Source of the DNA: Symbiodinium natans
Taxonomy: Eukaryota; Sar; Dinophyceae; Suessiales; Symbiodiniaceae
Assembly (NCBI GenBank): GCA_905221605.1
Contig: CAJNDS010000470.1
Location: 1 to 64,000, forward strand
Reading direction: 5' to 3'
DNA length: 64,000 bases
Numbering within the stretch: position 1 is the first letter of the stretch; every line of letters begins with the position of its first letter. Shown here piece after piece: positions 1 through 64,000 of this stretch. The translations under genes were made by a program, and so were the position numbers. A model generated the notes under the pieces. The model saw nothing but the letters and a program-made list of their open reading frames with translations, did no database searches and was not told where the DNA came from.

Positions 1-67
1 AAAAAAAAACGGAAAAAACTACGGAAAAAAATCCCAGCCCAAACCCTAAACCCTAAACCCTAAACCT
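1..67 (+). repeat. A-rich start and CCCTAAA array (about 3-4 units)
   Basis: Poly-A-like sequence precedes three CCCTAAA units (41-66). These short units introduce the exon-like segment at 128. Confidence 0.7.
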
Positions 68-127
68 ACAAGTATCGCACACGAACTGCTGAGTGTAACC
101 CCCCCACTCCCCCCTAACACCTCCCAG

Positions 128-184
128 CTGCGAAGGCAACAGCTGGCAGCCGCAGGCGCACTTGGGGCGTTGCTTGCACTTAGA
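128..184 (+). CDS. Possible exon fragment
   Basis: An open frame LRRQQLAAAGALGALLALR follows CTCCCAG and runs into AATTTAGGGTTTAGG. C-type repeats precede it and G-type repeats follow. The donor is unclear. Confidence 0.3.
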
Positions 185-535
185 ATTTAGGGTTTAGGCT
201 TTAGGGTACTTATGAACCAAACACAACTGTACTTATACCTGTTGGGGTCCCTAATATAATATGGTACCCAACAAAATTTAGGGTGTCCTAAAAGGGACCT
301 TAATTTTCACAACCGCCCAAGTAGGTTTCAGGGTACAGGCTTGAAAATGGCCCTGCCTGAGCCCAATAGACCCTGGCGCCAGGCCTGGCATGCCTCTCAA
401 GGCCAATGGAAGGGGGGGTGGGGTGCGGGGGGGGGGTTTACGGTTTATAGGGTTTAGGGTTCAGGGTTTAGGTTTTAGTTCTTCCGTGTATCAAAAAGGA
501 AGGCTCTTTTTTTGCGCATGAGGAAGGAGGTCTGC
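185..535 (+). other. Intron-like: TTTAGGG units, inverted-repeat element remnant, G-run, more TTTAGGG units
   Basis: Repeats at 184-207 and 434-480 flank a stretch (210-330) similar to family D elements (CTTATGAACC..CTGTACTTATA). No open coding segment stands out. Confidence 0.4.
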
Positions 536-1100
536 ATATCTTCTCGAGAGTGGGCCGGCCTTGAATCCTAGGCAACTGCCACGCATGTGGCCTGAGACCA
601 TCAGAAACCACAGACGGCCCCATTTCACTACAGCAGCTTGCTGCCTTCGCTCGCATGTTTGGAGGGGGGGGGAGGGGGAGGGGGGACTGTATCTGAAACA
701 GCTGCATACATGAGTGACGTGCGGATTGGCAACAATCATGCTTGTCAGGATCCTTGCATCGAGGTGTCGGCGTGCAAGCCCAACCGACAACCCAAACACC
801 GCCGTGGTCCAGGCGAGCTAGCCCGGGACGCGCCCTTTGCTGGCGATGCGGCGATGTCCTCCACTGTGGCCTGACGCAGCTTGGGGAGGGAGGGGACCCT
901 GAACCCTAAACTCTAAACCCTACGGGGGTGGTGGCAGGGGGCGTATCGTACAGGGCCTAATTCAGGGGCTTGTGGCTGTAAGTCCTGGTGCTGCATTAGT
1001 GTGGCTATACCTCAGTGGGCTGGTAAGGCTTTCAGAGCTGCAGAAGCGCAGAGCGGTAAATGCTCCCATGCCCAATCTCGTTGAAGCAAGAGCTGCCACC
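536..1100 (+). other. No clear gene; G-rich run and degenerate CCCTAAA units
   Basis: 661-687 is a G/A run and 899-926 holds CCCTAAA variants. Short open frames exist, but I cannot support an exon. Confidence 0.3.
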
Positions 1101-1208
1101 CTAAACCCTAAATCCTAAACCACAAGCCCTAAACCCTAAACCCAGCCCCCCAAGGTACTAATTCTGGCACCTATCTCTGTACACTTTGAGCATGGCACTA
1201 AGGCCCAG

Positions 1209-1259
1209 GCGACCCCCTGGTGGGGGCGATCTGGATACGCCGCTTGACAGCAGTATCAG
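1209..1259 (+). CDS. Putative internal exon
   Basis: Acceptor GGCCCAG, frame DPLVGAIWIRRLTAVS, donor ATCAG|GTTTAGGG. A CCCTAAA array (1101-1144) lies upstream and a TTTAGGG array (1258-1296) starts exactly at the donor. Product unknown. Confidence 0.5.
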
Positions 1260-1823
1260 GTTTAGGGTTTAGTGTTTAGAGTTTAGGGTTTAGGGATGAA
1301 TACATTCACGACTTTACTATGACCAATTACTACAACAACAATGACAACTACTACTTCCACTACCAAGAATATTGCGAACGAGCGTGACAACTACTAGTTT
1401 CACCACCACCAGAGAAGGTTCTCCTTCATGTGCCAGAGCCCTGCTTGAATCTGTACTCGACCCGTAAACTCGGTCTGCAGCTGCTCTCCTGGAATCAGGG
1501 TTGAGGGTTTAGGGTTTAGGGTGAGCAAGCCCCAATGCCCGCGACTCCCGAATCATTGTACTTTGTGCGAGAGACAACAACACGAGACAAGATGCGAAGC
1601 GACCTCCCTCGCAGCTAGGCCCAATAGACAACCGGAAGAAAGCCAGTAGAACCCCGAAACAGTATGAAATAATTCCCGAAATCAAGCAAGAGAAAAAACA
1701 AAACATGCATACATAAATACATACATATCTATCTCATATTACATATAATAGAGTCTATTTGTTTATTTACCCTGAAATCCTGAACCCCAAGCCATGTAAG
1801 ATCATAGCAGTATGTATTTTGAG

Positions 1824-1903
1824 GCCACCTGGAACACCAGCCCGGATGCTTCTCCATCCGCCGACGGGCCATTCCGGGGTGACGGCGGCTGGCCCTGCAA
1901 AGG
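1824..1903 (+). CDS. Putative internal exon
   Basis: Acceptor TTTTGAG, frame ATWNTSPDASPSADGPFRGD..., ends TGCAAAGG before GCTTAGGGCTTAGGG, an apparent GC 5' splice site inside a G-type array. Degenerate CCTGAAATCCTGAACCCC precedes it. Confidence 0.55.
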
Positions 1904-2010
1904 GCTTAGGGCTTAGGGTTTGGGGTTTAGTAGGGTTTGTTTAGGGTTTAGGGCTTAGGGCTTAGGGCTTAGGGCTTAGGGTTTAGGGTGTATTTAGGGT
2001 TTAGGATTTA
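1904..2010 (+). repeat. TTTAGGG-type array with GCTTAGGG variants
   Basis: About a dozen imperfect units, several GGGCTTA; it begins at the apparent 5' splice site of the preceding exon. Confidence 0.8.
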
Positions 2011-2451
2011 GGGGTTATTTTGGGTGTAGTGTTTAAATCACTTCAGAAGCCAGAAAAACCTACTTTTTTTCTGTAGCCAATGAGAGTACACACCCCCCCT
2101 TTTTAGATTCTTAGGGAGCCTCCCCAGAAGAGGACTGACGGGATTCTTTAGGGAGCCCAAAACTGCGCAAGGGAGCGTTTTGGGCCGGTTTCGAGGCTTC
2201 GAAACCTTGAAGAAAAGGGCTTGCGTGACGCAGATACGTGAGTTCTTCGTTTCTTCTCTTCTGGGGTGTAGGGTTTAGAGTTTAGGGTTTAGGATGAACT
2301 CACAGAGACTGTTGCGACCTTTCTGCGGCACTTTTTTGGAACGCATGTGGCGAGATAGGTTCAGGCCCGGGCCCGGGCCAATTGCAAGTGAATCCCAGCA
2401 GGACACGTCCCCTTAAAGGCTTGCTTTTGTCAGTTGTCAATTTAGAGGGAC

Positions 2452-2553
2452 CCTAAACCCTAAACCCTAAACCCTAAACCCTAAACCCTAAACCCTAAAC
2501 CCTAAACCCTAAACCCTAAACCCTAAACCCTAAACCCTAACCCTAAACCCTAA
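2452..2553 (+). repeat. CCCTAAA array, about 14 units
   Basis: Near-perfect 7-bp units, ending just before the exon-like segment at 2587. Confidence 0.95.
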
Positions 2554-2586
2554 GCCGCAATTACTTGGCCACGAAGCCGAGGTGAG

Positions 2587-2675
2587 GTGATCCGGCCCCT
2601 CTTGAATCCCTTGCGTGCCAACATGGCCATGATGCCATCGTTCATGCAGGCCAGCCGGGCTCATGCCATCTTGGG
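2587..2675 (+). CDS. Putative internal exon
   Basis: Open frame VIRPLLNPLRANMAMMPSFM... between a CCCTAAA array upstream and GTTTACGAAAATAGGGTTTAGGG downstream, where a family C element start forms the donor. The acceptor (GGTGAG) is uncertain. Confidence 0.5.
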
Positions 2676-3035
2676 GTTTACGAAAATAGGGTTTAGGGTT
2701 CAGGGTGCAGGGGTTAGGGCATATAGATTTTCAAATAGTCGGATCCGTCTTATAAGACCCGATAAGGTACCCGGCCCTATCGGCATTCACATAGGCAGAT
2801 CTGCACAAGGTTTCAACCTTCAGCTTGCCTTAAGTTGCGTGTAGCCAAGCAGCATGTCGAGTCGCGAAGCACAAGAAAGCACGAAGGAGACGTGGATTTT
2901 GACTCTGACCTTTGTGCCCGGCAGCATCTGTTGCCAATTTGTGTGCGATGAGCAGCGTCGGCGTCGGTGCAGCTGCAGCATATAAGCTCCACGTTCACAG
3001 AGTCATGGCCCTAAACCCTAAACCCTAAACCCTAG

Positions 3036-3600
3036 GGACTCAAAGAACTATTTGCAATCAGGCGCGGGCGCCGCCCCCGCCTCCCCCACCACCACCGGGA
3101 CATGAAAGCTGGGTGGATGTGCCGCCCGGGGCTCAGCTGCTGTGAAAAGTTGGCAGAGAGCCCAAGTTGTTAGCCCAACACCGCTTAACTAAGGAATACT
3201 ATGCTATGTAGTGTTCTTAATTGAGGAGGATTAGACTATGCAGGGGTCTTGACTATGAGTTGAGGTCAACTCCTGTTTTTTTTTTTTTTTTGGGGGGGGG
3301 TTATAAGTATGGGAACTATACCTCTAGCGCTACTTAGAGTACTTATGACTCTACGTATAACCACCCATGAACCAACAAGTATTGTGTGCGACCACGAACC
3401 GCCGAATTCGGTCAGCACATCGTGGCTCAGAGGATGTCTAGGACGCTTAGAATCCTCGGCCCAACCTGGGACCCGTTGTGCCGGTATCTACTTACGGTTT
3501 AGTAGGAAGTACCCCTTGGTTAGTAGGTATACAGAGTAGGTATACAATCCTTAAAACTGTAGGTAAAGTGAGAGGGTCCCAGGTAAGCTCAACATGTCCT
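3036..3600 (+). other. No recognisable gene; T/G homopolymer junction and inverted-repeat remnant
   Basis: T15-16 followed by G9 at 3277-3300. Surrounding sequence (CTTATGACTCTACG, TATAAGTATGGG) resembles family B/D element remnants. A 76-codon open frame at 3309 has no gene-like features. Confidence 0.35.
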
Positions 3601-3605
3601 GGCCC

Positions 3606-3676
3606 CAACCTAAACCCTAAACCCTAAACCCCAAACCCCAAACCCTAAACCCTAAACCCTAAACCCTAAACCCTAA
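3606..3676 (+). repeat. CCCTAAA array with CCCCAAA variants
   Basis: About ten units preceding the exon at 3711. Confidence 0.9.
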
Positions 3677-3710
3677 CATAGAAGCCCACAAACCTCCAAA
3701 CCCAAACCAG

Positions 3711-3754
3711 GTTCGGAATGGCCCCTTCCAGCCTGCGGGCCGCGACCTCTTTTG
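3711..3754 (+). CDS. Putative internal exon
   Basis: Acceptor CCCAAACCAG, frame VRNGPFQPAGRDLF, donor TTTTG|GTGCGTTTTAGGGG. A CCCTAAA array lies upstream and a TTTAGGG array (3760-3905) downstream, the standard arrangement in this window. Confidence 0.6.
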
Positions 3755-3759
3755 GTGCG

Positions 3760-3905
3760 TTTTAGGGGTTAGGGTTTCGGGTTTAGGGTTTAGGGTTTCC
3801 GCGACTGTTGCTAAGACTTTCCGGCCAGGACATCATAGCCCGGATGCAACAAGGGTTTAGGGTTTAGGGTTTCGGGTTTAGGGTTTAGGGTTTAGGGTTT
3901 CGTCC
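3760..3905 (+). repeat. TTTAGGG array in three blocks
   Basis: Blocks separated by short unique pieces (3808-3850, ending CAACAAG|GGTTTAGGG). Confidence 0.85.
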
Positions 3906-4400
3906 AGATGCAAAAAAGAGGGTTTATAAAGGTTCAAAGTGTAGGGTTTAGGGTTTTGGCGTAGAGACACGGGTAAGGATTGGGGTGGTGAGGTCACAAA
4001 TGTTCGAGTGCGCACTGCGCAGACACTGTGATGCTTACGTATAGATGTTTAGAGGCTTTTGGCTGCTACTGGTTGAACCCGGAAGGACACTATCACTAGG
4101 TCCCTAGAAGTATCGGGTATATTCTCAAGGGGGTTGGGACTTCAGGACTTGCCATCTCGTGCATTTCTCGTATGCAAGTTCCAGGCGTTTTGGCTGGCTC
4201 TTCTGTGTGGGTTTTGAGGTGCGACAGGTCCTGAGGAAGTTGGGAGTTTTTGTTTAACAGGCATATGGTCAGTTCCCTCAATCCCAGTTCGGACACCGTA
4301 CTTCATGAGTACAGTGATCGCAATGGCGACGTGACCCACATAGGGCACCTCATGCCTTATGTTAAGCAGAGCCACTGAAAATACGGTCTGCGGTCTGCCT
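3906..4400 (+). other. No supported gene
   Basis: A few TTTAGGG units (3918-3955), then unique sequence with short open frames only. Confidence 0.3.
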
Positions 4401-4406
4401 TGTCAG

Positions 4407-4490
4407 GTTACCCCTGACCCGTTTGGGGTTGACCTGATCAGCAAGGAGGATAAGGACAAAAAGAAGAAAAAGAAGAAGGACCGCTGTAGG
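4407..4490 (+). CDS. Putative exon, lysine-rich
   Basis: Acceptor CTTGTCAG, open frame VTPDPFGVDLISKEDKDKKK... continuing through a run of seven lysines to DRCR and possibly further. Possible GC donor TAGG|GCCTGG. A reversed family B element follows at about 4505-4600. Confidence 0.5.
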
Positions 4491-4504
4491 GCCTGGGCCT
4501 TCAT

Positions 4505-4620
4505 GATTAGAATAGGGTTTTGGGGGTTATCATAGTATAAATTTAAAAGGGGCCATCAGGGAACAAAAATAGCAATTATTCCGCCCCCCCCCCCCCACCC
4601 CCCCCCATCTTTGTAGGTTT
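4505..4620 (-). mobile_element. Family B short inverted-repeat element, with C-run
   Basis: AGAATAGGGTTTTGGGGGTTATCATAGTATAA resembles the reverse of the family B element at 62180-62284. It contains the homopolymer run at 4582-4608. Confidence 0.4.
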
Positions 4621-5032
4621 GGGTGTTGGGAGCCGGTGCGATTCCTCCAAGTTGTTTCGGGGGTGAGGTTGCATTGTGCCGAGGGCTTCTGGATTGCTAG
4701 GAGCCCCGAGACCGAGACAGGCTGGCTGATGGCGGGAGACTCTTTGCACGCAAGAGGGGCATGTATATCCCCTCCTCAACGACCCCACCCGATAGCCTGG
4801 TAAGGCAAAAAAAGAAAGAAATTTGGGCCTTCTTTTGGGCTGGGAGTAGTCAAGTCAGGCTGGCATAGGAGAATTCCCATGAGAGAAGGGCTCGTTGAAC
4901 TCTTAGCTGGCGCATGGACCTGGTGCTTAGTGAGCCTCAAGTTTCATCCATTCCCTTGGAGGCTTTACGAGGATATCTTACTTAAGAGTATCCGGTCCCT
5001 AAGAGTCCCTAAGCCCTGCACCTCTCAACGTA

Positions 5033-5088
5033 GAGGATTTCAAGTGCTATACAGAAGCAAGGGGGTGAAGGTTGCAGAGGCATCCCAA
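5033..5088 (+). CDS. Possible internal exon
   Basis: Frame GFQVLYRSKGVKVAEASQ after CAACGTAGA, ending CATCCCAA|GTAAACG. No adjacent array upstream. Confidence 0.4.
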
Positions 5089-5717
5089 GTAAACGCTGGC
5101 GTGACCTGAGCTCAGACCGCGTCAGCGTGACAACAACATCCTTGGGCGGTGTAATCCAAGTATCTATCCTGACAGGTAATTCCTAAACCCTAGACAGCCT
5201 GGGTTCAAAAAGGGTTTAGGGTTTAGGGCCGTCACTTGCCTCGGCCTCAGGACGGGTTCAACAAAGGGCTTTGGGTTGTACTCCCTCAATACATGTAAAT
5301 TTTGATTAGGGTTCTGGTTATTTGTATGATGGGCTTCGATTATGCATCCTGCATATTCTATTTTACATGATACTCGATATTAAAGAACAAATTCACAGTG
5401 TGATTCAGAGGGTCGAGAGGTAGGTACCTAGGGAACCTTAGGGAAGCTTAGGGAGCCTTAAGGAGTAGTGGGGAGGCCCCTAAACTCTAAACACCCCATG
5501 CACCCCCCTCGCTCAAGAACCCTATAATTAATTAATAGCGCGTTCGGAACCGTAACACGAAGCCTCCAGTATCCTAGCCGCCAAGCCAAGTGTGCCCCAG
5601 CTGGCAAAATAGGTTTAGGGTTTAGGGTTTAGGGTTAAAACCCCAAACCCCCCAAAAGCCTATATCGAACCCTCTTAACCCTGAGTCAAAACAACCCCGA
5701 ACCCTTTGAAACCAAAG

Positions 5718-5801
5718 GCAAAGAGGCCCGCGAAGAGATCTCCACCGAGATTGACGCGGTACTTAGCTTGCCTGGGTCCAACCTGCAGAAGGCAAGGGTT
5801 T
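5718..5801 (+). CDS. Putative internal exon with GC donor
   Basis: Acceptor ACCAAAG, frame KEAREEISTEIDAVLSLPGS..., end CTGCAGAAG|GCAAGGGTTTAGGG. The residue pattern is coiled-coil-like. C-type variants (CCCTGAGTC, CCCGAACCC) precede and G-type units follow. Confidence 0.6.
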
Positions 5802-6119
5802 AGGGCTTAGGGGCACAGACTTTCAAATTTTCAGGGGTTCAGGGTTTGGAAGTTCAGGGCATAGTTTGCGGCCATGATTGGTGACAACTGGAAAATGAAA
5901 ACTTATCACGAAAGCTAGGTCAATGTTGATAACCTCAAATTTGCTTGGTGGCAACCTCGCTTGCACTACCCCTCGCGGCTTTCTTATAGTTTCCCTTGAT
6001 CAGGTGTAAGCCGGCCGTGTAAGGCATCCTATACCCTAAACCCCAAACCCCAAGACATACAGCCCACCTACCCGACCCGCCGACCCCAGAGCTGAAAAAA
6101 ACCGAACAGCACACCGCAG

Positions 6120-6234
6120 ACCTTACCCCTAAACCCCAAACCCCAAACCCCACACCCCAAACCCTAAACCCTAAACCCTAAACCCTAAACCCTAAACCCT
6201 AAACCCTAAACCCTAAACCCTAAACCCTAAACCT
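6120..6234 (+). repeat. CCCTAAA array with CCCCAAA start
   Basis: About 15 units; immediately upstream of the exon at 6248. Confidence 0.95.
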
Positions 6235-6247
6235 TTCAAAGTGGCAG

Positions 6248-6344
6248 GGCGACTTCGACTCGGGGGTTCGAAGATATCTTGGTGCACTGCGAGGCTGCCA
6301 GAATGGCAAGCCGTGACCTGAGGATCACGGCGGTCGGGTTTGAG
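6248..6344 (+). CDS. Putative internal exon
   Basis: Acceptor GTGGCAG, frame ATSTRGFEDILVHCEAARMA..., donor TTTGAG|GTGTTGGGGGTTTAGGG. It ends in phase 0, and the next exon (6748) starts in phase 0. A CCCTAAA array lies before and a TTTAGGG array (6353-6437) after. Confidence 0.6.
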
Positions 6345-6352
6345 GTGTTGGG

Positions 6353-6437
6353 GGTTTAGGGTTTAGGGTTTAGGGTTAGGATTTAGGATTTAGGGTTTAG
6401 GGTTTAGGGTTTAGGGTTTAGGGTTTAGGGTTTAGGG
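6353..6437 (+). repeat. TTTAGGG array, about 12 units
   Basis: It starts a few bases after the donor of the exon at 6248-6344 and is followed by a family A element. Confidence 0.95.
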
Positions 6438-6510
6438 ATGCTCCCCCTTCTATTAACAGTGCTTAATCGGGATTCTAGTACCCCCTATTCTGGGTATTGC
6501 TTTTGGATAA
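6434..6510 (+). mobile_element. Family A element, 5' part
   Basis: GGGATGCTCCCCCTTCTATTAAC...GGGATTCTAGTACCCC matches the family A elements at 25103 and 62662. Confidence 0.6.
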
Positions 6511-6747
6511 CCTTAAATTGCCCTTCTTTCCCTCAGTTCTGTAACTTGTCGGGTCCTTGTGGGGGGGTTAAGGCCTAAACCATAAACTTTCGAGGCACTG
6601 TGGATTCCCATTCTCTAAGTTATGGCCAGTTTGGGTTCAGGGTTTAGGGTTTACGGTTCCCGGACGCAAAAAATTGTGTTTTAGTGTAAAAAGGGGCCCT
6701 TTTCAAAAGGGACCAGAATGCCCTAAACCCTAAACCCTAAACCCCAG

Positions 6748-6806
6748 TGTGCTGCACTCAGGCAGAAGGTGAAGGACGCCATGGCCGGGCGGCCCAAAAC
6801 CCTAGG
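6748..6806 (+). CDS. Putative internal exon
   Basis: Acceptor CTAAACCCCAG at the end of a CCCTAAA array (6721-6744); frame CAALRQKVKDAMAGRPKTL; donor CTAGG|GTTTAGGG. Frame-compatible with 6248-6344 across a 403-bp intron. Confidence 0.6.
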
Positions 6807-6901
6807 GTTTAGGGTTTTGGGTTTAGGGTTGCTTAGGGTTTTCTGGCATTTGTTAGGGTTTTAGGGTTTGCTTTGGGGTGTATGGCCTCCTACTCCACGA
6901 G

Positions 6902-7018
6902 GCCATGCTCCACCACTACACGGCTCAGAAGATGAGATCGGCGGTAAAGAATTGGCCCGCCTACTTGCTGCTTGGCTGCCCAATGGTTGTTTTGGCCTCT
7001 TCGGTTGGACTGCCACTA
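6902..7018 (+). CDS. Putative internal exon
   Basis: Acceptor CTCCACGAG, frame HAPPLHGSEDEIGGKELARL... open for 38 codons, donor ACTA|GTAACTCC. TTTAGGG-type units precede it. Confidence 0.5.
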
Positions 7019-7252
7019 GTAACTCCCTTACATTGTAGCCACGAGAGCAACGTTCGGGACGAAAGGGTAGCTGTACCGAGTTTTTGGGCGTTTACAAGCA
7101 GGCCAGGCAGGCTCAGGCAGGCGATTTGTACCGGGACATTGCTTTAACATACTACTATCGCGATTACTACTATTCTTATGATTTTTTTTTCTTTACGATT
7201 ATTGTTACTATTGCAGCAGGCCGGGGCGGCTCGGGAGGGCAGCGGTGCCCAG

Positions 7253-7323
7253 ATGAAGCTTCCGGTACAAGGTTTCACAATTGGCGGGCCACGCGCGCAG
7301 TTGCACGTCATACACATACGGGC
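7253..7323 (+). CDS. Putative exon joined in frame to 7422-7528
   Basis: Acceptor GGTGCCCAG, frame MKLPVQGFTIGGPRAQLHVI..., ending CGGGC|GTTTACG. Two bases remain and are completed by the first base of the next exon. The intron between is exactly a family C element. Confidence 0.65.
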
Positions 7324-7421
7324 GTTTACGAAAATTAGGGACCCCGAATACACACCCCCAAATAGCCCTGTTAATAAGGACCCCAATAAGGTAACCCTAA
7401 CTTCGGAAACCCCCATGTTAG
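7324..7421 (+). mobile_element. Family C element acting as a complete 98-bp intron
   Basis: It begins GTTTACGAAAATTAGGGACC and ends TTCGGAAACCCCCATGTTAG, so its inverted ends supply both GT and AG. Removing it joins 7253-7323 to 7422-7528 in a protein-like frame, which identifies family C as introner-like. Confidence 0.6.
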
Positions 7422-7528
7422 GGCTCTAGAGCCCAAGTTCCAGGAATTTTTCTGTTCAGGAGTTTATTTACGGGATGCGCTACAGCCCGAAACTCCAGCC
7501 GCAGAATCCTGGAGCTTCAGTCCACAAG
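7422..7528 (+). CDS. Putative exon joined in frame to 7253-7323
   Basis: In the spliced phase it reads ALEPKFQEFFCSGVYLRDAL... and then QPETPAAESWSFSPQ, with donor CCACAAG|GTGTCGG. Product unknown. Confidence 0.6.
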
Positions 7529-7937
7529 GTGTCGGAGTATGTTGTTCTTTTCGGAAAAGTCGGAGTTGCAACAAACCCCTTCCCCAACCTAACATAACGC
7601 CGGCTTTCTTGACCGCGCCAAACTCATAGCACCAACCCCAAGAAACGAATGAACACTATGCCTTCTCTCCTTCTGCCGCAATATGAAAAAAAACAATCCA
7701 GGTGTGCTGCCCAAAGCCCAAAGCCTTACCCCTGCACCTCAAAACTTGCTCCATCGGATCAGAGACCCCTTGAGTCAGCATAGACAAACAGCAAAGCGCT
7801 CCCTGTCCCAACACAGCAGCTTCAGATCCTCGTGGCTTGGTTTTACGGACGGGGCTGCGGTGGTGCTTGAAGTGGTAGTTTTGTTTTTTTTGGCGCCCCT
7901 GAGAACACCAAGAACTTCAGGTCCAGTGTAAGCCATA

Positions 7938-8146
7938 CGGGGGCTTACGAAAATAGGGGACCCCCAAACTAGACCCCCAAATAGTAGGATCCCCTTATAA
8001 TCTATATTCTATATCCCCCTTGGGAATGCTTTTGTTTATATAAAACCCAAGAGGGGATTAAAAAAAACATTTTGTTAAGGTTCTAAGGGGAGTATAGTAA
8101 TCAGGACCCCAATAAGGTACACCTAATCTCGGAAACCCCGATAGGG
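7938..8146 (+). mobile_element. Family C element, long copy
   Basis: It starts GCTTACGAAAATAGGGGACC and ends CTAATCTCGGAAACCCCG. The internal segment CCCTTGGGAATGCTTTTGTT is also found near 23590, so longer family C copies share an internal region. Confidence 0.5.
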
Positions 8147-8450
8147 TGGTGTTCGCCGTTTACGACTTTGCCAACTCCCTGGTCTGTCGTTTCCCTCAAG
8201 ATCAAAGAGCTCACTCAGGTCAACAGGGCTTGTTCTCGCGGAAAATACAAGTTAAACCGGTCAACCTCTAATATAGGGGCCTTAATATTCAGAATATCAT
8301 GATATAGGGACCAAAAGGGAGCAACATCAGCAGTTCTTCCGACCCCTATATTGCTCCATCCCAACCATCAGACCAACTCTCGCTGGTAAGTCGGGTGAGC
8401 AATATAGTTCAGGTATTGCCCGGAGCCTTGCCTGCGCGTGCGCCAGTGTC
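8147..8450 (+). other. No supported gene; AT-richer unique sequence
   Basis: It contains GACCCCTATATTGCTCC and related motifs suggestive of another short element, but no clear borders. Confidence 0.3.
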
Positions 8451-8451
8451 C

Positions 8452-8524
8452 CTAAAGCCTAAACCCTAAACCCTAAACCCTGAACCCTAAACCCTAAACC
8501 CTAAACCCTAAACCCTAAGCCCTC
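8452..8524 (+). repeat. CCCTAAA array, about 9 units
   Basis: Includes CCCTGAA and CCCTAAG variants. Confidence 0.9.
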
Positions 8525-8530
8525 AACCTG

Positions 8531-8650
8531 ACGGTGTTCAAGGCCCATCTCTTGGTGATGTTGGGGCTCTCCCTCTCTGAAAGTCTCAACCGACTTCCCC
8601 TGAAACTCTGCTGGTTCAAGTGCAAGGCTGACGCTGCTGAAGCGCTTTGA
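8531..8650 (+). CDS. Possible exon
   Basis: Open frame TVFKAHLLVMLGLSLSESLN... for about 37 codons after a CCCTAAA array, with a TTTAGGG array at 8717-8770 downstream. Borders unclear. Confidence 0.35.
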   Translation, partial: TVFKAHLLVMLGLSLSESLNRLPLKLCWFKCKADAAEAL

Positions 8651-9269
8651 GCCAGGGCTTCTCAGCAAGGGCGCTGGCAAAGGTGACCGATGCTTGGATG
8701 CTTTTGGAAGGGGGGGAGTTTAGGGTTTATAGGGTTTAGGGTTGAGGGTTTGGGGTTTGGGGTTTTAGGGGCCTCGCGAAATCCGGGCTTTTTCAGGGTT
8801 TCTTGCGTTCAGGGGAGTTCTGCATTTTCAGGCAATTTGTAACATTTAGGCAACCTTGGGACGCGCAATGGGCTTTTTCTCAGCGAAAATCATTTCTTCA
8901 ACCGCGTAGTCGTTGAGAGTATACCACATTGCTTCCAGCGGGAAGCAGCAGCAGAGAGACTGTTCTGTCCTGTGGGTTGAAGGAGGTGTGTGTACCTAAG
9001 CCCTCAACACGAAACTTCCTAAACCATCCTCAGCCCGAAGCCAAAAACCCTAAACCCTAAACCCTAAACCTGTCGCGGTAGTTCCAGGGTGCGAGTTGAG
9101 GGAGGGTTCAATTTTCTGGTGTTGGGGCCTCAGTGATGCGCGTGGCTGAGTAGTGTCAGTCAGCCTGGCGTTTGTTTTTCGGGTTTAAGGGATCACTAGA
9201 AGGCAAAGCCGCTATGTAGATGCAAGATTTCAACCCTAAACCCTAAACCCTGAACCTAAATCCCGCCAG

Positions 9270-9314
9270 ACAATGGGTTCCGAGTCTGCACGGCAGCATC
9301 CGAGTGCAAGTGCG
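9270..9314 (+). CDS. Putative internal exon
   Basis: Acceptor TCCCGCCAG, frame TMGSESARQHPSASA, donor GCGA|GTTAGGGTTTAG. C-type units (9235-9256) before, G-type array (9317-9357) after. Confidence 0.5.
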
Positions 9315-9763
9315 AGTTAGGGTTTAGAGTTTGGGGTTTAGGGTTTAGGGTTTAGGGGTCGTGTCCGCACGCATGTTTCTGCCATTTCGGTGTCTCGTTT
9401 CCATTACGATCCGACACCGGCTTAAATTGCAGCGATGAAAACAACCCTAAACCCTAAAGCCTAAACCCTAAACCCCACTATAAAGAGCTCATCAGTTTTG
9501 GTCTTTCTCGTTGACATCGTTGCTGTCGACATTAGTGCGTGCGCGACCCCCACCGGGCGGTTGTGCCCACACACGCATCGCCCCGAAGCCAGACGTGGGT
9601 TCCCCTCAGTTCCGGGAGATTCCTTAAGTCATAATCGTATAGTAGGGACCCCAGCGTGATTTACGGATACTTAAGGAGTACGTCCTTCATGCATGTGTAA
9701 CTAAATGGGTTTCTTTGGAAACCATCGCTGGCCAAGGAAAGGGGGATGATTCCAGAAGGCCAG

Positions 9764-9838
9764 TGGATCCGCGGCGCTTTGTGGCCTGGGTTATCAGATG
9801 CCTTTGCCCAACTTGAACCCCACGAAACCTTCTGCGAG
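9764..9838 (+). CDS. Putative internal exon, 25 codons
   Basis: Acceptor GAAGGCCAG, frame WIRGALWPGLSDAFAQLEPH..., donor TGCGAG|GTAATAGG. Phase 0 at both ends. Confidence 0.6.
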
Positions 9839-9985
9839 GTAATAGGTGAAGACCGTAAACCCAGAAGCATAGGGAGGGCAGAGCTTCGGGTCGAATTCGT
9901 CAGTTCTCGGCTAGTGTCAAAAAGTGCACGAGTTCCGCTGACCTGGCAATGTGCGTAATTCAGGCTTCAGGGTCTGCCTCGGGCG

Positions 9986-10160
9986 CAGGGTTTAGGATTT
10001 GGGGTTGGGGGTTTAGGGTTTAGGGTTAGGGTTTAGGGTTTAGGGTTTAGGGTTTAGGGTTTAGGGTTTAGGGTTTAGGGTTTAGGGTTTAGGGTTTAGG
10101 GTTTAGGGTTTAGGGTTTAGGGGGGTTTAGGCTTAGGGTTTAAGGTTTAAGGTTTCGGAC
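9986..10160 (+). repeat. TTTAGGG array, about 20 units
   Basis: Long near-perfect block beginning after GGGCGCAGGG, with degenerate ends. Confidence 0.95.
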
Positions 10161-10238
10161 CCAAGAGTCCCTTGGCTGCTACATGAGGATGCTGACTGTT
10201 GTGTTCGCTAGGGGGGCTAGGAGGTGGAGGTACAGCCA

Positions 10239-10293
10239 GGGTTTAGGGTTTAGGGTTTAGGGTTTAGGGTTTAGGGTTTAGGGTTTAGGGTTG
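10239..10293 (+). repeat. TTTAGGG array, about 8 units
   Basis: Starts at TACAGCCAG|GGTTTAGGG. Confidence 0.9.
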
Positions 10294-10360
10294 CCTTCCA
10301 TCCCATCAGCTGGATTTGCATCTACTGGTGAGAAGGGTTTAGGAAGTTTCGGGCACAAGG

Positions 10361-10438
10361 AAACCCTAAACCCTAATCCCTAAGCCCTAAGCCCTAAACC
10401 CTAATCCCTAATCCCTAAACCCTAAACCCTAAACCTAC
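10361..10438 (+). repeat. CCCTAAA array with CCCTAAT/CCCTAAG variants
   Basis: Ends CCTAAACCTACAG, the acceptor of the exon at 10441. Confidence 0.9.
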
Positions 10439-10440
10439 AG

Positions 10441-10532
10441 GCCACGGCCGGCCACTCTCGAATCTTAAGAGGGCAAATGTGTCGCATGCAGGCCGCCGTC
10501 CGCTGCCGAGGCTGCTGCCTTTGGACTTCGAG
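10441..10532 (+). CDS. Putative internal exon
   Basis: Acceptor AAACCTACAG, frame ATAGHSRILRGQMCRMQAAV..., donor TTCGAG|GTGGGTC. CCCTAAA array before, TTTAGGG array after. Confidence 0.55.
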
Positions 10533-10537
10533 GTGGG

Positions 10538-10785
10538 TCTTTCGGGTTTAGGGTTTAGGGTTTAGGGTTTATCGGGTTTATCGGGTTTATCGGGTTTATC
10601 GGGTTTATAGGGTTCATAGGGTTTAAAGGGTTTATAGGGCTTATAGGGTTTATAGGGTTTACAGGGTTTAGGGGTTTAGCGGGCACGGTTTCGGGTTTAT
10701 AGGGTTTGGGGTTTAGGGGTTAAGGTTTTAGGGTTTACAGGGTTTGCAGGGTTTACAGGGTTTATAGGGTTTAGGGTTGCAGGGC
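10538..10785 (+). repeat. TTTAGGG array with TTTATCGGG and TTTATAGGG variant blocks
   Basis: Perfect units at first, then GGGTTTATC (four copies), GGGTTTATA and GGGTTTACA variants, showing local homogenisation of 9-bp variants. Confidence 0.85.
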
Positions 10786-10814
10786 TCTTGGCAGCATTCC
10801 GTCGTGGCTCTCAC

Positions 10815-10912
10815 TACTTCCCAAAATAGGGTACCCCTCTTATACCCCAAAGAGAATAAAATCACCTTAAAAGGACCCCCCAAAAGGGGTACCCCTATTT
10901 TCGGAAACCCCC
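10815..10912 (+). mobile_element. Family C element
   Basis: ACTTCCCAAAATAGGGTACC at one end and GGTACCCCTATTTTCGGAAA at the other form terminal inverted repeats about 98 bp apart. Confidence 0.6.
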
Positions 10913-10994
10913 ACATATATCTTCTCCCGTCAAGCTTGTATATTTTTTCTGGAAAATGGGAGTCCCTTATTATGGTAAACCCCCAAATGCACAG

Positions 10995-11136
10995 ATGTGA
11001 AGTCATCTGGCAACTTCTCCACCTGCGCGCAGGGGTCGAGCGAATACTGGCAACACCAGCGAAGGTGCCAGTGAAGCTTTCCGAGGCAGACCATGGGTTG
11101 AGAGTTGCCTTCAAAAACTTGGAGAACATTCCCGGA
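10995..11136 (+). CDS. Putative internal exon
   Basis: Acceptor AAATGCACAG, frame CEVIWQLLHLRAGVERILAT... continuing to NLENIPGW, possible donor GGATGG|GCTAAAGG. A short palindrome (GGATGGGC...GCCCATCC, 11132-11172) follows. Confidence 0.55.
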
Positions 11137-11200
11137 TGGGCTAAAGGGGCTATAGGGTATAATCGCCCATCCTGGCTGGTACTTTGTTGAGCCACGAGGA

Positions 11201-11275
11201 CCCTAAACCCCAAACCCCAAACCCCAAACCCCAAGCCCCAAGCCCCAAGCCCCAAACCCTAACCCCAAGCCCTGT
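11201..11275 (+). repeat. CCCCAAA-type array
   Basis: Units are mostly CCCCAAA and CCCCAAG rather than CCCTAAA. Confidence 0.85.
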
Positions 11276-11301
11276 TTGTTTCCTGACGCGCGTCTGCCCA
11301 G

Positions 11302-11349
11302 GGCCCACCTGCTGCACTCGCCGCTGCGGCCGCCGACCTGCAGGGCTTG
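11302..11349 (+). CDS. Putative internal exon, 16 codons
   Basis: Acceptor GTCTGCCCAG, frame GPPAALAAAAADLQGL, donor GGCTTG|GTGAAGG. C-type array before, family B element after. Confidence 0.5.
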
Positions 11350-11392
11350 GTGAAGGCAGGGGGGGCAGCTTTCAGACCCACTGTGGTATCAC

Positions 11393-11530
11393 TATGGGTC
11401 GGAGTAACTATAGAGTATTCCCTTCTGGTCCTTTTGCAGTCCTTTATAGTATACATAAATATAATATACTATAATACCCCCCCCCCCCCCAAAAAAAAAA
11501 AAAAGGGAACCTTATTACAACCATTAAGGC
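11393..11530 (+). mobile_element. Family B element with C(n)A(n) tract
   Basis: TATGGGTCGGAGTAACTATAG... matches the family B start at 62181. An expanded C15A14 tract (about 11476-11505) lies at the position of the CCCCCCAAA core in other copies. Confidence 0.45.
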
Positions 11531-11541
11531 CCCTTCATTAT

Positions 11542-11690
11542 ATGTGGCCGAAGCTGCACCGTGCCCAGCTCTGCAAGGCCTCGCAGTTGGTGCGGATCTC
11601 GGAGGCTGTCGGCGTGTCATGGGCGCATTCCTTCAGCGTCCCTCGTTCCGCGACTTTTTTTCAAGCACAGAATCGGAGAAACAGTCTGAA
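11542..11690 (+). CDS. Putative exon
   Basis: Open frame MWPKLHRAQLCKASQLVRIS... to NRRNSLN, following the family B element. The end is uncertain; a C-run follows. Confidence 0.45.
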
Positions 11691-11780
11691 CCCCCCCCCC
11701 CTCCTCCTCCTATAGGGCCCTAAGCTTTTCAACCCGAAGCCCCATACCCTTGCAACCCTTGAGACCCTTTCTTCATCCAG

Positions 11781-11838
11781 AGCGCAAGAACTGGGTGGGG
11801 ACCGGGATGGTCATGGGCCGCTGTATTGGGGCGCTGGC
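11781..11838 (+). CDS. Putative internal exon
   Basis: Acceptor TTCATCCAG, frame RKNWVGTGMVMGRCIGAL, donor CTGGC|GTGAAGC. Confidence 0.5.
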
Positions 11839-12140
11839 GTGAAGCTGCTGGCTCCAAATACAGGTCGGGTCGGCCCAGTTCGAAGCCCTGAACCATCGCG
11901 TCAAGTCACACACTCTTAGAGGGGGGGGGGGGGTTGTTAACAACTTGACATGAGGGCTTGCTGCTTGTCTTGCGGGTGGAGAGTAAAAGCCGAGTGAATG
12001 CTGGGTGCATGCTTGAGCTCATGGATTGATGCGAAAGGGTTTGCCTTACGAGCAGTCAGCCGGCCCTTAATCGCTTTCGTGTGGAGGGTACAGTAGACCC
12101 TCACGTTTGGGTGGCTTTCAGAATAGGGCTTAAAGGGCAG

Positions 12141-12192
12141 TCTCTGAAGAATGCATCGCGTTCTGAGGGTCTTCTGGCATCCTTCGGCTGTG
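12141..12192 (+). CDS. Putative internal exon
   Basis: Acceptor AAAGGGCAG, frame SLKNASRSEGLLASFGC, donor GGCTGTG|GTGAGTTTAGGG, where a consensus GTGAGT donor is fused to the telomere-type unit. Confidence 0.6.
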
Positions 12193-12503
12193 GTGAGTTT
12201 AGGGTTTAGGGTTGTGCCGCCTAAACGGGTTCATGATCAACTTTACGGCATATCATAGCTGCCACAGCTACACAGACCCTTCTTCAGGAACCTGGCAACT
12301 CTGTAAAGCTCTCTCAGCGCTTTGGCTCCATGAAGTCCATACACTCGGCTCTACAGTGACTCGGCATGGTGAGACGACACATTGCATCGTCAGGTAGGGT
12401 TGCCAACCTTGCGCCACAACATGAAGATACCTACCTTTACGTGCCGGTCTGCTCCACGATCGCGGAAGCGTGCTAGACCCAGAGCAGCCCGAACCCCAGC
12501 GCT

Positions 12504-13427
12504 ATGGCTCCGACTATGAAGAGGCCGGCAGCGCGATCGAGCGGCCTCCGCAAGAAACCTGCAGGAAACCGGCGTGCGGCTTTCCACGAGGAGGAGGAAG
12601 AGGAGCAGGAGGAGGAGGAAGAGGAGGAGGAAGAGGAGGAGGAAGAGGAGGAGGAAGAGGAGGAGGAAGAGGAGGAGGAAGAGGAGGAGGAAGAGGAGGA
12701 GGAAGAGGAAGAAGAGGATGGTGAGGAGGATGAGGCCGACGAGGACGAGGACGGCAGCAACGCGGCCGTGCTTCGCAAGCCAGCCGCCAGAGGCGCAAAG
12801 AAGAGGCCGGCGGCCTCTCCGGCAGAGGAGGAGCCGAAGTCCAAGAAGCGTGCCATGAAAGCTCCTCCCAGCAAGCGCGAAGCCAAGACTGCCGCCAGGG
12901 AGGCGGCGAAGAAGAAGAAGGCCGTAGATCGGCTGAAGAAGGAGATCAAGCCCCTGGCGCAGAAGCTCAAGGGCAAGCGTGAGGAGTTGAGGCTTGCGGA
13001 GCAGGATTTAGAAAAGCTGGCGGCCACGGCGGGCAGGCTGGGCAAAGCCGTGGAGAAGGAGGCGAAAGCGAAGGAGCTGAGGAGGAAGAAGCGCGCCCGC
13101 ACCATCAAGAAAAATGCGGGCGATCGCCTGCGGAGTTTGCGGGAGAAGCTCCGGGATTCCAAGGCCGACATGGCAAAGTTCAAAGCTGCCAAGGACCAGG
13201 CAAAGACAAAGTTGTCCTCAGCTGAGAAGGCGTACAAACAGACACGATCTAAAGGGGACCAGTACAGCCACGCTGGCTTCAGCGCCAAGCGCGCCATGGA
13301 GGCTGCCAAGGCCGACGCCGAAAAAGCAGAGCTGGGATTTACGCGAGCCTCTGACCCCCAGGCTGTTCTAGGAAAGGGTTCTTCTTTTGCCAGGGCGCCG
13401 CAAGACTCACCCCCGATCATATCCTGA
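12504..13427 (+). CDS. Acidic/basic coiled-coil nuclear-type protein, 307 aa
   Basis: It starts MAPTMKRPAARSSGLRKKPA, with an in-frame TAG just upstream (12474), and ends at TGA 13425-13427. After a basic N-terminus there is a run of about 40 Glu residues (codons about 30-71, GAG/GAA repeats) and an Asp/Glu tract. Then come KRPAA-type basic repeats (KKRPAASPAEEEPKSKKRA, a plausible nuclear localisation signal) and a Lys/Glu/Ala-rich coiled coil to about residue 290. GC-rich third positions contrast with the surrounding arrays. It is followed 25 bp later by a CCCTAAA array. KRPAA motifs are frequent in dinoflagellate proteins, but I cannot name a family. It may be a single-exon gene or a long exon. 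The serine-rich ORF on the opposite strand is a shadow of the GAG repeat. Confidence 0.7.
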   Translation: MAPTMKRPAARSSGLRKKPAGNRRAAFHEEEEEEQEEEEEEEEEEEEEEEEEEEEEEEEEEEEEEEEEEEEDGEEDEADEDEDGSNAAVLRKPAARGAKKRPAASPAEEEPKSKKRAMKAPPSKREAKTAAREAAKKKKAVDRLKKEIKPLAQKLKGKREELRLAEQDLEKLAATAGRLGKAVEKEAKAKELRRKKRARTIKKNAGDRLRSLREKLRDSKADMAKFKAAKDQAKTKLSSAEKAYKQTRSKGDQYSHAGFSAKRAMEAAKADAEKAELGFTRASDPQAVLGKGSSFARAPQDSPPIIS

Positions 13428-13449
13428 CCACCTACTAGAGCTTGCGGGC

Positions 13450-13514
13450 CCAAACCCCTAAACCCTAAACCCTAAACCCTAAACCCTAAACCCTAAACCC
13501 TAAACCCTAAACCC
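13450..13514 (+). repeat. CCCTAAA array, about 9 units
   Basis: Between the 307-codon ORF and the exon at 13519. Confidence 0.95.
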
Positions 13515-13518
13515 GAAG

Positions 13519-13612
13519 GAAGCCCGAAATGCTGAGGAGAGCTTCGAGAGCTGCCAGGAGCAGCTGCAGGCGGCTCAGGACAAGGTCGCTGAGATCAAGG
13601 AGCCCTTTTTTG
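13519..13612 (+). CDS. Putative coiled-coil exon
   Basis: Acceptor AAACCCGAAG, frame EARNAEESFESCQEQLQAAQ... then DKVAEIKE, heptad-like. Possible donor TTTTTTG|GTGGGAG, followed by a G-run and TTTAGGG/TTTGGG units. CCCTAAA array before. Confidence 0.6.
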
Positions 13613-14334
13613 GTGGGAGAGGGGGGGGGGGGGGTTGTTTAGGGTTGTTTGGGTTTAGGGTTTGGGGTTGTTTGGGTTGAGGGTTTAGGGGTTTCAGGCT
13701 TTTTGGGTGTGGAGGCTATGCTTGGGCACTTGGTTGCTGTGCCACGCGAAGCCCCAGACCCTATGTAACCCCTCATCAGCCGTTACTTTTGAGGTTGTTT
13801 GGAACTTTGATGGCCTGTGTATAGGGTTTAGGGTTTAGGGTTTAGGGCTTTCCCCGCACCCCGGACCAGCAGAAGAAAGTGCAGTTCTAGAGTTTCACCC
13901 ACTCTGCTTTAAGGTATTTCTTCATGTCTGATGCTCGTGCAGACGCAGCCACCCCACAATCCGTCAGACGCAACCAAATCTAAACTCACGATCCGACCAG
14001 CGCGGCTAGTGGCAGCACAGGAGAAGTCTCAGCCAAAGCCCGTCACCAGCGGCTCGCGGGGTTCCGGCGTCAAGGTCATGCGACGACCGGGAGCACGTGC
14101 CCGATAGCAAGCGACCTCTAGTGTCTGCCCTCAGCCGAAAAACCCTAGATGCAACAGCAAAACCCCACAAGCTGCCAGGTTTGAGCACCCTAGGTTAGGG
14201 AGAGCGACACCATAGCAAGCAATTGGTGACCCCGGCAAAACCTGATTCCTAAGCTTCCCCAGAACTCCTAGGCCAAACTTACTGAGGGTGGCTAGCCTCG
14301 AGTTGCATCGATTTCGAGCACAAGCCACTTGTAC
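13613..14334 (+). other. Intron-like sequence without supported exon
   Basis: G-run with TTTGGG/TTTAGGG variants (13613-13690), three TTTAGGG units at 13825-13847, then unique sequence ending GTACAG|GGTTTAGGG. Confidence 0.35.
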
Positions 14335-14406
14335 AGGGTTTAGGGTTTAGGGTTTAGGGTTTAGGGTTTAGGGTTTAGGGTTTAGGGTTTAGGGTTTAGG
14401 GTTTAG
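14335..14406 (+). repeat. TTTAGGG array, 10 units
   Basis: Near-perfect. Confidence 0.95.
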
Positions 14407-14569
14407 GTATCATTTGGGGCAGCAGGCGGCCACACAGTTGCTCGCCTGCCAAAGAAGGGAACAGAGCTTCCAATCACACTGATTGGCATGGGAGTTGCTT
14501 GCCACTACGTCGGATCAAAAGGGCCGCCAGTGAACCTAGCCGGTGAGAAGGCCATACAGTAAACCGTAA

Positions 14570-14640
14570 ACTTCGTAAACCCTAAACCCTAAGTCCTAAA
14601 CCCTAAACCCTGCACCCTAAACCCTAAACCCTAACCCTAG
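14570..14640 (+). repeat. CCCTAAA array
   Basis: Ends CTAACCCTAG, used as the acceptor of the exon at 14641. Confidence 0.9.
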
Positions 14641-14717
14641 GGACGTTCTGACATCAAACCTTGCCGTGATTCAGGCGGCCGCGTCCGGCAGTCATGCTGC
14701 CGGTGTCTTCGTATTCA
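14641..14717 (+). CDS. Putative internal exon
   Basis: Frame DVLTSNLAVIQAAASGSHAA... to VFVF, donor ATTCA|GTGAGTGGGGTTTAGG. CCCTAAA array immediately before, TTTAGGG array (14725-14865) after. Confidence 0.6.
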
Positions 14718-14724
14718 GTGAGTG

Positions 14725-14865
14725 GGGTTTAGGATGTATAAGGTTTAGGGTTAGGGTTTAGGGTTTAGGGTTTAAATTTGGGGTTTAGGGTTTAGGGTTT
14801 AGGGTATAGGGTATAGGGTTTAGGGTTTAGGGTTAGGGTGTGTGGTTGAGGGTTTAGGGTTTCGA
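14725..14865 (+). repeat. TTTAGGG array, degenerate
   Basis: Contains GGGTATA, GGGTTTAAATTT and GGGTGTG variants. Confidence 0.85.
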
Positions 14866-15030
14866 ATTTTAGGGCAGAAGAAAAACACTGCAAAGGCCCC
14901 CTGGGGAGTTGCATGCATCATGGCGCATCCAAGGCAGGTGGCAAGCCTCAGAAATTTTGGCATCAGGTCAACCCTAAGCCCTAAGCCCTAAACCCTAAAC
15001 CCTAAACCCTCAACCCTAAACCCTAAACCC

Positions 15031-15130
15031 GTTGCTTTCCTGGGGCTGAAGGGCCCGGGGTTTCAAGTTGACGTTTGGCACGCGCGAGAGCTGCAAACAA
15101 ATGTCCGGCTTGCCGCTTGCGCTATTCCAC
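15031..15130 (+). CDS. Possible exon fragment between two CCCTAAA arrays
   Basis: Open frame VAFLGLKGPGFQVDVWHARE... across the whole 99 bp. Unlike most, it is followed by a C-type array, so its 3' border is unclear. Confidence 0.35.
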
Positions 15131-15131
15131 C

Positions 15132-15296
15132 CTAAACCCGAAACCCGAAACCCTAAACCCTAAACCCTACACCCTAAACCCTAAACCCTAAACCCTAAAC
15201 CCTAAACCCTAAACCCTAAACCCTAAACCCTAAACCCTAAACCCTAAACCCTAAACCCTAAACCCTAAACCCTAAACCCCAACTCTAAACCCGCCT
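15132..15296 (+). repeat. CCCTAAA array, about 23 units
   Basis: One of the longest C-type arrays; starts with CCCGAAA variants. Confidence 0.95.
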
Positions 15297-15634
15297 AATC
15301 CTCCCCCATGCCCACGGAGCCCAAGACCCTGAAGCTGCGCTTGTAAATTTGTGAGGGATTCCAATATGGTCAGCTCTCTAACGAAAGGTTTAGGGTTTAG
15401 GGTTTAGGGCTCAGGTTCCTTTTTTGGGGTACCCTGAAGACTGAAGAAGCGGGTCCGCCGTATGATAAAGAAGCCCAATCAGGGACTGGAGAAGTGACAG
15501 GCAGGACTCGCAAGTTGGAGCCTCATAAAACATCGTGCACCGGTCTACAGATATACATGTGAAGCAGGGTTTAGGTTATGTTATTGGTGAGTGTATATAA
15601 GTAGCATAATATGAACCCCACTTCATATGCTTAG

Positions 15635-15674
15635 GCAATGAAAAAGCACAGTGTCCAAGAGCCACATGTGCTTG
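15635..15674 (+). CDS. Possible internal exon
   Basis: Acceptor TGCTTAG, frame AMKKHSVQEPHVL, possible GC donor TTG|GCAGCCC at the start of a family E element. Confidence 0.4.
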
Positions 15675-15865
15675 GCAGCCCAGCGGTACCCTTTTTGCCC
15701 TTTTGTCAGTCCTAGGTTCTCAGTCCTAGGTTCCCTTTCAATAAACCCTAAACCCTAAACCCTAAACCCTGCCCGATATTCGCTCTTTGGAGATGGTGCT
15801 GCAGAAACCCTAAACCCTGAAACCTAAGGGTGCCCTTATTACAAACTGGGTACTGGGCTACCAAA
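15675..15865 (+). mobile_element. Family E element (interrupted by CCCTAAA units)
   Basis: GCAGCCCAGCGGTACCC at one end and TACTGGGCTACCA at the other form inverted termini; CCCTAAA units lie inside. Confidence 0.45.
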
Positions 15866-16569
15866 TGTATGGAAGTTGGGGACCCCCTTGTAAAGCATCC
15901 TTTACCTTTTTGAATGCCTTCTAAGCCTAAACCCTAAACCCTTCGCCTCCTATTATCGCTTCGTGGGGCATCTTGGGGTAGTTTCTGAGGCGCCCAAGCA
16001 ACCAGAGACCCAGGCGGGTGCCGTGGGGTTAGGGATTATGGCTTCAGATGCAACCTACCAGAGGGTTGAGGGTTTGGGGTTTAGGGTTTAGAGTTTACTC
16101 GGCGCTGTCTCTGAGTCTGAGCAACAGAGCGCTCTTAGGGATTAGGGTTTAGGGTTTACGGCCACGCATACCTGAAACCCTACCTCCCAAAAATGCCGGA
16201 GAAACAGGTGCTGCCCGAGTCCTGGACGGAAGGGCGGCAGCCTTTGCTTCAGGAGGCCAGGCAAGGATACCAAGACGTAGGGCCTCAGGGATTCTTGGAA
16301 ATATCTCTTAATTTCTTGGTACTGTAATTCCTAAAAAAGCCAAAATTGTACCTTGTTTGCTAGAGTTCCAAGTTCAGTGTAGTGGCGAATACCTCAGATT
16401 CTGCATGACTGCAAGATGTAGGCGATCATCTTTAAGGTTGACATGGATAGCATCAAACATAACCACCCGAGCTCGCACGTCAACCATGACACGACCTATG
16501 GTAAGTTTTCTAGTGTTATGTTGTTGTGTATCCTAAACTCTAAACCCTAAACCCTGAACCCTGAACCCT

Positions 16570-16612
16570 TTAAAAAAATATATATATATATATATATATG
16601 TATATGTATATT
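16570..16612 (+). repeat. AT dinucleotide microsatellite
   Basis: About twelve TA units with TATG interruptions. Confidence 0.9.
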
Positions 16613-16845
16613 TCTGGACAGTTCGGTAGCCTCCTTTGGACTTGGGGGTTTAGGGTTTGAGGCATTCAGCAGGCCCAACATGCCCTTTGTTTAGGGTTTA
16701 GGGTTCAGGGTTTAGGGTTTAGGGTTTAGGGTTTAGGGTGAGAACCGGCAGGGCCGCAGGGCGCTTGAGAATGGGCTCCTGGAGTTTCGGGCCCGGCCCC
16801 CTTCAGCAACCCGTAGCCGTCAGACTTCAGAACCCCAGGATTTAG

Positions 16846-16968
16846 GTAGGGTTTGGGGTTTAGGGTTTAGGGTTTAGGGTTTAGGGTTTAGGGTTTAGGG
16901 TTTAGGGTTCAGGGTTTAGGGTTTAGGGTTTGGGGTTTAGGGTTTAGGGTTTAGGGTTTAGGGTGAAG
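16846..16968 (+). repeat. TTTAGGG array, about 17 units
   Basis: Near-perfect with single TTTGGGG and TTCAGGG variants. Confidence 0.95.
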
Positions 16969-16989
16969 CGCAGGATTGTCTGATGTTTC

Positions 16990-18905
16990 GCATGAAGGGC
17001 TTGGGACAGGTGATGCTTCGTAGGATTTAGGGGACATGCCTTGCCTGACGCTGGCGGAGGTCTCACATGCGCTATCCGCAGAAATCATCCGATCCCCCTT
17101 CACTGGAGAAGCTTTAGATCTTCAGGACGGGAATGGCTGCTTGCAGAGAGACTGATATCCGTGCAGTTCCCCCTCCAGCACATGCCATCTTGACTAGGCC
17201 TATGTATTCAAAATGAATAATTGAGTAAAACCACACACACTCTGTATACACATATGTATTACTTGCGACCCACAGGATCTATTCCTTTTTTGTGCGTGCT
17301 TGTGTATAACCATGCTTGTTTGCACATTGCCTCTTGGTATAGAACGATACCGTCCCACCTTTCTATCTATAAAGACATAACTTCCTACCTGTGGTGTGTT
17401 GTACTATCGATAAGCAAAATATCGGTTCTTTAGAAGATGTTTGTAGAGCTTCTTTGATGCCTTTCCATTCCTCGCTCACTCACACACTGGCACTCGCCCT
17501 TCTCACAGTGCAGTTTATATGTATGTGAAAACCAAACAGCATCTGTGACACAAGCGCGTTGCCTCTAGCAAATGGTTTGTTCAGATCAGATGGCCGCTAA
17601 CCTACAACAACTACATGTTATACTGCTTCACTAAGCTTGTGAGTGCATAGAACTTATAGGGAAACGCTCTAAACCCCACAAGCTAAAAGCGGTGCACATC
17701 GTAACTATTGTGAGAAGCATAGATGGAGGTCCGTTATTTTAAAGAAGCTACCTAGAATATTCAGAATTAACGTTCATTTCCAAGGATATGAACCGCGAAA
17801 TGAAATCGACTGTTCTATTCGAGCCACTTAAGACACGAGCTTGCTGTTTGGGGGTAACAGGCCTTGGCTCATCGTGATTAATAATAACAAGCCCGAATTG
17901 AAAATCTAGGCGAGCCCTGACTAGAATAGTTGTTGAAGCACCGGCTGTCCCACTAGGTGTCCTTCATGATCACCAGTATTCCTGGCCACCCAAGCAGCAG
18001 AATTTCGACCTTCCAGCTATGTTATCAAATTAAGCGACTTATACACATGTTTTACTTGGCGGGTGTGAAACCTATGGCTATGTATTCAAGAGTGTAAAGC
18101 TGACATGCAGCTATGTTCACCAAACCAACTCCAAAATTTCCAACCCTGTTCTAAGGTTTGCACTAGAAACTTGGGGGTAGTATTGTCAGCATGTGGTTTG
18201 CAATGAGTTCTATTCTATTTGAAACGAGCTCGCCCTTTTGAAATTCCAAGCCGGTGTTGTTTTCATTAAATGAGTGTGGCTAGCCCGAAATGTAAAATGC
18301 AAACTTCTTAGAGTAAGCATTTTTTGGCGCATCGTTTGCCCCAGTCCCAGTAACTGTCTTGCTTTCTAATCCAAGTTTTCCCGAGCATTCAATCAATGTA
18401 ACTTTGCAACAAAAATGGGCATCCTTTTATGTTAAGCAATTCTGTACCCTCATTGCCCTTTGTTTTTCATAGGTTAGGAAGCTGTACCAGGTCACGAAAA
18501 CTCGAGCTGCGAGTTTTCGCGACCCAATGCTTCGATTTGTGTTGTTTTTTGAATTCGAGCTGCTTCGTGTTTTTCAAGAAGCTTAATTTGGGAGTGTATA
18601 GCCCCAGGTCTCATAGATGTTAGAACTGAGCTTGCTTTATGAAAGTGCGAGCCGTCACGAGTTTTCGTGACTTGGTGCTTCTGGATTTTGGGCAAAAATC
18701 GAGCCAGGCAGTATTTTGAGAAAACAGGTTAAAACAAAATAGACAATGAACCGGGCCGGCTCCAGTTCTCCTTGCCTTGGAGATCTCGTTATTGTCGACC
18801 CTGCCGTTGGTTGTTGCTTCTTTGTACCACTGTGTTGTTTCTGCCCCTGGCATGCACAGACGTCCCCTCATAAGATGCACCCGTGTCGAAGTGTGTAATA
18901 TACTA
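16990..18905 (+). other. Telomere-repeat-free island without recognised genes
   Basis: About 1.9 kb with lower GC and no TTTAGGG arrays, unlike everything around it. There are loosely repeated motifs such as CTATTCGAGCC / TTGAAACGAGCTCGCCC and TCACGAAAACTCGAGC / TCACGAGTTTTCGTGAC (18493-18530 and 18653-18672). Short open frames at 17221 and 18429 show no gene-like features. It may be an old non-autonomous element. Confidence 0.4.
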
Positions 18906-18907
18906 GT

Positions 18908-19104
18908 ATATGTGTGTATGTCTGTATGACTGTATGTATGTCTGCATGCATGCATGCATGCATATATGTATGTATGTGTGTATGTATGTGTGCATGCATG
19001 TATGCATGCATGCATGTATGCATGTATGTATGTATGTATGTATGTATGTATGTATGTATGTATGTATGTATGTATGTATGTATGTATGTATGTATGTATA
19101 TATG
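18908..19104 (+). repeat. TATG/TGCATG tetranucleotide microsatellite
   Basis: About 195 bp of TATG units, with palindromic TGCATGCATG blocks at 18942-18964 and 18992-19024. All the Cys/Val/Met-rich and His/Thr/Tyr-rich reading frames here are artefacts of it. Confidence 0.97.
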
Positions 19105-19474
19105 CAAACATCGTTATTACAAGGTCTATGTCCCGATATACAATTTTGGTATATCATCGATTATCCGCTTCAGGTGTAGGGTGCGGGGTTGCCTGAGCCC
19201 ACAAAGGCGAGGGATATGTCGCGACCCGATGAGCCAGACATCTGAAAGCTTTGGGTTTAGGGTTTAGGGTTTAGGGTGTGGAGTGTGGAACCTTAGACTA
19301 AACCCTAAACCTAAGCCCTAGACCTCAAACCCTCAACCATGAGTCGTTGAATGCTCTCAGCATGCCTAAGACTTGCAATGCCCCTGGTCTGAGATCAACC
19401 AAGTAGTACAGCTTGAACTATTTTTTGCATATACTCTAAACCTTAAAACCTAAACCCTAAACCCGGTGCTGAAG

Positions 19475-19554
19475 GAGGCATTGGTGGCACCTGTGGCTAC
19501 GGCCCTTGGGACTAGGCCACTTGCATGTTTGAGCCCTCAGGGAGCATTCAGAGC
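19475..19554 (+). CDS. Putative internal exon
   Basis: Frame (VLK)EALVAPVATALGTRPLA... to GAFR, donor AGAGC|GTGAGTGGG. C-type units (19432-19463) precede; the acceptor may be CTGAAG. Confidence 0.5.
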
Positions 19555-19589
19555 GTGAGTGGGCTGAATGTTGTTTTGCTCCCAGAACC

Positions 19590-19690
19590 CCAAACCCAAA
19601 ACCCCAAACCCAAAACCCCAAACCCTAAACCCTAAACCCGAAACCCTGAACCCCGAACCCTGAACCCTTAACCCTAAACCCTAAACCCTG
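19590..19690 (+). repeat. C-type array with CCCAAAA, CCCGAA, CCCTGAA variants
   Basis: A mixed-variant block. Confidence 0.85.
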
Positions 19691-20057
19691 TCCTTCAAGC
19701 AGCTTGAGCCTCGATGAACGCAGTGCAAGTCTGACAGCTGTTCACAGACGAGGGCAGAGCAGGAGAGTGAGAGAGCGAGCGAGGGACATTTGGGTTTAGG
19801 GTTTAGGGTTTAGGGTTTAGGGTTTAGGGTTTAGGGTTTCAAGTGTTATTTTATATTCAAGGGGTTGGAGGGGTAGAAACCCTGTAGTGGAGCTGCAGCT
19901 TCGCCAAGTAAACACGCGTCAGCGCGGAAAGGGCGGCCGAAGAGCGTTGAGAAAGCCTTACCTCTTGGAAGGAACGCGGCTCCGGAACCAAAGTCGTTCT
20001 TATGGAGGCCCGGACCAGCACAGGTGTGGAAGATTCAGTGCTGAGCCCCGAAGCCTC

Positions 20058-20213
20058 CCTAAACCCTGGACCCTAAACCCTAAACCCTAAACCCTAAACC
20101 CTAAACCCTAAACCCTAAACCCTAAACCCTAAACCCTAAACCCTAAACCCTAAACCCTAAACCCTAAACCCTAAACCCTAAACCCTAAACCCAAACCCTA
20201 AACCCTAAACGCC
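20058..20213 (+). repeat. CCCTAAA array, about 22 units
   Basis: Nearly perfect; upstream of the exon at 20223. Confidence 0.95.
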
Positions 20214-20222
20214 CAACCCCAG

Positions 20223-20337
20223 GTACGCCCAAGGCGTCGCGGCCTGCCGTGATTTGATGGACTGCCCACGGGCCCTGGCCGCCGCGCAGCATGCGAAGGT
20301 GCCCGGAATTGAGGGCTTCAGGATCGGCCTCAGGACG
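20223..20337 (+). CDS. Putative internal exon
   Basis: Acceptor CAACCCCAG, frame YAQGVAACRDLMDCPRALAA... to IGLRT, donor GGACG|GTTAGGGTTC. It ends in phase 0; the next exon-like segment (21321) starts in phase 0. Confidence 0.6.
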
Positions 20338-20870
20338 GTTAGGGTTCTTGGTTTAGAGTTCTTTTGTTGAGGGTTTAGGCTTTCTTTAGGCTTTCTTCAC
20401 ATATACACATAACAGTAAAATAGCACAATCGGTTTAGGTGTTTGTTTGGAAGGTGGAAGGGGTGGGTGATTAGCGTTTTTGCACCGTCCGTGCTGAGTTA
20501 TAAGAGTTGTTGGGTTTAGGGATGTGGAAATATAGTGTTTAATGTTCAGGGCTTGTAGTAGGGTTTGTTAGTATGTGAGTTTGTTAGTATGTGAGTTTGC
20601 AATTCCATTAATACATGAAATTCATTGGTTCTTTTTTTTTTGTGGGGGGGGGGGGGGGGGGGGGTTGGGGGTTGGGGGTTGGGGGGGAGGGGGGGCTGTT
20701 CGGAATCTGGTTCAATCTTGAGTTTGGGTTGCATGGGTTCTGGGACGCTGTGCAGTCTGCATGAGTTGCGGAACCCCAAACCCGAAACCTTCCACGGAGA
20801 GGATGGCAGTATTTGAGCGGGAAACGGGTTTGTTTTTTTGGAGGGCTCAGACTTAAGAAGGGCACACGGG
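20338..20870 (+). other. Intron-like: degenerate G-type units, T/G homopolymers
   Basis: T10 and a G-rich run at 20630-20695 (GGGGTT repeats). A proline-rich reverse-strand frame is a consequence of the G-run. Confidence 0.4.
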
Positions 20871-20877
20871 TTGCACA

Positions 20878-21030
20878 CCCGCGAAACATACCCCGTAACA
20901 TACCCCGAAACATACCCCCGAAACATACCCCGTAACATACCCCCGAAATTGCAGGTAAAGTAGCTCATGATGCCGCGAAACATACCCGAAACATACCCCC
21001 GAAACATACCCGCGAAACATACCCCGACCC
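20878..21030 (+). repeat. ACATACCCCGAA short tandem repeat
   Basis: About nine imperfect copies of a 10-11-bp unit (CGAAACATACCCC, GTAACATACCCC), interrupted at 20950-20985. Confidence 0.85.
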
Positions 21031-21276
21031 CAACACGTGTCGCACGCCTCCCCATTAAAATACAAGCCCAGTTGTAATGGTAGTTCTCTCAATTCGGGCC
21101 CCTTTTCGCATTTTTATTTTAAGGGTGCCGCACTATACAAAAAGGAACCTGAGAAGGGAACTTAAAGTAGAGAACTACTCAAACAAGTTTACGTAAACCC
21201 TACAGATCTAGGCAAGATTCACACTGGTGGCAAGAGAGCTTGACATGCCCTTCGCTGGCAACACCCCTCCGTGACT

Positions 21277-21320
21277 CCTAAACCCTAAACCCTAAACCCT
21301 AAACCCTAAACCCTAAACAG
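21277..21320 (+). repeat. CCCTAAA array ending in CAG
   Basis: Five units followed directly by AACAG, the acceptor of the exon at 21321. Confidence 0.9.
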
Positions 21321-21355
21321 GTGGACGACCTGGCAGATTTGTCGGAGGCCTTCAG
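21321..21355 (+). CDS. Putative short internal exon
   Basis: CCTAAACAG|GTGGACG... reads VDDLADLSEAF and ends TTCAG|GTTTAGGG. Here both splice signals are continuous with telomere-type units: C-type at the acceptor and G-type at the donor. Confidence 0.6.
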
Positions 21356-21765
21356 GTTTAGGGTTTTTAGGGCCTGGGACCCATGTGTGTGGTTGAGTTC
21401 TTGTGGGATTGCTAATGAATGTGCTGAAGTGGGGCGCAATGCTTCGCGTCCGCCGCCGGTGCCTTAAACCCCTCACCTAAACACTCCTCATGCCCATGTG
21501 CTGTTCTTGCAACCAAGCGTTGCCCTGTTGCACGTTTTGGGTTTTAGGTCGAATGCCTGAGAGAGAGAGAGAGAGAGGTTCCCTAACAAAAATAGTTGAC
21601 AACCCCTTTTCCCCTAAATGGTGACAGTTCCTAGTCGGGTGGCAACAAAACCCTAACCCACCCGTGCGGTGCGTCCGGCTATGCGGGAGCGAACAGAGAG
21701 CCATACCTGCACTACGGGTAGTTTGCTTGTCCGGTGGCCCAAACCCTAAGCCCCACAAACTGTAT

Positions 21766-21952
21766 AAACCCTAGAGCTAAACACTAAACCCTATAAACCC
21801 TAAAAAGCCTAAGAACCCTAAACCCTAAACTAAACCCTCAACCCTAAACCCTAAACCCTAAACCCTAAACCCTAAACCCTAAACCCTAAACCCTAAACCC
21901 TAAACCCTAAACCCTAAACCCTAAACCCTAAACCCTAAACTAAACCCCTGTA
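21766..21952 (+). repeat. CCCTAAA array, about 25 units
   Basis: Degenerate at the left, near-perfect from 21840. Confidence 0.95.
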
Positions 21953-22106
21953 AGCCTTATTATACTGTCTGGTTGCTGAGCGACCAAGTCTTGAAAGGAT
22001 GCCTCCAGCCTGCAAGGAGTACAAGCCATAAGCCCGAGGCCCAGTCGGAGTTCCTTTGCCCGGTAGTTGGGTTTCGGGCGTGTGTGTAATAAATAGATAG
22101 AAAAAA

Positions 22107-22137
<31 letters not shown>

Positions 22138-22395
22138 TATATATGCATATAATTCTTTTGTATTCATATATAACTATTCATATATATATATATATGTATT
22201 TATTTGTTCGATGACAAGGCATATGGAAGATACATGATGCGGGTACAGAACATAATTAATGTTATATGACATGGTCTTGTAATATGATGAAAGATCTGAA
22301 TCTGTAGGCTTAGGACAAGGTATCTCATCAGGACTTATGGGGCTGTAGTTGTATTTTGGCTTGTTTAAGGCTCAAAGAGAGTTGCAGGCTTAGTT
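21953..22395 (+). other. No supported gene; AT-rich microsatellites
   Basis: TACATA repeats at 22108-22145 and TATA at 22180-22196, otherwise unique AT-rich sequence. Confidence 0.4.
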
Positions 22396-22401
22396 CATCA
22401 G

Positions 22402-22451
22402 GGACTTGTAGGCATGTCGATGCGCTCAGCAGTTCGGGATCTGGCGACCAA
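22402..22451 (+). CDS. Putative exon before a family D intron
   Basis: Acceptor GTTCATCAG. The frame TCRHVDALSSSGSGDQ ends in phase 0 at ACCAA|GTACTTGG and continues into AQLLKKK at 22586. An alternative open frame reads GLVGMSMRSAVRDLATK. Confidence 0.45.
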
Positions 22452-22585
22452 GTACTTGGAGGTTCATGGTACCTATTCACCAAGTATAACTGTACTTCTA
22501 ACCCACTCATAAAGCCCCTCAAGTGCCCTAATGTGGTTCTAAGTACAGTTATAGCTACAGTTATAATCGGTTCCTCCCAGTTAAG
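22452..22585 (+). mobile_element. Family D element as a probable intron
   Basis: Starts GTACTTGGAGGTTCATGG and ends TTCCTCCCAGTTAAG. The partner copy at 54601-54732 shows full inverted ends (TTGGAGGTTCATG / CATGAACCTCCAA). Confidence 0.5.
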
Positions 22586-22695
22586 GCGCAGCTGCTCAAG
22601 AAAAAGGTGGGGCGGCTGCCGCAGTGGCCGGAGTGGCCTGGACCACGGTTATCTTTGTCACAGTGGGGAACATTTTACATCTTCAAGGGTACTTA
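22586..22695 (+). CDS. Putative exon after a family D intron
   Basis: Frame AQLLKKKVGRLPQWPEWPGP... open to TAA at 22693-22695, in phase with 22402-22451. It may be a last exon or may end earlier at AAAAG|GTGGGG. Confidence 0.4.
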
Positions 22696-22983
22696 AACTC
22701 AACAAGGAATAGAAATTTGAATGTTAATAATATCCCAGCCATGAACTACTTATATGGTTCAAAGTTTAAGACGCGAGCTGTTGAGGAGTTCAGGGTTGGC
22801 ATACCCACAGTTTACGTTCCAGGGGCCGCCCCGATTTAGCATCCGGGCTTCAGGAATTCATCTGTTGCCTCATGCTTTCTCTTGCACACCCTAAGCCCTA
22901 ATCCCTATACCCTGATCCCTATACCCTAAACCCCAAACCCTAAACCCGAAACCCTAAACCTCCCCCCCCCCCCCCCCCCACAG

Positions 22984-23040
22984 GACTCCTTTGTCTCCCA
23001 GGCTCCGAAGGTGAATACGAGCTCCCCTCGAGATTCTAGG
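22984..23040 (+). CDS. Putative internal exon
   Basis: A C-run and CACAG acceptor, frame DSFVSQAPKVNTSSPRDS, ending ATTCTAG just before the family E element GATGCCCAGTGG. Donor possibly AAG|GTGAAT at 23011. Confidence 0.45.
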
Positions 23041-23127
23041 ATGCCCAGTGGTGCCCTTATTCCTTTTTGGGGGGGTTTAGGTTCACTTATAAACCCCTTT
23101 CAGCAAAAAAGGGCACCCTTTTTTAGC
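23041..23127 (+). mobile_element. Family E element
   Basis: GATGCCCAGTGGTGCCC at the left, GGGCACCC near the right end. Confidence 0.45.
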
Positions 23128-23173
23128 CTAGGTTACTTGATTGATTGATTGATGGACAAAGAAGTCCCTGCAG

Positions 23174-23240
23174 CAGAAAGAATTGCTGCACGGGCGCGAG
23201 AACCTCCGAGTTCGGCGCAACGCCCCGAACTGTTACTGGG
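23174..23240 (+). CDS. Possible internal exon
   Basis: Acceptor TCCCTGCAG, frame QKELLHGRENLRVRRNAPNC..., end near TGG|GCAGCC. Confidence 0.45.
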
Positions 23241-23319
23241 CAGCCTAGGATTCAGAATTAGGGTTGGGGTTGGGCCGGGCTTCACGCAGGCCGTCGAGCC
23301 TCCATGTGGTGCACTGCCC

Positions 23320-23460
23320 TGGGATGTTCCCCCTTATTAAGGGTTTAAGGGTTTAAGTGTTTAAGATGTTCCCCCTTTTACTGATAGAATTACTAGGGAT
23401 TGTAGTACCCCCTATTATAATCCCGAAAAGGGACTGCCAGTGCAAGGGGCAACCATCCAA
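23320..23460 (+). mobile_element. Family A element, nested or tandem
   Basis: Two GATGTTCCCCCTT starts (23321 and 23368) and one end AAGGGGCAACCATCC. Confidence 0.5.
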
Positions 23461-23493
23461 AGAAACCCTAAACCCTAAACCCTAAACAGTCAG

Positions 23494-23568
23494 GTCATCG
23501 AGGAAGTTGGCCTGGAGATCCTGGCTGAAACGCTCCGAAATCCGGACGTGTCACCGGCCATAAACGCC
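23494..23568 (+). CDS. Putative internal exon, 25 codons
   Basis: CCCTAAACAGTCAG acceptor, frame VIEEVGLEILAETLRNPDVS... to INA, donor AACGCC|GTTACC. Phase 0, compatible with the next segment at 23710. Confidence 0.6.
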
Positions 23569-23709
23569 GTTACCCTTTAGGCTCTGTCCCCCCCTTGGGA
23601 ATTATTTTTTGTTGTTTATATAAAACCCAGGAGGATATTAAACATATTGTTTTTATTCAGGTTCTAAGAAAAGTATAGTTAGGCTCGAGGTCTGTCGGTG
23701 GTTTCGTAG

Positions 23710-23976
23710 GTGGAAAGAGAGAGACAGCAAATGCACATGCCTCACCGCCCCCATAGCTGGGGCGATGAAGCTCTGAACCTACTGCGCTCTCAGTATACTT
23801 GGTGGCCTCAGACTGAATCTGACCAGGGGTGCATCTGTTCCTTAGACTGCCGTACGAACCAGGGCTACACTGTCCTCGCAGATCTCGCAGCATACGCGAC
23901 AGGCGACAGCAGAAGACCTTCGCTCCCACCTGCGCCGCCCCCTGCAAAAAGCCATGGGATAGTTTGGGCTCGCTAA
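23710..23976 (+). CDS. Putative exon (possibly terminal)
   Basis: Acceptor TTTCGTAG, open frame VERERQQMHMPHRPHSWGDE... for 88 codons to TAA 23974-23976. The intron 23569-23709 shares internal sequence with the long family C copy. It may be shorter than the full open frame. Confidence 0.45.
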   Translation: MERERQQMHMPHRPHSWGDEALNLLRSQYTWWPQTESDQGCICSLDCRTNQGYTVLADLAAYATGDSRRPSLPPAPPPAKSHGIVWAR

Positions 23977-24058
23977 GTCCGGTAGGTGGATGTGGGTTGC
24001 ACTTGACATTTTGAACCCCCAAGCAACCCTAAACCCTAAACCCTAAACGTCCGCGCAG

Positions 24059-24101
24059 GCAAAAGATCCAGCACATCATCAGCCTAAAGGACGCCATTTG
24101 A
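24059..24101 (+). CDS. Possible exon fragment
   Basis: CGCGCAG acceptor after CCCTAAA units, frame QKIQHIISLKDAI then TGA. Confidence 0.35.
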
Positions 24102-24402
24102 GTCGCGGTCACTTAACATCCCAGACCCCGGGGGCGTAGCCGGGTGGTGGTTTTGTGCCCCCTTTTTTTTCCCTAGGTTCCCTCATAAAGTAAGCAATCC
24201 CAGAAAGGGAGCCCTTATTATAATGTGGGTACAGGGCTACCCCAAGTCCAAAAAGTAGATCTTTAAGGGTATAGCCAATAGCAGTGTTGGGTACAATGTG
24301 GGCGGTTCTACCATCAGTCCGGAAAGCTGACCGGATTCCCTAAGAGTTGTAAAAGGGGTTGCTTTCGTAGCCCTAAACCCCAAACCCTAAACCCTAAACC
24401 AG

Positions 24403-24485
24403 AGGTGAAGAAAGATTTGGCAGGCGTGCTGGACATACCTCTTAGTTTGACACAAGTCGAAGGGACAGGACCTGAACGAACCTGA
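24403..24485 (+). CDS. Possible exon
   Basis: CCTAAACCAG acceptor, frame VKKDLAGVLDIPLSLTQVEG... to TGA 24483-24485. Confidence 0.4.
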
Positions 24486-25102
24486 ATCAGCAAAAGTGAA
24501 CTTTGCATCAAGCGCAACAAAGCTGGATCCGCAGTGGAATCTTCAAAAACCAGCAGCAAGATCCTTCTTAGTAATTATGTTTATTTCTTATTATTGTTAT
24601 TATTATTATCATTATAGTTACTTATTATTATATTTACTTTTTATCCTTCTTAGGACACACAGGCTGTGTTAACCCCCTCCCATAAACAACCCTTAGCCGC
24701 GAAGCCCGGCAATCTGAGCCCCTTATCCCGAAACCCAGCCCTAGACCCTCCCCCCCCCCCCCCTCCAAAAAGAAAAGAAAGCCTAAACCCTAAACCCTTG
24801 TCAAAACCCTAAACCCTAAGCCACTAAGCTATGATGCAGGGGGTGGGGGTTGCCTGCGGTGGTCGCACTATACCGCTTAAAGTGCCATGAGCCCCCCCCC
24901 CCCCCCCTTCGAGCCCAACTTGCGGTGTAGCTTGTACCCTAAGCCCTAAAACCTAAACCCGAAAACCTAAACCCTAAACCCAGGCTTAGCCTGTTGCAAA
25001 AGGTTTAAACTCTAGGGACCCTGGGCCGGGTCAACTGAGTACCAAAGGTCTAAGGGGCGATTGGGTTTAGGGTCTAGGGTTTAGGGTCTAGGGTTTAGGG
25101 GG

Positions 25103-25197
25103 TGGGATGTTCCCCCTCTAGCAGTCCTTAATGGGGATTCTAGTACGCCCTATTATGCCCTAGTAAGGACTGTTAGTACAAAGGGGAAGATCCCAAG
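25103..25197 (+). mobile_element. Family A element
   Basis: GGGATGTTCCCCCTCTAGCAG at the left, CTGTTAGTACAAAGGGGAAG and ATCCC at the right: inverted termini over about 94 bp. Confidence 0.65.
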
Positions 25198-25278
25198 TTT
25201 AGGGCTTAGGGGGCCAATGGCAAACAGGGTCGACTGCAGCTCGGGGCTTGTGCACCTTACAGGGTTCGGTTCCCTACG

Positions 25279-25510
25279 TAAACCCTAGACCCTAGACCCT
25301 AAACCCTAGACCCGAAACCCTAAACCCTAAACCCTAAACCCTAAACCCTAAACCCTAAACCCTAAACCCTAAACCCTAAACCCTAAACCCTAAACCCTAA
25401 ACGCTAAACCCTAAACCCTAAACCCTAAACCCTAAACCCTAAACCCTAAACCCTAAACCCTACCCTAAACCCTAAACCCTAAACCCTAAACCCTAAACCC
25501 TAAACCCTAT
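25279..25510 (+). repeat. CCCTAAA array, about 32 units (longest in the window)
   Basis: Near-perfect, with CCCTAGA variants at the left and single ACGCTAA and CCCTACC interruptions. It directly precedes the exon at 25537. Confidence 0.97.
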
Positions 25511-25536
25511 CCCTCCTTTTTCCTTCGCTGGGCCAG

Positions 25537-25627
25537 GAGGGAAATTACACTTTGCGGGCCGAGCTCAAGAAGGCACCGCTTCGTCAGATGCCTTGCCCTT
25601 TTCGCCGCCATGTTGCCTCATCAAGGG
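25537..25627 (+). CDS. Putative internal exon
   Basis: Pyrimidine-rich CCCTCCTTTTTCC then GGGCCAG acceptor, frame EGNYTLRAELKKAPLRQMPC..., donor TCAAGGG|GTGTGG. Confidence 0.6.
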
Positions 25628-25879
25628 GTGTGGCTTCAACTGGCATCGGGGTCCAAACCCTAAACCCTGAACCCTAGTCCCTAAACCCTAAACCTCTGCC
25701 ACCTTCCTTCTTTAAGGGGGGCATTGGGCCCTCTGGGTGGGTGGTGTGATGCTTGCTCTACGTAGGCATGGCTGTGCTTCACTTGCAGTTTGGCCCAGAC
25801 TCAGCTTTAAGAGGGCTCTAGCACGCATCCAGCCCTGTCGTTGATTTCCATGTCCCACGCGCATGGAGCCCAGAACAGT

Positions 25880-26128
25880 CACGATGGGGGCATGGACTCG
25901 AGTGCAGCTTGGGCGACACGAACCTCGAAGCCCTCGCAGGGAAAGCCCGCGGCCCACCTCGAAAACCTGAAGCTCTTCCTCTCACTCATCGATCAGCATC
26001 CCAAAACACTTGAGGAGGTGGTCGATTCCCGCAGGAAAACACTGGAGCGTAGGTCAATGGCCTGGCTTGCAAACATGGACCATTCAAGTTCCATCTCTCT
26101 TTGCGCCAGTGGCCAGGCTGTACTCTAA
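25880..26128 (+). CDS. Putative terminal exon
   Basis: Frame DGGMDSSAAWATRTSKPSQG, then KPAAHLENLKLFLSLIDQHP, then a charged segment to TAA 26126-26128. The start is uncertain; CCCTCGCAG at 25939 is one possible acceptor. It suggests a gene end near 26128. Confidence 0.5.
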   Translation, partial: HDGGMDSSAAWATRTSKPSQGKPAAHLENLKLFLSLIDQHPKTLEEVVDSRRKTLERRSMAWLANMDHSSSISLCASGQAVL

Positions 26129-26227
26129 TGATTTTGATTATTCTCACTACTAGTCTTATTCTTATTCTTTTTGTTACTATTCTTCTTCTTCAAACTATTA
26201 TTATTGTTATTGTTATTAGGCATGCAG

Positions 26228-26259
26228 GCTTCTTTTGGCGAACTCTCAACCCACGCAGG
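26228..26259 (+). CDS. Possible short exon
   Basis: GGCATGCAG acceptor, frame ASFGELSTHAG, consensus-like donor CGCAGG|GTAAGACTC. Confidence 0.35.
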
Positions 26260-26329
26260 GTAAGACTCCAAGTCCTCTCTGGAAGTTCGAAGCGAGTTGC
26301 TGAATGTAGGAGTTGTTTCAAACATCGGC

Positions 26330-27000
26330 GGCTGGAAGTCGCCACAGAATCATTTCCAGGAGCTTCTCAGAATAGCACGAGGCCTGTTCCGAGACCTGTT
26401 CCTCCCGTGTTTCTGCAGAGAATCGAGTTTGAGGCCTTATAATTTTCACAATCAACCCTATAAAGGGCCCTTTCTAGGGGGTCATTGGGTAGAATAGCCC
26501 ATCCCGGGTTGAGACACCCTAAGAATCGGTGCGCACCTCAGGCGCCGGCGACGTGAGTTCAGACGATTTGTGGCGCTCCATGGTCCAGCCACGGGTTGGT
26601 CCTGCGCACGTGTGCCAAGCGCGGGTGTGCAAGCAACGTTGCATCAGTCTCTAAGTAGTAGGTGCTTGAGTGTGCGTGCGTGTAGACCTGTGTATGGACA
26701 TGGGTATCTATGTATGTATGTGTATAATAAATCTGTACCAATCGCCTAGACGGCCTAGATGAATGAAATCTAGTCTTCAGAAGTCGAGGGCCGAGGGCCT
26801 GTCTTGAACCTCCACCGCTCATCTTGCTGAATCTTGCCGAGCTGACATCGCCGCATCTCCCATTCCGAAGGGTTTAGGGTTAAGGGTGTAGGGGGCAATT
26901 TTTCTAAGCGACAAACGGACACCCTAAACTCAGGCCATCAACCATAGCATGCCTTACGCCCAAAACATTGAACCATCCCCCTCTTCTCCCTGTCCTCGTG
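26330..27000 (+). other. No supported gene
   Basis: It includes a short palindromic element near 26455-26505 (AATAGCCCATCCCGG, compare 11132-11172) and unique sequence. Confidence 0.3.
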
Positions 27001-27003
27001 ACA

Positions 27004-27070
27004 AGGTTTAGGGTTTAGGGTTTAGGGTTTAGGGTTTAGGGTTTAGGGTTTAGGGTTTAGGGTGTAGGGT
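27004..27070 (+). repeat. TTTAGGG array, 9 units
   Basis: Starts CGTGACAAG|GTTTAGGG. Confidence 0.95.
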
Positions 27071-27850
27071 TCAATTTTGAAATTGAATTTTACAAGACTT
27101 GAACCACAAGCGGAAAGGACTTTCGAGACATGCTTTTCAGTAGGAAGACGAAGTGTTGCAGCTTTGCAGCCGTCGAGCCGAAAATCTTGGGAAATGCTTC
27201 GGGGAGGCTAGCAGATCGTTCATGCAAAGTTTCGATTCAACACAGTAGCCATGTCAACGATGGTACCGTAGGCGAAGCTCGGCGTGCTTATGCTGCAACA
27301 CCCAGAGTTGCACAGTAAGACGCTTATATGGCCAAACTGTTCCTTTCAGCGTCACCGTTCAGTGCTAATCCTACATTTGGGGTCTATACTGGGGGTCCCC
27401 TTCTTTCCGTAAACCCGCCATGTAGAGCCAACATGAGCCAACGTGGCCAGAGCTGTTACGAGACGATGAGCATTTTAGACACAGCTTCGCTGGCAGCCGA
27501 GTCTGGCAGTGGAGCTTATAGGACTCGTGGTTGCCGACTTGTTTCATGTGTGGGGATCGATCCAAAATAGATCCTAAACCCTAAACCCTAAACCCTAAAC
27601 CATTCTGATGGAAAATGTGATTCACCAAAAAGCAGGACCTCGCAATCTGCGTGCCAAGGCACATTTTATCAGCCATCACAAGGTGTGTACGTTCAAGGGG
27701 CCTCAAGACTTTGCATCGGTCAGCAGTCAAGCTGAGATTTAACCTTTGCTTCTTGAGAGCTTGCTGGTGCTGGAACTTCGTCGCCGCAGCAGAAGCTGTC
27801 TGGTGCGTCTGGTGATATGAGCAACCCTAAACCCTAAACCCGGCTATGAA
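27071..27850 (+). other. No confidently supported gene
   Basis: Open frames at 27130-27318 and 27328-27570 have ordinary composition but no convincing borders; four CCCTAAA units at 27573-27600. Confidence 0.3.
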
Positions 27851-27857
27851 ATCCCAG

Positions 27858-27934
27858 GCGAGGACTTTGTGTTATGTTGCCTCTCCTCCTGCCACACCAG
27901 CAGCAGGCCCCGTCGTTTCATCGCACATCTTAGG
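27858..27934 (+). CDS. Putative internal exon
   Basis: AAATCCCAG acceptor after CCCTAAA units, frame ARTLCYVASPPATPAAGPVV..., end near ATCTTAG. Confidence 0.45.
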
Positions 27935-28744
27935 GGCGCACTCGAAACCCTAAACCCGAAACCCGTTACCCCAAACCCTAAGCCCGTAAACCCTACTTAT
28001 TTGATACTCAGAAGAGCGCCGGTTCCAAGGCTTTCCAACGTTTCCAACCCGACACCAATGCACTTGGATGAGGTCATGGTGGCAAATCGAGCCCGCGCGC
28101 CCGGTCGTTGCAGAGCCTTCACCCTAAATCTTAGACCCGACATGAAATATACAATGAAAATATCAGGACCCGAAGCCCCAGGCCCCAACTGCTTTCCACT
28201 ATCACACTCCAAGCATCTCGAAGCCATTGAAGCCTCTAAGTTGGGAGGGCTCTGGCATCTTATCTGGCGGAATGCTTCTGATGAATCGCCCAAGTCACCT
28301 TCGTTGCAACAAGGAAGTAATGATTGAAGAAGGCTTCGTCGGTTTTGTATATTCTGCTGAAGTGATGTTTATAAGATTGATGCTGGATTATGGAACATCG
28401 TTTTTTTTGCAGACTTCAGATGCGCGTAATCGTTTCTGGTGCATTTTTTGCACATCATGCGCCGGCGATGCTGGTTCCCCACGGTCTTGCATACATGTGT
28501 TGCAACCGCAGCCTTTTTCGGCTCCATTCTCCAACTTTGGATCCCGTCGTGAGGTGCTCTAGACGTTGGGCTGGCATGCAGAACATGTGTGCCCTCCACA
28601 CCATGCAGAAACTTAGTAGTAGAGGAGGCAACCTTTAACCCTTTTTGGGGTGACATGCTTGCACAGGTCGCGCTTAAACTTTTTTTGGGGGGTACTGGAA
28701 TCCCTATTTTTCCAACAGGTGTACCATTTAGCCCCCCTGGATAC

Positions 28745-28808
28745 AGGGTTTGGGGTTTAGGGTTTAGGGGTTTAGGGGTTTAGGGTTTAGGGTTTTAGGG
28801 TTTAGGGG
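28745..28808 (+). repeat. TTTAGGG array with TTTAGGGG and TTTTAGGG variants
   Basis: Here the last TTTAG unit appears to supply the acceptor of the following exon. Confidence 0.85.
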
Positions 28809-28898
28809 CTTGCCGGACAACTAAGGAAAGAGGCCCGCTTGAAAGAGACGGAACACATGTTCCGTCAGATCGAGGACCTTGAAGGTTTCCGGCTGTCG
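28806..28898 (+). CDS. Putative coiled-coil exon
   Basis: Frame GLAGQLRKEARLKETEHMFR... then QIEDLEGFRLS, donor CTGTCG|GTAGAGCC; 31 codons, phase 0. It joins in frame to 29116 across a 217-bp intron containing a family E element and TTTTAGGG units. Confidence 0.6.
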
Positions 28899-28909
28899 GT
28901 AGAGCCTTG

Positions 28910-29115
28910 GTGTGCCCAGTGGTACCCTTTACCCTTTTTTGGGGTTTTAGGGTTTTGGGGTTTAGGGTTTTAGGGTTTTAGGGTTTTTGGGTTTTTGGGT
29001 TTTTGGGTTTTAGGGTTTTAGGGTTTAGGGTTTTGGGGGTTCTGGGTTCCATTCTAAGGTAACCAACCCCAAAAACGGGTGCCCCTGATTCTAATATGGT
29101 TGCTGGGCTACCCAG
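28910..29115 (+). mobile_element. Family E element split by a TTTTAGGG array
   Basis: GTGTGCCCAGTGGTACCC at the left and GGTTGCTGGGCTACCCAG at the right are inverted ends. The right end supplies the AG acceptor. A TTTTAGGG/TTTTTGGG array occupies 28938-29050 between them. Confidence 0.55.
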
Positions 29116-29199
29116 GAGCGCGATCCGGAAGTTTTCGAAAAGTGCATCAGATCCCGGCGGGAAAAGATGGACGCTTGGGCGCCGTGCGACTACTTGCGG
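29116..29199 (+). CDS. Putative internal exon, 28 codons
   Basis: CTACCCAG acceptor, frame ERDPEVFEKCIRSRREKMDA... to CDYLR, donor TTGCGG|GTTCGG (the frame stays open to 29220). In phase with 28806-28898. Confidence 0.6.
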
Positions 29200-29262
29200 G
29201 TTCGGCGCATTATGAAACTGAACCCTAAACCCTAAACCCTAAACCCGAGTCATTTCTGGCAG

Positions 29263-29360
29263 TCTTGGTCTCCAAGAAACGGAACACGGCTAAGGATCCC
29301 GAGTTCCCCGAGCAACCGGACAGCTCAAGTGAGATGAGGGGCCAGGATCAGAATTGCAGG
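29263..29360 (+). CDS. Putative internal exon
   Basis: TTTCTGGCAG acceptor after a CCCTAAA array, frame LVSKKRNTAKDPEFPEQPDS... to QNC, consensus donor TGCAGG|GTGAGTG. Confidence 0.6.
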
Positions 29361-29933
29361 GTGAGTGAAGCAAGTTTCCAAGAACACCACACCTCATCGA
29401 TGTCTAGCAACGTACAGGTTTGCGAGAATTTTGTTGTTTGTCTTTGAACGGTTCCCCGCACAAAAGCGTGGCATGGAGAGTCGAAGAAGGAGATGTACAG
29501 GCCTCGAGGCCTCCCCTGAAGCCACCGCATGTCCAACACATGCTTGGCTCATGATTGTAGTCGTAATCTTGTCCGAAGAATGTGGGTTTTGGGTTCAGAG
29601 CTTCTGACAGACCACGAATGTGGTTCAAGGAAGTCGCACACAAAATCAGGCAACCTCTGCCGACGTTCTGAGGATGCGCCCCTGCGAACCCGGTCCGCTT
29701 TGGCGGATGATGGCCGGCCGGGCAGTGACATAAGTGCTTCAGATTAGAGGCTTTAGGGTTTAGGGTTTAGGGTTTTGTTCTTGACTTCTTCGTTCTAGCA
29801 AACTAGCATCGTGAGGTCAATGCCGCGAGCAACGCCAGTTGCTTCACAAGCTTGAAGCTTGTCACTGCCACCCCCTGAACCCAAGAATCCTAGTCACAAG
29901 CTCTGCACATGAAACCGGCTTTGCCGTTGTAAA

Positions 29934-30085
29934 TGGGGGTTTCCGAGAATAGGGGTACCCTTTCTGCGGGTTCCCTTTTCAAGGATTTTAGTATTTTGGA
30001 GTATGCTAGGGGTCCCTAATTGTGGCAAACCCCGAAAATTTGCCCTAAACCCTAAACCCTAAACCCTAATTTTCGTAAATCCCCC
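29934..30085 (+). mobile_element. Family C element with a CCCTAAA array inside its right terminus
   Basis: Left end GGGGTTTCCGAGAATAGGGG. Right end AATTTTCGTAAATCCCCC, with four CCCTAAA units (30042-30069) next to it after CCCCGAAAATTTG. Confidence 0.55.
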
Positions 30086-30300
30086 AAAATTAGTAGAGCT
30101 GCTTTGAAGTTGGATGGATCACAGTAGGTCAGGGCCTCAGGGCCTTCTGTCGCCTGGCGAGGTGAAGAGCCCGGGGTGTGGGTTTAGGGTTCAGGGTTTA
30201 GGGTTCAGGAATCGGACCGTGAGCTAATTGGCTTGGGACTGAAAGTTTACGGATTCGTTTTGGGATGTGACGGCCTAGAAATTTCACAATGTTCCCATAG

Positions 30301-30464
30301 CACATGGCGGCGCATGAAGGTAGATGCCATTACACCAACCTCATCCGAGGGAATACGCTACCCCGCCCCGGCTCAGCGGCAGAGGTGTCCTTTATGCCAT
30401 GCCTACGGACCACCATGGAAATTCAGTTTCAAGTTGAGAATTCTGTTCCAGTCTGCCAAGAAGA
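30301..30464 (+). CDS. Putative internal exon, 54 codons
   Basis: GTTCCCATAG acceptor, frame HMAAHEGRCHYTNLIRGNTL..., later MEIQFQVENSVPVCQEE, consensus donor AAGA|GTGAGTC. Confidence 0.6.
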
Positions 30465-30589
30465 GTGAGTCTGCAGTTGCCGGCATGTTCCCCAAATCGT
30501 ATTCAGGGTTTGTTCTGAAGGGTTTAGGGTTTAGAGAACCCCCCTCCGCCCTGTTCCCCAAATCGGGATACAGCAATAGCAATAGTTAC

Positions 30590-30720
30590 CCTAAACACTA
30601 AAACCTAAACACTAAACACTAGACCCTGGACCCTTAACCCTAAACCCTTAAACCCTTAAACCCTTAAACCCGTAAACCCTTAAACCCTTAAACCCTGAAC
30701 CCCAGCCCGAAACCGCAAAA
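30590..30720 (+). repeat. CCCTTAAA variant array
   Basis: 8-bp units AAACCCTT rather than the 7-bp unit, at 30630-30700, with degenerate flanks. Confidence 0.85.
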
Positions 30721-31031
30721 CCTAAACTCCCTAAACCCTCCAATCGCCCAGTTGGCCTGAACCTCCGAGTCGCCATAATGGCGGCCATGGACGAGGGGTT
30801 TAGGGTAAGGGATTACAATAGGGGGGTTTCGGGTTTAGGGTTTAGGGTTTGGGGTTTAGGGTCTGGGGTCTAGGGTCTAGGGTTTTGCAAAAAGGGTTTA
30901 GGGTTTAGGGCTTATAATCGAGATTATAATTGGGGGTACTAGAATCCCCATTAAGGACTGCTCATATAAAGGGGGGGACATCCCAAGGGAAAGGACTTCA
31001 CAGCCCGGACGCAAAAGGTTTTGTAGGGGTT

Positions 31032-31087
31032 ACCCTAAACCCTAAACCCTAAACCCTAAACCCTAAACCCTAAACCCTAAACCCTAT
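31032..31087 (+). repeat. CCCTAAA array, 8 units
   Basis: Perfect units following GGGGTTA. Confidence 0.9.
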
Positions 31088-31770
31088 ACAAAGACCTCAG
31101 GGCGTGTGTTTTTGTTTGGGAAAAGTTGGGTTGGCTTACTCGACCTTTTGTGCCGATTGCGATGTTCCATTGCAGAGTTGAGCCCAGAGAGGCTCGGGGT
31201 ATCCCAGCGGGATGGAAAGCTGACTTTGCTTTAACCCCTAACCCTATGAACCCTGAACCCTAAACAAACAGGTGGCAAAAAACAAACAAACAGAGAGCAG
31301 CCCTCAAAGAGCATTCCCAAACCCTAAACCCGACTCACCCAAAAGAGCAGCCCTAGACGAATAGACCCAAAAGGGCAGCCCTGAACCCAAACCCGAAACC
31401 CAAAAAACCTCGAAGCCGCCCTAAACCCTAAAACCCTAGACTCCTAGACCCTAAAACCCTAGGAGCATAGGCCCAGAGTTGCTCAGCCATCGCGATTGGG
31501 GTACCGTGACCACAGACCCACGTTCGATCAAGGTCAGTCGTGCCCGGTTTGAAAAAAAAAAGGATTTAGGGTTTAGGGTGTGGAGTTTAGAGTTTAGGGT
31601 TTAGGGCAAATTCGGGTCCCTTTTTGGGGTCTGTAATTGTAATTATAGGGATGCCGTATGATGTAGGGGACGCAACAAGGGACCCGAAATTGAGGAACTC
31701 CCAAACCCCAAACGCTAAACCCTAAACCCTGAACCCTGAACCCTAAACCCTAAACCCTAAACCCCCTCAT
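31088..31770 (+). other. Intron-like, no confident exon
   Basis: AAACAAACAG repeats near 31264-31290, degenerate C-type units, and a short element TCGGGTCCC...GGGACCCGA (about 31612-31690) with inverted ends. Confidence 0.35.
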
Positions 31771-31784
31771 GCCTCCTTGCACAG

Positions 31785-31854
31785 ACACGGGCGAGGGTAA
31801 CTTTAGATGCTTCCTTGGCGGCCCCCTTCCTGCTTTACTAGGTCGGCCCTTCGG
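31785..31854 (+). CDS. Putative internal exon
   Basis: CCTTGCACAG acceptor after CCCTAAA units, frame TGEGNFRCFLGGPLPALLGR..., donor TTCGG|GTTTAGGG. Array polarity as in the other exons. Confidence 0.6.
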
Positions 31855-32135
31855 GTTTAGGGTTTAGGGTTTAGGGCTTAGGGTTTAGGGGTACTGGTTT
31901 AGCGGTACTGGATTATTTCCCCTTTATTGGCAGCTTATTGGTGCAAACGAGTGAGCTGTCCAGGGGCGCATTTATATTGAATGGGATTTTGGGGTTGCAT
32001 CTTGGATATGATGACAAGTATGGTAAGGGTTTATGGATCAGCTGCCATAGCGGCAGTTCCGTTTCTCAGGGTGGCACTTCGCAAAGTTGTGTTGCACCGG
32101 CCCACCAAGAAAAGTATCCTAAGTTGGGGAATGAC

Positions 32136-32350
32136 CCTGAACCCTGAATCCTAAACCCTAAACCCTAACCCCCAAACCCCAAACCCTAAACCCTAACCCT
32201 AAACCCAAACCCCAAACCCCAACCCCCAAACCCTAAACCCTTAACCCTAAAGCCTAAACCCTAAACCCTAAACCCTAAACCCTAAACCCTAAACCCTAAA
32301 CCCTAAACCCTAAACCCTAAACCCTAAACCCTAAACCCTAAACCCAAACA
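32136..32350 (+). repeat. CCCTAAA array with CCCCAAA block, about 30 units
   Basis: Variants cluster at the left (32165-32240); the right part is perfect. Confidence 0.95.
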
Positions 32351-32391
32351 AAAGCACCCTCAATGACCACGGGTCTTAGCGTGATGTGCAG

Positions 32392-32432
32392 GCCCGACAG
32401 CGCATTGCTCAGCTCGAGGCCACGCTTCGAGA
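32392..32432 (+). CDS. Putative short coiled-coil exon
   Basis: GATGTGCAG acceptor, frame ARQRIAQLEATLRE. The donor would be GA|GTTTTTTT, at the start of a T18G17 homopolymer junction. C-type array before, TTTAGGG units after. Confidence 0.5.
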
Positions 32433-32433
32433 G

Positions 32434-32470
32434 TTTTTTTTTTTTTTTTTTTGGGGGGGGGGGGGGGGGG
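32434..32470 (+). repeat. T(n)G(n) homopolymer junction
   Basis: About 18 T followed by about 17 G. Confidence 0.95.
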
Positions 32471-32635
32471 AAGGGGGTGGTTTAGCGGGGCTTTAGGGTT
32501 TAGGGTTTAGGGTTTGAGGTTTGGGGTTTAGGGGTTTCATTGGATGTCCCGTTTTGAGGTGCTTCTAGGGCGAGGGATCGAACAAGGGCCCCGAATCTGA
32601 GGAAACTTCTGAAGCGCTAAAAGTTAGCCCTGAAA

Positions 32636-32732
32636 AATATATTTCTATATATATAAATATATATGTATATGTACATGTATAGGTTTATGTATATGCATAT
32701 ATATATATATATATTTATTTATTTATTTATTT
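32636..32732 (+). repeat. AT-rich microsatellite (TATA, TTTA)
   Basis: TATATA/TATG runs followed by four TTTA units. Confidence 0.9.
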
Positions 32733-32840
32733 GCATTTATATTTTGTTCTATTTTTGTATTCTCTAAACAGTTTACTGTTGGGGTTCTAAATTCATTTAA
32801 GGATTGCCGACATTCTGAGGACTGTTGCCGGGTTCCTGGG

Positions 32841-32912
32841 CTCCTTGTCTCCCTTTGTCTCCCTTTGTCCCCCTTTGTATCCCTTTGTCTCCCTTTGTGT
32901 CCCTTTGTTTCC
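32841..32912 (+). repeat. CCCTTTGTCTC 11-bp minisatellite
   Basis: Seven imperfect copies of CCCTTTGTCTC. Confidence 0.9.
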
Positions 32913-33026
32913 CACCCATGCTTGAACCCTCCATTCGGATCCCTCGACAAAGCTTGCTGGAAGAGCTAGCAGTAGCATGCGGTGGGCACCAACGCTTGGT
33001 CTCTGAGTTCGTGGATTCGTGGGTGA

Positions 33027-33142
33027 ACATAGGGGTCGGAATCAGCGCCAATGGTATTCCCTTATGGGCCCTTTATAATTATACTATAAGGAATTATGAC
33101 CCCCCCCCCAAAAAAAAAATCTAGTTACTCAGGCCCCTATGT
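33027..33142 (+). mobile_element. Family B element
   Basis: Left CATAGGGGTCGGAATC, right GTTACTCAGGCCCCTATG; internal C9A10 tract. Confidence 0.65.
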
Positions 33143-33279
33143 GAACCAGGGTTGGCCACTTGCGCTGCATTTCGGGTTGAGGGCTTGCTGCTGTTTAGAG
33201 CTTGAGCGTTACTGCTCCTCCGTACAGCTGGCCAGAGGCCTAAGGGTTTAGGGTTTAGGGTTTAGGGTTTAGGGTTTAG

Positions 33280-33321
33280 GGGCATGTCTCCAACTACTGT
33301 GTCGACTTCATAGAGATTCTG
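33280..33321 (+). CDS. Possible short exon
   Basis: TTTAG of a TTTAGGG array as acceptor, frame GHVSNYCVDFIEIL, donor TTCTG|GTGATTC. Confidence 0.45.
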
Positions 33322-33616
33322 GTGATTCCCGTGTTGGCTTTTTGTGGCAGCTAGATCGTGTGTTGGGTTCCCTAAGCCTGAACCCTAAACCCCAAACCCT
33401 TAACCCAAAACCGTAAACCCCAAGCAACCACCCAGAACCTGAACGCAGTAGCCGTGTCAGCCGTCAGTAACCCTAAGCCCCTGCTTCTCAACCTAGCTCG
33501 GCAAGCCGATGCCTAGCTTTCCTGCACTTCGCCATGTGCTAGTTCAGGAAAATTCAGTACTACCAGGGCCTTCATAATTGTAATTATTCCGATCCCTATA
33601 TGAGGTGAAATCCTAG

Positions 33617-33859
33617 TCGGAAGAAAGGCCGGAAGAACAAGACACCGAGCAGCAGAATGCGACCGGCCCCAGTATGGAAGCCTTCTTGTCCTCAAAGTTC
33701 CTCAATCGCTGCTTCGATTTGCCAGGTCCGTGCGCAAGCACACCGCCCAAAATTAAAATCCGGAAACATCTTTCGTCCAAAGCCCTAGAACTTGTTCTCT
33801 GGAACGCAGCATCTCTCGAAAAGGCTGCTGGCACAACGCCAAGCCGCCCCTTTGATTAA
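33617..33859 (+). CDS. Putative terminal exon, 80 codons plus stop
   Basis: ATCCTAG acceptor, frame SEERPEEQDTEQQNATGPSM, then EAFLSSKFLNRCFDLPGPCA, then a basic segment to TAA 33857-33859. Composition is clearly protein-like. It suggests the end of a + strand gene here. No family is recognised. Confidence 0.65.
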   Translation, partial: SEERPEEQDTEQQNATGPSMEAFLSSKFLNRCFDLPGPCASTPPKIKIRKHLSSKALELVLWNAASLEKAAGTTPSRPFD

Positions 33860-34195
33860 AGATCTTGTCTTAGTAGTAGAGTAGGTAAAACCTTTAGGCC
33901 TTTTTGCGGTACTTTAATCCCTATATAACCTTAGCTGCGCTGGATACTGGACAACTAAGAGAAATTACTTACTTGGCCAATGGTTGAACTTTTCACTTGT
34001 GTTTGGTTTCCTGATTTAATAACAATAATGAAGTTTAACCTTTGTTCCCCCTGGGCCATTGGAGAAGTAGGTCATGAGGACCCCTAAGCCCTAAACCCTA
34101 AACCTCAAACCCTAAACCCCTAAGCCCAAAACCCCAAACCCTAAACCCCAAACCTTGACCCCTAAACCCCAAACCCTAAACCCTAAACCCCAAAG
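33860..34195 (+). other. No supported gene; C-type array at the right end
   Basis: AT-richer sequence (33885-34060) that might be the 3' flank of the gene ending at 33859, then CCCTAAA/CCCCAAA units 34081-34192. Confidence 0.4.
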
Positions 34196-34201
34196 CTGCA
34201 G

Positions 34202-34256
34202 GTGGCCTGTGCTGGCGAGCTCACATCGCGGGCCGGATGCGCAGAGATCTGCAGGG
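34202..34256 (+). CDS. Putative internal exon
   Basis: CAAAGCTGCAG acceptor, frame VACAGELTSRAGCAEIC, donor TGCAGGG|GTTTAGGG. C-type array before, G-type array (34257-34310) after. Confidence 0.6.
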
Positions 34257-34310
34257 GTTTAGGGTTTGGGGTTTAGGGTTTAGGGTTTGGGGTTTAGGGT
34301 TTAGGGTTAC

Positions 34311-34750
34311 AGCTTCCACATGCCTTGTGAGTCAAACACATGCGAAGTTCACTCGTTTTGTCATGCTTCAAGTTTCAGGGATCTCCTCGGGACTCCCAAC
34401 GAATTGGGACGTTTTAATTGAGTAGTCCTAGTCTCTTATGTTACATTTTTAGTTTGCATGTTGGGAGTATTTCGGAAAAAACATATTAGAGGGGGAGAGG
34501 GGAGTGTGTTTGGGGGGGGGGGGGGGTGTTACATCAGGGGAGGGGAATATTGCCACGGTTTCTGATGTTCTCGGGCTGTGGGGAGGGGCGTGGGGGAGGG
34601 GGACATGGGTAAGCAGGGCAACTGTCACTCAAGGTGTCAGGAAACCCTAAACCCTGGCCTGGTTGAAGACTTGCAGCTTCGATTCGACGACCGCAGGCTT
34701 ATGGTTTAACGTGCGCTTTGCATTTGGAACTTTTAAACAAGAGTTTAGGG
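34311..34750 (+). other. Intron-like sequence up to element 1
   Basis: G-runs at 34511-34527 and 34570-34604, two CCCTAAA units at 34641, and the TAGGG target site at 34746-34750. Confidence 0.4.
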
Positions 34751-34971
34751 TACGGGGGGCAACCGAAGGAGGACAGGGAACAAAACAGTCAGCCCCAACA
34801 GAAGCCCTTGATTCCCCTGGAACAACCGAAGACAAAACCCAAAGCACAACCAAACACACCTTTTCCGTAGGGCGCATTGCCCACGTTTCTTGAGCCAAAA
34901 ATATCCGGGTTCATTGACCCCTTCAACTCCCATCACCAACTCTTTTCTACAATACCAGTTGCAGCTCCGCA
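34751..34971 (-). repeat. 3' LTR of element 1
   Basis: It is the near-identical partner of 44000-44220. Just outside its inner border, on the minus strand, is the purine run AGGACAGGGGGAG (34972-34984), a good polypurine tract. The outer border is preceded on the plus strand by GAGTTTAGGG, which contains the TAGGG target duplication. The spliced-leader-like 12-mer is at 34889-34900. Confidence 0.95.
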
Positions 34972-35156
34972 CTCCCCCTGTCCTAGGATTTCCTAGGACA
35001 CATTGGAGATGCCGTTCTTTGGCCAAAAACCGCCATTTAGGCAGCAGCCAGCTGCTTGAAATGCACATTATGGTTTAACGTCATCCAGGACGAACCTTCA
35101 GCTCATTGGCTGAATCCTTTACCATTGAGGATTTCTTCACCTCGTACTTGGAAAAT

Positions 35157-38100
35157 TCACGTTCCAGCGGCCCGTTCCTCACCAAGGAACTCAGCATTCA
35201 CCACCCAGCCATCCTTGAGGCAATGCTTACAAAGCGTCTTAGCCCTGGGCTGTGAATATCGCAGAACATCACAGTCACTGCTTGCGTGCATACAGTTCCC
35301 ACCCACTGTTGTATACAAAGTGGCACTCGCAGGAATAACCACCGCTTTCTTGATCCACAGCCATTTATACAGCCGTCGAAAGAGGCACCATGCCAGTTCC
35401 CAGAGTATAATTGCTGCCACCAAATACGCAACAAGGTCTGAATTGTTGACAACCATTTCAATACCTTGAGCCAGAACCATCACCGTAGACGTGTTGGCGA
35501 CCTTGCACACCCCTTCTTCTGAGCAAAAGAATCCAGCCGTGGACACTTCTTCGCCACCAGTTGCCATCCCTTGCAGAGATGCAGCCACCATCATGACCGC
35601 CATTGCAAGCGAGGCTTTTTTCAAGTCAGTTCCTTGAACCAACAGTCTGAGACCCCAAAGTGCCTTTTGCTTTGCGTACACCTGTCCACTCATTAACTTA
35701 GTCAACAGGTCAGCGATCATATACTCACCGCGAAGGTGCGCTATCACCATATAACCACGGTCCACCAGAGACCTGACACCGGCTGCTCGAATTCTCAGGT
35801 GTCTTGTTCTCCAGCTTCCAGCAGGATATTGAATGATCGAGCACGTTGAAACCGAATCTGTATACAGCACTTTTTGCAGCGATTCTTCACCTGTTCCAAC
35901 CAAAGCGGCAATTATAGGGGTGCACGACTGAATCATCGTTGCTCCCTCTATGGACGCATGTAATTCAGCTTCAGCTGTACTTAAAGCCACCGTTGATTGT
36001 CTTTGTGTTGCCCACATCACTGGACAGTCACCCCACACCACCACCGCTCCTGAGTGGCTCTTTTCATTTTCACCTGCTGCAAAGCTGGCATCCGCGTAGG
36101 ACTCCACCACCTTAACACCTCGTCCATAACGCAACACCTCATTCCTTTCTTTTTCGCATGTTGCGATTGCTCCGAACGTCAAGCCTAACGTTGGAGTTGC
36201 AGCAAGGTATCGGAAAACTTCCTCAGCCTTTTTAACCACAAATCGTGGCCTTCGGGATGTCCACAAAGACAACTGGCTCGTGCAGAACGCCAAATCAGGT
36301 CGAGTTTTGATTGCCACCCAGAGGAACTCCCCTACGGCACCTTGAGCCGCTCGCAAGGAAGGAATATCCACCTCCTCTTCTTCACCTGGAGTTTCTTTCA
36401 CCATTGGCAGGTTACTCCCTTTTCCAGTTTCATCGATCTGATACCCTCGTCGGTTCAGCAAATCTCTCACAAAGTCCTCCTGGTTGAGAAAGAAGCTGCC
36501 ATTTCGATACCAGATTTGGACACCCAAAAACTTCAGGAATCCATCACCGCAGCCTGGACCACAGAACTCGGGTTCAGAAGTTTTCCACTCCTTCCTAATC
36601 TGTTCCAAGGCCTCCCGGAGCACTGTCATAGTCCCAGCCATCAAAAAATCATCCACGTAAAGACCCATTGTCCCTACCAACTTGCTTGCACCTTCCGGCT
36701 TTTCTTGTGCCATAATAAGGAACAGACTTGGGTCTGCATTGGACCTCTGAAAGCTCATTGCTTGTCCATCCTTTGACACCCAAGACATACCTTGAAGACG
36801 TTGGTCTCGCCACTCCACCCATGCTGCAGGACTTTCGGCCAAACCGTACAAGGCCTTTCTCACAATCCACCGCTCCTCCTTTGTGCAAAGACCCAATTTC
36901 ACCGCCGCCCTTGGGGGCTGCACCACCACCAGACGCCCTTCTCTTTGCGCCCTATTCATCGGCGCCGTCAGAAAAGCTTTGGAAATGTCTAAGCCAGCGA
37001 TGATCCACACCATATATGCTGCGTGCCTCACTTGACACCTGAATGTAGTTGAATCTAAACCTGGAGCGTACAGCGAGTGACGACTGAGTGACCTCGGCCC
37101 TTCATATTCTGTAGCTGCCGTTGACGAAATGAAGTTTCCACATGCACAGATACGGGCACGTCGCCTCCCTGTCCCTTGCTTCCGGGTAAACACCACCAGA
37201 CTGGGAACGTACTCAATCACCGGTGCATTAGGCTCTTCCGCCAATTTGTCCAGCTTTTCTTGAGTTGTTGGTTCTACCACCTCCAACTCTTTCACCAAAG
37301 ACGTCACCTCGTCCGACAATGATTCCCTCCACTTTTCCAGTTCTTGCATGGCTTCTTGTGTAGGGATTGTTTTTGTTTGCAGGAACTCAACCTCCTCCGC
37401 TGCCTCAAGCGCGGTATTTTCTTGTACCATTTGCTGAACTTGAGCTGCTTTGACCAAAAACTTCGATAGCTGTTCCTCAGCCCTTTTTGCTTTAACCAGC
37501 CATTCTCTAGTCTCTGATCCTTTTTCTTCACTCGACTCATTGGCCGATCCATGGAACTCGTCCAAGATGCAACATTCCTGTTCAGCAATTAGGCGTCGAA
37601 TACTCAAATGCTCTTCTAGAGCCCATTGATGCGCTTCGAACACAGCGTAGTCGACTTCCCCTGCAAGGTCGTCCAGCGAGGTCTCTTTCAACGTCATTTT
37701 TAACCACCTCCTTTTTTCACCTTCTTCAGCTTGTGGTTCCGGAAGAGGAAACTTGCATTGGAGAAGATAGCACCTATCCTTGTAGCTCAAACGCTCCATA
37801 AAAACAGGTGTGTACCCTGTCAAGGATACCCTGTTCCCTTTCCAAGGCATAGGACCATGCAGCTTTCTCGGAAAGAACGACATGAAGTTCCAGTGGATAT
37901 CCACCAATTTTCCAGGTAAGACTTTCTTCCCATAGGATTGCTCCACCACTTCAGCTCCTTCCTCTAAGACCTTTTCATCCTCAACCCACAGCTGACCATC
38001 TTTATAGTCACCAAAGCCACACACATAATTGCAGCAATGCTTTTCATTGTGACTATCCCTATGCAATGACACCGGAGCATTGCATGAGATCTGAAGAGCA

Positions 38101-39611
38101 GAAAATTTGGCTTCAGGATTGTGGTGCCTCACGAATGATGCCAAATAACGACATAGCCATGGTCTTCGATGAGTCTCTTTTGTGATACCACACACTCCGC
38201 CATGAGTATAGTGGCCCAACACCAGAGCTCGCGTACTTGCGCACCAATTGTTGATACCACCTCTTCGATTCACCCTCTTTGGGTATACAATCCCTTCCAA
38301 AAGCTCCTCGCAGTCCACGTAATCATACATAGACCTTTCATACATTGACTTGGCTTTTTGCTCTTCTTTTTCCAACTGTGTTCCATCCCCAGCAGTCTCA
38401 CTTTTGCAGACCAAATAAGCATTTTCATGAGGAGAACAGCAAGTCGGCCAATACTCATCACCAGGAACATTGTCCTCAACATCTGCATTTTCTTCCAGCT
38501 CCCCCAGACCCTGCATGTCATCCTCGAAAATTTCTAAGGGCGGACTCTCCCCCCGCTTGCGAAGCAAGCGCAAGGAGCCCACATGACCACGCAGTGAAGA
38601 GGCCGGGCTTTTCTCCATCAACCGATGGCGAACTGGAGGATCGCGAGGCGGAGGTAAAGGAGGTCCTTCCTCATCAGCAAACCGAAGCGCCGGTTTTTTC
38701 CCCTTGAGACGATGCTCTGGAGGAGAAGGCTCCTGTTCTTCTACCACCCCTTCCAGCTCCAATTCAGGCGGTTCCTTTATATTGGAAAAAATCGTAGTGC
38801 AGGGAAATAACACCAGTTCATCCGGATCTTTTGCAGTCCCTTGAGCTTCCACCCAATAACCACCAGGTAGGTCATCGCATGGACCCAAAAGAAGCGCAGG
38901 CTGCGTACGATCGACCCATTGCCGACCTTTCTTTGTTCCATCCGGACCCAGCAACTCCCACGGACGACGTTTGACTTGAATCTGAGCACCAAAAGGAAGC
39001 AATGCTTTAGGATTTAACCCCAACTCCCTTTCAGCTTTCTGCCACCGTAACATTGACCAATGGCGAGCAGCCAGTGCCCAGTACGCCGGCCCGAGTCGCG
39101 CCTCCTTTAAGAGCGACCTGACACCACGTTTGAATAAACCCACACATGCTTCAGCGCGCCCATTTGTTTGCGGGACTCCAGGATCACCAGTGGTCCTATA
39201 TATCAGACGAGTTTCACAAAAGGACCGGAAGCGTGCATTGACAAACTCCCCCGCTCGATCTGAGTGGATTCTCAACACCGGATACCCATGTCTCTGCAAG
39301 CGCACCATCATCCTTTGAACTGCCGACAAAACAGTTGTTTGCTGTTTATCCACAATCGGCTCCACCATAACGAAGTTGATCATACGGACAGGTTGGGTCA
39401 AGTGGTCCTTCAGTTCCTTCCAGGATTTCTCAGAAGCTTGAATTTTCAACACCTCCGCCTCCAGAACTGGCGCAGGTTCCACCGGTGCAGAGCCTTCCTC
39501 CTCGAAGTTCGCGACTGCATCGCCTAACCATTCTCCAACACCAGCACCTTCATCTGCCACGTGATCTTCCACCTCATCCGCATCTTCCTCCTTTTCTGGA
39601 GGGCGACCCAC
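35157..39611 (-). CDS. pol: Element 1 Pol part B: integrase core, 2OG-Fe(II) dioxygenase-like domain, RT, RNase H, membrane/zinc tail
   Basis: These 1484 codons continue part A in the same frame after TAA AAA AAA AAT; the nominal GTG start at 39611 is not a genuine start. Integrase: Asp118 (RIHSDRAGEF) and Glu154 (NGRAEA), 35 residues apart as in retroviral-type integrases. Residues about 450-605 form a dioxygenase-like domain: HRD at 517-519, GFGDYKDGQLWVE at 532-544, His585 and Arg594 (HGPMPWKGNRVSL), matching the HxD...H...R iron and 2-oxoglutarate signature. Reverse transcriptase: LDISKAF (874-880) and YVDD (985-988). RNase H: Asp1174, Glu1214/1216, Asp1252, Asp1301. The C-terminus has a hydrophobic segment (about 1392-1411) and an H-X4-C-X13-C-X2-C motif (H1442 to C1464). 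Confidence 0.88.
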   Translation of the reverse strand: MGRPPEKEEDADEVEDHVADEGAGVGEWLGDAVANFEEEGSAPVEPAPVLEAEVLKIQASEKSWKELKDHLTQPVRMINFVMVEPIVDKQQTTVLSAVQRMMVRLQRHGYPVLRIHSDRAGEFVNARFRSFCETRLIYRTTGDPGVPQTNGRAEACVGLFKRGVRSLLKEARLGPAYWALAARHWSMLRWQKAERELGLNPKALLPFGAQIQVKRRPWELLGPDGTKKGRQWVDRTQPALLLGPCDDLPGGYWVEAQGTAKDPDELVLFPCTTIFSNIKEPPELELEGVVEEQEPSPPEHRLKGKKPALRFADEEGPPLPPPRDPPVRHRLMEKSPASSLRGHVGSLRLLRKRGESPPLEIFEDDMQGLGELEENADVEDNVPGDEYWPTCCSPHENAYLVCKSETAGDGTQLEKEEQKAKSMYERSMYDYVDCEELLEGIVYPKRVNRRGGINNWCASTRALVLGHYTHGGVCGITKETHRRPWLCRYLASFVRHHNPEAKFSALQISCNAPVSLHRDSHNEKHCCNYVCGFGDYKDGQLWVEDEKVLEEGAEVVEQSYGKKVLPGKLVDIHWNFMSFFPRKLHGPMPWKGNRVSLTGYTPVFMERLSYKDRCYLLQCKFPLPEPQAEEGEKRRWLKMTLKETSLDDLAGEVDYAVFEAHQWALEEHLSIRRLIAEQECCILDEFHGSANESSEEKGSETREWLVKAKRAEEQLSKFLVKAAQVQQMVQENTALEAAEEVEFLQTKTIPTQEAMQELEKWRESLSDEVTSLVKELEVVEPTTQEKLDKLAEEPNAPVIEYVPSLVVFTRKQGTGRRRARICACGNFISSTAATEYEGPRSLSRHSLYAPGLDSTTFRCQVRHAAYMVWIIAGLDISKAFLTAPMNRAQREGRLVVVQPPRAAVKLGLCTKEERWIVRKALYGLAESPAAWVEWRDQRLQGMSWVSKDGQAMSFQRSNADPSLFLIMAQEKPEGASKLVGTMGLYVDDFLMAGTMTVLREALEQIRKEWKTSEPEFCGPGCGDGFLKFLGVQIWYRNGSFFLNQEDFVRDLLNRRGYQIDETGKGSNLPMVKETPGEEEEVDIPSLRAAQGAVGEFLWVAIKTRPDLAFCTSQLSLWTSRRPRFVVKKAEEVFRYLAATPTLGLTFGAIATCEKERNEVLRYGRGVKVVESYADASFAAGENEKSHSGAVVVWGDCPVMWATQRQSTVALSTAEAELHASIEGATMIQSCTPIIAALVGTGEESLQKVLYTDSVSTCSIIQYPAGSWRTRHLRIRAAGVRSLVDRGYMVIAHLRGEYMIADLLTKLMSGQVYAKQKALWGLRLLVQGTDLKKASLAMAVMMVAASLQGMATGGEEVSTAGFFCSEEGVCKVANTSTVMVLAQGIEMVVNNSDLVAYLVAAIILWELAWCLFRRLYKWLWIKKAVVIPASATLYTTVGGNCMHASSDCDVLRYSQPRAKTLCKHCLKDGWVVNAEFLGEERAAGT

Positions 39612-39620
39612 ATTTTTTTT

Positions 39621-42053
39621 TTATTTGGGATCCAACATTGGAAATTGATACACACCAATAACAGCGTGTCGTGGCTTCTGCTGGTGAGCATCCTTCGAAC
39701 ACTTGTATGGACCCGCTAAGTCCAATGATAAAGTGTAAGCATCCCCATGCTTTCGCCTCAAATGGCGACGCTCTTTTCCAGCGGCAGACACACAGATTTG
39801 ACAATCACGTCTGAAAGGAATATGCCCCCTTAGGCAATGGTCACGGAAAGCTCGCTCCTCAGTCGTCAACCTCCGTAACGTCCCTTCTCGTTCTTCTTTT
39901 TTTAACACCATAGCTTCCCGTTCAGCATCGCTCTCATGCAACCATTGTGCCAACCTGTGACGTATTCTTTTAACCAATCCAAACGCCCATCGCGCCCATA
40001 TAGAGGATTGTCCAATACGCTCTTCCAGGGTAGAAGCGAATGTTGCCGACCACGGAACAACCACGCGAACCTGTTCCAACGATTCCCATAGTTCCATATC
40101 AGACACCAGGAAAGTCGTAGGTTTCACCAGAGCATGTCCCAATGCTCCTTGATCAAAGTGTGCAGCGTACATTCCATAACGCTCACAAAAGCTTTTCACC
40201 TCTGGCCAACTCCAGAAGGTAGGACTTGAGAGCCCTTCCTGAGAACCATCCACCAGATCCTCAGCACTCAAGACCGTTTTGCCGTTCTGAGAGAAATCCT
40301 TCCCTATGAGTTCAGGGTCCCCAGGGCTTTCCATGCCAAAGAAGACAGAACTTCCATTGATGACTTCAGCAGTTCCACACCTTGAATGCACCGCCACGTC
40401 ATATAGGAAAAGCATCTTCAGAAGTAAAACACCATCCTTTTGAGCTAATTCTTGATGTGGCCAAGGAAGACTCTTTAATCCCAACCGTTCAGGCCCACAG
40501 CGCCGGCGTAATACAGGTGGACCACCGTCTTCACCTCTCAACCTTGACACTGTCCTGCATGGAGGTCCTCCAACCACAGCAACCACCTTTCCTTCAGCCG
40601 CCAGATGCAGAAGATACTTCCAGACGCTCGAATTATGTAGGTCACCGCCTTTTGTCAAATCCAGCTCCAGTACCTCCACATCCCGACTGGGAAAATGCCA
40701 TTTTTGTTTCCCCGAAAATAGGTGTACCACCACCCTTTTTGCTCGTGCCAGCCGTCTCCTTTTATGACGGTTGAAAGGCAACGCCGCAATATCTCCACGT
40801 GGCAACAGCTCCATCAGCATATTTTCTGGTATATCCCCATAATACCACCGAAGAAATCGCCAGCATGCCTGGACGAACTCCTCCTCATTCGCTGACGCTG
40901 TCCGCGCTGCGCTTTGCAACGACGTTTTTACAGCCACCTCGTTGTCCGTATTCGGACACCCTTGAACCATACGTGCCACCTTCAAAGCTTGCTTTGGGGA
41001 GCACCAATCCATTTCATCAATGATCTGAAGCGCCACCTCCTTTTCTAAACAAGGGCACCCATTCAGATCACGAACGCGAAGTTCCCCCAGAACAGGATGT
41101 GAGGCTGTGCACTTGCCACCACGCCACTGAACTCTGAGACCAACCAAGGCGCTCGCTTTGCCAATTGGCACTAGTGGATCTACCATTTCAGGAGTTACCA
41201 GGGTCCCACCTGGGGTAATACACATCTCCCGAGATCCAACAGCTAAAGACACCAACACCTTTTGCTGCGGAAGCTGTTCTCCAGGACGAAGTGATCTGAG
41301 AGGATGTGATGCTCCCGAGTCCAACATGCCCATTCCCGAACACTCATTGGTGTCAGAAACCCTGGCCACATGTAGAACGCATACTCCTCGGCCTTCTCCC
41401 TGCTTCGGCAACAACGTGGCATCCGACGAACCGACTCCACAGTCCGCCCTTCCATTCCTCCATTGAGAATGGGACCAAGATACACGCTGCCCTTCAGCAT
41501 GCAAAACCATTTTTTCAGCTGTTTTGTAATCCATAACCAAACAGCCATGTTCAAACCACAAGAGCTGGTCCAGCGAAGATTTTGCCCCCACGTGACACAT
41601 CCCATTGATCACAGTGAGGTTCGCCCCAAACTCCAAAATCAACCAGAGAGGGATAATCAGGGGCCCATTGTCTTCCCTAATCAACGTCCCTTTCTCTGTA
41701 ATCCTCATTGTCACACCACCAAGCGCGCTTTGCACCATAACAGTAGTGTCTGGTAAACATTCCCATGGAAAAAGCGTCCGCACAAGATGCGTAGCAGCTG
41801 TATCCACCAACGCCACTCTCCCTTCCTGCTGAAGCAGCCCAGAGCCACATAACATTCGAATACTGGGATCCCCGTTTGATGCCGACTGTTCTGATGACAG
41901 CTTCATAGATTTCAGCACCTCTAACGCTTCAACAAGGACCTGATTGGCCGTTGATGGCGATGAGGGACTTGCAGAACCTTTATCCAATCCCGCATTAGCC
42001 GTCTCATCTCCCCCTTCAGCTACCTCTGCCTTTTTGGCAGCTTCACCTCTTGT
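39621..42053 (-). CDS. pol: Element 1 Pol part A: tandem proteases, C5-methyltransferase-like domain, integrase N-terminus
   Basis: The frame is open from 42053; numbering below counts from the TTG codon at 41987 (788 codons to TAA at 39621). Protease-like domain 1 has VDTAATH at 61-67. Protease-like domain 2 has LDSGASH at 222-228. A Rossmann-type region at about 415-640 resembles cytosine-C5 methyltransferases: HLFSGKQKW (422-430) as motif I, VVGGPPCRTVSRLRG (471-485) with Cys477 as motif IV, GMESPGDPE (551-559) at the ENV position, and FDQGALGHALVKPT (611-624) as motif VIII. The integrase zinc finger follows (H717, H722, C729, C732), then the first catalytic Asp756 (SLDLAGPY). The frame stops inside the integrase core and resumes in the same frame in part B. 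Confidence 0.85.
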   Translation of the reverse strand, partial: TRGEAAKKAEVAEGGDETANAGLDKGSASPSSPSTANQVLVEALEVLKSMKLSSEQSASNGDPSIRMLCGSGLLQQEGRVALVDTAATHLVRTLFPWECLPDTTVMVQSALGGVTMRITEKGTLIREDNGPLIIPLWLILEFGANLTVINGMCHVGAKSSLDQLLWFEHGCLVMDYKTAEKMVLHAEGQRVSWSHSQWRNGRADCGVGSSDATLLPKQGEGRGVCVLHVARVSDTNECSGMGMLDSGASHPLRSLRPGEQLPQQKVLVSLAVGSREMCITPGGTLVTPEMVDPLVPIGKASALVGLRVQWRGGKCTASHPVLGELRVRDLNGCPCLEKEVALQIIDEMDWCSPKQALKVARMVQGCPNTDNEVAVKTSLQSAARTASANEEEFVQACWRFLRWYYGDIPENMLMELLPRGDIAALPFNRHKRRRLARAKRVVVHLFSGKQKWHFPSRDVEVLELDLTKGGDLHNSSVWKYLLHLAAEGKVVAVVGGPPCRTVSRLRGEDGGPPVLRRRCGPERLGLKSLPWPHQELAQKDGVLLLKMLFLYDVAVHSRCGTAEVINGSSVFFGMESPGDPELIGKDFSQNGKTVLSAEDLVDGSQEGLSSPTFWSWPEVKSFCERYGMYAAHFDQGALGHALVKPTTFLVSDMELWESLEQVRVVVPWSATFASTLEERIGQSSIWARWAFGLVKRIRHRLAQWLHESDAEREAMVLKKEEREGTLRRLTTEERAFRDHCLRGHIPFRRDCQICVSAAGKERRHLRRKHGDAYTLSLDLAGPYKCSKDAHQQKPRHAVIGVYQFPMLDPK

Positions 42054-43576
42054 TCACCAGCACTATGCAATAGCAGTTCAAACTCTGCCTGTAACATTTC
42101 AGCTAGTTTTGTCGCAGTTTCAGAGGTCGGCGAGTAGTCCACCCCCAATTTCTCCCGAAAGGATGCCACTCTGAAATGAACCGTAGGGTGTTTCGCCAGC
42201 AACGCGGATGACAAACCATCCAATCCCTTGATAAGCAAGGTAGCGTCCGGCTCAGCCGCTCTCAACTCCCTCAATCGGGAACGCCATTGCGCCCATTGAC
42301 GCACTCCCTTTATGGCCTCTGAGATCGAGGTTGCTGGAGATGGTTGCACCAAGAAGTTCAACATTGTGCTGCGCTCATTTGCTCCACCTGGTTGGTAGAC
42401 CGTCAGCAATTTGTAAAATATCATCACTGACCCCAACATTCGAGTGGAAACGATCTCGGTCTTCAATCTCTCCGGGATCGCCTGTAGCAGCAAAGACACC
42501 GCTCTCTGCTCCAACAAAACATGCACAGTTTGAACCACTTTGAGCCCTTCCAGCTCAGCCTTGATGCCCAACCTTTCCAGCGGAGAAACACTCAACCATT
42601 TGGCATACGCTTGATATGCCTTTGAGTAGACGCATTGCCACCACACTCTTCCTGTATCTGTCAGTGAAGACAACATTGGTTCGATCATTGCGATCCAATC
42701 ACCCAGTGCCGTCGGATTGCTTGGTGTGTAGTCTGCCAAAGTTGGAAGGCTCATCACATGCTTCCCGAGAGCCTCCGGACGTTCGGTTCCAGAACTATCA
42801 CCAGTGATTGGCATACCACGTGGCACCACTGCTCCAGGAGGTAAACTGACCCTACCACCAGGCCCTTGAGGTAGTCCATGTCCTATACCGGGCGCAACAG
42901 CTGTGAGCGGAACCTTTTCTAATTCCAACTTCCCAGCGACCATTTTCCACCGATACGGAACATCATCCACCATTGTATATCCACCCGATCCTGCTGAGTT
43001 CTCTTGCGTTGCAGTTTCCCGAGCTGAAACAAAACCGGGCTGGTTCCCCACAGGTGCGGCAGAACCATCAACACCTGACGGCACGGAAGTAATCGGAACA
43101 TGTGTTAAACCAGGTGGTCCACTTGCATATCCACCACTCGCAGGACCTCCCGTGGGGTAATTCAATGGAGGCAATCTGGAGGGTTTCTTCCCTTCAGCTA
43201 CATGCATCATTGGCACTTCTTTTTCATCCTCCACTTGAACATCCCCCTTCCTGGACCCAGGCAAGGATTGAAGATCACAACCCTTTGGCAGGTCGTAGCC
43301 CTCAATAGGCAGCCATGTCCCATCAGGCGACACAGTCCAAAAACCACCCACACCATCCGTGTAGAAAACTTGTCCTGGCAGGTACTGCTTCTCTGGAGTC
43401 ATTCCTAGAGGATATGCCGTGTTTGCGTCCACCACTCCAGAGCTCCGTGCCCTTGAAGCTGACCCAGATGCAGCAGAGGTGTAGCTTTTTTCCTCCGCCC
43501 GATGCAACCTGTTCCCCAGCTCCTTTGTCTGCACAAGCAACTCTTTCAGCGCACGCTTCACCTTCCATTTGTCCCA
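42020..43576 (-). CDS. gag: Element 1 Gag (capsid-like) reading frame
   Basis: This frame of about 513-519 codons opens after a stop at 43577-43579; the first ATG-like start used by software is a GTG at 43561, so it is probably reached by frameshift. The N-terminal part (LKELLVQTKELGNRLHRAEE) is coiled-coil-like. A Pro/Gly-rich middle follows, then an alpha-helical capsid-like region containing DWIAMIEPMLSSL and TVYQPGGANERSTMLNFL. I see no CCHC zinc knuckle, unlike element 2. It ends at TAG 42020-42022. Pol is in the -1 frame relative to it, overlapping only over 42020-42053, with the homopolymer CCAAAAAGG (42029-42037) inside the overlap. Confidence 0.8.
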   Translation of the reverse strand, partial: WDKWKVKRALKELLVQTKELGNRLHRAEEKSYTSAASGSASRARSSGVVDANTAYPLGMTPEKQYLPGQVFYTDGVGGFWTVSPDGTWLPIEGYDLPKGCDLQSLPGSRKGDVQVEDEKEVPMMHVAEGKKPSRLPPLNYPTGGPASGGYASGPPGLTHVPITSVPSGVDGSAAPVGNQPGFVSARETATQENSAGSGGYTMVDDVPYRWKMVAGKLELEKVPLTAVAPGIGHGLPQGPGGRVSLPPGAVVPRGMPITGDSSGTERPEALGKHVMSLPTLADYTPSNPTALGDWIAMIEPMLSSLTDTGRVWWQCVYSKAYQAYAKWLSVSPLERLGIKAELEGLKVVQTVHVLLEQRAVSLLLQAIPERLKTEIVSTRMLGSVMIFYKLLTVYQPGGANERSTMLNFLVQPSPATSISEAIKGVRQWAQWRSRLRELRAAEPDATLLIKGLDGLSSALLAKHPTVHFRVASFREKLGVDYSPTSETATKLAEMLQAEFELLLHSAGEQEVKLPKRQR

Positions 43577-43967
43577 TTAAGCCTGACGATGGTCTCTCAA
43601 CAGGTGCAGGTTCCTGACCCAAAAGATCTTGCAGCGAAGGCGGTCTTCTCGTACCTTCACCACTCCTATCCCCTCCGCTCGCGGGAAGACTTGCCGGCCT
43701 TGACTGCCTAAGTCTCATTTCTTCTTGAGCCCGCTCGCTCCAGAAAGGATTTGCTGCTTGAACCGGAACCACTTCGTTTTCCACCTGAGGCGTTGGTTGT
43801 ATCATTGCAACCTCCCTACCATCTGTCAGTGCTTGTACCATTTGTTGTCGATCTTCACCCCCATCACCACGATTTCCTTCGGCTTCATTGGCCGTTGGCG
43901 ACAGTCCAGGCTCAGAGCGACGCCGCATCATGTCCATGGCGTTAAACAAACGAAAAATCTTTACCAA
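43323..43967 (-). CDS. Element 1 short 5' ORF, probably the N-terminal part of Gag in another frame
   Basis: This 214-codon frame begins MVKIFRLFNAMDMMRRR and is rich in Pro, Glu, Arg and Ser, without a recognisable domain. The next frame, which carries the main Gag, opens just after an in-frame TAA at 43577-43579 and has no ATG at its beginning. The two frames overlap over 43323-43576. The natural protein probably reads this ORF up to about the QMEG residues (near 43560) and then continues in the +1 frame, either by programmed shifting or because one nucleotide was lost or gained. The tail of this ORF beyond the overlap is probably not translated as such. Confidence 0.6.
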   Translation of the reverse strand: MVKIFRLFNAMDMMRRRSEPGLSPTANEAEGNRGDGGEDRQQMVQALTDGREVAMIQPTPQVENEVVPVQAANPFWSERAQEEMRLRQSRPASLPASGGDRSGEGTRRPPSLQDLLGQEPAPVERPSSGLMGQMEGEACAERVACADKGAGEQVASGGGKKLHLCCIWVSFKGTELWSGGRKHGISSRNDSREAVPARTSFLHGWCGWFLDCVA

Positions 43968-43987
43968 TTCCGCAGGAAGCCTAATTT

Positions 43988-43999
43988 GGGCTCATAACC
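43988..43999 (-). promoter_or_regulatory. Primer binding site of element 1, initiator-tRNA anticodon type
   Basis: Directly after the 5' LTR the minus strand reads GGTTATGAGCCC, the complement of GGGCTCATAACC. That sequence is the anticodon stem-loop of initiator methionine tRNA. Drosophila copia is known to prime from a half tRNA-iMet cut in this region, so the same mechanism is inferred. The site adjoins the LTR with no gap. Confidence 0.6.
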
Positions 44000-44220
44000 T
44001 ACGGGGGGCAACCGAAGGAGGACAGGGAACAAAACAGTCAGCCCCAACAGAAGCCCTTGATTCCCCTGGAACAACCGAAGACAAAACCCAAAGCACAACC
44101 AAACACACCTTTTCCGTAGGGCGCATTGCCCACGTTTCTTGAGCCAAAAATATCCGGGTTCATTGACCCCTTCAACTCTCATCACCAACTCTTTTCTACA
44201 ATACCAGTTGCAGCTCCGCA
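44000..44220 (-). repeat. 5' LTR of element 1
   Basis: On the minus strand it begins TGCGGAGC and ends CCCCCCGTA. It matches 34751-34971 at 220 of 221 positions by eye. It contains TTTTGGCTCAAG on the minus strand (44138-44149), the 3' part of the dinoflagellate spliced leader. The outer end abuts TAGGGTTTAGGG. Confidence 0.95.
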
Positions 44221-44258
44221 TAGGGTTTAGGGTTTAGGGTTTATTGGGGTTTAGGGTT
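44221..44258 (+). repeat. TTTAGGG units interrupted by element 1
   Basis: It begins with the TAGGG duplication, continuing the array broken at 34750. Confidence 0.9.
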
Positions 44259-44445
44259 TAAAAGCGCAGAGCAAGACCGCAGTCAGAGTCGACCCTTCTG
44301 CTGTACAGTCAGGACACTGCAGGGGCCCTGAATTAAAGACTGGGTTCATTCAAATCGCATTGACCCAAACAATCAGGAGACCTTGGCCCTAAACCCTAAA
44401 CCCTAAACCCTAAACCCTAAACCCTAGACCCTACTAAACTCTCAG

Positions 44446-44520
44446 TCCGGAAGCGGATGCATCTGAAGCGTCGTTGCTGTGAAGTCCTGCTACTGCATGC
44501 CTCGGATTCTCATTTGAGCT
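44446..44520 (+). CDS. Possible internal exon
   Basis: AACTCTCAG acceptor after a CCCTAAA array (44387-44431), frame RKRMHLKRRCCEVLLLHASD..., ending at the family B element. Confidence 0.4.
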
Positions 44521-44627
44521 CACACAGGGGTCGGAATAATTACTAACAATATTCCCTTATGATCCCTTTTGTAATTGTACTCTCATACCCCCAAAACGCT
44601 ATTCTAATTATTCAAGCCCCTATATGA
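44521..44627 (+). mobile_element. Family B element
   Basis: Left CACACAGGGGTCGGAATAAT, right ATTATTCAAGCCCCTATATG. Confidence 0.65.
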
Positions 44628-45167
44628 CGTGGATGGCAGGTCGTTGGCTGCAGGCGATTGAGCGGGACTGCTGCTCGCGGCTCAGCATCTCTTTCTGGTC
44701 TGGAGGGCACAGCTAGGCCGGCCTCCTGAAGCGAAAACCCTAAACCCTAAACCCTAAACCTGAAACCCTACGAAATTAGAAGACATTGGAAGCCTTTCGC
44801 TTCGAGTGCACAGGTTACAACGCCGCCACGGGTTCACCACAACCTTCCTCGCGCGATGGGTCGCACGGATGCTGAGAGACACTGTTTGTAGCCGTGAAAG
44901 GGCTTGATGATTTTTGGCTTAGAGAAGGGTTTAGGGTTTAGGGTTCAGGGTTTAGGCTTTAGCGTCTAGGGGTGGTTGAAGAATGACTCGTGTGGTAGTC
45001 ATAGGCGGTTGCAGTGCACAAGTTGTGGTGGTGCCGAACCTGCCATGCTGCTCAAGTTTTTGCGGGTGCCAGGCAGATGCGCAGAGGACTTCACATGTCT
45101 AGAAGCATCTTAAAAGCGTCTGAGGCATCTTTCCAGCAAGTGCTCTCTTGCCCCACAGTTCCTCTAG

Positions 45168-45262
45168 AGTGCAAGAGCGGTACCTGTGGCTCCCGCGTGG
45201 TCACCTGCACTGCCTTCTACGAGATGGCGCCGCGGTTTGGGACGCCCTTCTGCAGCGCATCT
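45168..45262 (+). CDS. Putative internal exon
   Basis: TTCCTCTAG acceptor, frame VQERYLWLPRGHLHCLLRDG... to ALLQRI; 3' end uncertain. Confidence 0.5.
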
Positions 45263-45624
45263 TTATCTCGCCATGGGGGCCAACTTCGAACCCTAAAAAG
45301 GGTTTCAATGGCTCATGTTCCCAAATAGGAGTTACAAGAGTAATTATGGGGTCTATGACCCCAATTTTGGGGGTTCATGTTTGGTTTTATTGCATCCTCA
45401 TCAGCTCAGATTCTGAGGCTGACTCCCAGACCCTTCAGCCTTTCAAAGGAACTTGACCCTGAACCTTTCAGTCGTTTATGGTTGAGGGTTTATAGGGTTT
45501 AGGGTGTAAGGTTTAGGGTTTAGGGTTTAGGGTTTAGTTGCAAAGGGTTTAGGGTTGGGAGAGAAGTGTCCATCTTTCAGTGTGCTGGCGCCGACCTCAA
45601 TCCATGCTTCAAAAAGGGTGTAAG

Positions 45625-45676
45625 GCTTCCCGAGAACCTCGCAATCTCCAGGCGGACGCCCAGCTGTTCCTCAAAG
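45625..45676 (+). CDS. Putative internal exon
   Basis: GTGTAAG acceptor, frame ASREPRNLQADAQLFLK, possible GC donor TCAAAG|GCGCAAAC. Confidence 0.45.
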
Positions 45677-45949
45677 GCGCAAACAAAAACATAGCACATA
45701 GCAAAACCGGCGCACCTTGTTGCAACCCCCCCCCCCCCACACACTTCCTGCCTCGCCCCCGCCCATAAAAACTCCCAGCCCTGAAAGGTGCAAGGACCAT
45801 TTGGCAAGACTTAACCTGAAGTTCAAGGGGCGGGGGGTTGAGCCTTTTGTGCGGTTTCCCCTCCGCCCAACATCTCCAAACAGCCCCAATCCCTACAGAT
45901 GAAACCATAAACGCCTCAGAACTCGTTCTGGCCTCCTCCTACAACCCCC

Positions 45950-46050
45950 TAAACCCTAAACCCTACACCCCAAACCCCAAACCCCAAACCCCAAACCCCA
46001 AACCCCAAACCCCAAACCCCAAACCCTAAACCCTAAACCCTAAACCCTTC
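45950..46050 (+). repeat. CCCCAAA array flanked by CCCTAAA units
   Basis: About eight CCCCAAA units homogenised between CCCTAAA units. Confidence 0.95.
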
Positions 46051-46062
46051 CATGCAACCTAG

Positions 46063-46109
46063 GAAGCTCAATCCTGCGCAGAGAAGTGCGCCAACGCTGA
46101 GAAATGCAG
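46063..46109 (+). CDS. Putative short exon upstream of element 2
   Basis: TGCAACCTAG acceptor, frame EAQSCAEKCANAEKC, donor AATGCAG|GTGGGG, then TTTAGGG units into which element 2 is inserted. Confidence 0.55.
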
Positions 46110-46169
46110 GTGGGGTTGGTTACCGGTAGGACCTAGGGTTTAGGGTTTAGGGTTTAGGGTTTGCAAAAG

Positions 46170-46292
46170 TGACAAACCTTTCCGCTATCGTAAGCCATGT
46201 GTCTTGAACATAGTCAAACACGTTTTGTTAGTGTACAGTTGTTTCAACCGAGTTTCGACTGCAGGCGCTTTGTGGCTTTACAAAAGTTTTCA
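46170..46292 (+). repeat. 5' LTR of element 2 with adjoining primer binding site
   Basis: It runs from TGACAAACCTTTCC to AAAAGTTTTCA. At 123 bp it is unusually short for a copia element. The following bases TGGTAGCGGAGCC (46293-46305) start with the complement of a tRNA CCA end and resemble the initiator-Met tRNA primer sites of copia elements. Confidence 0.95.
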
Positions 46293-46469
46293 TGGTAGCG
46301 GAGCCACTGGGAAAAGCCCAGGGCTTCGAGACACGACTTTGGTTTTCGCCCAGGCTTTGGAAGCCTTGTTTTGTAGTCTAGAGCCGAGATTTGAGCCATA
46401 GTTTTCAGCTGCTGTATTTTGGGCGATTTGCGAGATTGGCTGGCTTGAACTGTTGGACAGTTACAGGTC

Positions 46470-49400
46470 ATGGCCTTGACCCCAGAAGATGTTGCTCATC
46501 TCGTGAGGGCAGCAACAGCTGCAGCCGAGAGTGCCTCGAAAGCGGCTCTGGCAGCCGAGAGAGCTTCGCAGAGCAGCAAGGGCACAGGAAGAGCTGGATT
46601 CTCGGAAGCCTCCAAAGTCTGTAAGTGTCCAGACAGCTTTGGTGGTGGCACAGTCGAAGATGACCAGACAAAGTGGGCTGATTTTTCTATGGCGTTCAAG
46701 GCATGGCTGTATTATGGCGATGAGATGTTTCGTACAGACCTAGAGGACCTCGAGGCCACTAAGCTTGGGAAGGCCACTGTGTTGAGTGCATGGACTGATG
46801 AAGCTAAGGTCCGAAGCAAGCAGTTGTACTCGATTTTATGTGGCATCTTGAAAGGCAGAGCTCTTCAAGTTCTGCGGGCGACTAGTGAGCAGCATGGCTA
46901 CGAGGTCTGGCGACAGCTTGTAAATCTTTATAGCCCGCACACCAAGCAGAGGAGTCTGGGGATCATGACAGCGTTGATGAGTTTTCCTTCGTTTTCGAAG
47001 GATAGATCGTATCTCGAACAAATACAAGGGCTAGATCGGTTAGCCGAAGAGTTTCGCAAGTCCTCGGGCAAGGCGGTGCAGGACGAAATGATGCTGGGGA
47101 TCCTCACTAAAGCTTTGCCAGCACATGTGCGACAACAAGTTCAGCTTTCCATGTCTGAGTCTTCAACCTATGCAGAAGTGCGAGAACGCGTGCTGTCTTT
47201 TGAGACTGTGTCGCATGTGTACAATGCTTCGAAGATCCAGCAAGAGTTTGGCGTCGGTGCTGTCTACAATGGTCCTCAACCTATGGAAATAGATTTGGTT
47301 TCCAAGGGCAAAGGTAAGTGGTGGACCAAAAACAACCAAAAGGGTGACTACAAAGGAAAGAAGGGCGATGGAACAAAAGGAGGCCACAAAGATGATAGGA
47401 CAAACAAAGGCAAGGGCAAGGGTGACAAATCGGGTTCTGGAAAAGCTTCAGCTGACAAGGGCAAAGCTAAAGGGCAGGGCCAGGACAAAGTGCCGAAAGG
47501 GAACTGTCTGTACTGCGGGAAGCCGGGACATTGGAAAAAGGATTGTTGGCAAGCCAAGCGAGATGGTGCTGTTCGTGCTGTTACAGAGTCAGATGAGCCC
47601 AATACGCAACAACAGACAAGCGCAGCAGCAAGCAGCTCGGTTTCGCAGTCCTCGGCGTCCCAGGCAGGAGCAATCAGAAGGGTTTTGCAGTCCTCTAGTG
47701 CACCCAGAGCCTTTGCGTTCTTTGATTTGACGAGTCAAGATGAGTGTTACAAAGGGAGTGTTCGCATGGTAGAGCAGTACGACATGTCTTACAGCGACAA
47801 CGATGAACAGTGGACAGAATGTGGAGATATAGAGTTGATTTTGGACTCGGGAGCCGACCATAGCGCATTGCCTCTTCGTTTTGCCTCGATTGGCAAACCA
47901 GCAGGCGACTCAGGACATACCTTCGTGGATGCACAAGGGAATGATCTTCCTGTTGCACAGGTCCGAGTAGCAGAGGTTGCCTTGGGTGACATGTGCTTCA
48001 AAGAAAATTTCATCATTGCTCCTGTCAACAATCCACTTCTTTGTCTGGGGCGTCTTTACAAAGCTGGGTTTGAGGTGCGAAAATGGAATGATCAACTTCA
48101 GCTTGGATGTGAAGATCATGCTGTTCCAGTGGAGTTCAGGCGAAACAGTTTGGCAGTTCAGGGTTCAATCCGAATGTTGGAGCAAGCCAGGACGGGAACT
48201 GATGAGCGACTCCATGTGCGAGCCATCACTTTGCGATCAGTGCTTGCAAATCTGCCGACTGATGGGTCTTTGGTGCAAGTAGGTGAAGCAGTTTATGCCA
48301 GGTGCGGCTTCAGTGCCAACTACATCAACACGACCTTGCTTCCTCTGCAGTCGTTGCTGTGGAGGCGAACAACACTTGTGAAGCGAGTGGGGCAAGGTTG
48401 GGACTTGATAGAGTTCTGTGAGGACATCAGCAAGTTGGACGATTATGAAGCGGGCTTGCCTAATCCTCAGAACATCGAGCTGGTGATGACCATTGCGCAC
48501 GATCACGAAGTAAGCCCCGAAGAGCTTGGTTTCGAGTTTGACGCTGAGCCCGGTGAAGCAATGCCAAGGCATGGTGTTAGTCTTCATGCAGGTGTTGGTG
48601 TGGTTGATGAAAGTCAGGAGCCTGAGCAAGCCGAAGCAGTACCCGCAGCTCCTGATGAAGCCGAAGTACCTGTAGAGCAGCGACATGTCCCACTTGCCGA
48701 CAATGAGGTTGAGATTGATGGGGTCCGTTTGGACCTGAACTCGACACTGCAGGCCTTGAGAGCAGGTTGCGTTGCTCTTGGATTGACAAAGCGAGGGAGC
48801 AAGCAGCAATGTCTAGAGCGACTGCGACGCCACATCCAGGAACATGCTTTGTTGGCAGAGCACCAGGCGGTGGCTGCAGCAGTTGGTGACTCAGAAAGAA
48901 AGCCTCGTGGTGTGACTGAGCCGGGAAGTCCGACCCCCGAGCAGGTGGCGACTCACTGCATCACCCACCAGCCCTACAGAAGCTGGTGTGGACTCTGTGT
49001 GGCTCACAGGGCCAGACAGGATGCTCATCATGATTTGAACCATGCACACACTTCAGAGTCAGTGGTTAGTGTGGACTTTGGGTTCTGCAAGCGACAGGAG
49101 ACAGAGGCACATCTTCTGACAGTCCTGGTGGTTCACGATCGGCATTCTAAGGCTGTTCATGTGATTCCTTCGTTGAGCAAGGGTGGTCAAAGCCTTTCGT
49201 ATCTCACGACAGAGTTGACAAGATTTGTGGCATGGTTGGGACATCGCGAGGTTTGCTTCAAGTCCGATGGCGAGCCGGCTATCAAGGCAGTGGTTCGAAG
49301 TGCAGAGCGAGCATGCAGACAACTTGGTATTAAGGTTCGCAGTGTTACAACTCCGGTGGAAGATCATGAGGCCAATGGTGCAGTAGAGCAGGCATGGAAA

Positions 49401-52400
49401 AGCATAAGAGCGCATGCAGGTGTCATGGTTTCGCAAGTGGAAACCAATGGTGGTGCAGAAGGCCGAGTGGTGTTCGGGAGTTTGCATCCTTTCTACATGT
49501 GGTGCTTGGTGCATTCAGCTTGGATTCACAACAGATTTGTAGTGCAACATTCGTTGACAGCTTTTGAGCGAGTGACTGCGAGTCAGTATGTGGGGCGAAT
49601 CTGTTGTTATGGAGAGGTAGTGCTTGGATACCTTCGCACAAGTGCCAAGGCTGGGGCGAGATGGTGTAAAGGAGTATGGCTTGGGAAAACAACCCAGAAT
49701 GATACACACATCATCGCAACAGACCAGGGTTTGTTCTTGACGAGATCGGTGCGACGATTGGTGGAGCAGGACCGTTGGAGTCTTGAGCGCTGTGGAGAGG
49801 TGACTTTGGCTCCTTGGGAACATGGCTTTGCTAGTTTGGGTGGCAAGCTGGTGGTGAACAAGCGGATTGTGGCACCTCAAGTGGCAGCCCCGACTCCGAA
49901 TCCTGCACCTAGTCCTGCATTGCTTGGAGCTGGCGACGAATCAGAACGGGTCAGCAGCTCAGGCGAAAGCAGAAGGACCAGCGATGTTGAGGAGCCTGAG
50001 ATGCCGGCCGAGGCGGGGACCACAGAGATGCCTATGATTCACAGCAGGAGTGAAACCAGCAATTCGTCGATGTCACTGCCGAGTACTGGGTCGTCCAGTG
50101 AGCTTGTGCCAGATGAGGCCATGGCTTCAAGGACGAGAACAGCAGAACAGGCAGCTTGTGATGTGGCTACTGGGTTGAGTGAAAATCCTAGAAGCCCCAA
50201 GGCACTGAAGGTGAGACATGAAGTCAATCGACTGGAGTTTGCTTGTGTGTGCCAGATCAACGACAACAAGTATGAACATGAAGATGAGGCCATAGAGTGG
50301 ACCTTGTCTCCCGAAGAGCTCGATGACCTGGAAGAGTATGATCATTTAATCGAGGCAGAGCGACGTGAAGAAATCGACTGGGAGAACGTCGAGGCGCAGC
50401 TGGTGTTTCCGCGAGACACTGAACATGCACCGTGGTTGGATGAATCTGCGCTAGCTGCGTTGGACAGATTGGCTGATGAGTACGAACTCAAGCGGTTGAC
50501 AGATTTGAAGGTGCTACTTCCGCCAGATTCGAAAGAGGGACCACTGGTTGGTCGTGAAAACCCCAAGCAGCTCAGCACCAAGATGGTGCGAACGTGGCGG
50601 GAGAAAACAATGCCTGATCCTGTGACCAAGGTCATGCGCCCAGTGTGGCTTCGGCGCAGTAGGTACGTAGCTCGAGAATACAATTGGTTGAATCCTGAGC
50701 GAGAAGGTTTGTATGCGCCGGCTAGCAGCGCATTGATGACCAAGGTTTTACCTTCGCTTTACACGTACTTGCAGGCCCGGGATGGAGACTGGGTGCTGGG
50801 ATCGATGGATGTGTCAGACGCATTCCTCATGGTCGAGCAGGAGGTGGCAACTGAAGTGAGCTATCAGGACCCTGATGGGAGAGCAAGGAAATTTCTTCTG
50901 GGAAGACTTCTGCCAGGACAGCGTGATGGGACAGCGAAGTGGCATCGGAAGCTGAGCCAATGCCTAGAAACCGATGTGAATGCTACAGCTTGCGCTGCGT
51001 ATCCGAGTGCTTTTCGCTGCAACACCCCTCATGGTGCAGTTTTCTTGCAAACACATGTGGATGACATTGAGTTCTTGGGGAAGCGAGCAGCTGTGAAGCA
51101 AGATTTTAAGCCCGCCATGGAGAAGCACTTCAAGGTTTCATGTCAGCTTTTGGAGAAGCCCGGAGACGCTATGACATTTTTGAAGAGGTTGCATGTGTTG
51201 GGTGAGGGAAACACCTTGACCATTACCCCACATCCTAAACATGTTGAAAGGCTTATGGAGCTTATGGATCTGGAACCTCACATGTGCAACAAGAAGTGCC
51301 CTCTGATGCCAGGATATACCGAAATCGATGTGAGTTCAGCTTTGGACGTGCAGAAAGCTTCAGTATTTCGTACATGCATAGGCATTTTGCTTTACATGTC
51401 AGCTGACTTAATCGAAGCCCAGAACAGTGTCCGTTTCCTTTCGCAAAGAATGAGCAGTCCGAGCATGCGAGATTTTCGAATGTTGCGACATTTGGTGCAG
51501 TATCTTGGAGCGACTACAAACCAGGGATTGCTCATGACGCCTGAGAAAGGTGGTCTGTTAGGCCACGAGTATGATCGCGAGTGGGTTCTGGAAGCCTTCT
51601 CTGACAGTGATTGGGCCTCCCAGAAGGGAGATCGGAAAAGTGTGAGCTCTGGGGTTGTGGCTTTGCAAGGAAACGTTATTTATACGTCGTGCAGGTCCCA
51701 AAGAACGATTGCACTTTCGAGTGCAGAAGCCGAGCTATATGCGAGTGCAGGCGTTTTAGCAGACTGCATGTTGCTGCAAGTTGTCCTGTGCACCATGTTG
51801 GAGATTGAGGTTGAAGCGTTGCCGATTGAGTTGCATATGGATAGCTCTGCAGGTCGACAAGTGTGGATGAGATCTGGTGTTGGTAGAATCCGTCACCTTT
51901 CATGTCGTGTATTGTGGGTACAACAACATGTGATGAACGGGCGAGTTAAAGTTTCGCATTTGAGAGGTGAGCTCAATCCTGCTGATGTGTCCACAAAGCT
52001 GTTAACAAGAAGTCGTATGCGATTCCTGATGTACCTCATGAAGGTCGTTGATGCGTACACACATGAGAGAATTGGAGAGACAGAGTACAACCTGTATCTA
52101 GAAAAGCGAACAATGCAGATTGCAATTCAGCAAGTGAAGCGCCTTGAGCCTGGGAAGATGAATGGCAGAGCAAAGCAGGCCATTCGTGGCTTGGTGATTG
52201 CTTCGCTCACTTCGAGTGGGATGGCAAGCGAGTTGAGCGAGGAAATGGTGTGTATCTCGATGACTTCGACAACAGGTATCGGGCGACTTGTCATGACAGT
52301 TTTGGTGGTGATGGTTTGCGTGGGCTTAGGTGCGTTGTGGCTGAGATGCGTAAGGGTGAGCGAGCCTGAGCAGACAGATGAGCGACCAGCAGCAAACATG

Positions 52401-52433
52401 GGAGATGATGCTGAAACCCAGACAGACGAGTGA
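46470..52433 (+). CDS. gag-pol: Element 2 Gag-Pol polyprotein (1987 aa) with SAP domain
   Basis: The ATG at 46470 is 178 bp after the LTR and begins MALTPEDVAHLVRAATA. Gag capsid-like helices lie at about 60-260. The basic linker and zinc knuckle are CLYCGKPGHWKKDC (C346, C349, H354, C359). Protease is LILDSGADHS (Asp459). Residues about 748-785 (LDLNSTLQALRAGCVALGL...) resemble a SAP DNA-binding domain. Integrase: zinc finger H829/H833/C840/C843; catalytic Asp869, Asp933 and Glu973, with 39 residues between the last two. Reverse transcriptase: SMDVSDAF (Asp1447) and HVDD (1529-1532), where His replaces the usual Tyr. RNase H: Asp1712, Glu1753/1755, Asp1791, Asp1839. A single transmembrane-like segment lies at about 1937-1961, before an acidic tail. 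No stop or frameshift interrupts the frame. Confidence 0.95.
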   Translation: MALTPEDVAHLVRAATAAAESASKAALAAERASQSSKGTGRAGFSEASKVCKCPDSFGGGTVEDDQTKWADFSMAFKAWLYYGDEMFRTDLEDLEATKLGKATVLSAWTDEAKVRSKQLYSILCGILKGRALQVLRATSEQHGYEVWRQLVNLYSPHTKQRSLGIMTALMSFPSFSKDRSYLEQIQGLDRLAEEFRKSSGKAVQDEMMLGILTKALPAHVRQQVQLSMSESSTYAEVRERVLSFETVSHVYNASKIQQEFGVGAVYNGPQPMEIDLVSKGKGKWWTKNNQKGDYKGKKGDGTKGGHKDDRTNKGKGKGDKSGSGKASADKGKAKGQGQDKVPKGNCLYCGKPGHWKKDCWQAKRDGAVRAVTESDEPNTQQQTSAAASSSVSQSSASQAGAIRRVLQSSSAPRAFAFFDLTSQDECYKGSVRMVEQYDMSYSDNDEQWTECGDIELILDSGADHSALPLRFASIGKPAGDSGHTFVDAQGNDLPVAQVRVAEVALGDMCFKENFIIAPVNNPLLCLGRLYKAGFEVRKWNDQLQLGCEDHAVPVEFRRNSLAVQGSIRMLEQARTGTDERLHVRAITLRSVLANLPTDGSLVQVGEAVYARCGFSANYINTTLLPLQSLLWRRTTLVKRVGQGWDLIEFCEDISKLDDYEAGLPNPQNIELVMTIAHDHEVSPEELGFEFDAEPGEAMPRHGVSLHAGVGVVDESQEPEQAEAVPAAPDEAEVPVEQRHVPLADNEVEIDGVRLDLNSTLQALRAGCVALGLTKRGSKQQCLERLRRHIQEHALLAEHQAVAAAVGDSERKPRGVTEPGSPTPEQVATHCITHQPYRSWCGLCVAHRARQDAHHDLNHAHTSESVVSVDFGFCKRQETEAHLLTVLVVHDRHSKAVHVIPSLSKGGQSLSYLTTELTRFVAWLGHREVCFKSDGEPAIKAVVRSAERACRQLGIKVRSVTTPVEDHEANGAVEQAWKSIRAHAGVMVSQVETNGGAEGRVVFGSLHPFYMWCLVHSAWIHNRFVVQHSLTAFERVTASQYVGRICCYGEVVLGYLRTSAKAGARWCKGVWLGKTTQNDTHIIATDQGLFLTRSVRRLVEQDRWSLERCGEVTLAPWEHGFASLGGKLVVNKRIVAPQVAAPTPNPAPSPALLGAGDESERVSSSGESRRTSDVEEPEMPAEAGTTEMPMIHSRSETSNSSMSLPSTGSSSELVPDEAMASRTRTAEQAACDVATGLSENPRSPKALKVRHEVNRLEFACVCQINDNKYEHEDEAIEWTLSPEELDDLEEYDHLIEAERREEIDWENVEAQLVFPRDTEHAPWLDESALAALDRLADEYELKRLTDLKVLLPPDSKEGPLVGRENPKQLSTKMVRTWREKTMPDPVTKVMRPVWLRRSRYVAREYNWLNPEREGLYAPASSALMTKVLPSLYTYLQARDGDWVLGSMDVSDAFLMVEQEVATEVSYQDPDGRARKFLLGRLLPGQRDGTAKWHRKLSQCLETDVNATACAAYPSAFRCNTPHGAVFLQTHVDDIEFLGKRAAVKQDFKPAMEKHFKVSCQLLEKPGDAMTFLKRLHVLGEGNTLTITPHPKHVERLMELMDLEPHMCNKKCPLMPGYTEIDVSSALDVQKASVFRTCIGILLYMSADLIEAQNSVRFLSQRMSSPSMRDFRMLRHLVQYLGATTNQGLLMTPEKGGLLGHEYDREWVLEAFSDSDWASQKGDRKSVSSGVVALQGNVIYTSCRSQRTIALSSAEAELYASAGVLADCMLLQVVLCTMLEIEVEALPIELHMDSSAGRQVWMRSGVGRIRHLSCRVLWVQQHVMNGRVKVSHLRGELNPADVSTKLLTRSRMRFLMYLMKVVDAYTHERIGETEYNLYLEKRTMQIAIQQVKRLEPGKMNGRAKQAIRGLVIASLTSSGMASELSEEMVCISMTSTTGIGRLVMTVLVVMVCVGLGALWLRCVRVSEPEQTDERPAANMGDDAETQTDE

Positions 52434-52466
52434 CATTTTCTCTACAAGTACCACACCGAGAACATC

Positions 52467-52754
52467 ATGAGAGAGAGAGCAAGCGAGATTGAGAGACTTC
52501 GAGAGCTTTCGAATCAGCTTGGAGCCGAATGTAGAGGGCTACGAGAGTGGAACACTCGGCTTCAGGAGTCAGAGGCACATTTGTTTGCACGAGTGCAAGA
52601 ACTTCAGCAAGTGCAAAATCCGACACGGGGCGAGATCGTAATGACAGGCCAGGGTCATGTGTATCACACAAGTCGTCACTGTGAGCATGTGAGCCGAAGA
52701 AGAGTTACAACGTTCCGGAAGTGCAGAGACTGCGCTCATCGTGATGGCGATTGA
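52467..52754 (+). CDS. Element 2 downstream ORF: coiled coil plus HCCC zinc motif
   Basis: This 95-codon ORF starts 33 bp after the Gag-Pol stop, in the position where env-like genes sit in some LTR elements. Residues 1-50 (ERLRELSNQLGAECRGLREW) are heptad-like coiled coil. The C-terminal part contains H67, C72, C86 and C89 (GHVYHTSRHC...CRDC). That H-X4-C-X13-C-X2-C spacing is exactly the spacing in the C-terminal tail of element 1 Pol. Translation may need reinitiation or a separate trans-spliced mRNA, which is inference. No known function is recognised. Confidence 0.7.
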   Translation: MRERASEIERLRELSNQLGAECRGLREWNTRLQESEAHLFARVQELQQVQNPTRGEIVMTGQGHVYHTSRHCEHVSRRRVTTFRKCRDCAHRDGD

Positions 52755-53225
52755 TTGGCAATGAAGTTGGTGTGAAAGGCTGTGGAGAGCCTACACAAAT
52801 TCGATACAGACTGTGAACAGTCTGTGGTGAGCCAGCTGTGGTCCGTGCAATGATGATGGTCCATGGTTTGCTTGCGATCTTGAATGGAACATGTGCATCA
52901 TGAGCTACTGGTGCATATATTGGCCTCTTGCGATGCACAAAGCTTTACGTGCATCAAGGCTGTGAGACAAGGGACAAGATGTGAGTTTCACAATGGGAGC
53001 TCTTACGATGCACACGGCCTTACGTGCATCAAGCTCCATTGAGTGGCAGATGTAAATTAGTTTCTTCAGATTGTGCAGTGCATGTTTTGACAAGTTTCTT
53101 TTCGTTTACCGCTTTGAAACCTACTGTTCCTTTGAGATAACATTTTCGACTATCAGCCAGCAGTGCTGAAAGTTGGGAGTTTGTAGGTGAGTGAGTTGAT
53201 GGCAGAGCCATAACTCAAGGCGGGG
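52755..53225 (+). other. 3' untranslated region of element 2
   Basis: No convincing ORF. Two similar segments (GCATATATTGGCCTCTTGCG around 52912-52960 and CTCTTACGATGCACACGGCC around 53000-53040) share GATGCACA..GC.TTACGTGCATCAAG and form an internal direct repeat. It lies between the small ORF and the polypurine tract. Confidence 0.6.
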
Positions 53226-53348
53226 TGACAAACCTTTCCGCTATCGTAAGCCATGTGTCTTGAACATAGTCAAACACGTTTTGTTAGTGTACAGTTGTTT
53301 CAACCGAGTTTCGACTGCAGGCGCTTTGTGGCTTTACAAAAGTTTTCA
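53226..53348 (+). repeat. 3' LTR of element 2
   Basis: It is identical to 46170-46292. It is preceded by the short purine-rich run AAGGCGGGG (53217-53225), a probable polypurine tract, and followed by the AAAAG target duplication and GGTTTAGGGTTTGAG. Confidence 0.95.
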
Positions 53349-53482
53349 AAAAGGGTTTAGGGTTTGAGATCTCTAGCTCTTTTCTCTGTTAGGTTAAGAG
53401 GATCCTATTATCCTATTCGGGTGCTTAATTGGGGCCAACCTGGGAATCTTGCAGAAGCCTAAACCCTAAACCTTAAACCCTA

Positions 53483-53522
53483 AACCCTAAACCCGAAGCC
53501 TTTAGGCTTCAGGGTTTAGGGT
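53483..53522 (+). repeat. Hairpin between CCCTAAA and TTTAGGG units
   Basis: CCCTAAACCCGAAGCCT is followed directly by AGGCTTCAGGGTTTAGGG (a TT spacer), a near-perfect inverted repeat centred at about 53502. Confidence 0.85.
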
Positions 53523-53616
53523 GCCAGAGTTGAAACGTTCACGTTGAGCTTCATGGGGGGTTGGCGGTTGATGCATTTGTGTTCAGAACTAGCTCGAGTG
53601 GTCCCTACTCTGCCAG

Positions 53617-53662
53617 TGACCGATGAGTTTTTCTCGAAGCAAGTCGAGAAAACACGTTTCGG
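53617..53662 (+). CDS. Putative internal exon
   Basis: CTCTGCCAG acceptor, frame TDEFFSKQVEKTRF, donor TTTCGG|GTTTAGGG at the start of a TTTAGGG array. Confidence 0.55.
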
Positions 53663-53809
53663 GTTTAGGGTTTAGGGTTTAGGGTTTAGCGTTTGAGAGA
53701 TCCCTGGCGCAAAAAGGTTTTAAGGTTTCTTCTCACGCTCACGCCTCAACGAACAGGCCAGGGTTCCGGCCTGGAGAGGGTGGGAACCCTAAACCCTAAA
53801 CCCCTGCAG

Positions 53810-53927
53810 TTCGGGGTCAGGTCCCGGCAAAAGGCCATGCGCAATGCGAGGATCGGGAGGATGGAGGAGGACCAGGAAGAGGTCCAGCGACATATCTGGA
53901 AATTCGTGATCGTTGCTGGACGTCGAG
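53810..53927 (+). CDS. Putative internal exon, 39 codons
   Basis: CTAAACCCCTGCAG acceptor at the end of CCCTAAA units, frame FGVRSRQKAMRNARIGRMEE..., later HIWKFVIVAGRR, donor CGTCGAG|GTTGCTAC. A 19-nt microexon (53698-53716) would keep it in frame with 53617-53662. Confidence 0.65.
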
Positions 53928-54600
53928 GTTGCTACTATTGGTGACCGTTGGTGGTGACCTACCCAGCATTGCCTGGGGCCGTGCTCTTGGCTTTGTGCGG
54001 ACCGACTGAGAAGCACCTCCGGCCAGTTGCACGAATTCTGCGGCTATCTCTTCGTTCCCAAAGCCTGCCAGTTAGAAGCTTCTGAAGGACGATGTGCTCT
54101 CAATTCTAGCTAGTAGCGAACTGTAGATGCATGTGGGTTGTGACAGGCCACGTGTCGCTGTCTCCAGCCACTTGGCCTGATCCTTGTAACGGAGGCTTAG
54201 GGAGGTCGAGTTAATAGACTGCTCTTGCACTACCAGTACAGAGGGGAAAGTGGCCTAGCTAGAATGCAAGCAGAGATTCAGAAACGATGCCTAGATGCTT
54301 CGAGCGCGCGAGAATGAATCGCGCTTGTTCTCGACTAGTTGAAACTACAACCCAAAAGTTGAAAATACGCATGGGGGTTGTGCGAATGAAGGGCCGCGGC
54401 TACGACGAAGATACTTCTTCTCACTATAGGGAGCAAAAAAAGGCGTCTGCGCCAAAAATGTCACCAACCTTTCTGCATTAATGACCCTTTGAACGGATCC
54501 CTACGGCACAGAATTCCTTTGTTCCCTACTTTCCTGCCATAAGAGCCAGCAACAAAAGGAGTCTCAACCACTTACCCCCTGATAATCCTCATACAAAACT
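53928..54600 (+). other. Unique sequence without arrays or supported exon
   Basis: About 670 bp free of telomere-type units. An open frame at 54287-54481 is unremarkable. Confidence 0.35.
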
Positions 54601-54732
54601 GTTTGGAGGTTCATGCTACTTACGAACCAGTTATAGCTGTACTTATAAGCCCCTTAAGTGCCCTAATAGGATCATAAGTACATTCATAAGTACAGTTATA
54701 ATTGGTTAATAAGTACCATGAACCTCCAAGTA
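54601..54732 (+). mobile_element. Family D element (best inverted termini)
   Basis: Left GTTTGGAGGTTCATGCTACT, right GTACCATGAACCTCCAAG; internal ACTTATAAGCCCCTTAAGTG also at 22500-22525. Confidence 0.7.
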
Positions 54733-54878
54733 AGTTTATATCAAGTCCAAGTCCAACCGAGGTTTTCCGTCCTGGCCTCGACATGAAGCTAGCCCTAAAC
54801 CCGAAACCCTAAACCCTAAACCCTAAACCCTAAAACCCAAACCCTAAGTCGGGCAAAATGGGCCAAGGATCGATCCAG

Positions 54879-54940
54879 CAAGGCCGGAGGAGATGGACAA
54901 GCTGCAAAGAGCCCGCTCAGCCAGCGCCCGAGACGGCTGC
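54879..54940 (+). CDS. Putative internal exon
   Basis: CGATCCAG acceptor after a CCCTAAA array, frame RPEEMDKLQRARSASARDGC, possible donor GGCTGC|GTTGATAA. Confidence 0.5.
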
Positions 54941-54944
54941 GTTG

Positions 54945-55030
54945 ATAATATTATATATATATATATATATGCTATCGTTCCTCTCTATGTCTATGTAAAT
55001 ATATATATATATACACATGTATACGTATAT
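54945..55030 (+). repeat. TA microsatellite in two blocks
   Basis: 54948-54970 and 54998-55030. Confidence 0.9.
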
Positions 55031-55321
55031 CTGTAAACCGTGTAATTCTAGAATTCCTGAACTCAGTTTTGGGAGGGCTTCATGGTCTGGGAGTTGGTTG
55101 GGCTGCGTGTCTCTGCTTTCAAGGGATGCACCGCCAGGGAACTAGAACCCAGAGTCGGCCCTTATTCCTTTTTCAGGGTTTAGGGTTTAGGGTTTAGGGT
55201 TTAGGGTTTAGGGGGTGTGCCCTCTTTATTCCTAGGCTACTCTTGGATCGAGGGAAACCAGAAGAACTTCCTAATCTCGGGTCCCTCATAGCTTATGGCT
55301 TTTGGACCCTGCTCCCCTGAA

Positions 55322-55415
55322 CCTTGGGCTGTTCCCCCCTATACTAACAGCCTTATGAAAAAAAGGGGTATTCTAATCCCCATGAAGGACTGTCAGTATC
55401 AGGGAATCATCCCAA
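55322..55415 (+). mobile_element. Family A element
   Basis: CTTGGGCTGTTCCCCCC at the left, AGGGAATCATCCCAAG at the right. Confidence 0.6.
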
Positions 55416-55780
55416 GTTGAACCTGTAGACCCCAAAAGCCTTGCCTGCAAACCTCCAAGCCCTGAAATCCTGTGTGGCTGGCCTGCTCGGCGGGCGGCAA
55501 ACAAGACAACTTCGTAGCTGAGTAGGTAACCGTTAACTTTTGTGGGGTATCTATAGTCCTACCATAATCGAAAAAAGTCCCTAAACACTAAACCCTCAAC
55601 CCTTAAACCAACCAAAAAAATAACCTTTTTGGCCCAGGACACCCAGCAACAAGGAACACTACTAATCGTTTTCGCTCCCCCCACAAAAACTCTTCTTTAT
55701 TAAGGGTAATCTAGTTTTGTTTTGTTTACTGTTTTGGGGTTCTTAAGCAAATAGTAGAAAAGAGTTTGTTTCACGCAGCA
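55416..55780 (+). other. Intron-like, no exon recognised
   Basis: Degenerate C-type units at 55575-55605 and AT-rich sequence with internal similarity to long family C copies (ATTAAGGGTAATC, GTTTACTGTTTTGGGGTTCT). Confidence 0.35.
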
Positions 55781-55783
55781 CAG

Positions 55784-55832
55784 GCCAGCTCTTCGACCAG
55801 AAGCCGCGCCTGGCCACAGAGAAACGAGTTGC
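55784..55832 (+). CDS. Putative internal exon
   Basis: CGCAGCACAG acceptor, frame QLFDQKPRLATEKRV, donor GTTGC|GTTTGGGGTTTAGGG. Confidence 0.55.
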
Positions 55833-56468
55833 GTTTGGGGTTTAGGGTTTAGGGTTTAGGGTTTGAGGTGCAAAAGAGTTCGCCCCCCCAAGCCCAGTTG
55901 CAAAAAGGATGCCAAAAGGGTTTAGGGCTTAGGGAGTTTCGGAATGGCAGCAGTGGGATGTCCAGTGGCACCCCTTATTCTATTCCCCTTTTGGGTATCT
56001 CCCTCAAAACTCAGCGCTGTGAACCCCCCAAAAGTGCACGCCCTAAACCCTAAACCCTAAGCTCTAAACCCTAAACCCTGAACTTCTCTTTGGGTATGTT
56101 TCACTAGCCAATGAGCCTTTCACCAGTTAGCAAACAGTGAGTGTTGAGTAGTATCACCAGCATGACTGTGGCCACATGTGCTGCAGAGCCGATGTTGAGA
56201 CTGTTGAACCTGTGTGCCTCGCCTGGCTTGTCCGAGTGTGAGCGATTAAACCCTGAACTTCTTCATGCTTAGCTTACCATGACACCAAGAGCAAAGCAGA
56301 CACGTGGAAACGTTACCACGGGTTTGCTCCGTGGTGAGTTGGACCCCGAAACATGCTAGGCCACCACCCAACACCCCAAAACCTAACCCTGCCAGGCAGG
56401 GGGCACAAAACCCCCTAGACGCTCATAGTCTAAAAACCCTAAACCCTGTGCAGTGCGGGTGGCGAAAC

Positions 56469-56600
56469 CCTAAAACCCTAAACCCTACACCCCAAACCCC
56501 AAACCCCAAACCCCAAACCCCAAACCCCAAACCCCAAACCCCAAACCCCAAACCCCAAACCCCAAACCCCAAACCCCAAACCCTAAACTAAACCCCCCCC
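56469..56600 (+). repeat. CCCCAAA array, about 13 units
   Basis: Homogeneous CCCCAAA from 56489 to 56580, flanked by CCCTAAA units; upstream of the exon at 56616. Confidence 0.95.
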
Positions 56601-56615
56601 TAAAGGGCCCCAGAG

Positions 56616-56687
56616 GTGCGGCTTTCAACCGAGCACACCGAAGAGTTTGGCCACCAGACGCTTGGCCTGGCCTTGGATTGTTCCGGG
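56616..56687 (+). CDS. Putative internal exon
   Basis: GCCCCAGAG acceptor, frame VRLSTEHTEEFGHQTLGLAL..., donor TCCGGG|GTTTAGGG. C-type array before, G-type after. A second frame is also open. Confidence 0.55.
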
Positions 56688-56968
56688 GTTTAGGGTTTAG
56701 GGTTTAGGATTTAGGGTTTAGGTCCTTGGGATCTTTCAGGCATGCTCCCTTTGTTCGGCTTCAAGACATCATACCCTAAACAAACGCCCAAGCGGATCAT
56801 ATTTAGGAATCCTTTTCAGGGGGCGTTAAGGGCCATCCTCGTGGCCTAAAGGGGTCTCCAATTGATTCCAGTGATGCGAGCCCTCGTGCTGCAAGATCTT
56901 CTAAACCTCTTAAACCCTAAACCCGAAACCCTAAACCCTAGCCCTAAACCCTAAACCCTAAACCGCAG

Positions 56969-57063
56969 GTCAGACAGTAGCTGGCTTGAGGGAGGACTCC
57001 AGGCTCCAGGAGATGTCGATGTACGTCACGGCCAGAGGCTCGCCAACACAGCTTCAATGCCAG
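56969..57063 (+). CDS. Putative internal exon with GC donor
   Basis: CTAAACCGCAG acceptor at the end of a CCCTAAA array, frame QTVAGLREDSRLQEMSMYVT... to QLQCQ, donor TGCCAG|GCTTAGGGTTTAGGG. It ends in phase 0, matching 57320. Confidence 0.6.
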
Positions 57064-57319
57064 GCTTAGGGTTTAGGGGTTTAGGGTTGAGGGTTCAGGG
57101 GTTTAGGGTTTAGGGTTCAAGGTTTCGGGCCACACGCAATGCGTAGGTGAAGACTATGACGCAATGCACAGCAGAGCGCTTAGAGTAGAGGCTTCTCATT
57201 TTTGTCGCATATTACTTTAAGGGCTCCTTTCTCCTGGAAGAAGCATGCACCTCAGCCTTAGCCCCAAGGCGGTTTAAACCTTAGGGTTTTTGGTTTAAGG
57301 AACCTCCTCTGACTTGCAG

Positions 57320-57358
57320 GAGGCACGCCACTTCCTGCACTTGGCCCACGTGCAGAAG
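57320..57358 (+). CDS. Putative internal exon
   Basis: TGACTTGCAG acceptor, frame EARHFLHLAHVQK; 3' end uncertain (TGA at 57388-57390). In phase with 56969-57063. Confidence 0.5.
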
Positions 57359-57618
57359 ATGACTTTAGCACCACTTTGTCGCCTATGAACCGAGTGCGAT
57401 CAGCCGCGGAGCCGCGGTTGTTGTGGTTTAGGGTTTAGGCTTCCTCAGGGTTTAGGTTTCATGTAGGGAATGCACTAGTCATCGTGCCAGCTGACGTAAA
57501 AAATCCTGGTTCAAGGAAGAGTTTGGGGTTTAGGGTTTAGGGTGTAGGGTAAGATTTCCAAAGCACGGGCTGCTCTTGCAAGGCAGGTTGTAAGAGCCAT
57601 CAGAATCCGTCGCCAAAG

Positions 57619-57832
57619 TGGAGCTACCGGACTGGTTTAGAGGGAATTTCGAGAGTTTGCTCGCTGACTGGAGCATTGCAACGTCTACCTGTTGCTGGCG
57701 GAGCCTCAGCATCAGGTTCAGGGTTGAGGGCTGTTCAGGGCTCGGAATCTACACAGTCCCGGTCTTTCTGCGACTTCGTGTTCTGCTATGTCATACCTGA
57801 ACTCCAAATCCATCTGAACCCTGAGACGCCAG
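57619..57832 (+). CDS. Putative exon, 71 codons
   Basis: CGCCAAAG acceptor, frame WSYRTGLEGISRVCSLTGAL..., later SRSFCDFVFCYVIPELQ, donor ACGCCAG|GTGCCCAC. An internal TTCAGGGTTGAGGG could mark a short intron. Confidence 0.5.
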
Positions 57833-57859
57833 GTGCCCACAGAGTCCCCATCTCCGCAG

Positions 57860-57981
57860 GCAGACACCTCTGTCCGAGCCTTCTACTCCAGGAGGGTCTC
57901 GGGGCGCTTTTGTGGGTTTTTTGTGGCTCACCCTGATCCGAAGGCTGGCTCTTTCGGGCCGCGACATCGGTTCATAGTAGG
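57860..57981 (+). CDS. Putative internal exon, 40 codons
   Basis: ATCTCCGCAG acceptor, frame ADTSVRAFYSRRVSGRFCGF... then HPDPKAGSFGPRHRFIV, donor AGTAGG|GTTTAGGG. Phase relative to 57832 unresolved. Confidence 0.6.
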
Positions 57982-58179
57982 GTTTAGGGTTTACGGTTTA
58001 GGGTTTAGGGTTTAGGGTTTAGGTTTCAAGCCGCGCTGTATTTTTCCCGACACTCAAACTTGGGAGCCTCGTGCCAGCCTTGCGTGGCTGCGCAGGACCG
58101 GGAAGCGCGGGCTGGCAGAAGCCGGCAGTACCCGAGGTTTCGGAAGCGCCTCCTGGCTGAAGACAGGCATGGCCGACAG

Positions 58180-58960
58180 AGTTTAGGGTTCTTAGGAGCT
58201 GTTGGGTTGTGGTTGGCTCCTTTTTTTTTCTCTTAAGAAGGGCTTACATGAGTAGCCTCTGGAGTGGCGGAGTGGTCTGAGACTCTTCGCCATGTCTTTG
58301 TGCGCTTGTACCTTGACTTGGATTGTGGACCCTTTTGCCCCAACCCCAAGCCTAAACCCTAGCGGAAAAACCTCCCGCCCTAACCCTAAACCCTAAACCC
58401 AAACCTCTTCAGTTGCCCTGTGAAGCACGGCTAGACGGGTGGCCAAAAACCCAAACCTCGGGGGGGGGGGGGGGGAGATCCACAGGAGCCCTTGTACACC
58501 TTAACAAGAAGCGGCCCCCGAAAAACACAGCATATTTTTCCTTATATGGGCAATATAGCGATGATTATCATCTCTTTTTTTTTTTTTTGGGGGGGGGGGG
58601 GGGTCTGAAGCAAATCGTAGTCGAGAAGAAGCCCCTAATTCAATTGATATCTTTTCTTTTCTCTCATGGCTTGGCGGGCCGCAGGAGGTTACATGTAGGT
58701 TGATAGACGTACCATACTTAGGGTCGTGTAGCTACCAAACGTATATTCCTACCTCAAACTACCCATGAGTCTCATGAGTTCAAGCAATCTTCGATTTTCG
58801 AACAGCTTGGCAAGTAGCTAAGTAGGGTACCTTAAACAATCTCATACCTTAGACCAAACCCCACGACACGTCACGGCCCAGACCCAGAACGGTGCCTTCA
58901 ACACGAGCGATGCTTGCCAGCATATAGCCACGAAGCCATGCGCTTTTCATGCAAAGTTCC
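58180..58960 (+). other. Intron-like; homopolymers, possible exon trace
   Basis: G-run at 58459-58475, T13G14 at 58572-58602. Open frame LEWRSGLRLFAMSLCACTLT near 58257-58330 is possible but unsupported by borders. Confidence 0.3.
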
Positions 58961-58964
58961 GCAA

Positions 58965-59030
58965 GGGTTTAGGGTTTAGGGTTTAGGGTTTAGGGTTTAG
59001 GGTTTAGGGTTTAGGGTTTAGGGTTTAACC
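58965..59030 (+). repeat. TTTAGGG array, 9 units
   Basis: Starts CCGCAAG|GGTTTAGGG. Confidence 0.95.
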
Positions 59031-59055
59031 CCAAAGCGTTGTGCCGACGTCTAAG

Positions 59056-59168
59056 GGCTACTTGGAGCAGACCTCGGAGTGGTCCAACCGACAGACGCAG
59101 AGTCGACTTCAGCGAGGGGCAGAAGCAACGTCAATGCGGCGCAGCACCGTGACCATATGGGGCCGGAG
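59056..59168 (+). CDS. Putative internal exon
   Basis: GACGTCTAAG acceptor, frame GYLEQTSEWSNRQTQSRLQR... to VTIWGR, donor CCGGAG|GTTTCCGAAAATG, where a family C terminus supplies the donor. Confidence 0.6.
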
Positions 59169-59284
59169 GTTTCCGAAAATGAGCGTTTCTGGGGTTCCGA
59201 AAGAAAGAACTGAACGAGACTGAGACAGAGGTGGGCATACGTGACCGGGGTTCACCCGCTCACCGCCCCACGAGAAAATGAAAA

Positions 59285-59397
59285 AAAGGCAGAGAGGGAG
59301 AGAGAGAGAGAGAGAGAGTGTGTGTGTGAGAGAGTCCCCTTAAGCCCTGTAGAAGAAGAAGAAGAAGAAGAAGAAGAGAGTGTGAGAGAGTGAGAGA
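59285..59397 (+). repeat. GA / GT / AAG microsatellites
   Basis: GAGAGA 59297-59330, GTGTGT, then AGAAGA 59352-59377. Confidence 0.9.
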
Positions 59398-59485
59398 GAC
59401 TTTCGTTCTGCCAAGGCAGGAGCACCTTCAATCCCTACAGCAGCGTTGCAGGCCAGCTCCTGCAAAGCGGAACGGAATGAAGTGG

Positions 59486-59539
59486 CCCTAAACCCTAAAT
59501 CCTAAACCCTAAACCCTAAACCCTAAACCCTAAACCCTA
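59486..59539 (+). repeat. CCCTAAA array, 7 units
   Basis: Upstream of the exon at 59556. Confidence 0.95.
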
Positions 59540-59555
59540 GGGGCCTTCAGTTCAG

Positions 59556-59598
59556 AGCATGAGTCGGCAAAGAGAAGGAAGGGCTTTCGGGCACAAAG
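59556..59598 (+). CDS. Possible internal exon
   Basis: TTCAGTTCAG acceptor, frame HESAKRRKGFRAQ, possible GC donor CACAAAG|GCCTCC. Confidence 0.45.
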
Positions 59599-59643
59599 GC
59601 CTCCGATTGATATTCATTGCAGTGCGGCCCCTCTCCCTTGTTT

Positions 59644-59740
59644 TTAGAATAGGGCTTGGGGGGTTGTTATCGTATAATCAGAAAGGGACCATCAGGGAAT
59701 ACTATGAGTCATTATTCCTTGCGGAAGTTATACAAATTTC
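59644..59740 (-). mobile_element. Family B element
   Basis: TAGAATAGGGCTTGGGGGGT...AATACTATGAGTCATTATTCC, reverse of the copies at 33027 and 62180. Confidence 0.45.
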
Positions 59741-60160
59741 CTCACCCCAAACGGCCCGCTGCAGGTTCGAGGATGCAGGAGGGGGACTCCCATCAGGCAG
59801 GCTTCCGCATCCCTGAGCCTACCCATCTAGCGTTTAGGGTTTAGGATTTCAGTGCAGCAGTCCGAGCCGTATAAAAGGGTTTGGGGTTTAGGGAGCTTCA
59901 GAATGTGTGGGGGCACGAGTAGTTCTGGTACTTCCTTTTCCACCATCGAAAGCTGCTGGGACTCGACGGCATGTAAGGTGGTTAAGGTCTACCATAAGCG
60001 CACCACATCGAAACCCCAGACCCTGGGCCCCCATAAGACAGGGCTGGAACCCCCAAAATCAGGGGCTGACTTGATGTGAGCCCATGAGATTGCGGCGCAC
60101 CCGCCGTGGTTTTGGCGCACCCAGAAAGGGACCACAGGCATGGTCTTAAGCCCTAAACAG

Positions 60161-60277
60161 GGGACGATGACGCACTTGCCTTCCGCTGGCGTCGAGCCGC
60201 CCCCGCGTCCGAGCACGCGCGAGGCCATCGCGGGCTTGCGAATCTTGCCTGCCATGAGCAGATTCTCCACGACGACT
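60161..60277 (+). CDS. Possible exon
   Basis: CCCTAAACAG acceptor, frame DDDALAFRWRRAAPASEHAR..., open to TAA near 60282, just before a CTACTC microsatellite. Confidence 0.4.
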
Positions 60278-60356
60278 CCTAATCCTACTCCTACTCCTAC
60301 TCCTACTCCTACTCCTACTACTCCTACTCCTACTACTACTACTACGACGACGACGA
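60277..60356 (+). repeat. CTACTC/ACG microsatellite
   Basis: Trinucleotide-related CTACTC units giving Pro-Thr repeats in one frame. Confidence 0.9.
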
Positions 60357-60504
60357 TGCATCATTCGACTTTTGATGCCTGTCATGCAAGGTGCAGAGGG
60401 CCTGAGTGCAGCAGACAATCACGTCCGGAAGCTGGCCAGCATGCCAAGCGCGAACGAATCTGTAGAAGCGGCTTGGCCAGCAAAGATGCAATTCTCGCAA
60501 TAGT

Positions 60505-60700
60505 AATGCTTTCTTCATCGTAAAATACTAGTAATAATGTAATTATATAATAGTGATAAGAATGGTAATAACAGAAGTGGTAGTAAGAGCAGAAATAATG
60601 GTAATAGTAATAGCAATAGTAGTAATGATCGTAAGAACAGTAATAATGGCAATAGTAGTAATATGAGTAGTAACAAGAATGACAGCACGGACCTTGATGG
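60505..60700 (+). repeat. Degenerate TAR/AGTAATA trinucleotide region
   Basis: Imperfect AGTAATA and GTAATAG units; the leucine-rich reverse frame is an artefact. Confidence 0.8.
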
Positions 60701-60800
60701 AAGTATAGTTGGGCAATCGTTTCCCAGCGTAGTAGGCAAAGTCATAAACCCTGAACCCTTTAACCCTAAACCCTAAACCCTAAACCCTAAACCTTGTCAG

Positions 60801-60930
60801 GAGCTGTATCGGAAGCGCACGCAAGATGAGGATGCAGTGCCGCCACTGCACCGACAAACCCATTCGATGCCCGACTTAAACAGCGACTCTCACACCACCA
60901 ACTCTCACGCCACGGAGGCTTGGGAATTAG
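60801..60930 (+). CDS. Putative internal exon, 43 codons
   Basis: AAACCTTGTCAG acceptor after CCCTAAA units, frame ELYRKRTQDEDAVPPLHRQT... to EAWEL, donor GAATTAG|GTTTTAGGGTTTAGGG. Other frames are closed. Confidence 0.65.
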
Positions 60931-61019
60931 GTTTTAGGGTTTAGGGTTAAGGGTTTACGGTCCTCGCCTTTCATGGGGCATCGGGTTGAGGTTTTTTGTC
61001 AGGGAGGCGAGCATGAACT

Positions 61020-61215
61020 AATCCCCTCCCCCTTCCCACCCCTAATATGAAATGCCCCCCCCCCCCCCCCTTACTATATACTATATACCATCATATAGCT
61101 ACAATGGGAGTATTAATCATTGAAAAAAAGGGGGTTGGGGGGTTAATATCAGGGGGAGGGGAATTAGCAACCCGCATCGCTTTGGCTTGTGATGGGACAA
61201 TCCTCTCACCTTGTT
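61020..61215 (+). other. Intron-like; C-run and AT-rich hairpin-prone segment
   Basis: CCCCTCCCCC and C16 at 61022-61072, then TACTATATACTATATACC and a G-rich complement (61125-61160): a short element with CCCCTCCCCCTT / AGGGGGAGGGGA inverted ends. Confidence 0.4.
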
Positions 61216-61221
61216 GAACAG

Positions 61222-61272
61222 GCGTCCCGGCGATACAATGACGACGTGGATCGATGGCTCCGAAGACTATTG
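61222..61272 (+). CDS. Exon 1 of a phase-consistent five-exon run
   Basis: TTGTTGAACAG acceptor, frame ASRRYNDDVDRWLRRLL (17 codons, phase 0 both ends), donor CTATTG|GTGGCC. Confidence 0.6.
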
Positions 61273-61467
61273 GTGGCCGGGGCCCTAGGGAGATTTAGTT
61301 TTTCTCTGCCTGGTAGGGAATGCGAACGAATGTTCTGAGATTTGGGCTTGATTCGCGTGCTGATCTCCAGGTTCTAGTAGGGTGTTTAGCCTTTAGCCAT
61401 GGCTAGGTTTCCAAAGGTTGTCACCTTAGCCCCATGAATGGTGAGCATGCAGACTAGGACCAGGAGC

Positions 61468-61512
61468 CCTAAACCCTAAACCCTAAACCCTAAACCCTAA
61501 ACCCTAAACCCT
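61468..61512 (+). repeat. CCCTAAA array, 6 units
   Basis: Ends CCCTTGGCAG, the acceptor of the exon at 61519. Confidence 0.95.
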
Positions 61513-61518
61513 TGGCAG

Positions 61519-61612
61519 GACGTCAATATCTCGCACAAGTCTTTGCCGTCCTTGCCGGCTCAGCATCAGATCTGCACTCATTTGGACAAGGCCTGGCATG
61601 GGCCTGCCAAGG
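61519..61612 (+). CDS. Exon 2 of the five-exon run
   Basis: Frame DVNISHKSLPSLPAQHQICT... to WHGPAK, donor GCCAAGG|GTTTAGGG. One base carries over and completes GCC with the first two bases of 61828. Confidence 0.7.
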
Positions 61613-61827
61613 GTTTAGGGTTTAGGGTTTAGGGTTTAGGGTTTAGGGTTTAGGGTTTAGGGTTTAGGGTTTAGGGTTTAGGGTTTAGGGTTTAGGGTTA
61701 CTGGGCCATCCTGACAGAGATGTTGCGCGAAGTGCAATTTTAACATCCCTTGGAGCTGCGAGGGATTCCCTCCCCTAAGCCCTAAGCCCTAGACACTAGA
61801 CCCCAGACCCTAAACCCTAACCTTAAG
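61613..61827 (+). other. Model telomere-repeat intron, 215 bp
   Basis: Begins GTTTAGGG with a 12-unit TTTAGGG array (61612-61699) and ends with C-type units (61779-61822) and CCTTAAG. The two arrays are complementary and could fold the intron back on itself. Confidence 0.65.
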
Positions 61828-61956
61828 CCTCTCCGGGGCCCTTCGAGGTGCACAACTGGTTCGACCGAAGCCGAAGTGCTGCCAAAGACTTGACGGAGAG
61901 TGCTGGGGCCAAGAAGCCCTCGGCAGCAAAGTCGCCAATGCAGGCGAGCTGTAGGG
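61828..61956 (+). CDS. Exon 3 of the five-exon run
   Basis: Frame SPGPFEVHNWFDRSRSAAKD... then LTESAGAKKPSAAKSPM, donor TGTAGGG|GTTAGGG. One base carries over. Confidence 0.7.
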
Positions 61957-62012
61957 GTTAGGGTTTGGGGTTTAGGGTTCAGAGTTTGGGATCTCACGTA
62001 GGGGTCGGAGTG

Positions 62013-62078
62013 TGGGATGCTCCTCCAGAGACTAACAGTCCTTAATGGGGATTCTAGTACCCCTGTTATAAGGGTTTA
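62013..62078 (+). mobile_element. Family A element, 5' part
   Basis: GTGGGATGCTCCTCCAGAG...GGGATTCTAGTACCCC. Confidence 0.55.
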
Positions 62079-62084
62079 TGGGGG

Positions 62085-62180
62085 TCTCCGAAAATAGGGG
62101 TGCCTTATTCGGGTCCTGATTATAAGGGAATCCTACCATTGTGGGTCTATATGAGGGATCCCCTTATTCACGTAAAATCC
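62085..62180 (+). mobile_element. Family C element
   Basis: GGGGGTCTCCGAAAATAGGG at the left, TATTCACGTAAAATCCC at the right. Confidence 0.5.
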
Positions 62181-62284
62181 CATATAGGGGTCGGAGAAGT
62201 TATCGTATTCCTTTATTGTCTCTATGTAATTGTACTATAACAATCCCCCCAAACCCTATCCTAATTACTCAGGCCCCGTATATT
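62181..62284 (+). mobile_element. Family B element (type copy)
   Basis: CATATAGGGGTCGGAGAAGT at the left, CTAATTACTCAGGCCCCGTATAT at the right (inverted), about 104 bp, directly abutting a family C copy. Confidence 0.65.
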
Positions 62285-62464
62285 ACATGATAAAAATCAG
62301 CACATTGTACATGCTGAGACGCCGCCCGAAGCCAGAGACGCGCAGTACATGTCGCTAAGAATCAGCCAGTTGCGAGCGCAGGAAAGCTACATAACATAAG
62401 TAGCCGGCAGCCAATCTTCGACATACGTTGGCTGCGTGTCCTTTTTACTTCTTTTGGTGAAGAC

Positions 62465-62555
62465 AGGTTTCCCTCCTAAACCTTAAACCCTCTACCCTAA
62501 ACCCTATACACTATACCCTATACCCTGTACCCTATACCCTTTACCCTAACCCTCC
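62465..62555 (+). repeat. CCCTATAC variant array
   Basis: CCCTATA/CCCTGTA/CCCTTTA units, a variant block distinct from CCCTAAA. Confidence 0.85.
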
Positions 62556-62661
62556 GCCTCTAGTAATCTTAAGGCGAAGGCCCTATGCCACGCCACATCT
62601 GAGCCTTGTAGTCCGTGAGGTTAGACTCAGTTTTTCCGGGGGGGTTGGCATATGTTCTCAT

Positions 62662-62745
62662 TTGGGATGATCCCCCTTATACTGACAGTCCTTAGTAGAG
62701 ATGAATCCCTACTAGGGGCTGTTAGGATAAGGGGGAACATCCCAA
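62662..62745 (+). mobile_element. Family A element (type copy)
   Basis: TTGGGATGATCCCCCTTAT at the left and ATAAGGGGGAACATCCCAA at the right are near-perfect 19-bp inverted termini, with a further internal palindrome (CTTAGTAG...CTACTAGG). Confidence 0.75.
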
Positions 62746-62767
62746 GTTATGATCTGTCTGCCCACAG

Positions 62768-62810
62768 AATTCCCTAAAAGGCCAAGCTTCAGTTCTGTAG
62801 ATAGCCTGCG
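62768..62810 (+). CDS. Exon 4 of the five-exon run
   Basis: CTGCCCACAG acceptor. With one base from exon 3 it reads EFPKRPSFSSVDSL. Donor GCCTGCG|GTTTAGGG; two bases carry over. Confidence 0.65.
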
Positions 62811-62957
62811 GTTTAGGGTTTAGGGTTCGGGGTTAACTTGAGGCACGTAAGAGAGTCCTCTGGCAAGAAGGGTGCCGGTCAGGTCCTGCATGCTTTTTCT
62901 GGAATCCCCCTCCCAGTCCAGATTGAGAAAAAAGGGCATGAGACCGCACATAAACTT

Positions 62958-63033
62958 TAAACCCTAAACCCCAAACCCCAAACCCCAAACCCTAAACCCT
63001 AAACCCTAGACCCTAAACCCGAAACCCTAAACA
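62958..63033 (+). repeat. CCCTAAA/CCCCAAA array
   Basis: 3' part of the intron 62811-63060, whose 5' end is GTTTAGGGTTTAGGG. Confidence 0.9.
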
Positions 63034-63060
63034 CAAGCCAGGCTGGGATTTACTTGCCAG

Positions 63061-63171
63061 CTGGGAGCCCACCCTTGCCCGGGTCGGTGAAGTGGCAAAG
63101 ACCCGAGTGCAAGAAGACTCCCGGCAGACAGCGTCGCGCTTGGAGATGTTGCTCTCACGCGCTCCCTCCGG
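63061..63171 (+). CDS. Exon 5 of the five-exon run
   Basis: TTACTTGCCAG acceptor; completes CGC and reads WEPTLARVGEVAKTRVQEDS... then RLEMLLSRAPS, donor TCCG|GGTTTAGGG region (63172). The sequence is coiled-coil-like. Confidence 0.7.
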
Positions 63172-63235
63172 GTTTAGGGTTTAGGGTTTAGGGTTTAGGG
63201 TTTAGGGCTTAGGGTTTAGGATTTAGGGTTCCTAG
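63172..63235 (+). repeat. TTTAGGG array, about 8 units
   Basis: Starts at the donor of the exon at 63061. Confidence 0.95.
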
Positions 63236-63298
63236 TTCCGAGAACTGCCCATGTAGGAGTCTTAGGATGGCATATCCAGATGCGTCAGGGTTATGAAT

Positions 63299-63361
63299 AC
63301 CCTAAACCCTAAACCCTAAACCCTAAACCCTAAACCCTAAACCCTAAACCCTAAACCCTAA
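63299..63361 (+). repeat. CCCTAAA array, 9 units
   Basis: Perfect units. Confidence 0.95.
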
Positions 63362-64000
63362 GGGTGGGAGGCAGAGTGCTTAGCAGATGTTGTGTGTGAC
63401 CCTTCTCCCCAGTAGACTTTGCGAACAAGGCGGCCGGGGGGAGGAGTGTCTGCCTTGCCTGTAAGATTCTTAAGATCATGCGCTGGAGGTCCCAGCAACA
63501 GTCGAGAGGTGTAGCAAGTCACATGTGGTCTTGGAAGACGGTTGTTCGAGGTCCCTATCTCTCTCTAACCCTAAACCCTAAACAACCCTAAACCCCAAAC
63601 CCTAAATCCGAAACCCTTTTGAACCCAGTAGCTGTCTCTAAGGATCGTCAAGGCAGCCAAAGGTGATCGGAAGCTTCAGCTTCTTGGCTTTGAAGCAAAC
63701 CCGAAACCCTAAACCCTAAACTCTAAACCCTGAACCCTAAACCCTAAACCCTAAAACCCTAAACTCTAAACCCTGATGATCCCAAAGGCCCTAAACCCTA
63801 AAACCCCAATCAATCCCTGTGGAGCTAGAAGAAGGCGCTGAAACGGCTGGCTGGTTTTCAGTAGGAATGAGGGAATGAGGTACCCCATATAATCCCTTAA
63901 ATGGGTATACATATATATATATAGAGAGAGAGAAGGTACCCTACAAGCTCCCTTAAAGGGTATACGTAAGGTACCCTATATGATCCCTTAAAGTTCCCTC
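63362..64000 (+). other. Intron-like end of window
   Basis: C-type unit clusters at 63566-63616 and 63700-63805; possible short exon AVSKDRQGSQ at 63629-63662 (weak). The last 150 bp contain GGTACCC(C/T)ATATAATCCCTTAAA repeated three times around an AT/GA microsatellite. Confidence 0.4.

Follow-up and report, generated by a model that had tools for sequence, protein, structure and literature searches.

In the dinoflagellate Symbiodinium natans, complementary telomere-type repeats tend to lie at the two ends of introns. The polarity of these repeats around exon-sized segments, with CCCTAAA (C-type) arrays upstream and TTTAGGG (G-type) arrays downstream, is a real bias and not a strict rule. 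TTTAGGG is taken as the telomere unit from the dinoflagellate group, not from this species itself, following PMC11453091. The arrays and putative exons of the 64,000-nucleotide stretch analyzed (the window; contig CAJNDS010000470.1) that the argument needs are given below; arrays carry no strand, and a slash marks a putative splice border.

1098..1143: C-type array upstream of the exon at 1209
1209..1259, + strand: putative exon, GGCCCAG/GCGACC to TATCAG/GTTTAGGG, open in two frames
1259..1295: G-type array on the donor side of the exon at 1209
3609..3676: C-type array before the exon at 3711
3711..3754, + strand: putative exon, AACCAG/GTTCGG, weak by itself because all three frames are open
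6127..6233: C-type array of 15 units
6248..6344, + strand: putative exon with one open frame (ATSTRGFEDILVHCEAARMASRDLRITAVGFE)
6352..6437: G-type array of 12 units
13456..13514: C-type array before the exon at 13519
13519..13602, + strand: putative exon (EARNAEESFESCQEQLQAAQDKVAEIKE), 3' end uncertain; codon score 17.1, the top among the segments listed
20057..20210: C-type array of 22 units
20223..20298, + strand: putative exon, AACCCCAG/GTACGCC, 3' end uncertain; codon score favors the opposite strand
21277..21318: C-type array continuing into the acceptor, CCTAAACAG/
21321..21355, + strand: putative exon of 35 bp directly between arrays, CAG/GTGGACG to CTTCAG/GTTTAGGG
28746..28808: exception, a G-type array directly 5' of a coding-like segment (28830-28925)
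60764..60791: C-type array before exon P
60801..60917, + strand: putative exon P (ELYRKRTQDEDAVPPLHRQTHSMPDLNSDSHTTNSHATE), GC donor placed by eye from the frame
61467..61508: C-type array at the 3' end of intron P-Q
61519..61590, + strand: putative exon Q (DVNISHKSLPSLPAQHQICTHLDK)
61614..61697: G-type array of 12 units at the 5' end of intron Q-R
61848..61943, + strand: putative exon R (VHNWFDRSRSAAKDLTESAGAKKPSAAKSPMQ), start set 20 bp downstream of the 61828 of the preliminary description
62962..63031: C-type array at the 3' end of intron R-S
63038..63171, + strand: putative exon S (PGWDLLASWEPTLARVGEVAKTRVQEDSRQTASRLEMLLSRAPS), acceptor ACACAAG/ placed by eye from the frame
63173..63228: G-type array 3' of exon S

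The start given previously for the last of these exons, 63061, is another AG, internal to exon S. Scanning the window for Rfam families and for tRNAs gave no hits. A Copia-type frame at 46449-52433 has 93 relatives, and those with the organism named are Symbiodiniaceae, at about 25-42% identity; the one protein identical to it, an ENA entry, covers 57% of the query.

The preliminary description had listed 19 sites at which a protein-like segment is preceded by a C-type array ending in AG and followed by a G-type array. An AG does lie directly 5' of the coordinate at every one of the 19, and at 18 of them the closest unit on the upstream side is CCCTAAA and that on the downstream side TTTAGGG; the two-sided polarity fails at 6748, where one AAACCCT unit stands at the segment end, immediately 5' of the G array. 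The base after the AG is G at 14 of the 19 sites, which had been chosen on such signals. In dinoflagellate spliceosomal introns a G usually follows the acceptor AG, and donors may be GT, GC, or GA. The C unit lies 1-68 bp (median 11) before the coordinate and the G unit 36-132 bp after it. The exceptions named at the outset are as described (nearest unit left/right: 15031, C/C; 28806, G/G; 33280, G/C). The further proposal that the splice signal is part of the repeat unit holds for only some borders, among them the 3' border of the exon at 1209 and the segment at 21321 (CCTAAACAG/ on the acceptor side and CTTCAG/GTTTAGGG on the donor side).

Array order departs from expectation within the window and well beyond it. 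Between the 139 arrays of at least 14 bp counted in the window, gaps of 30-180 bp ran from C to G in 32 cases and from G to C in 19, compared with a C-to-G mean of 18.4 (sd 3.0, maximum 31; p 5e-5) in 20,000 label shuffles. Elsewhere in the genome, we scored pieces L001-L020, of which 19 were readable (L017 is all N, and L011 and L015 are partly N), and found 38 C-to-G and 17 G-to-C gaps (shuffled mean 26.7, sd 3.7, maximum 40; 5,000 shuffles). Across the 759-Mb genome, at spacings of 85-115 bp, C-to-G order outnumbered G-to-C order by 107,320 to 41,057 (2.6 to 1), counts that include overlapping starts, so that the independent places are fewer. A telomere-type 21-mer matched 1,184,385 times on the forward and 1,185,204 times on the reverse strand of 2,543 contigs, a great number of them internal to contigs. 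Random array orientation around exon-sized segments is rejected by the window shuffles, the other pieces, and the genome-wide counts. Counted locally by spacing, C..G pairs are most frequent at 115-205 bp (67, 88, and 82, versus 18, 15, and 15 for G..C), G..C pairs lead at 300-330 bp (45 versus 12), and the two are equal at 500-530 bp (32 and 33); the distance of the C..G peak is exon-sized, and that of the G..C lead is intron-sized.

We used a codon score trained mainly on an array-free gene to ask whether the C-to-G segments are coding. The mean coding z was 1.36 for C-to-G segments (n 65), compared with 0.05 for G-to-C (n 27), 0.12 for C-to-C (n 25), and 0.60 for G-to-G (n 27) segments (C-to-G versus G-to-C, p 1.3e-4; versus all others, p 2.5e-6). 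C-to-G and G-to-C segments could not be told apart by stop-free length (p 0.057) but could be by codon usage. Further, the exons of the C550 oxidoreductase joined by eye gave a Pfam DAO match (E 9e-7) with residues from three array-flanked exons, and E 1.9e-9 when two more exons were added, values that are flattering because the exons were picked by eye with family motifs in mind. Judged by this match, the domain rebuilt across the three array-flanked segments is an FAD-oxidoreductase. A PDB sequence search with the oxidoreductase model returned weak matches only, the best (0.28) being an FAD dependent oxidoreductase, and the P-Q-R-S protein had no match of note in Pfam (best 0.12). A PA14 candidate in piece L014 fell under the cut-off (16.1 of 24 bits), and a simple exon-chain program with splice penalties proved too weak; donors (GT, GC, perhaps GA) were inferred and placed by eye. 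Taken with the oxidoreductase domain, the codon signal therefore indicates that many C-to-G segments are exons, as the preliminary description had supposed. The rebuilding of that domain across putative introns also gives indirect support to their removal from the mRNA.

The bias has clear limits. Of 45 kinesin exons, which were selected by homology before their flanks were inspected, 30 had no array within 250 bp; exon sides with arrays were concordant in 14 cases and discordant in 7 (p 0.19), and by the nearest single unit the ratio was 11:5 within 60 bp and 15:12 within 250 bp. One oxidoreductase exon is reversed, with G upstream and C downstream. CAGG was mildly enriched at outer compared with inner array edges (0.325 versus 0.255 per 45 bp; 394 outer and 396 inner edges) and CAGGT was not (0.051 versus 0.061 per 45 bp at the same edges); AGG at both intron borders is expected from the splice consensus alone. 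Overall, the polarity as first described was overstated: its orientation is commoner than the reverse genome-wide, as a bias only. Coding segments defined independently of arrays were concordant over discordant by 94:61, 69:39, and 51:29 at codon-score thresholds of 8, 9, and 10, and the bias was absent at the strictest threshold (17:16 at a score of at least 12). This last result, like the very high density of arrays in this stretch, favors the view that the pattern is a product of chance, assembly, or reading, in which exon-like gaps were picked by eye among dense arrays. We regard that view as highly improbable: it is contradicted by the label shuffles, the other genome pieces, the genome counts, and the codon test, and the whole-genome counts refute it as a full explanation.

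The complementarity of the arrays suggests how the polarity might act. In the predicted folds of five introns (of intron A-B, only the two 400-nt ends were folded), 54, 70, 37, 77, and 81 base pairs linked the first and last 120 nt. Intron Q-R had 70 such pairs, compared with a mean of 24.6 and a maximum of 63 in 50 shuffles, and the computed duplex of 5 units has an energy of -62.6 kcal/mol. Because any G array pairs with any C array, these folds demonstrate possibility and not selection. The stem juxtaposing the splice sites that had been proposed is thus possible by computation and stands as a prediction, and intron RNA could bring its two splice sites together by folding.

Tentatively, we prefer stem-assisted splicing as the likeliest reason for the array polarity. 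Interstitial telomere-type arrays would have accumulated within introns, and near splice sites one orientation would mostly have been kept, with TTTAGGG after the donor and CCCTAAA before the acceptor. Being complementary, the arrays would pair into a long stem within the pre-mRNA, looping out the intron and placing both splice sites next to each other, which may help a spliceosome facing weak, variable donors (GT, GC, perhaps GA). G-runs 3' of the donor and an AG-free, CTAAA-containing stretch 5' of the acceptor might be an added benefit. By inference, the stem may form in the cell and splicing may depend on it.

The same arrangement could arise through orientation-dependent tolerance without any pairing, whereby array expansion is random and an array near an exon persists only in the orientation that does no harm or is of help. 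The unit sequence itself is in favor of this, since CCCTAAA has no AG or GT and is therefore safe before an acceptor, whereas TTTAGGG has AG and, across units, GT; further, a partial bias suits selection on each end separately. GGG runs after the donor would act as enhancers, as they do in animals, through binding of U1 or of a protein like hnRNP. If avoidance of cryptic sites were the sole cause, however, C-type arrays would be favored at either end of the intron, yet it is G-type arrays that follow the exon at the listed sites, and G-type arrays also exist directly 5' of coding-like segments (28746-28808). We consider this explanation unlikely.

Somewhat less doubtful, but still improbable in our judgment, is that the polarity reflects origin and not function, with introns born or enlarged as insertions ended by inverted telomere-type arrays. 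The insertion could be an introner or foldback-like element with telomere-type terminal repeats, or a double-strand break could be healed by telomerase, with TTTAGGG added to the 3' end on either side, before the two ends are joined. Either event would automatically yield exon-TTTAGGG...CCCTAAA-exon, predicting the observed order whatever the strand of the gene, and the polarity would be a fossil of insertion. Nearly head-to-head arrays do lie by coding-like segments in pieces L012 (3539-3613, 6-bp spacer) and L013 (5090-5163, 7-bp spacer), and 10 G-to-C junctions with spacers of at most 60 bp are listed in the window and L001-L021. In PMC7215372, mammalian interstitial telomeric sequences are attributed to break repair, some being head-to-head, and introners with inverted ends are known in dinoflagellates from PMC7789003, PMC10666404, and PMC9860276. 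On the other hand, the points at which arrays begin and end fall in no sharp register, which speaks against fixed-phase insertion at the donor (GTTTAGG starts were preceded by AG in 0 of 48 cases, an unfair test, as AG/GTTTAGG falls under another register). The distance to the AG is likewise not fixed (1-68 bp), the two arrays of an intron share no unit variants in the cases inspected by eye, and G-to-C spacings are mostly hundreds of bp. A decidedly less likely proposal is that telomere DNA makes introns here, when both sides of a break in a gene are healed by telomerase and then joined head-to-head. If so, the inserted TTTAGGG...CCCTAAA would bring its own GT donor, a branch-like CTAAA, and self-complementary ends and would be spliced out from the outset; this lineage would gain introns as a side effect of telomere-type break repair, and the stem would come with them as an aid to splicing.

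Splicing of complementary-repeat (bridged) introns reportedly depends on the stem and does not need U2AF2. Such introns, in which AC repeats at one boundary and GT repeats at the other form a bridging stem, were reportedly described in fish by Lin et al. (Genome Research, 2016). The introns of S. natans likewise carry, as a bias, complementary simple repeats at opposite ends, with a stem that is predicted, but they belong to a dinoflagellate and have the telomeric heptamer as their unit. Euglenid nonconventional introns unite their splice sites by end-to-end base pairing and have borders that are not of spliceosomal type, unlike the putative AG acceptors and GT or GC donors here. Introners as a class make up recurrent intron families that are alike over their full sequence and were inserted recently. 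Closer in lineage are the introner elements of Amoebophrya, also of the dinoflagellate lineage, which, according to Farhat et al. 2021 (PMC7789003), have family-specific inverted repeats of 8-20 nt at the intron ends, direct repeats of 3-5 nt at the borders, and a predicted hairpin joining the exon boundaries. Complementary repeats occur at both intron ends here too, as a bias, but as tandem telomere-type arrays, with one unit genome-wide and a variable distance to the splice site. Introners of Prorocentrum cordatum (PMC10666404) and Symbiodinium microadriaticum (PMC9860276) are reported to have simple inverted repeats, which, as in the bias seen here, stand at the two ends of the intron, and the string "telomer" has 0 occurrences in the main texts of these two papers. 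Human interstitial telomeric sequences, in the part of PMC7215372 available, are absent from exons and lie in introns in 31% of cases, which fits random insertion. They resemble the present arrays in being telomere-type, at internal sites, and sometimes head-to-head, and the description there includes no splice-site polarity.

No account of telomere-repeat introns was found among the literature matches listed. The telomeric unit thereby sets apart an arrangement that otherwise resembles the known Amoebophrya introners and complementary-repeat introns. The finding bears on two open questions in dinoflagellates, the origin of introns and the handling of variable splice sites by the spliceosome. 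A telomere unit in a preferred inverted order around exons at very many places provides a clean, testable case, in which effects of pairing and of sequence can be separated by reporters and comparison with relatives can reveal the origin, whether break repair, an element, or slippage with selection. It would connect telomere biology to intron gain or intron splicing.

The polarity reported in the preliminary description, in which protein-like open segments follow a C-type array (CCCTAAA units) ending in AG and precede a G-type array (TTTAGGG units), was recovered at nearly all of its sites: the order of the nearest units was correct at 18 of 19, AG directly preceded the given coordinate at all 19, and the three exceptions that it named (15031, 28806 and 33280) are real. 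At 28746-28925 in the window, a G-type array may provide the acceptor (TTTAG/GG) of a coding-like segment with a second G-type array downstream. Array orientation was not random, as that description had held. Telomere-type arrays of 14 bp or longer number 139 in the window (71 C type and 68 G type), and 20,000 label shuffles of these never gave the 32 C-to-G gaps of 30-180 bp (C array left, G array right) observed vs 19 G-to-C gaps (shuffled C-to-G mean 18.4, sd 3.0, maximum 31). Because array order is unchanged by reverse complementation, knowledge of the gene strand is unnecessary. In 20 further pieces of the genome, 10 kb each (one all N, two partly N), we counted 38 C-to-G gaps (shuffled mean 26.7, sd 3.7, maximum 40) vs 17 G-to-C gaps, and pooling with the window gave 70 vs 36 (binomial p 0.0012). 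Neighbouring arrays alternated in type 88 times and repeated 50 times in the window (p 0.0015); the corresponding 112 vs 89 in the other pieces was not significant alone (p 0.12).

On the scale of the 759-Mb assembly (2,543 contigs), a 21-mer of CCCTAAA gave 1,184,385 forward and 1,185,204 reverse matches. The pattern (CCCTAAA)2 N{85,115} (TTTAGGG)2 was found at 107,320 genome places and the opposite order at 41,057, a ratio of 2.6 to 1 in counts that are not independent places because overlapping starts were counted; reversed-letter control patterns had 0 matches in the whole genome. In a local spacing spectrum drawn from the 246,400 known bases of the window and the 20 pieces, C..G spacings peaked at 115-205 bp, G..C exceeded C..G at 250-430 bp and the two were equal at 500-530 bp; a C..G peak at short spacing and a G..C lead at longer spacing are the expectation for exons and introns.

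Array density was uneven among the 10-kb pieces, from zero in some (L005, L006, L008, L009, L018) to more than 20 in others (L001, L012, L013, L019, L020). Piece L018 (G000:C850:20001-30000), array-free and G+C-rich with many long frames, one of them Pif1-type-helicase-like by eye, looks like inserted virus-like or mobile DNA. An element-like sequence, GGAATGAGGGAATGAGGTACCC..., recurs by eye on the minus strand of L012 (~865-990 and ~1640-1740) and at ~63850-64000 of the window; in L012 its own complement was seen by eye at the opposite end. Two retroelement regions of the window have long open frames and no telomere-type arrays inside:

35157-43991, minus strand, retroelement region
46449-52433, plus strand, retroelement region, Copia-type by its relatives

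The organism-named relatives among the 93 listed for the Copia-type frame are from Symbiodiniaceae, and the sole identical protein among those listed covers 57% of the query; on this basis the source is taken to be a dinoflagellate. A Prp8 PROCN domain lies inside one unbroken, array-free frame of more than 900 codons (L021, G000:C1079:511077-515294); therefore, intron-poor and array-rich genes both occur in this genome.

The coding signal of gaps of 50-160 bp, retroelement stretches left out, was scored as z against dinucleotide shuffles with a codon model trained mainly on the Prp8 frame (no arrays in the part analysed), the Copia-type frame contributing about one-quarter of the total weight. 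C-to-G segments had a mean z of 1.36 (n=65, 38% above 1.64), compared with 0.05 for G-to-C (n=27), 0.12 for C-to-C (n=25) and 0.60 for G-to-G (n=27, 22% above 1.64); the C-to-G score was higher than G-to-C (p 1.3e-4) and than all others (p 2.5e-6). G+C content was 0.592 in C-to-G vs 0.512 in G-to-C segments (p 2e-8), and stop-free length alone did not separate the two (p 0.057). The putative exons P, Q, R and S of the window (60801-63171) can be read through in a single frame if AG acceptors and GC donors are used. Frame continuity guided the choice of the P donor and of the acceptors of R and S, and the starts of these last two differ from those described previously.

Three exons of an oxidoreductase on contig C550 have the same flanks:

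VHPAEV...ASK, minus strand, C-type stretch before, G-type array after
VKGVLVSGEAR, minus strand, degenerate C-type stretch before, G-type array after
VIPCD...LPE, minus strand, C-type stretch before, G-type array after

Joined by eye with a fourth, they encode a protein that matches Pfam DAO (FAD oxidoreductase) above the cut-off at E 9e-7, and at 1.9e-9 with two further exons added, values that flatter the model because the exons were selected by eye with family motifs in mind; their collinear order does not depend on that selection. The match spans residues 1-59, all contributed by the three array-flanked exons. In Pfam profile searches the first exon alone gave 0.11 and the third alone no match. 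The two added exons, joined alone, reached the DAO profile end (328-353) at 0.12; their chance match to a different family was better, at 0.045. Two true exceptions to the polarity occur here: the added exon NIYLACGHNCWGIL lies between an upstream G array and a downstream C array, and no array is close to the last exon.

Among kinesin exons chosen by a criterion fixed before the flanks were seen (domain match spanning no more than 60 positions, frame no longer than 150 codons; 45 of 98 matches qualified), 30 of 45 had no array of at least two units within 250 bp on either side. By majority type within that distance, C lay upstream of 7 and G of 5, and G lay downstream of 7 and C of 2; thus 14 sides agreed and 7 disagreed with the polarity (p 0.19), and exons with arrays on both sides were C-exon-G in 5 cases and G-exon-C in 1. 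For the nearest single unit the counts were 11:5, 13:8, 14:9 and 15:12 at distance limits of 60, 100, 150 and 250 bp, respectively. Coding segments selected without regard to arrays gave 69:39 at score 9 (p 0.005) and no bias at score 12 (17:16). Therefore, the polarity is statistical, clearest near the exon, and not universal.

CCCTAAA and TTTAGGG units are exact complements, with a computed -62.6 kcal/mol for a five-unit duplex; a quadruplex of G-type RNA is also possible in the model (-8.4 kcal/mol). Predicted pairs joining the first and last 120 nt numbered 54 in intron P-Q, 70 in Q-R, 37 in R-S, 77 in A-B (folded as two ends only) and 81 in B-C. In P-Q and Q-R no more than 4 nt separated the outermost predicted pair from the ends of the folded stretch, and in R-S, A-B and B-C up to 32 nt, the P-Q stretch beginning 3 bases ahead of the preferred donor and the R-S stretch stopping 2 bases short of the preferred acceptor. 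Q-R, the sole intron with a shuffled control, exceeded its 50 shuffles (mean 24.6, maximum 63 pairs). The earlier proposal that introns could fold into a stem joining their splice sites stands as predicted end-to-end pairing in five introns; the stem itself is a computed one. Such a stem would assist splicing, whereby array orientation would be retained, and we tentatively regard this as the most likely reason for the kept orientation, its function being unproven. The same array order is predicted if the introns originated by inverted insertion, a rather unlikely source that is favoured by near head-to-head junctions (e.g. L013 5090-5163 and L012 3539-3613) and, in its simple form, opposed by variable array edges. 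Still less probable is that each intron end separately tolerates one orientation, which accounts well for the C side and less well for the G side. Stem-assisted splicing and these two explanations are not mutually exclusive.

In fish, introns with AC repeats at one end and complementary GT repeats at the other were reportedly described by Lin et al. in 2016. Inverted or complementary repeats at both intron ends are likewise shared with introners of Amoebophrya, whose complementary ends of 8-20 nt have been proposed to form an exon-joining hairpin (PMC7789003), and with other dinoflagellate introners, for which inverted ends are also described (PMC10666404, PMC9860276). Interstitial telomeric sequences arise in mammals through break repair, and their possible effect on splicing is called interesting to test (PMC7215372); in Karenia, interstitial telomeric FISH signals are given as rare (PMC6395649). 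No account of telomere-repeat introns was found among the matches listed in the open-licence literature. Overall, array polarity around exon-sized coding segments is real, genome-wide and partial, and the telomere-type array introns, of unproven function and origin, are a new form of complementary-repeat introns.
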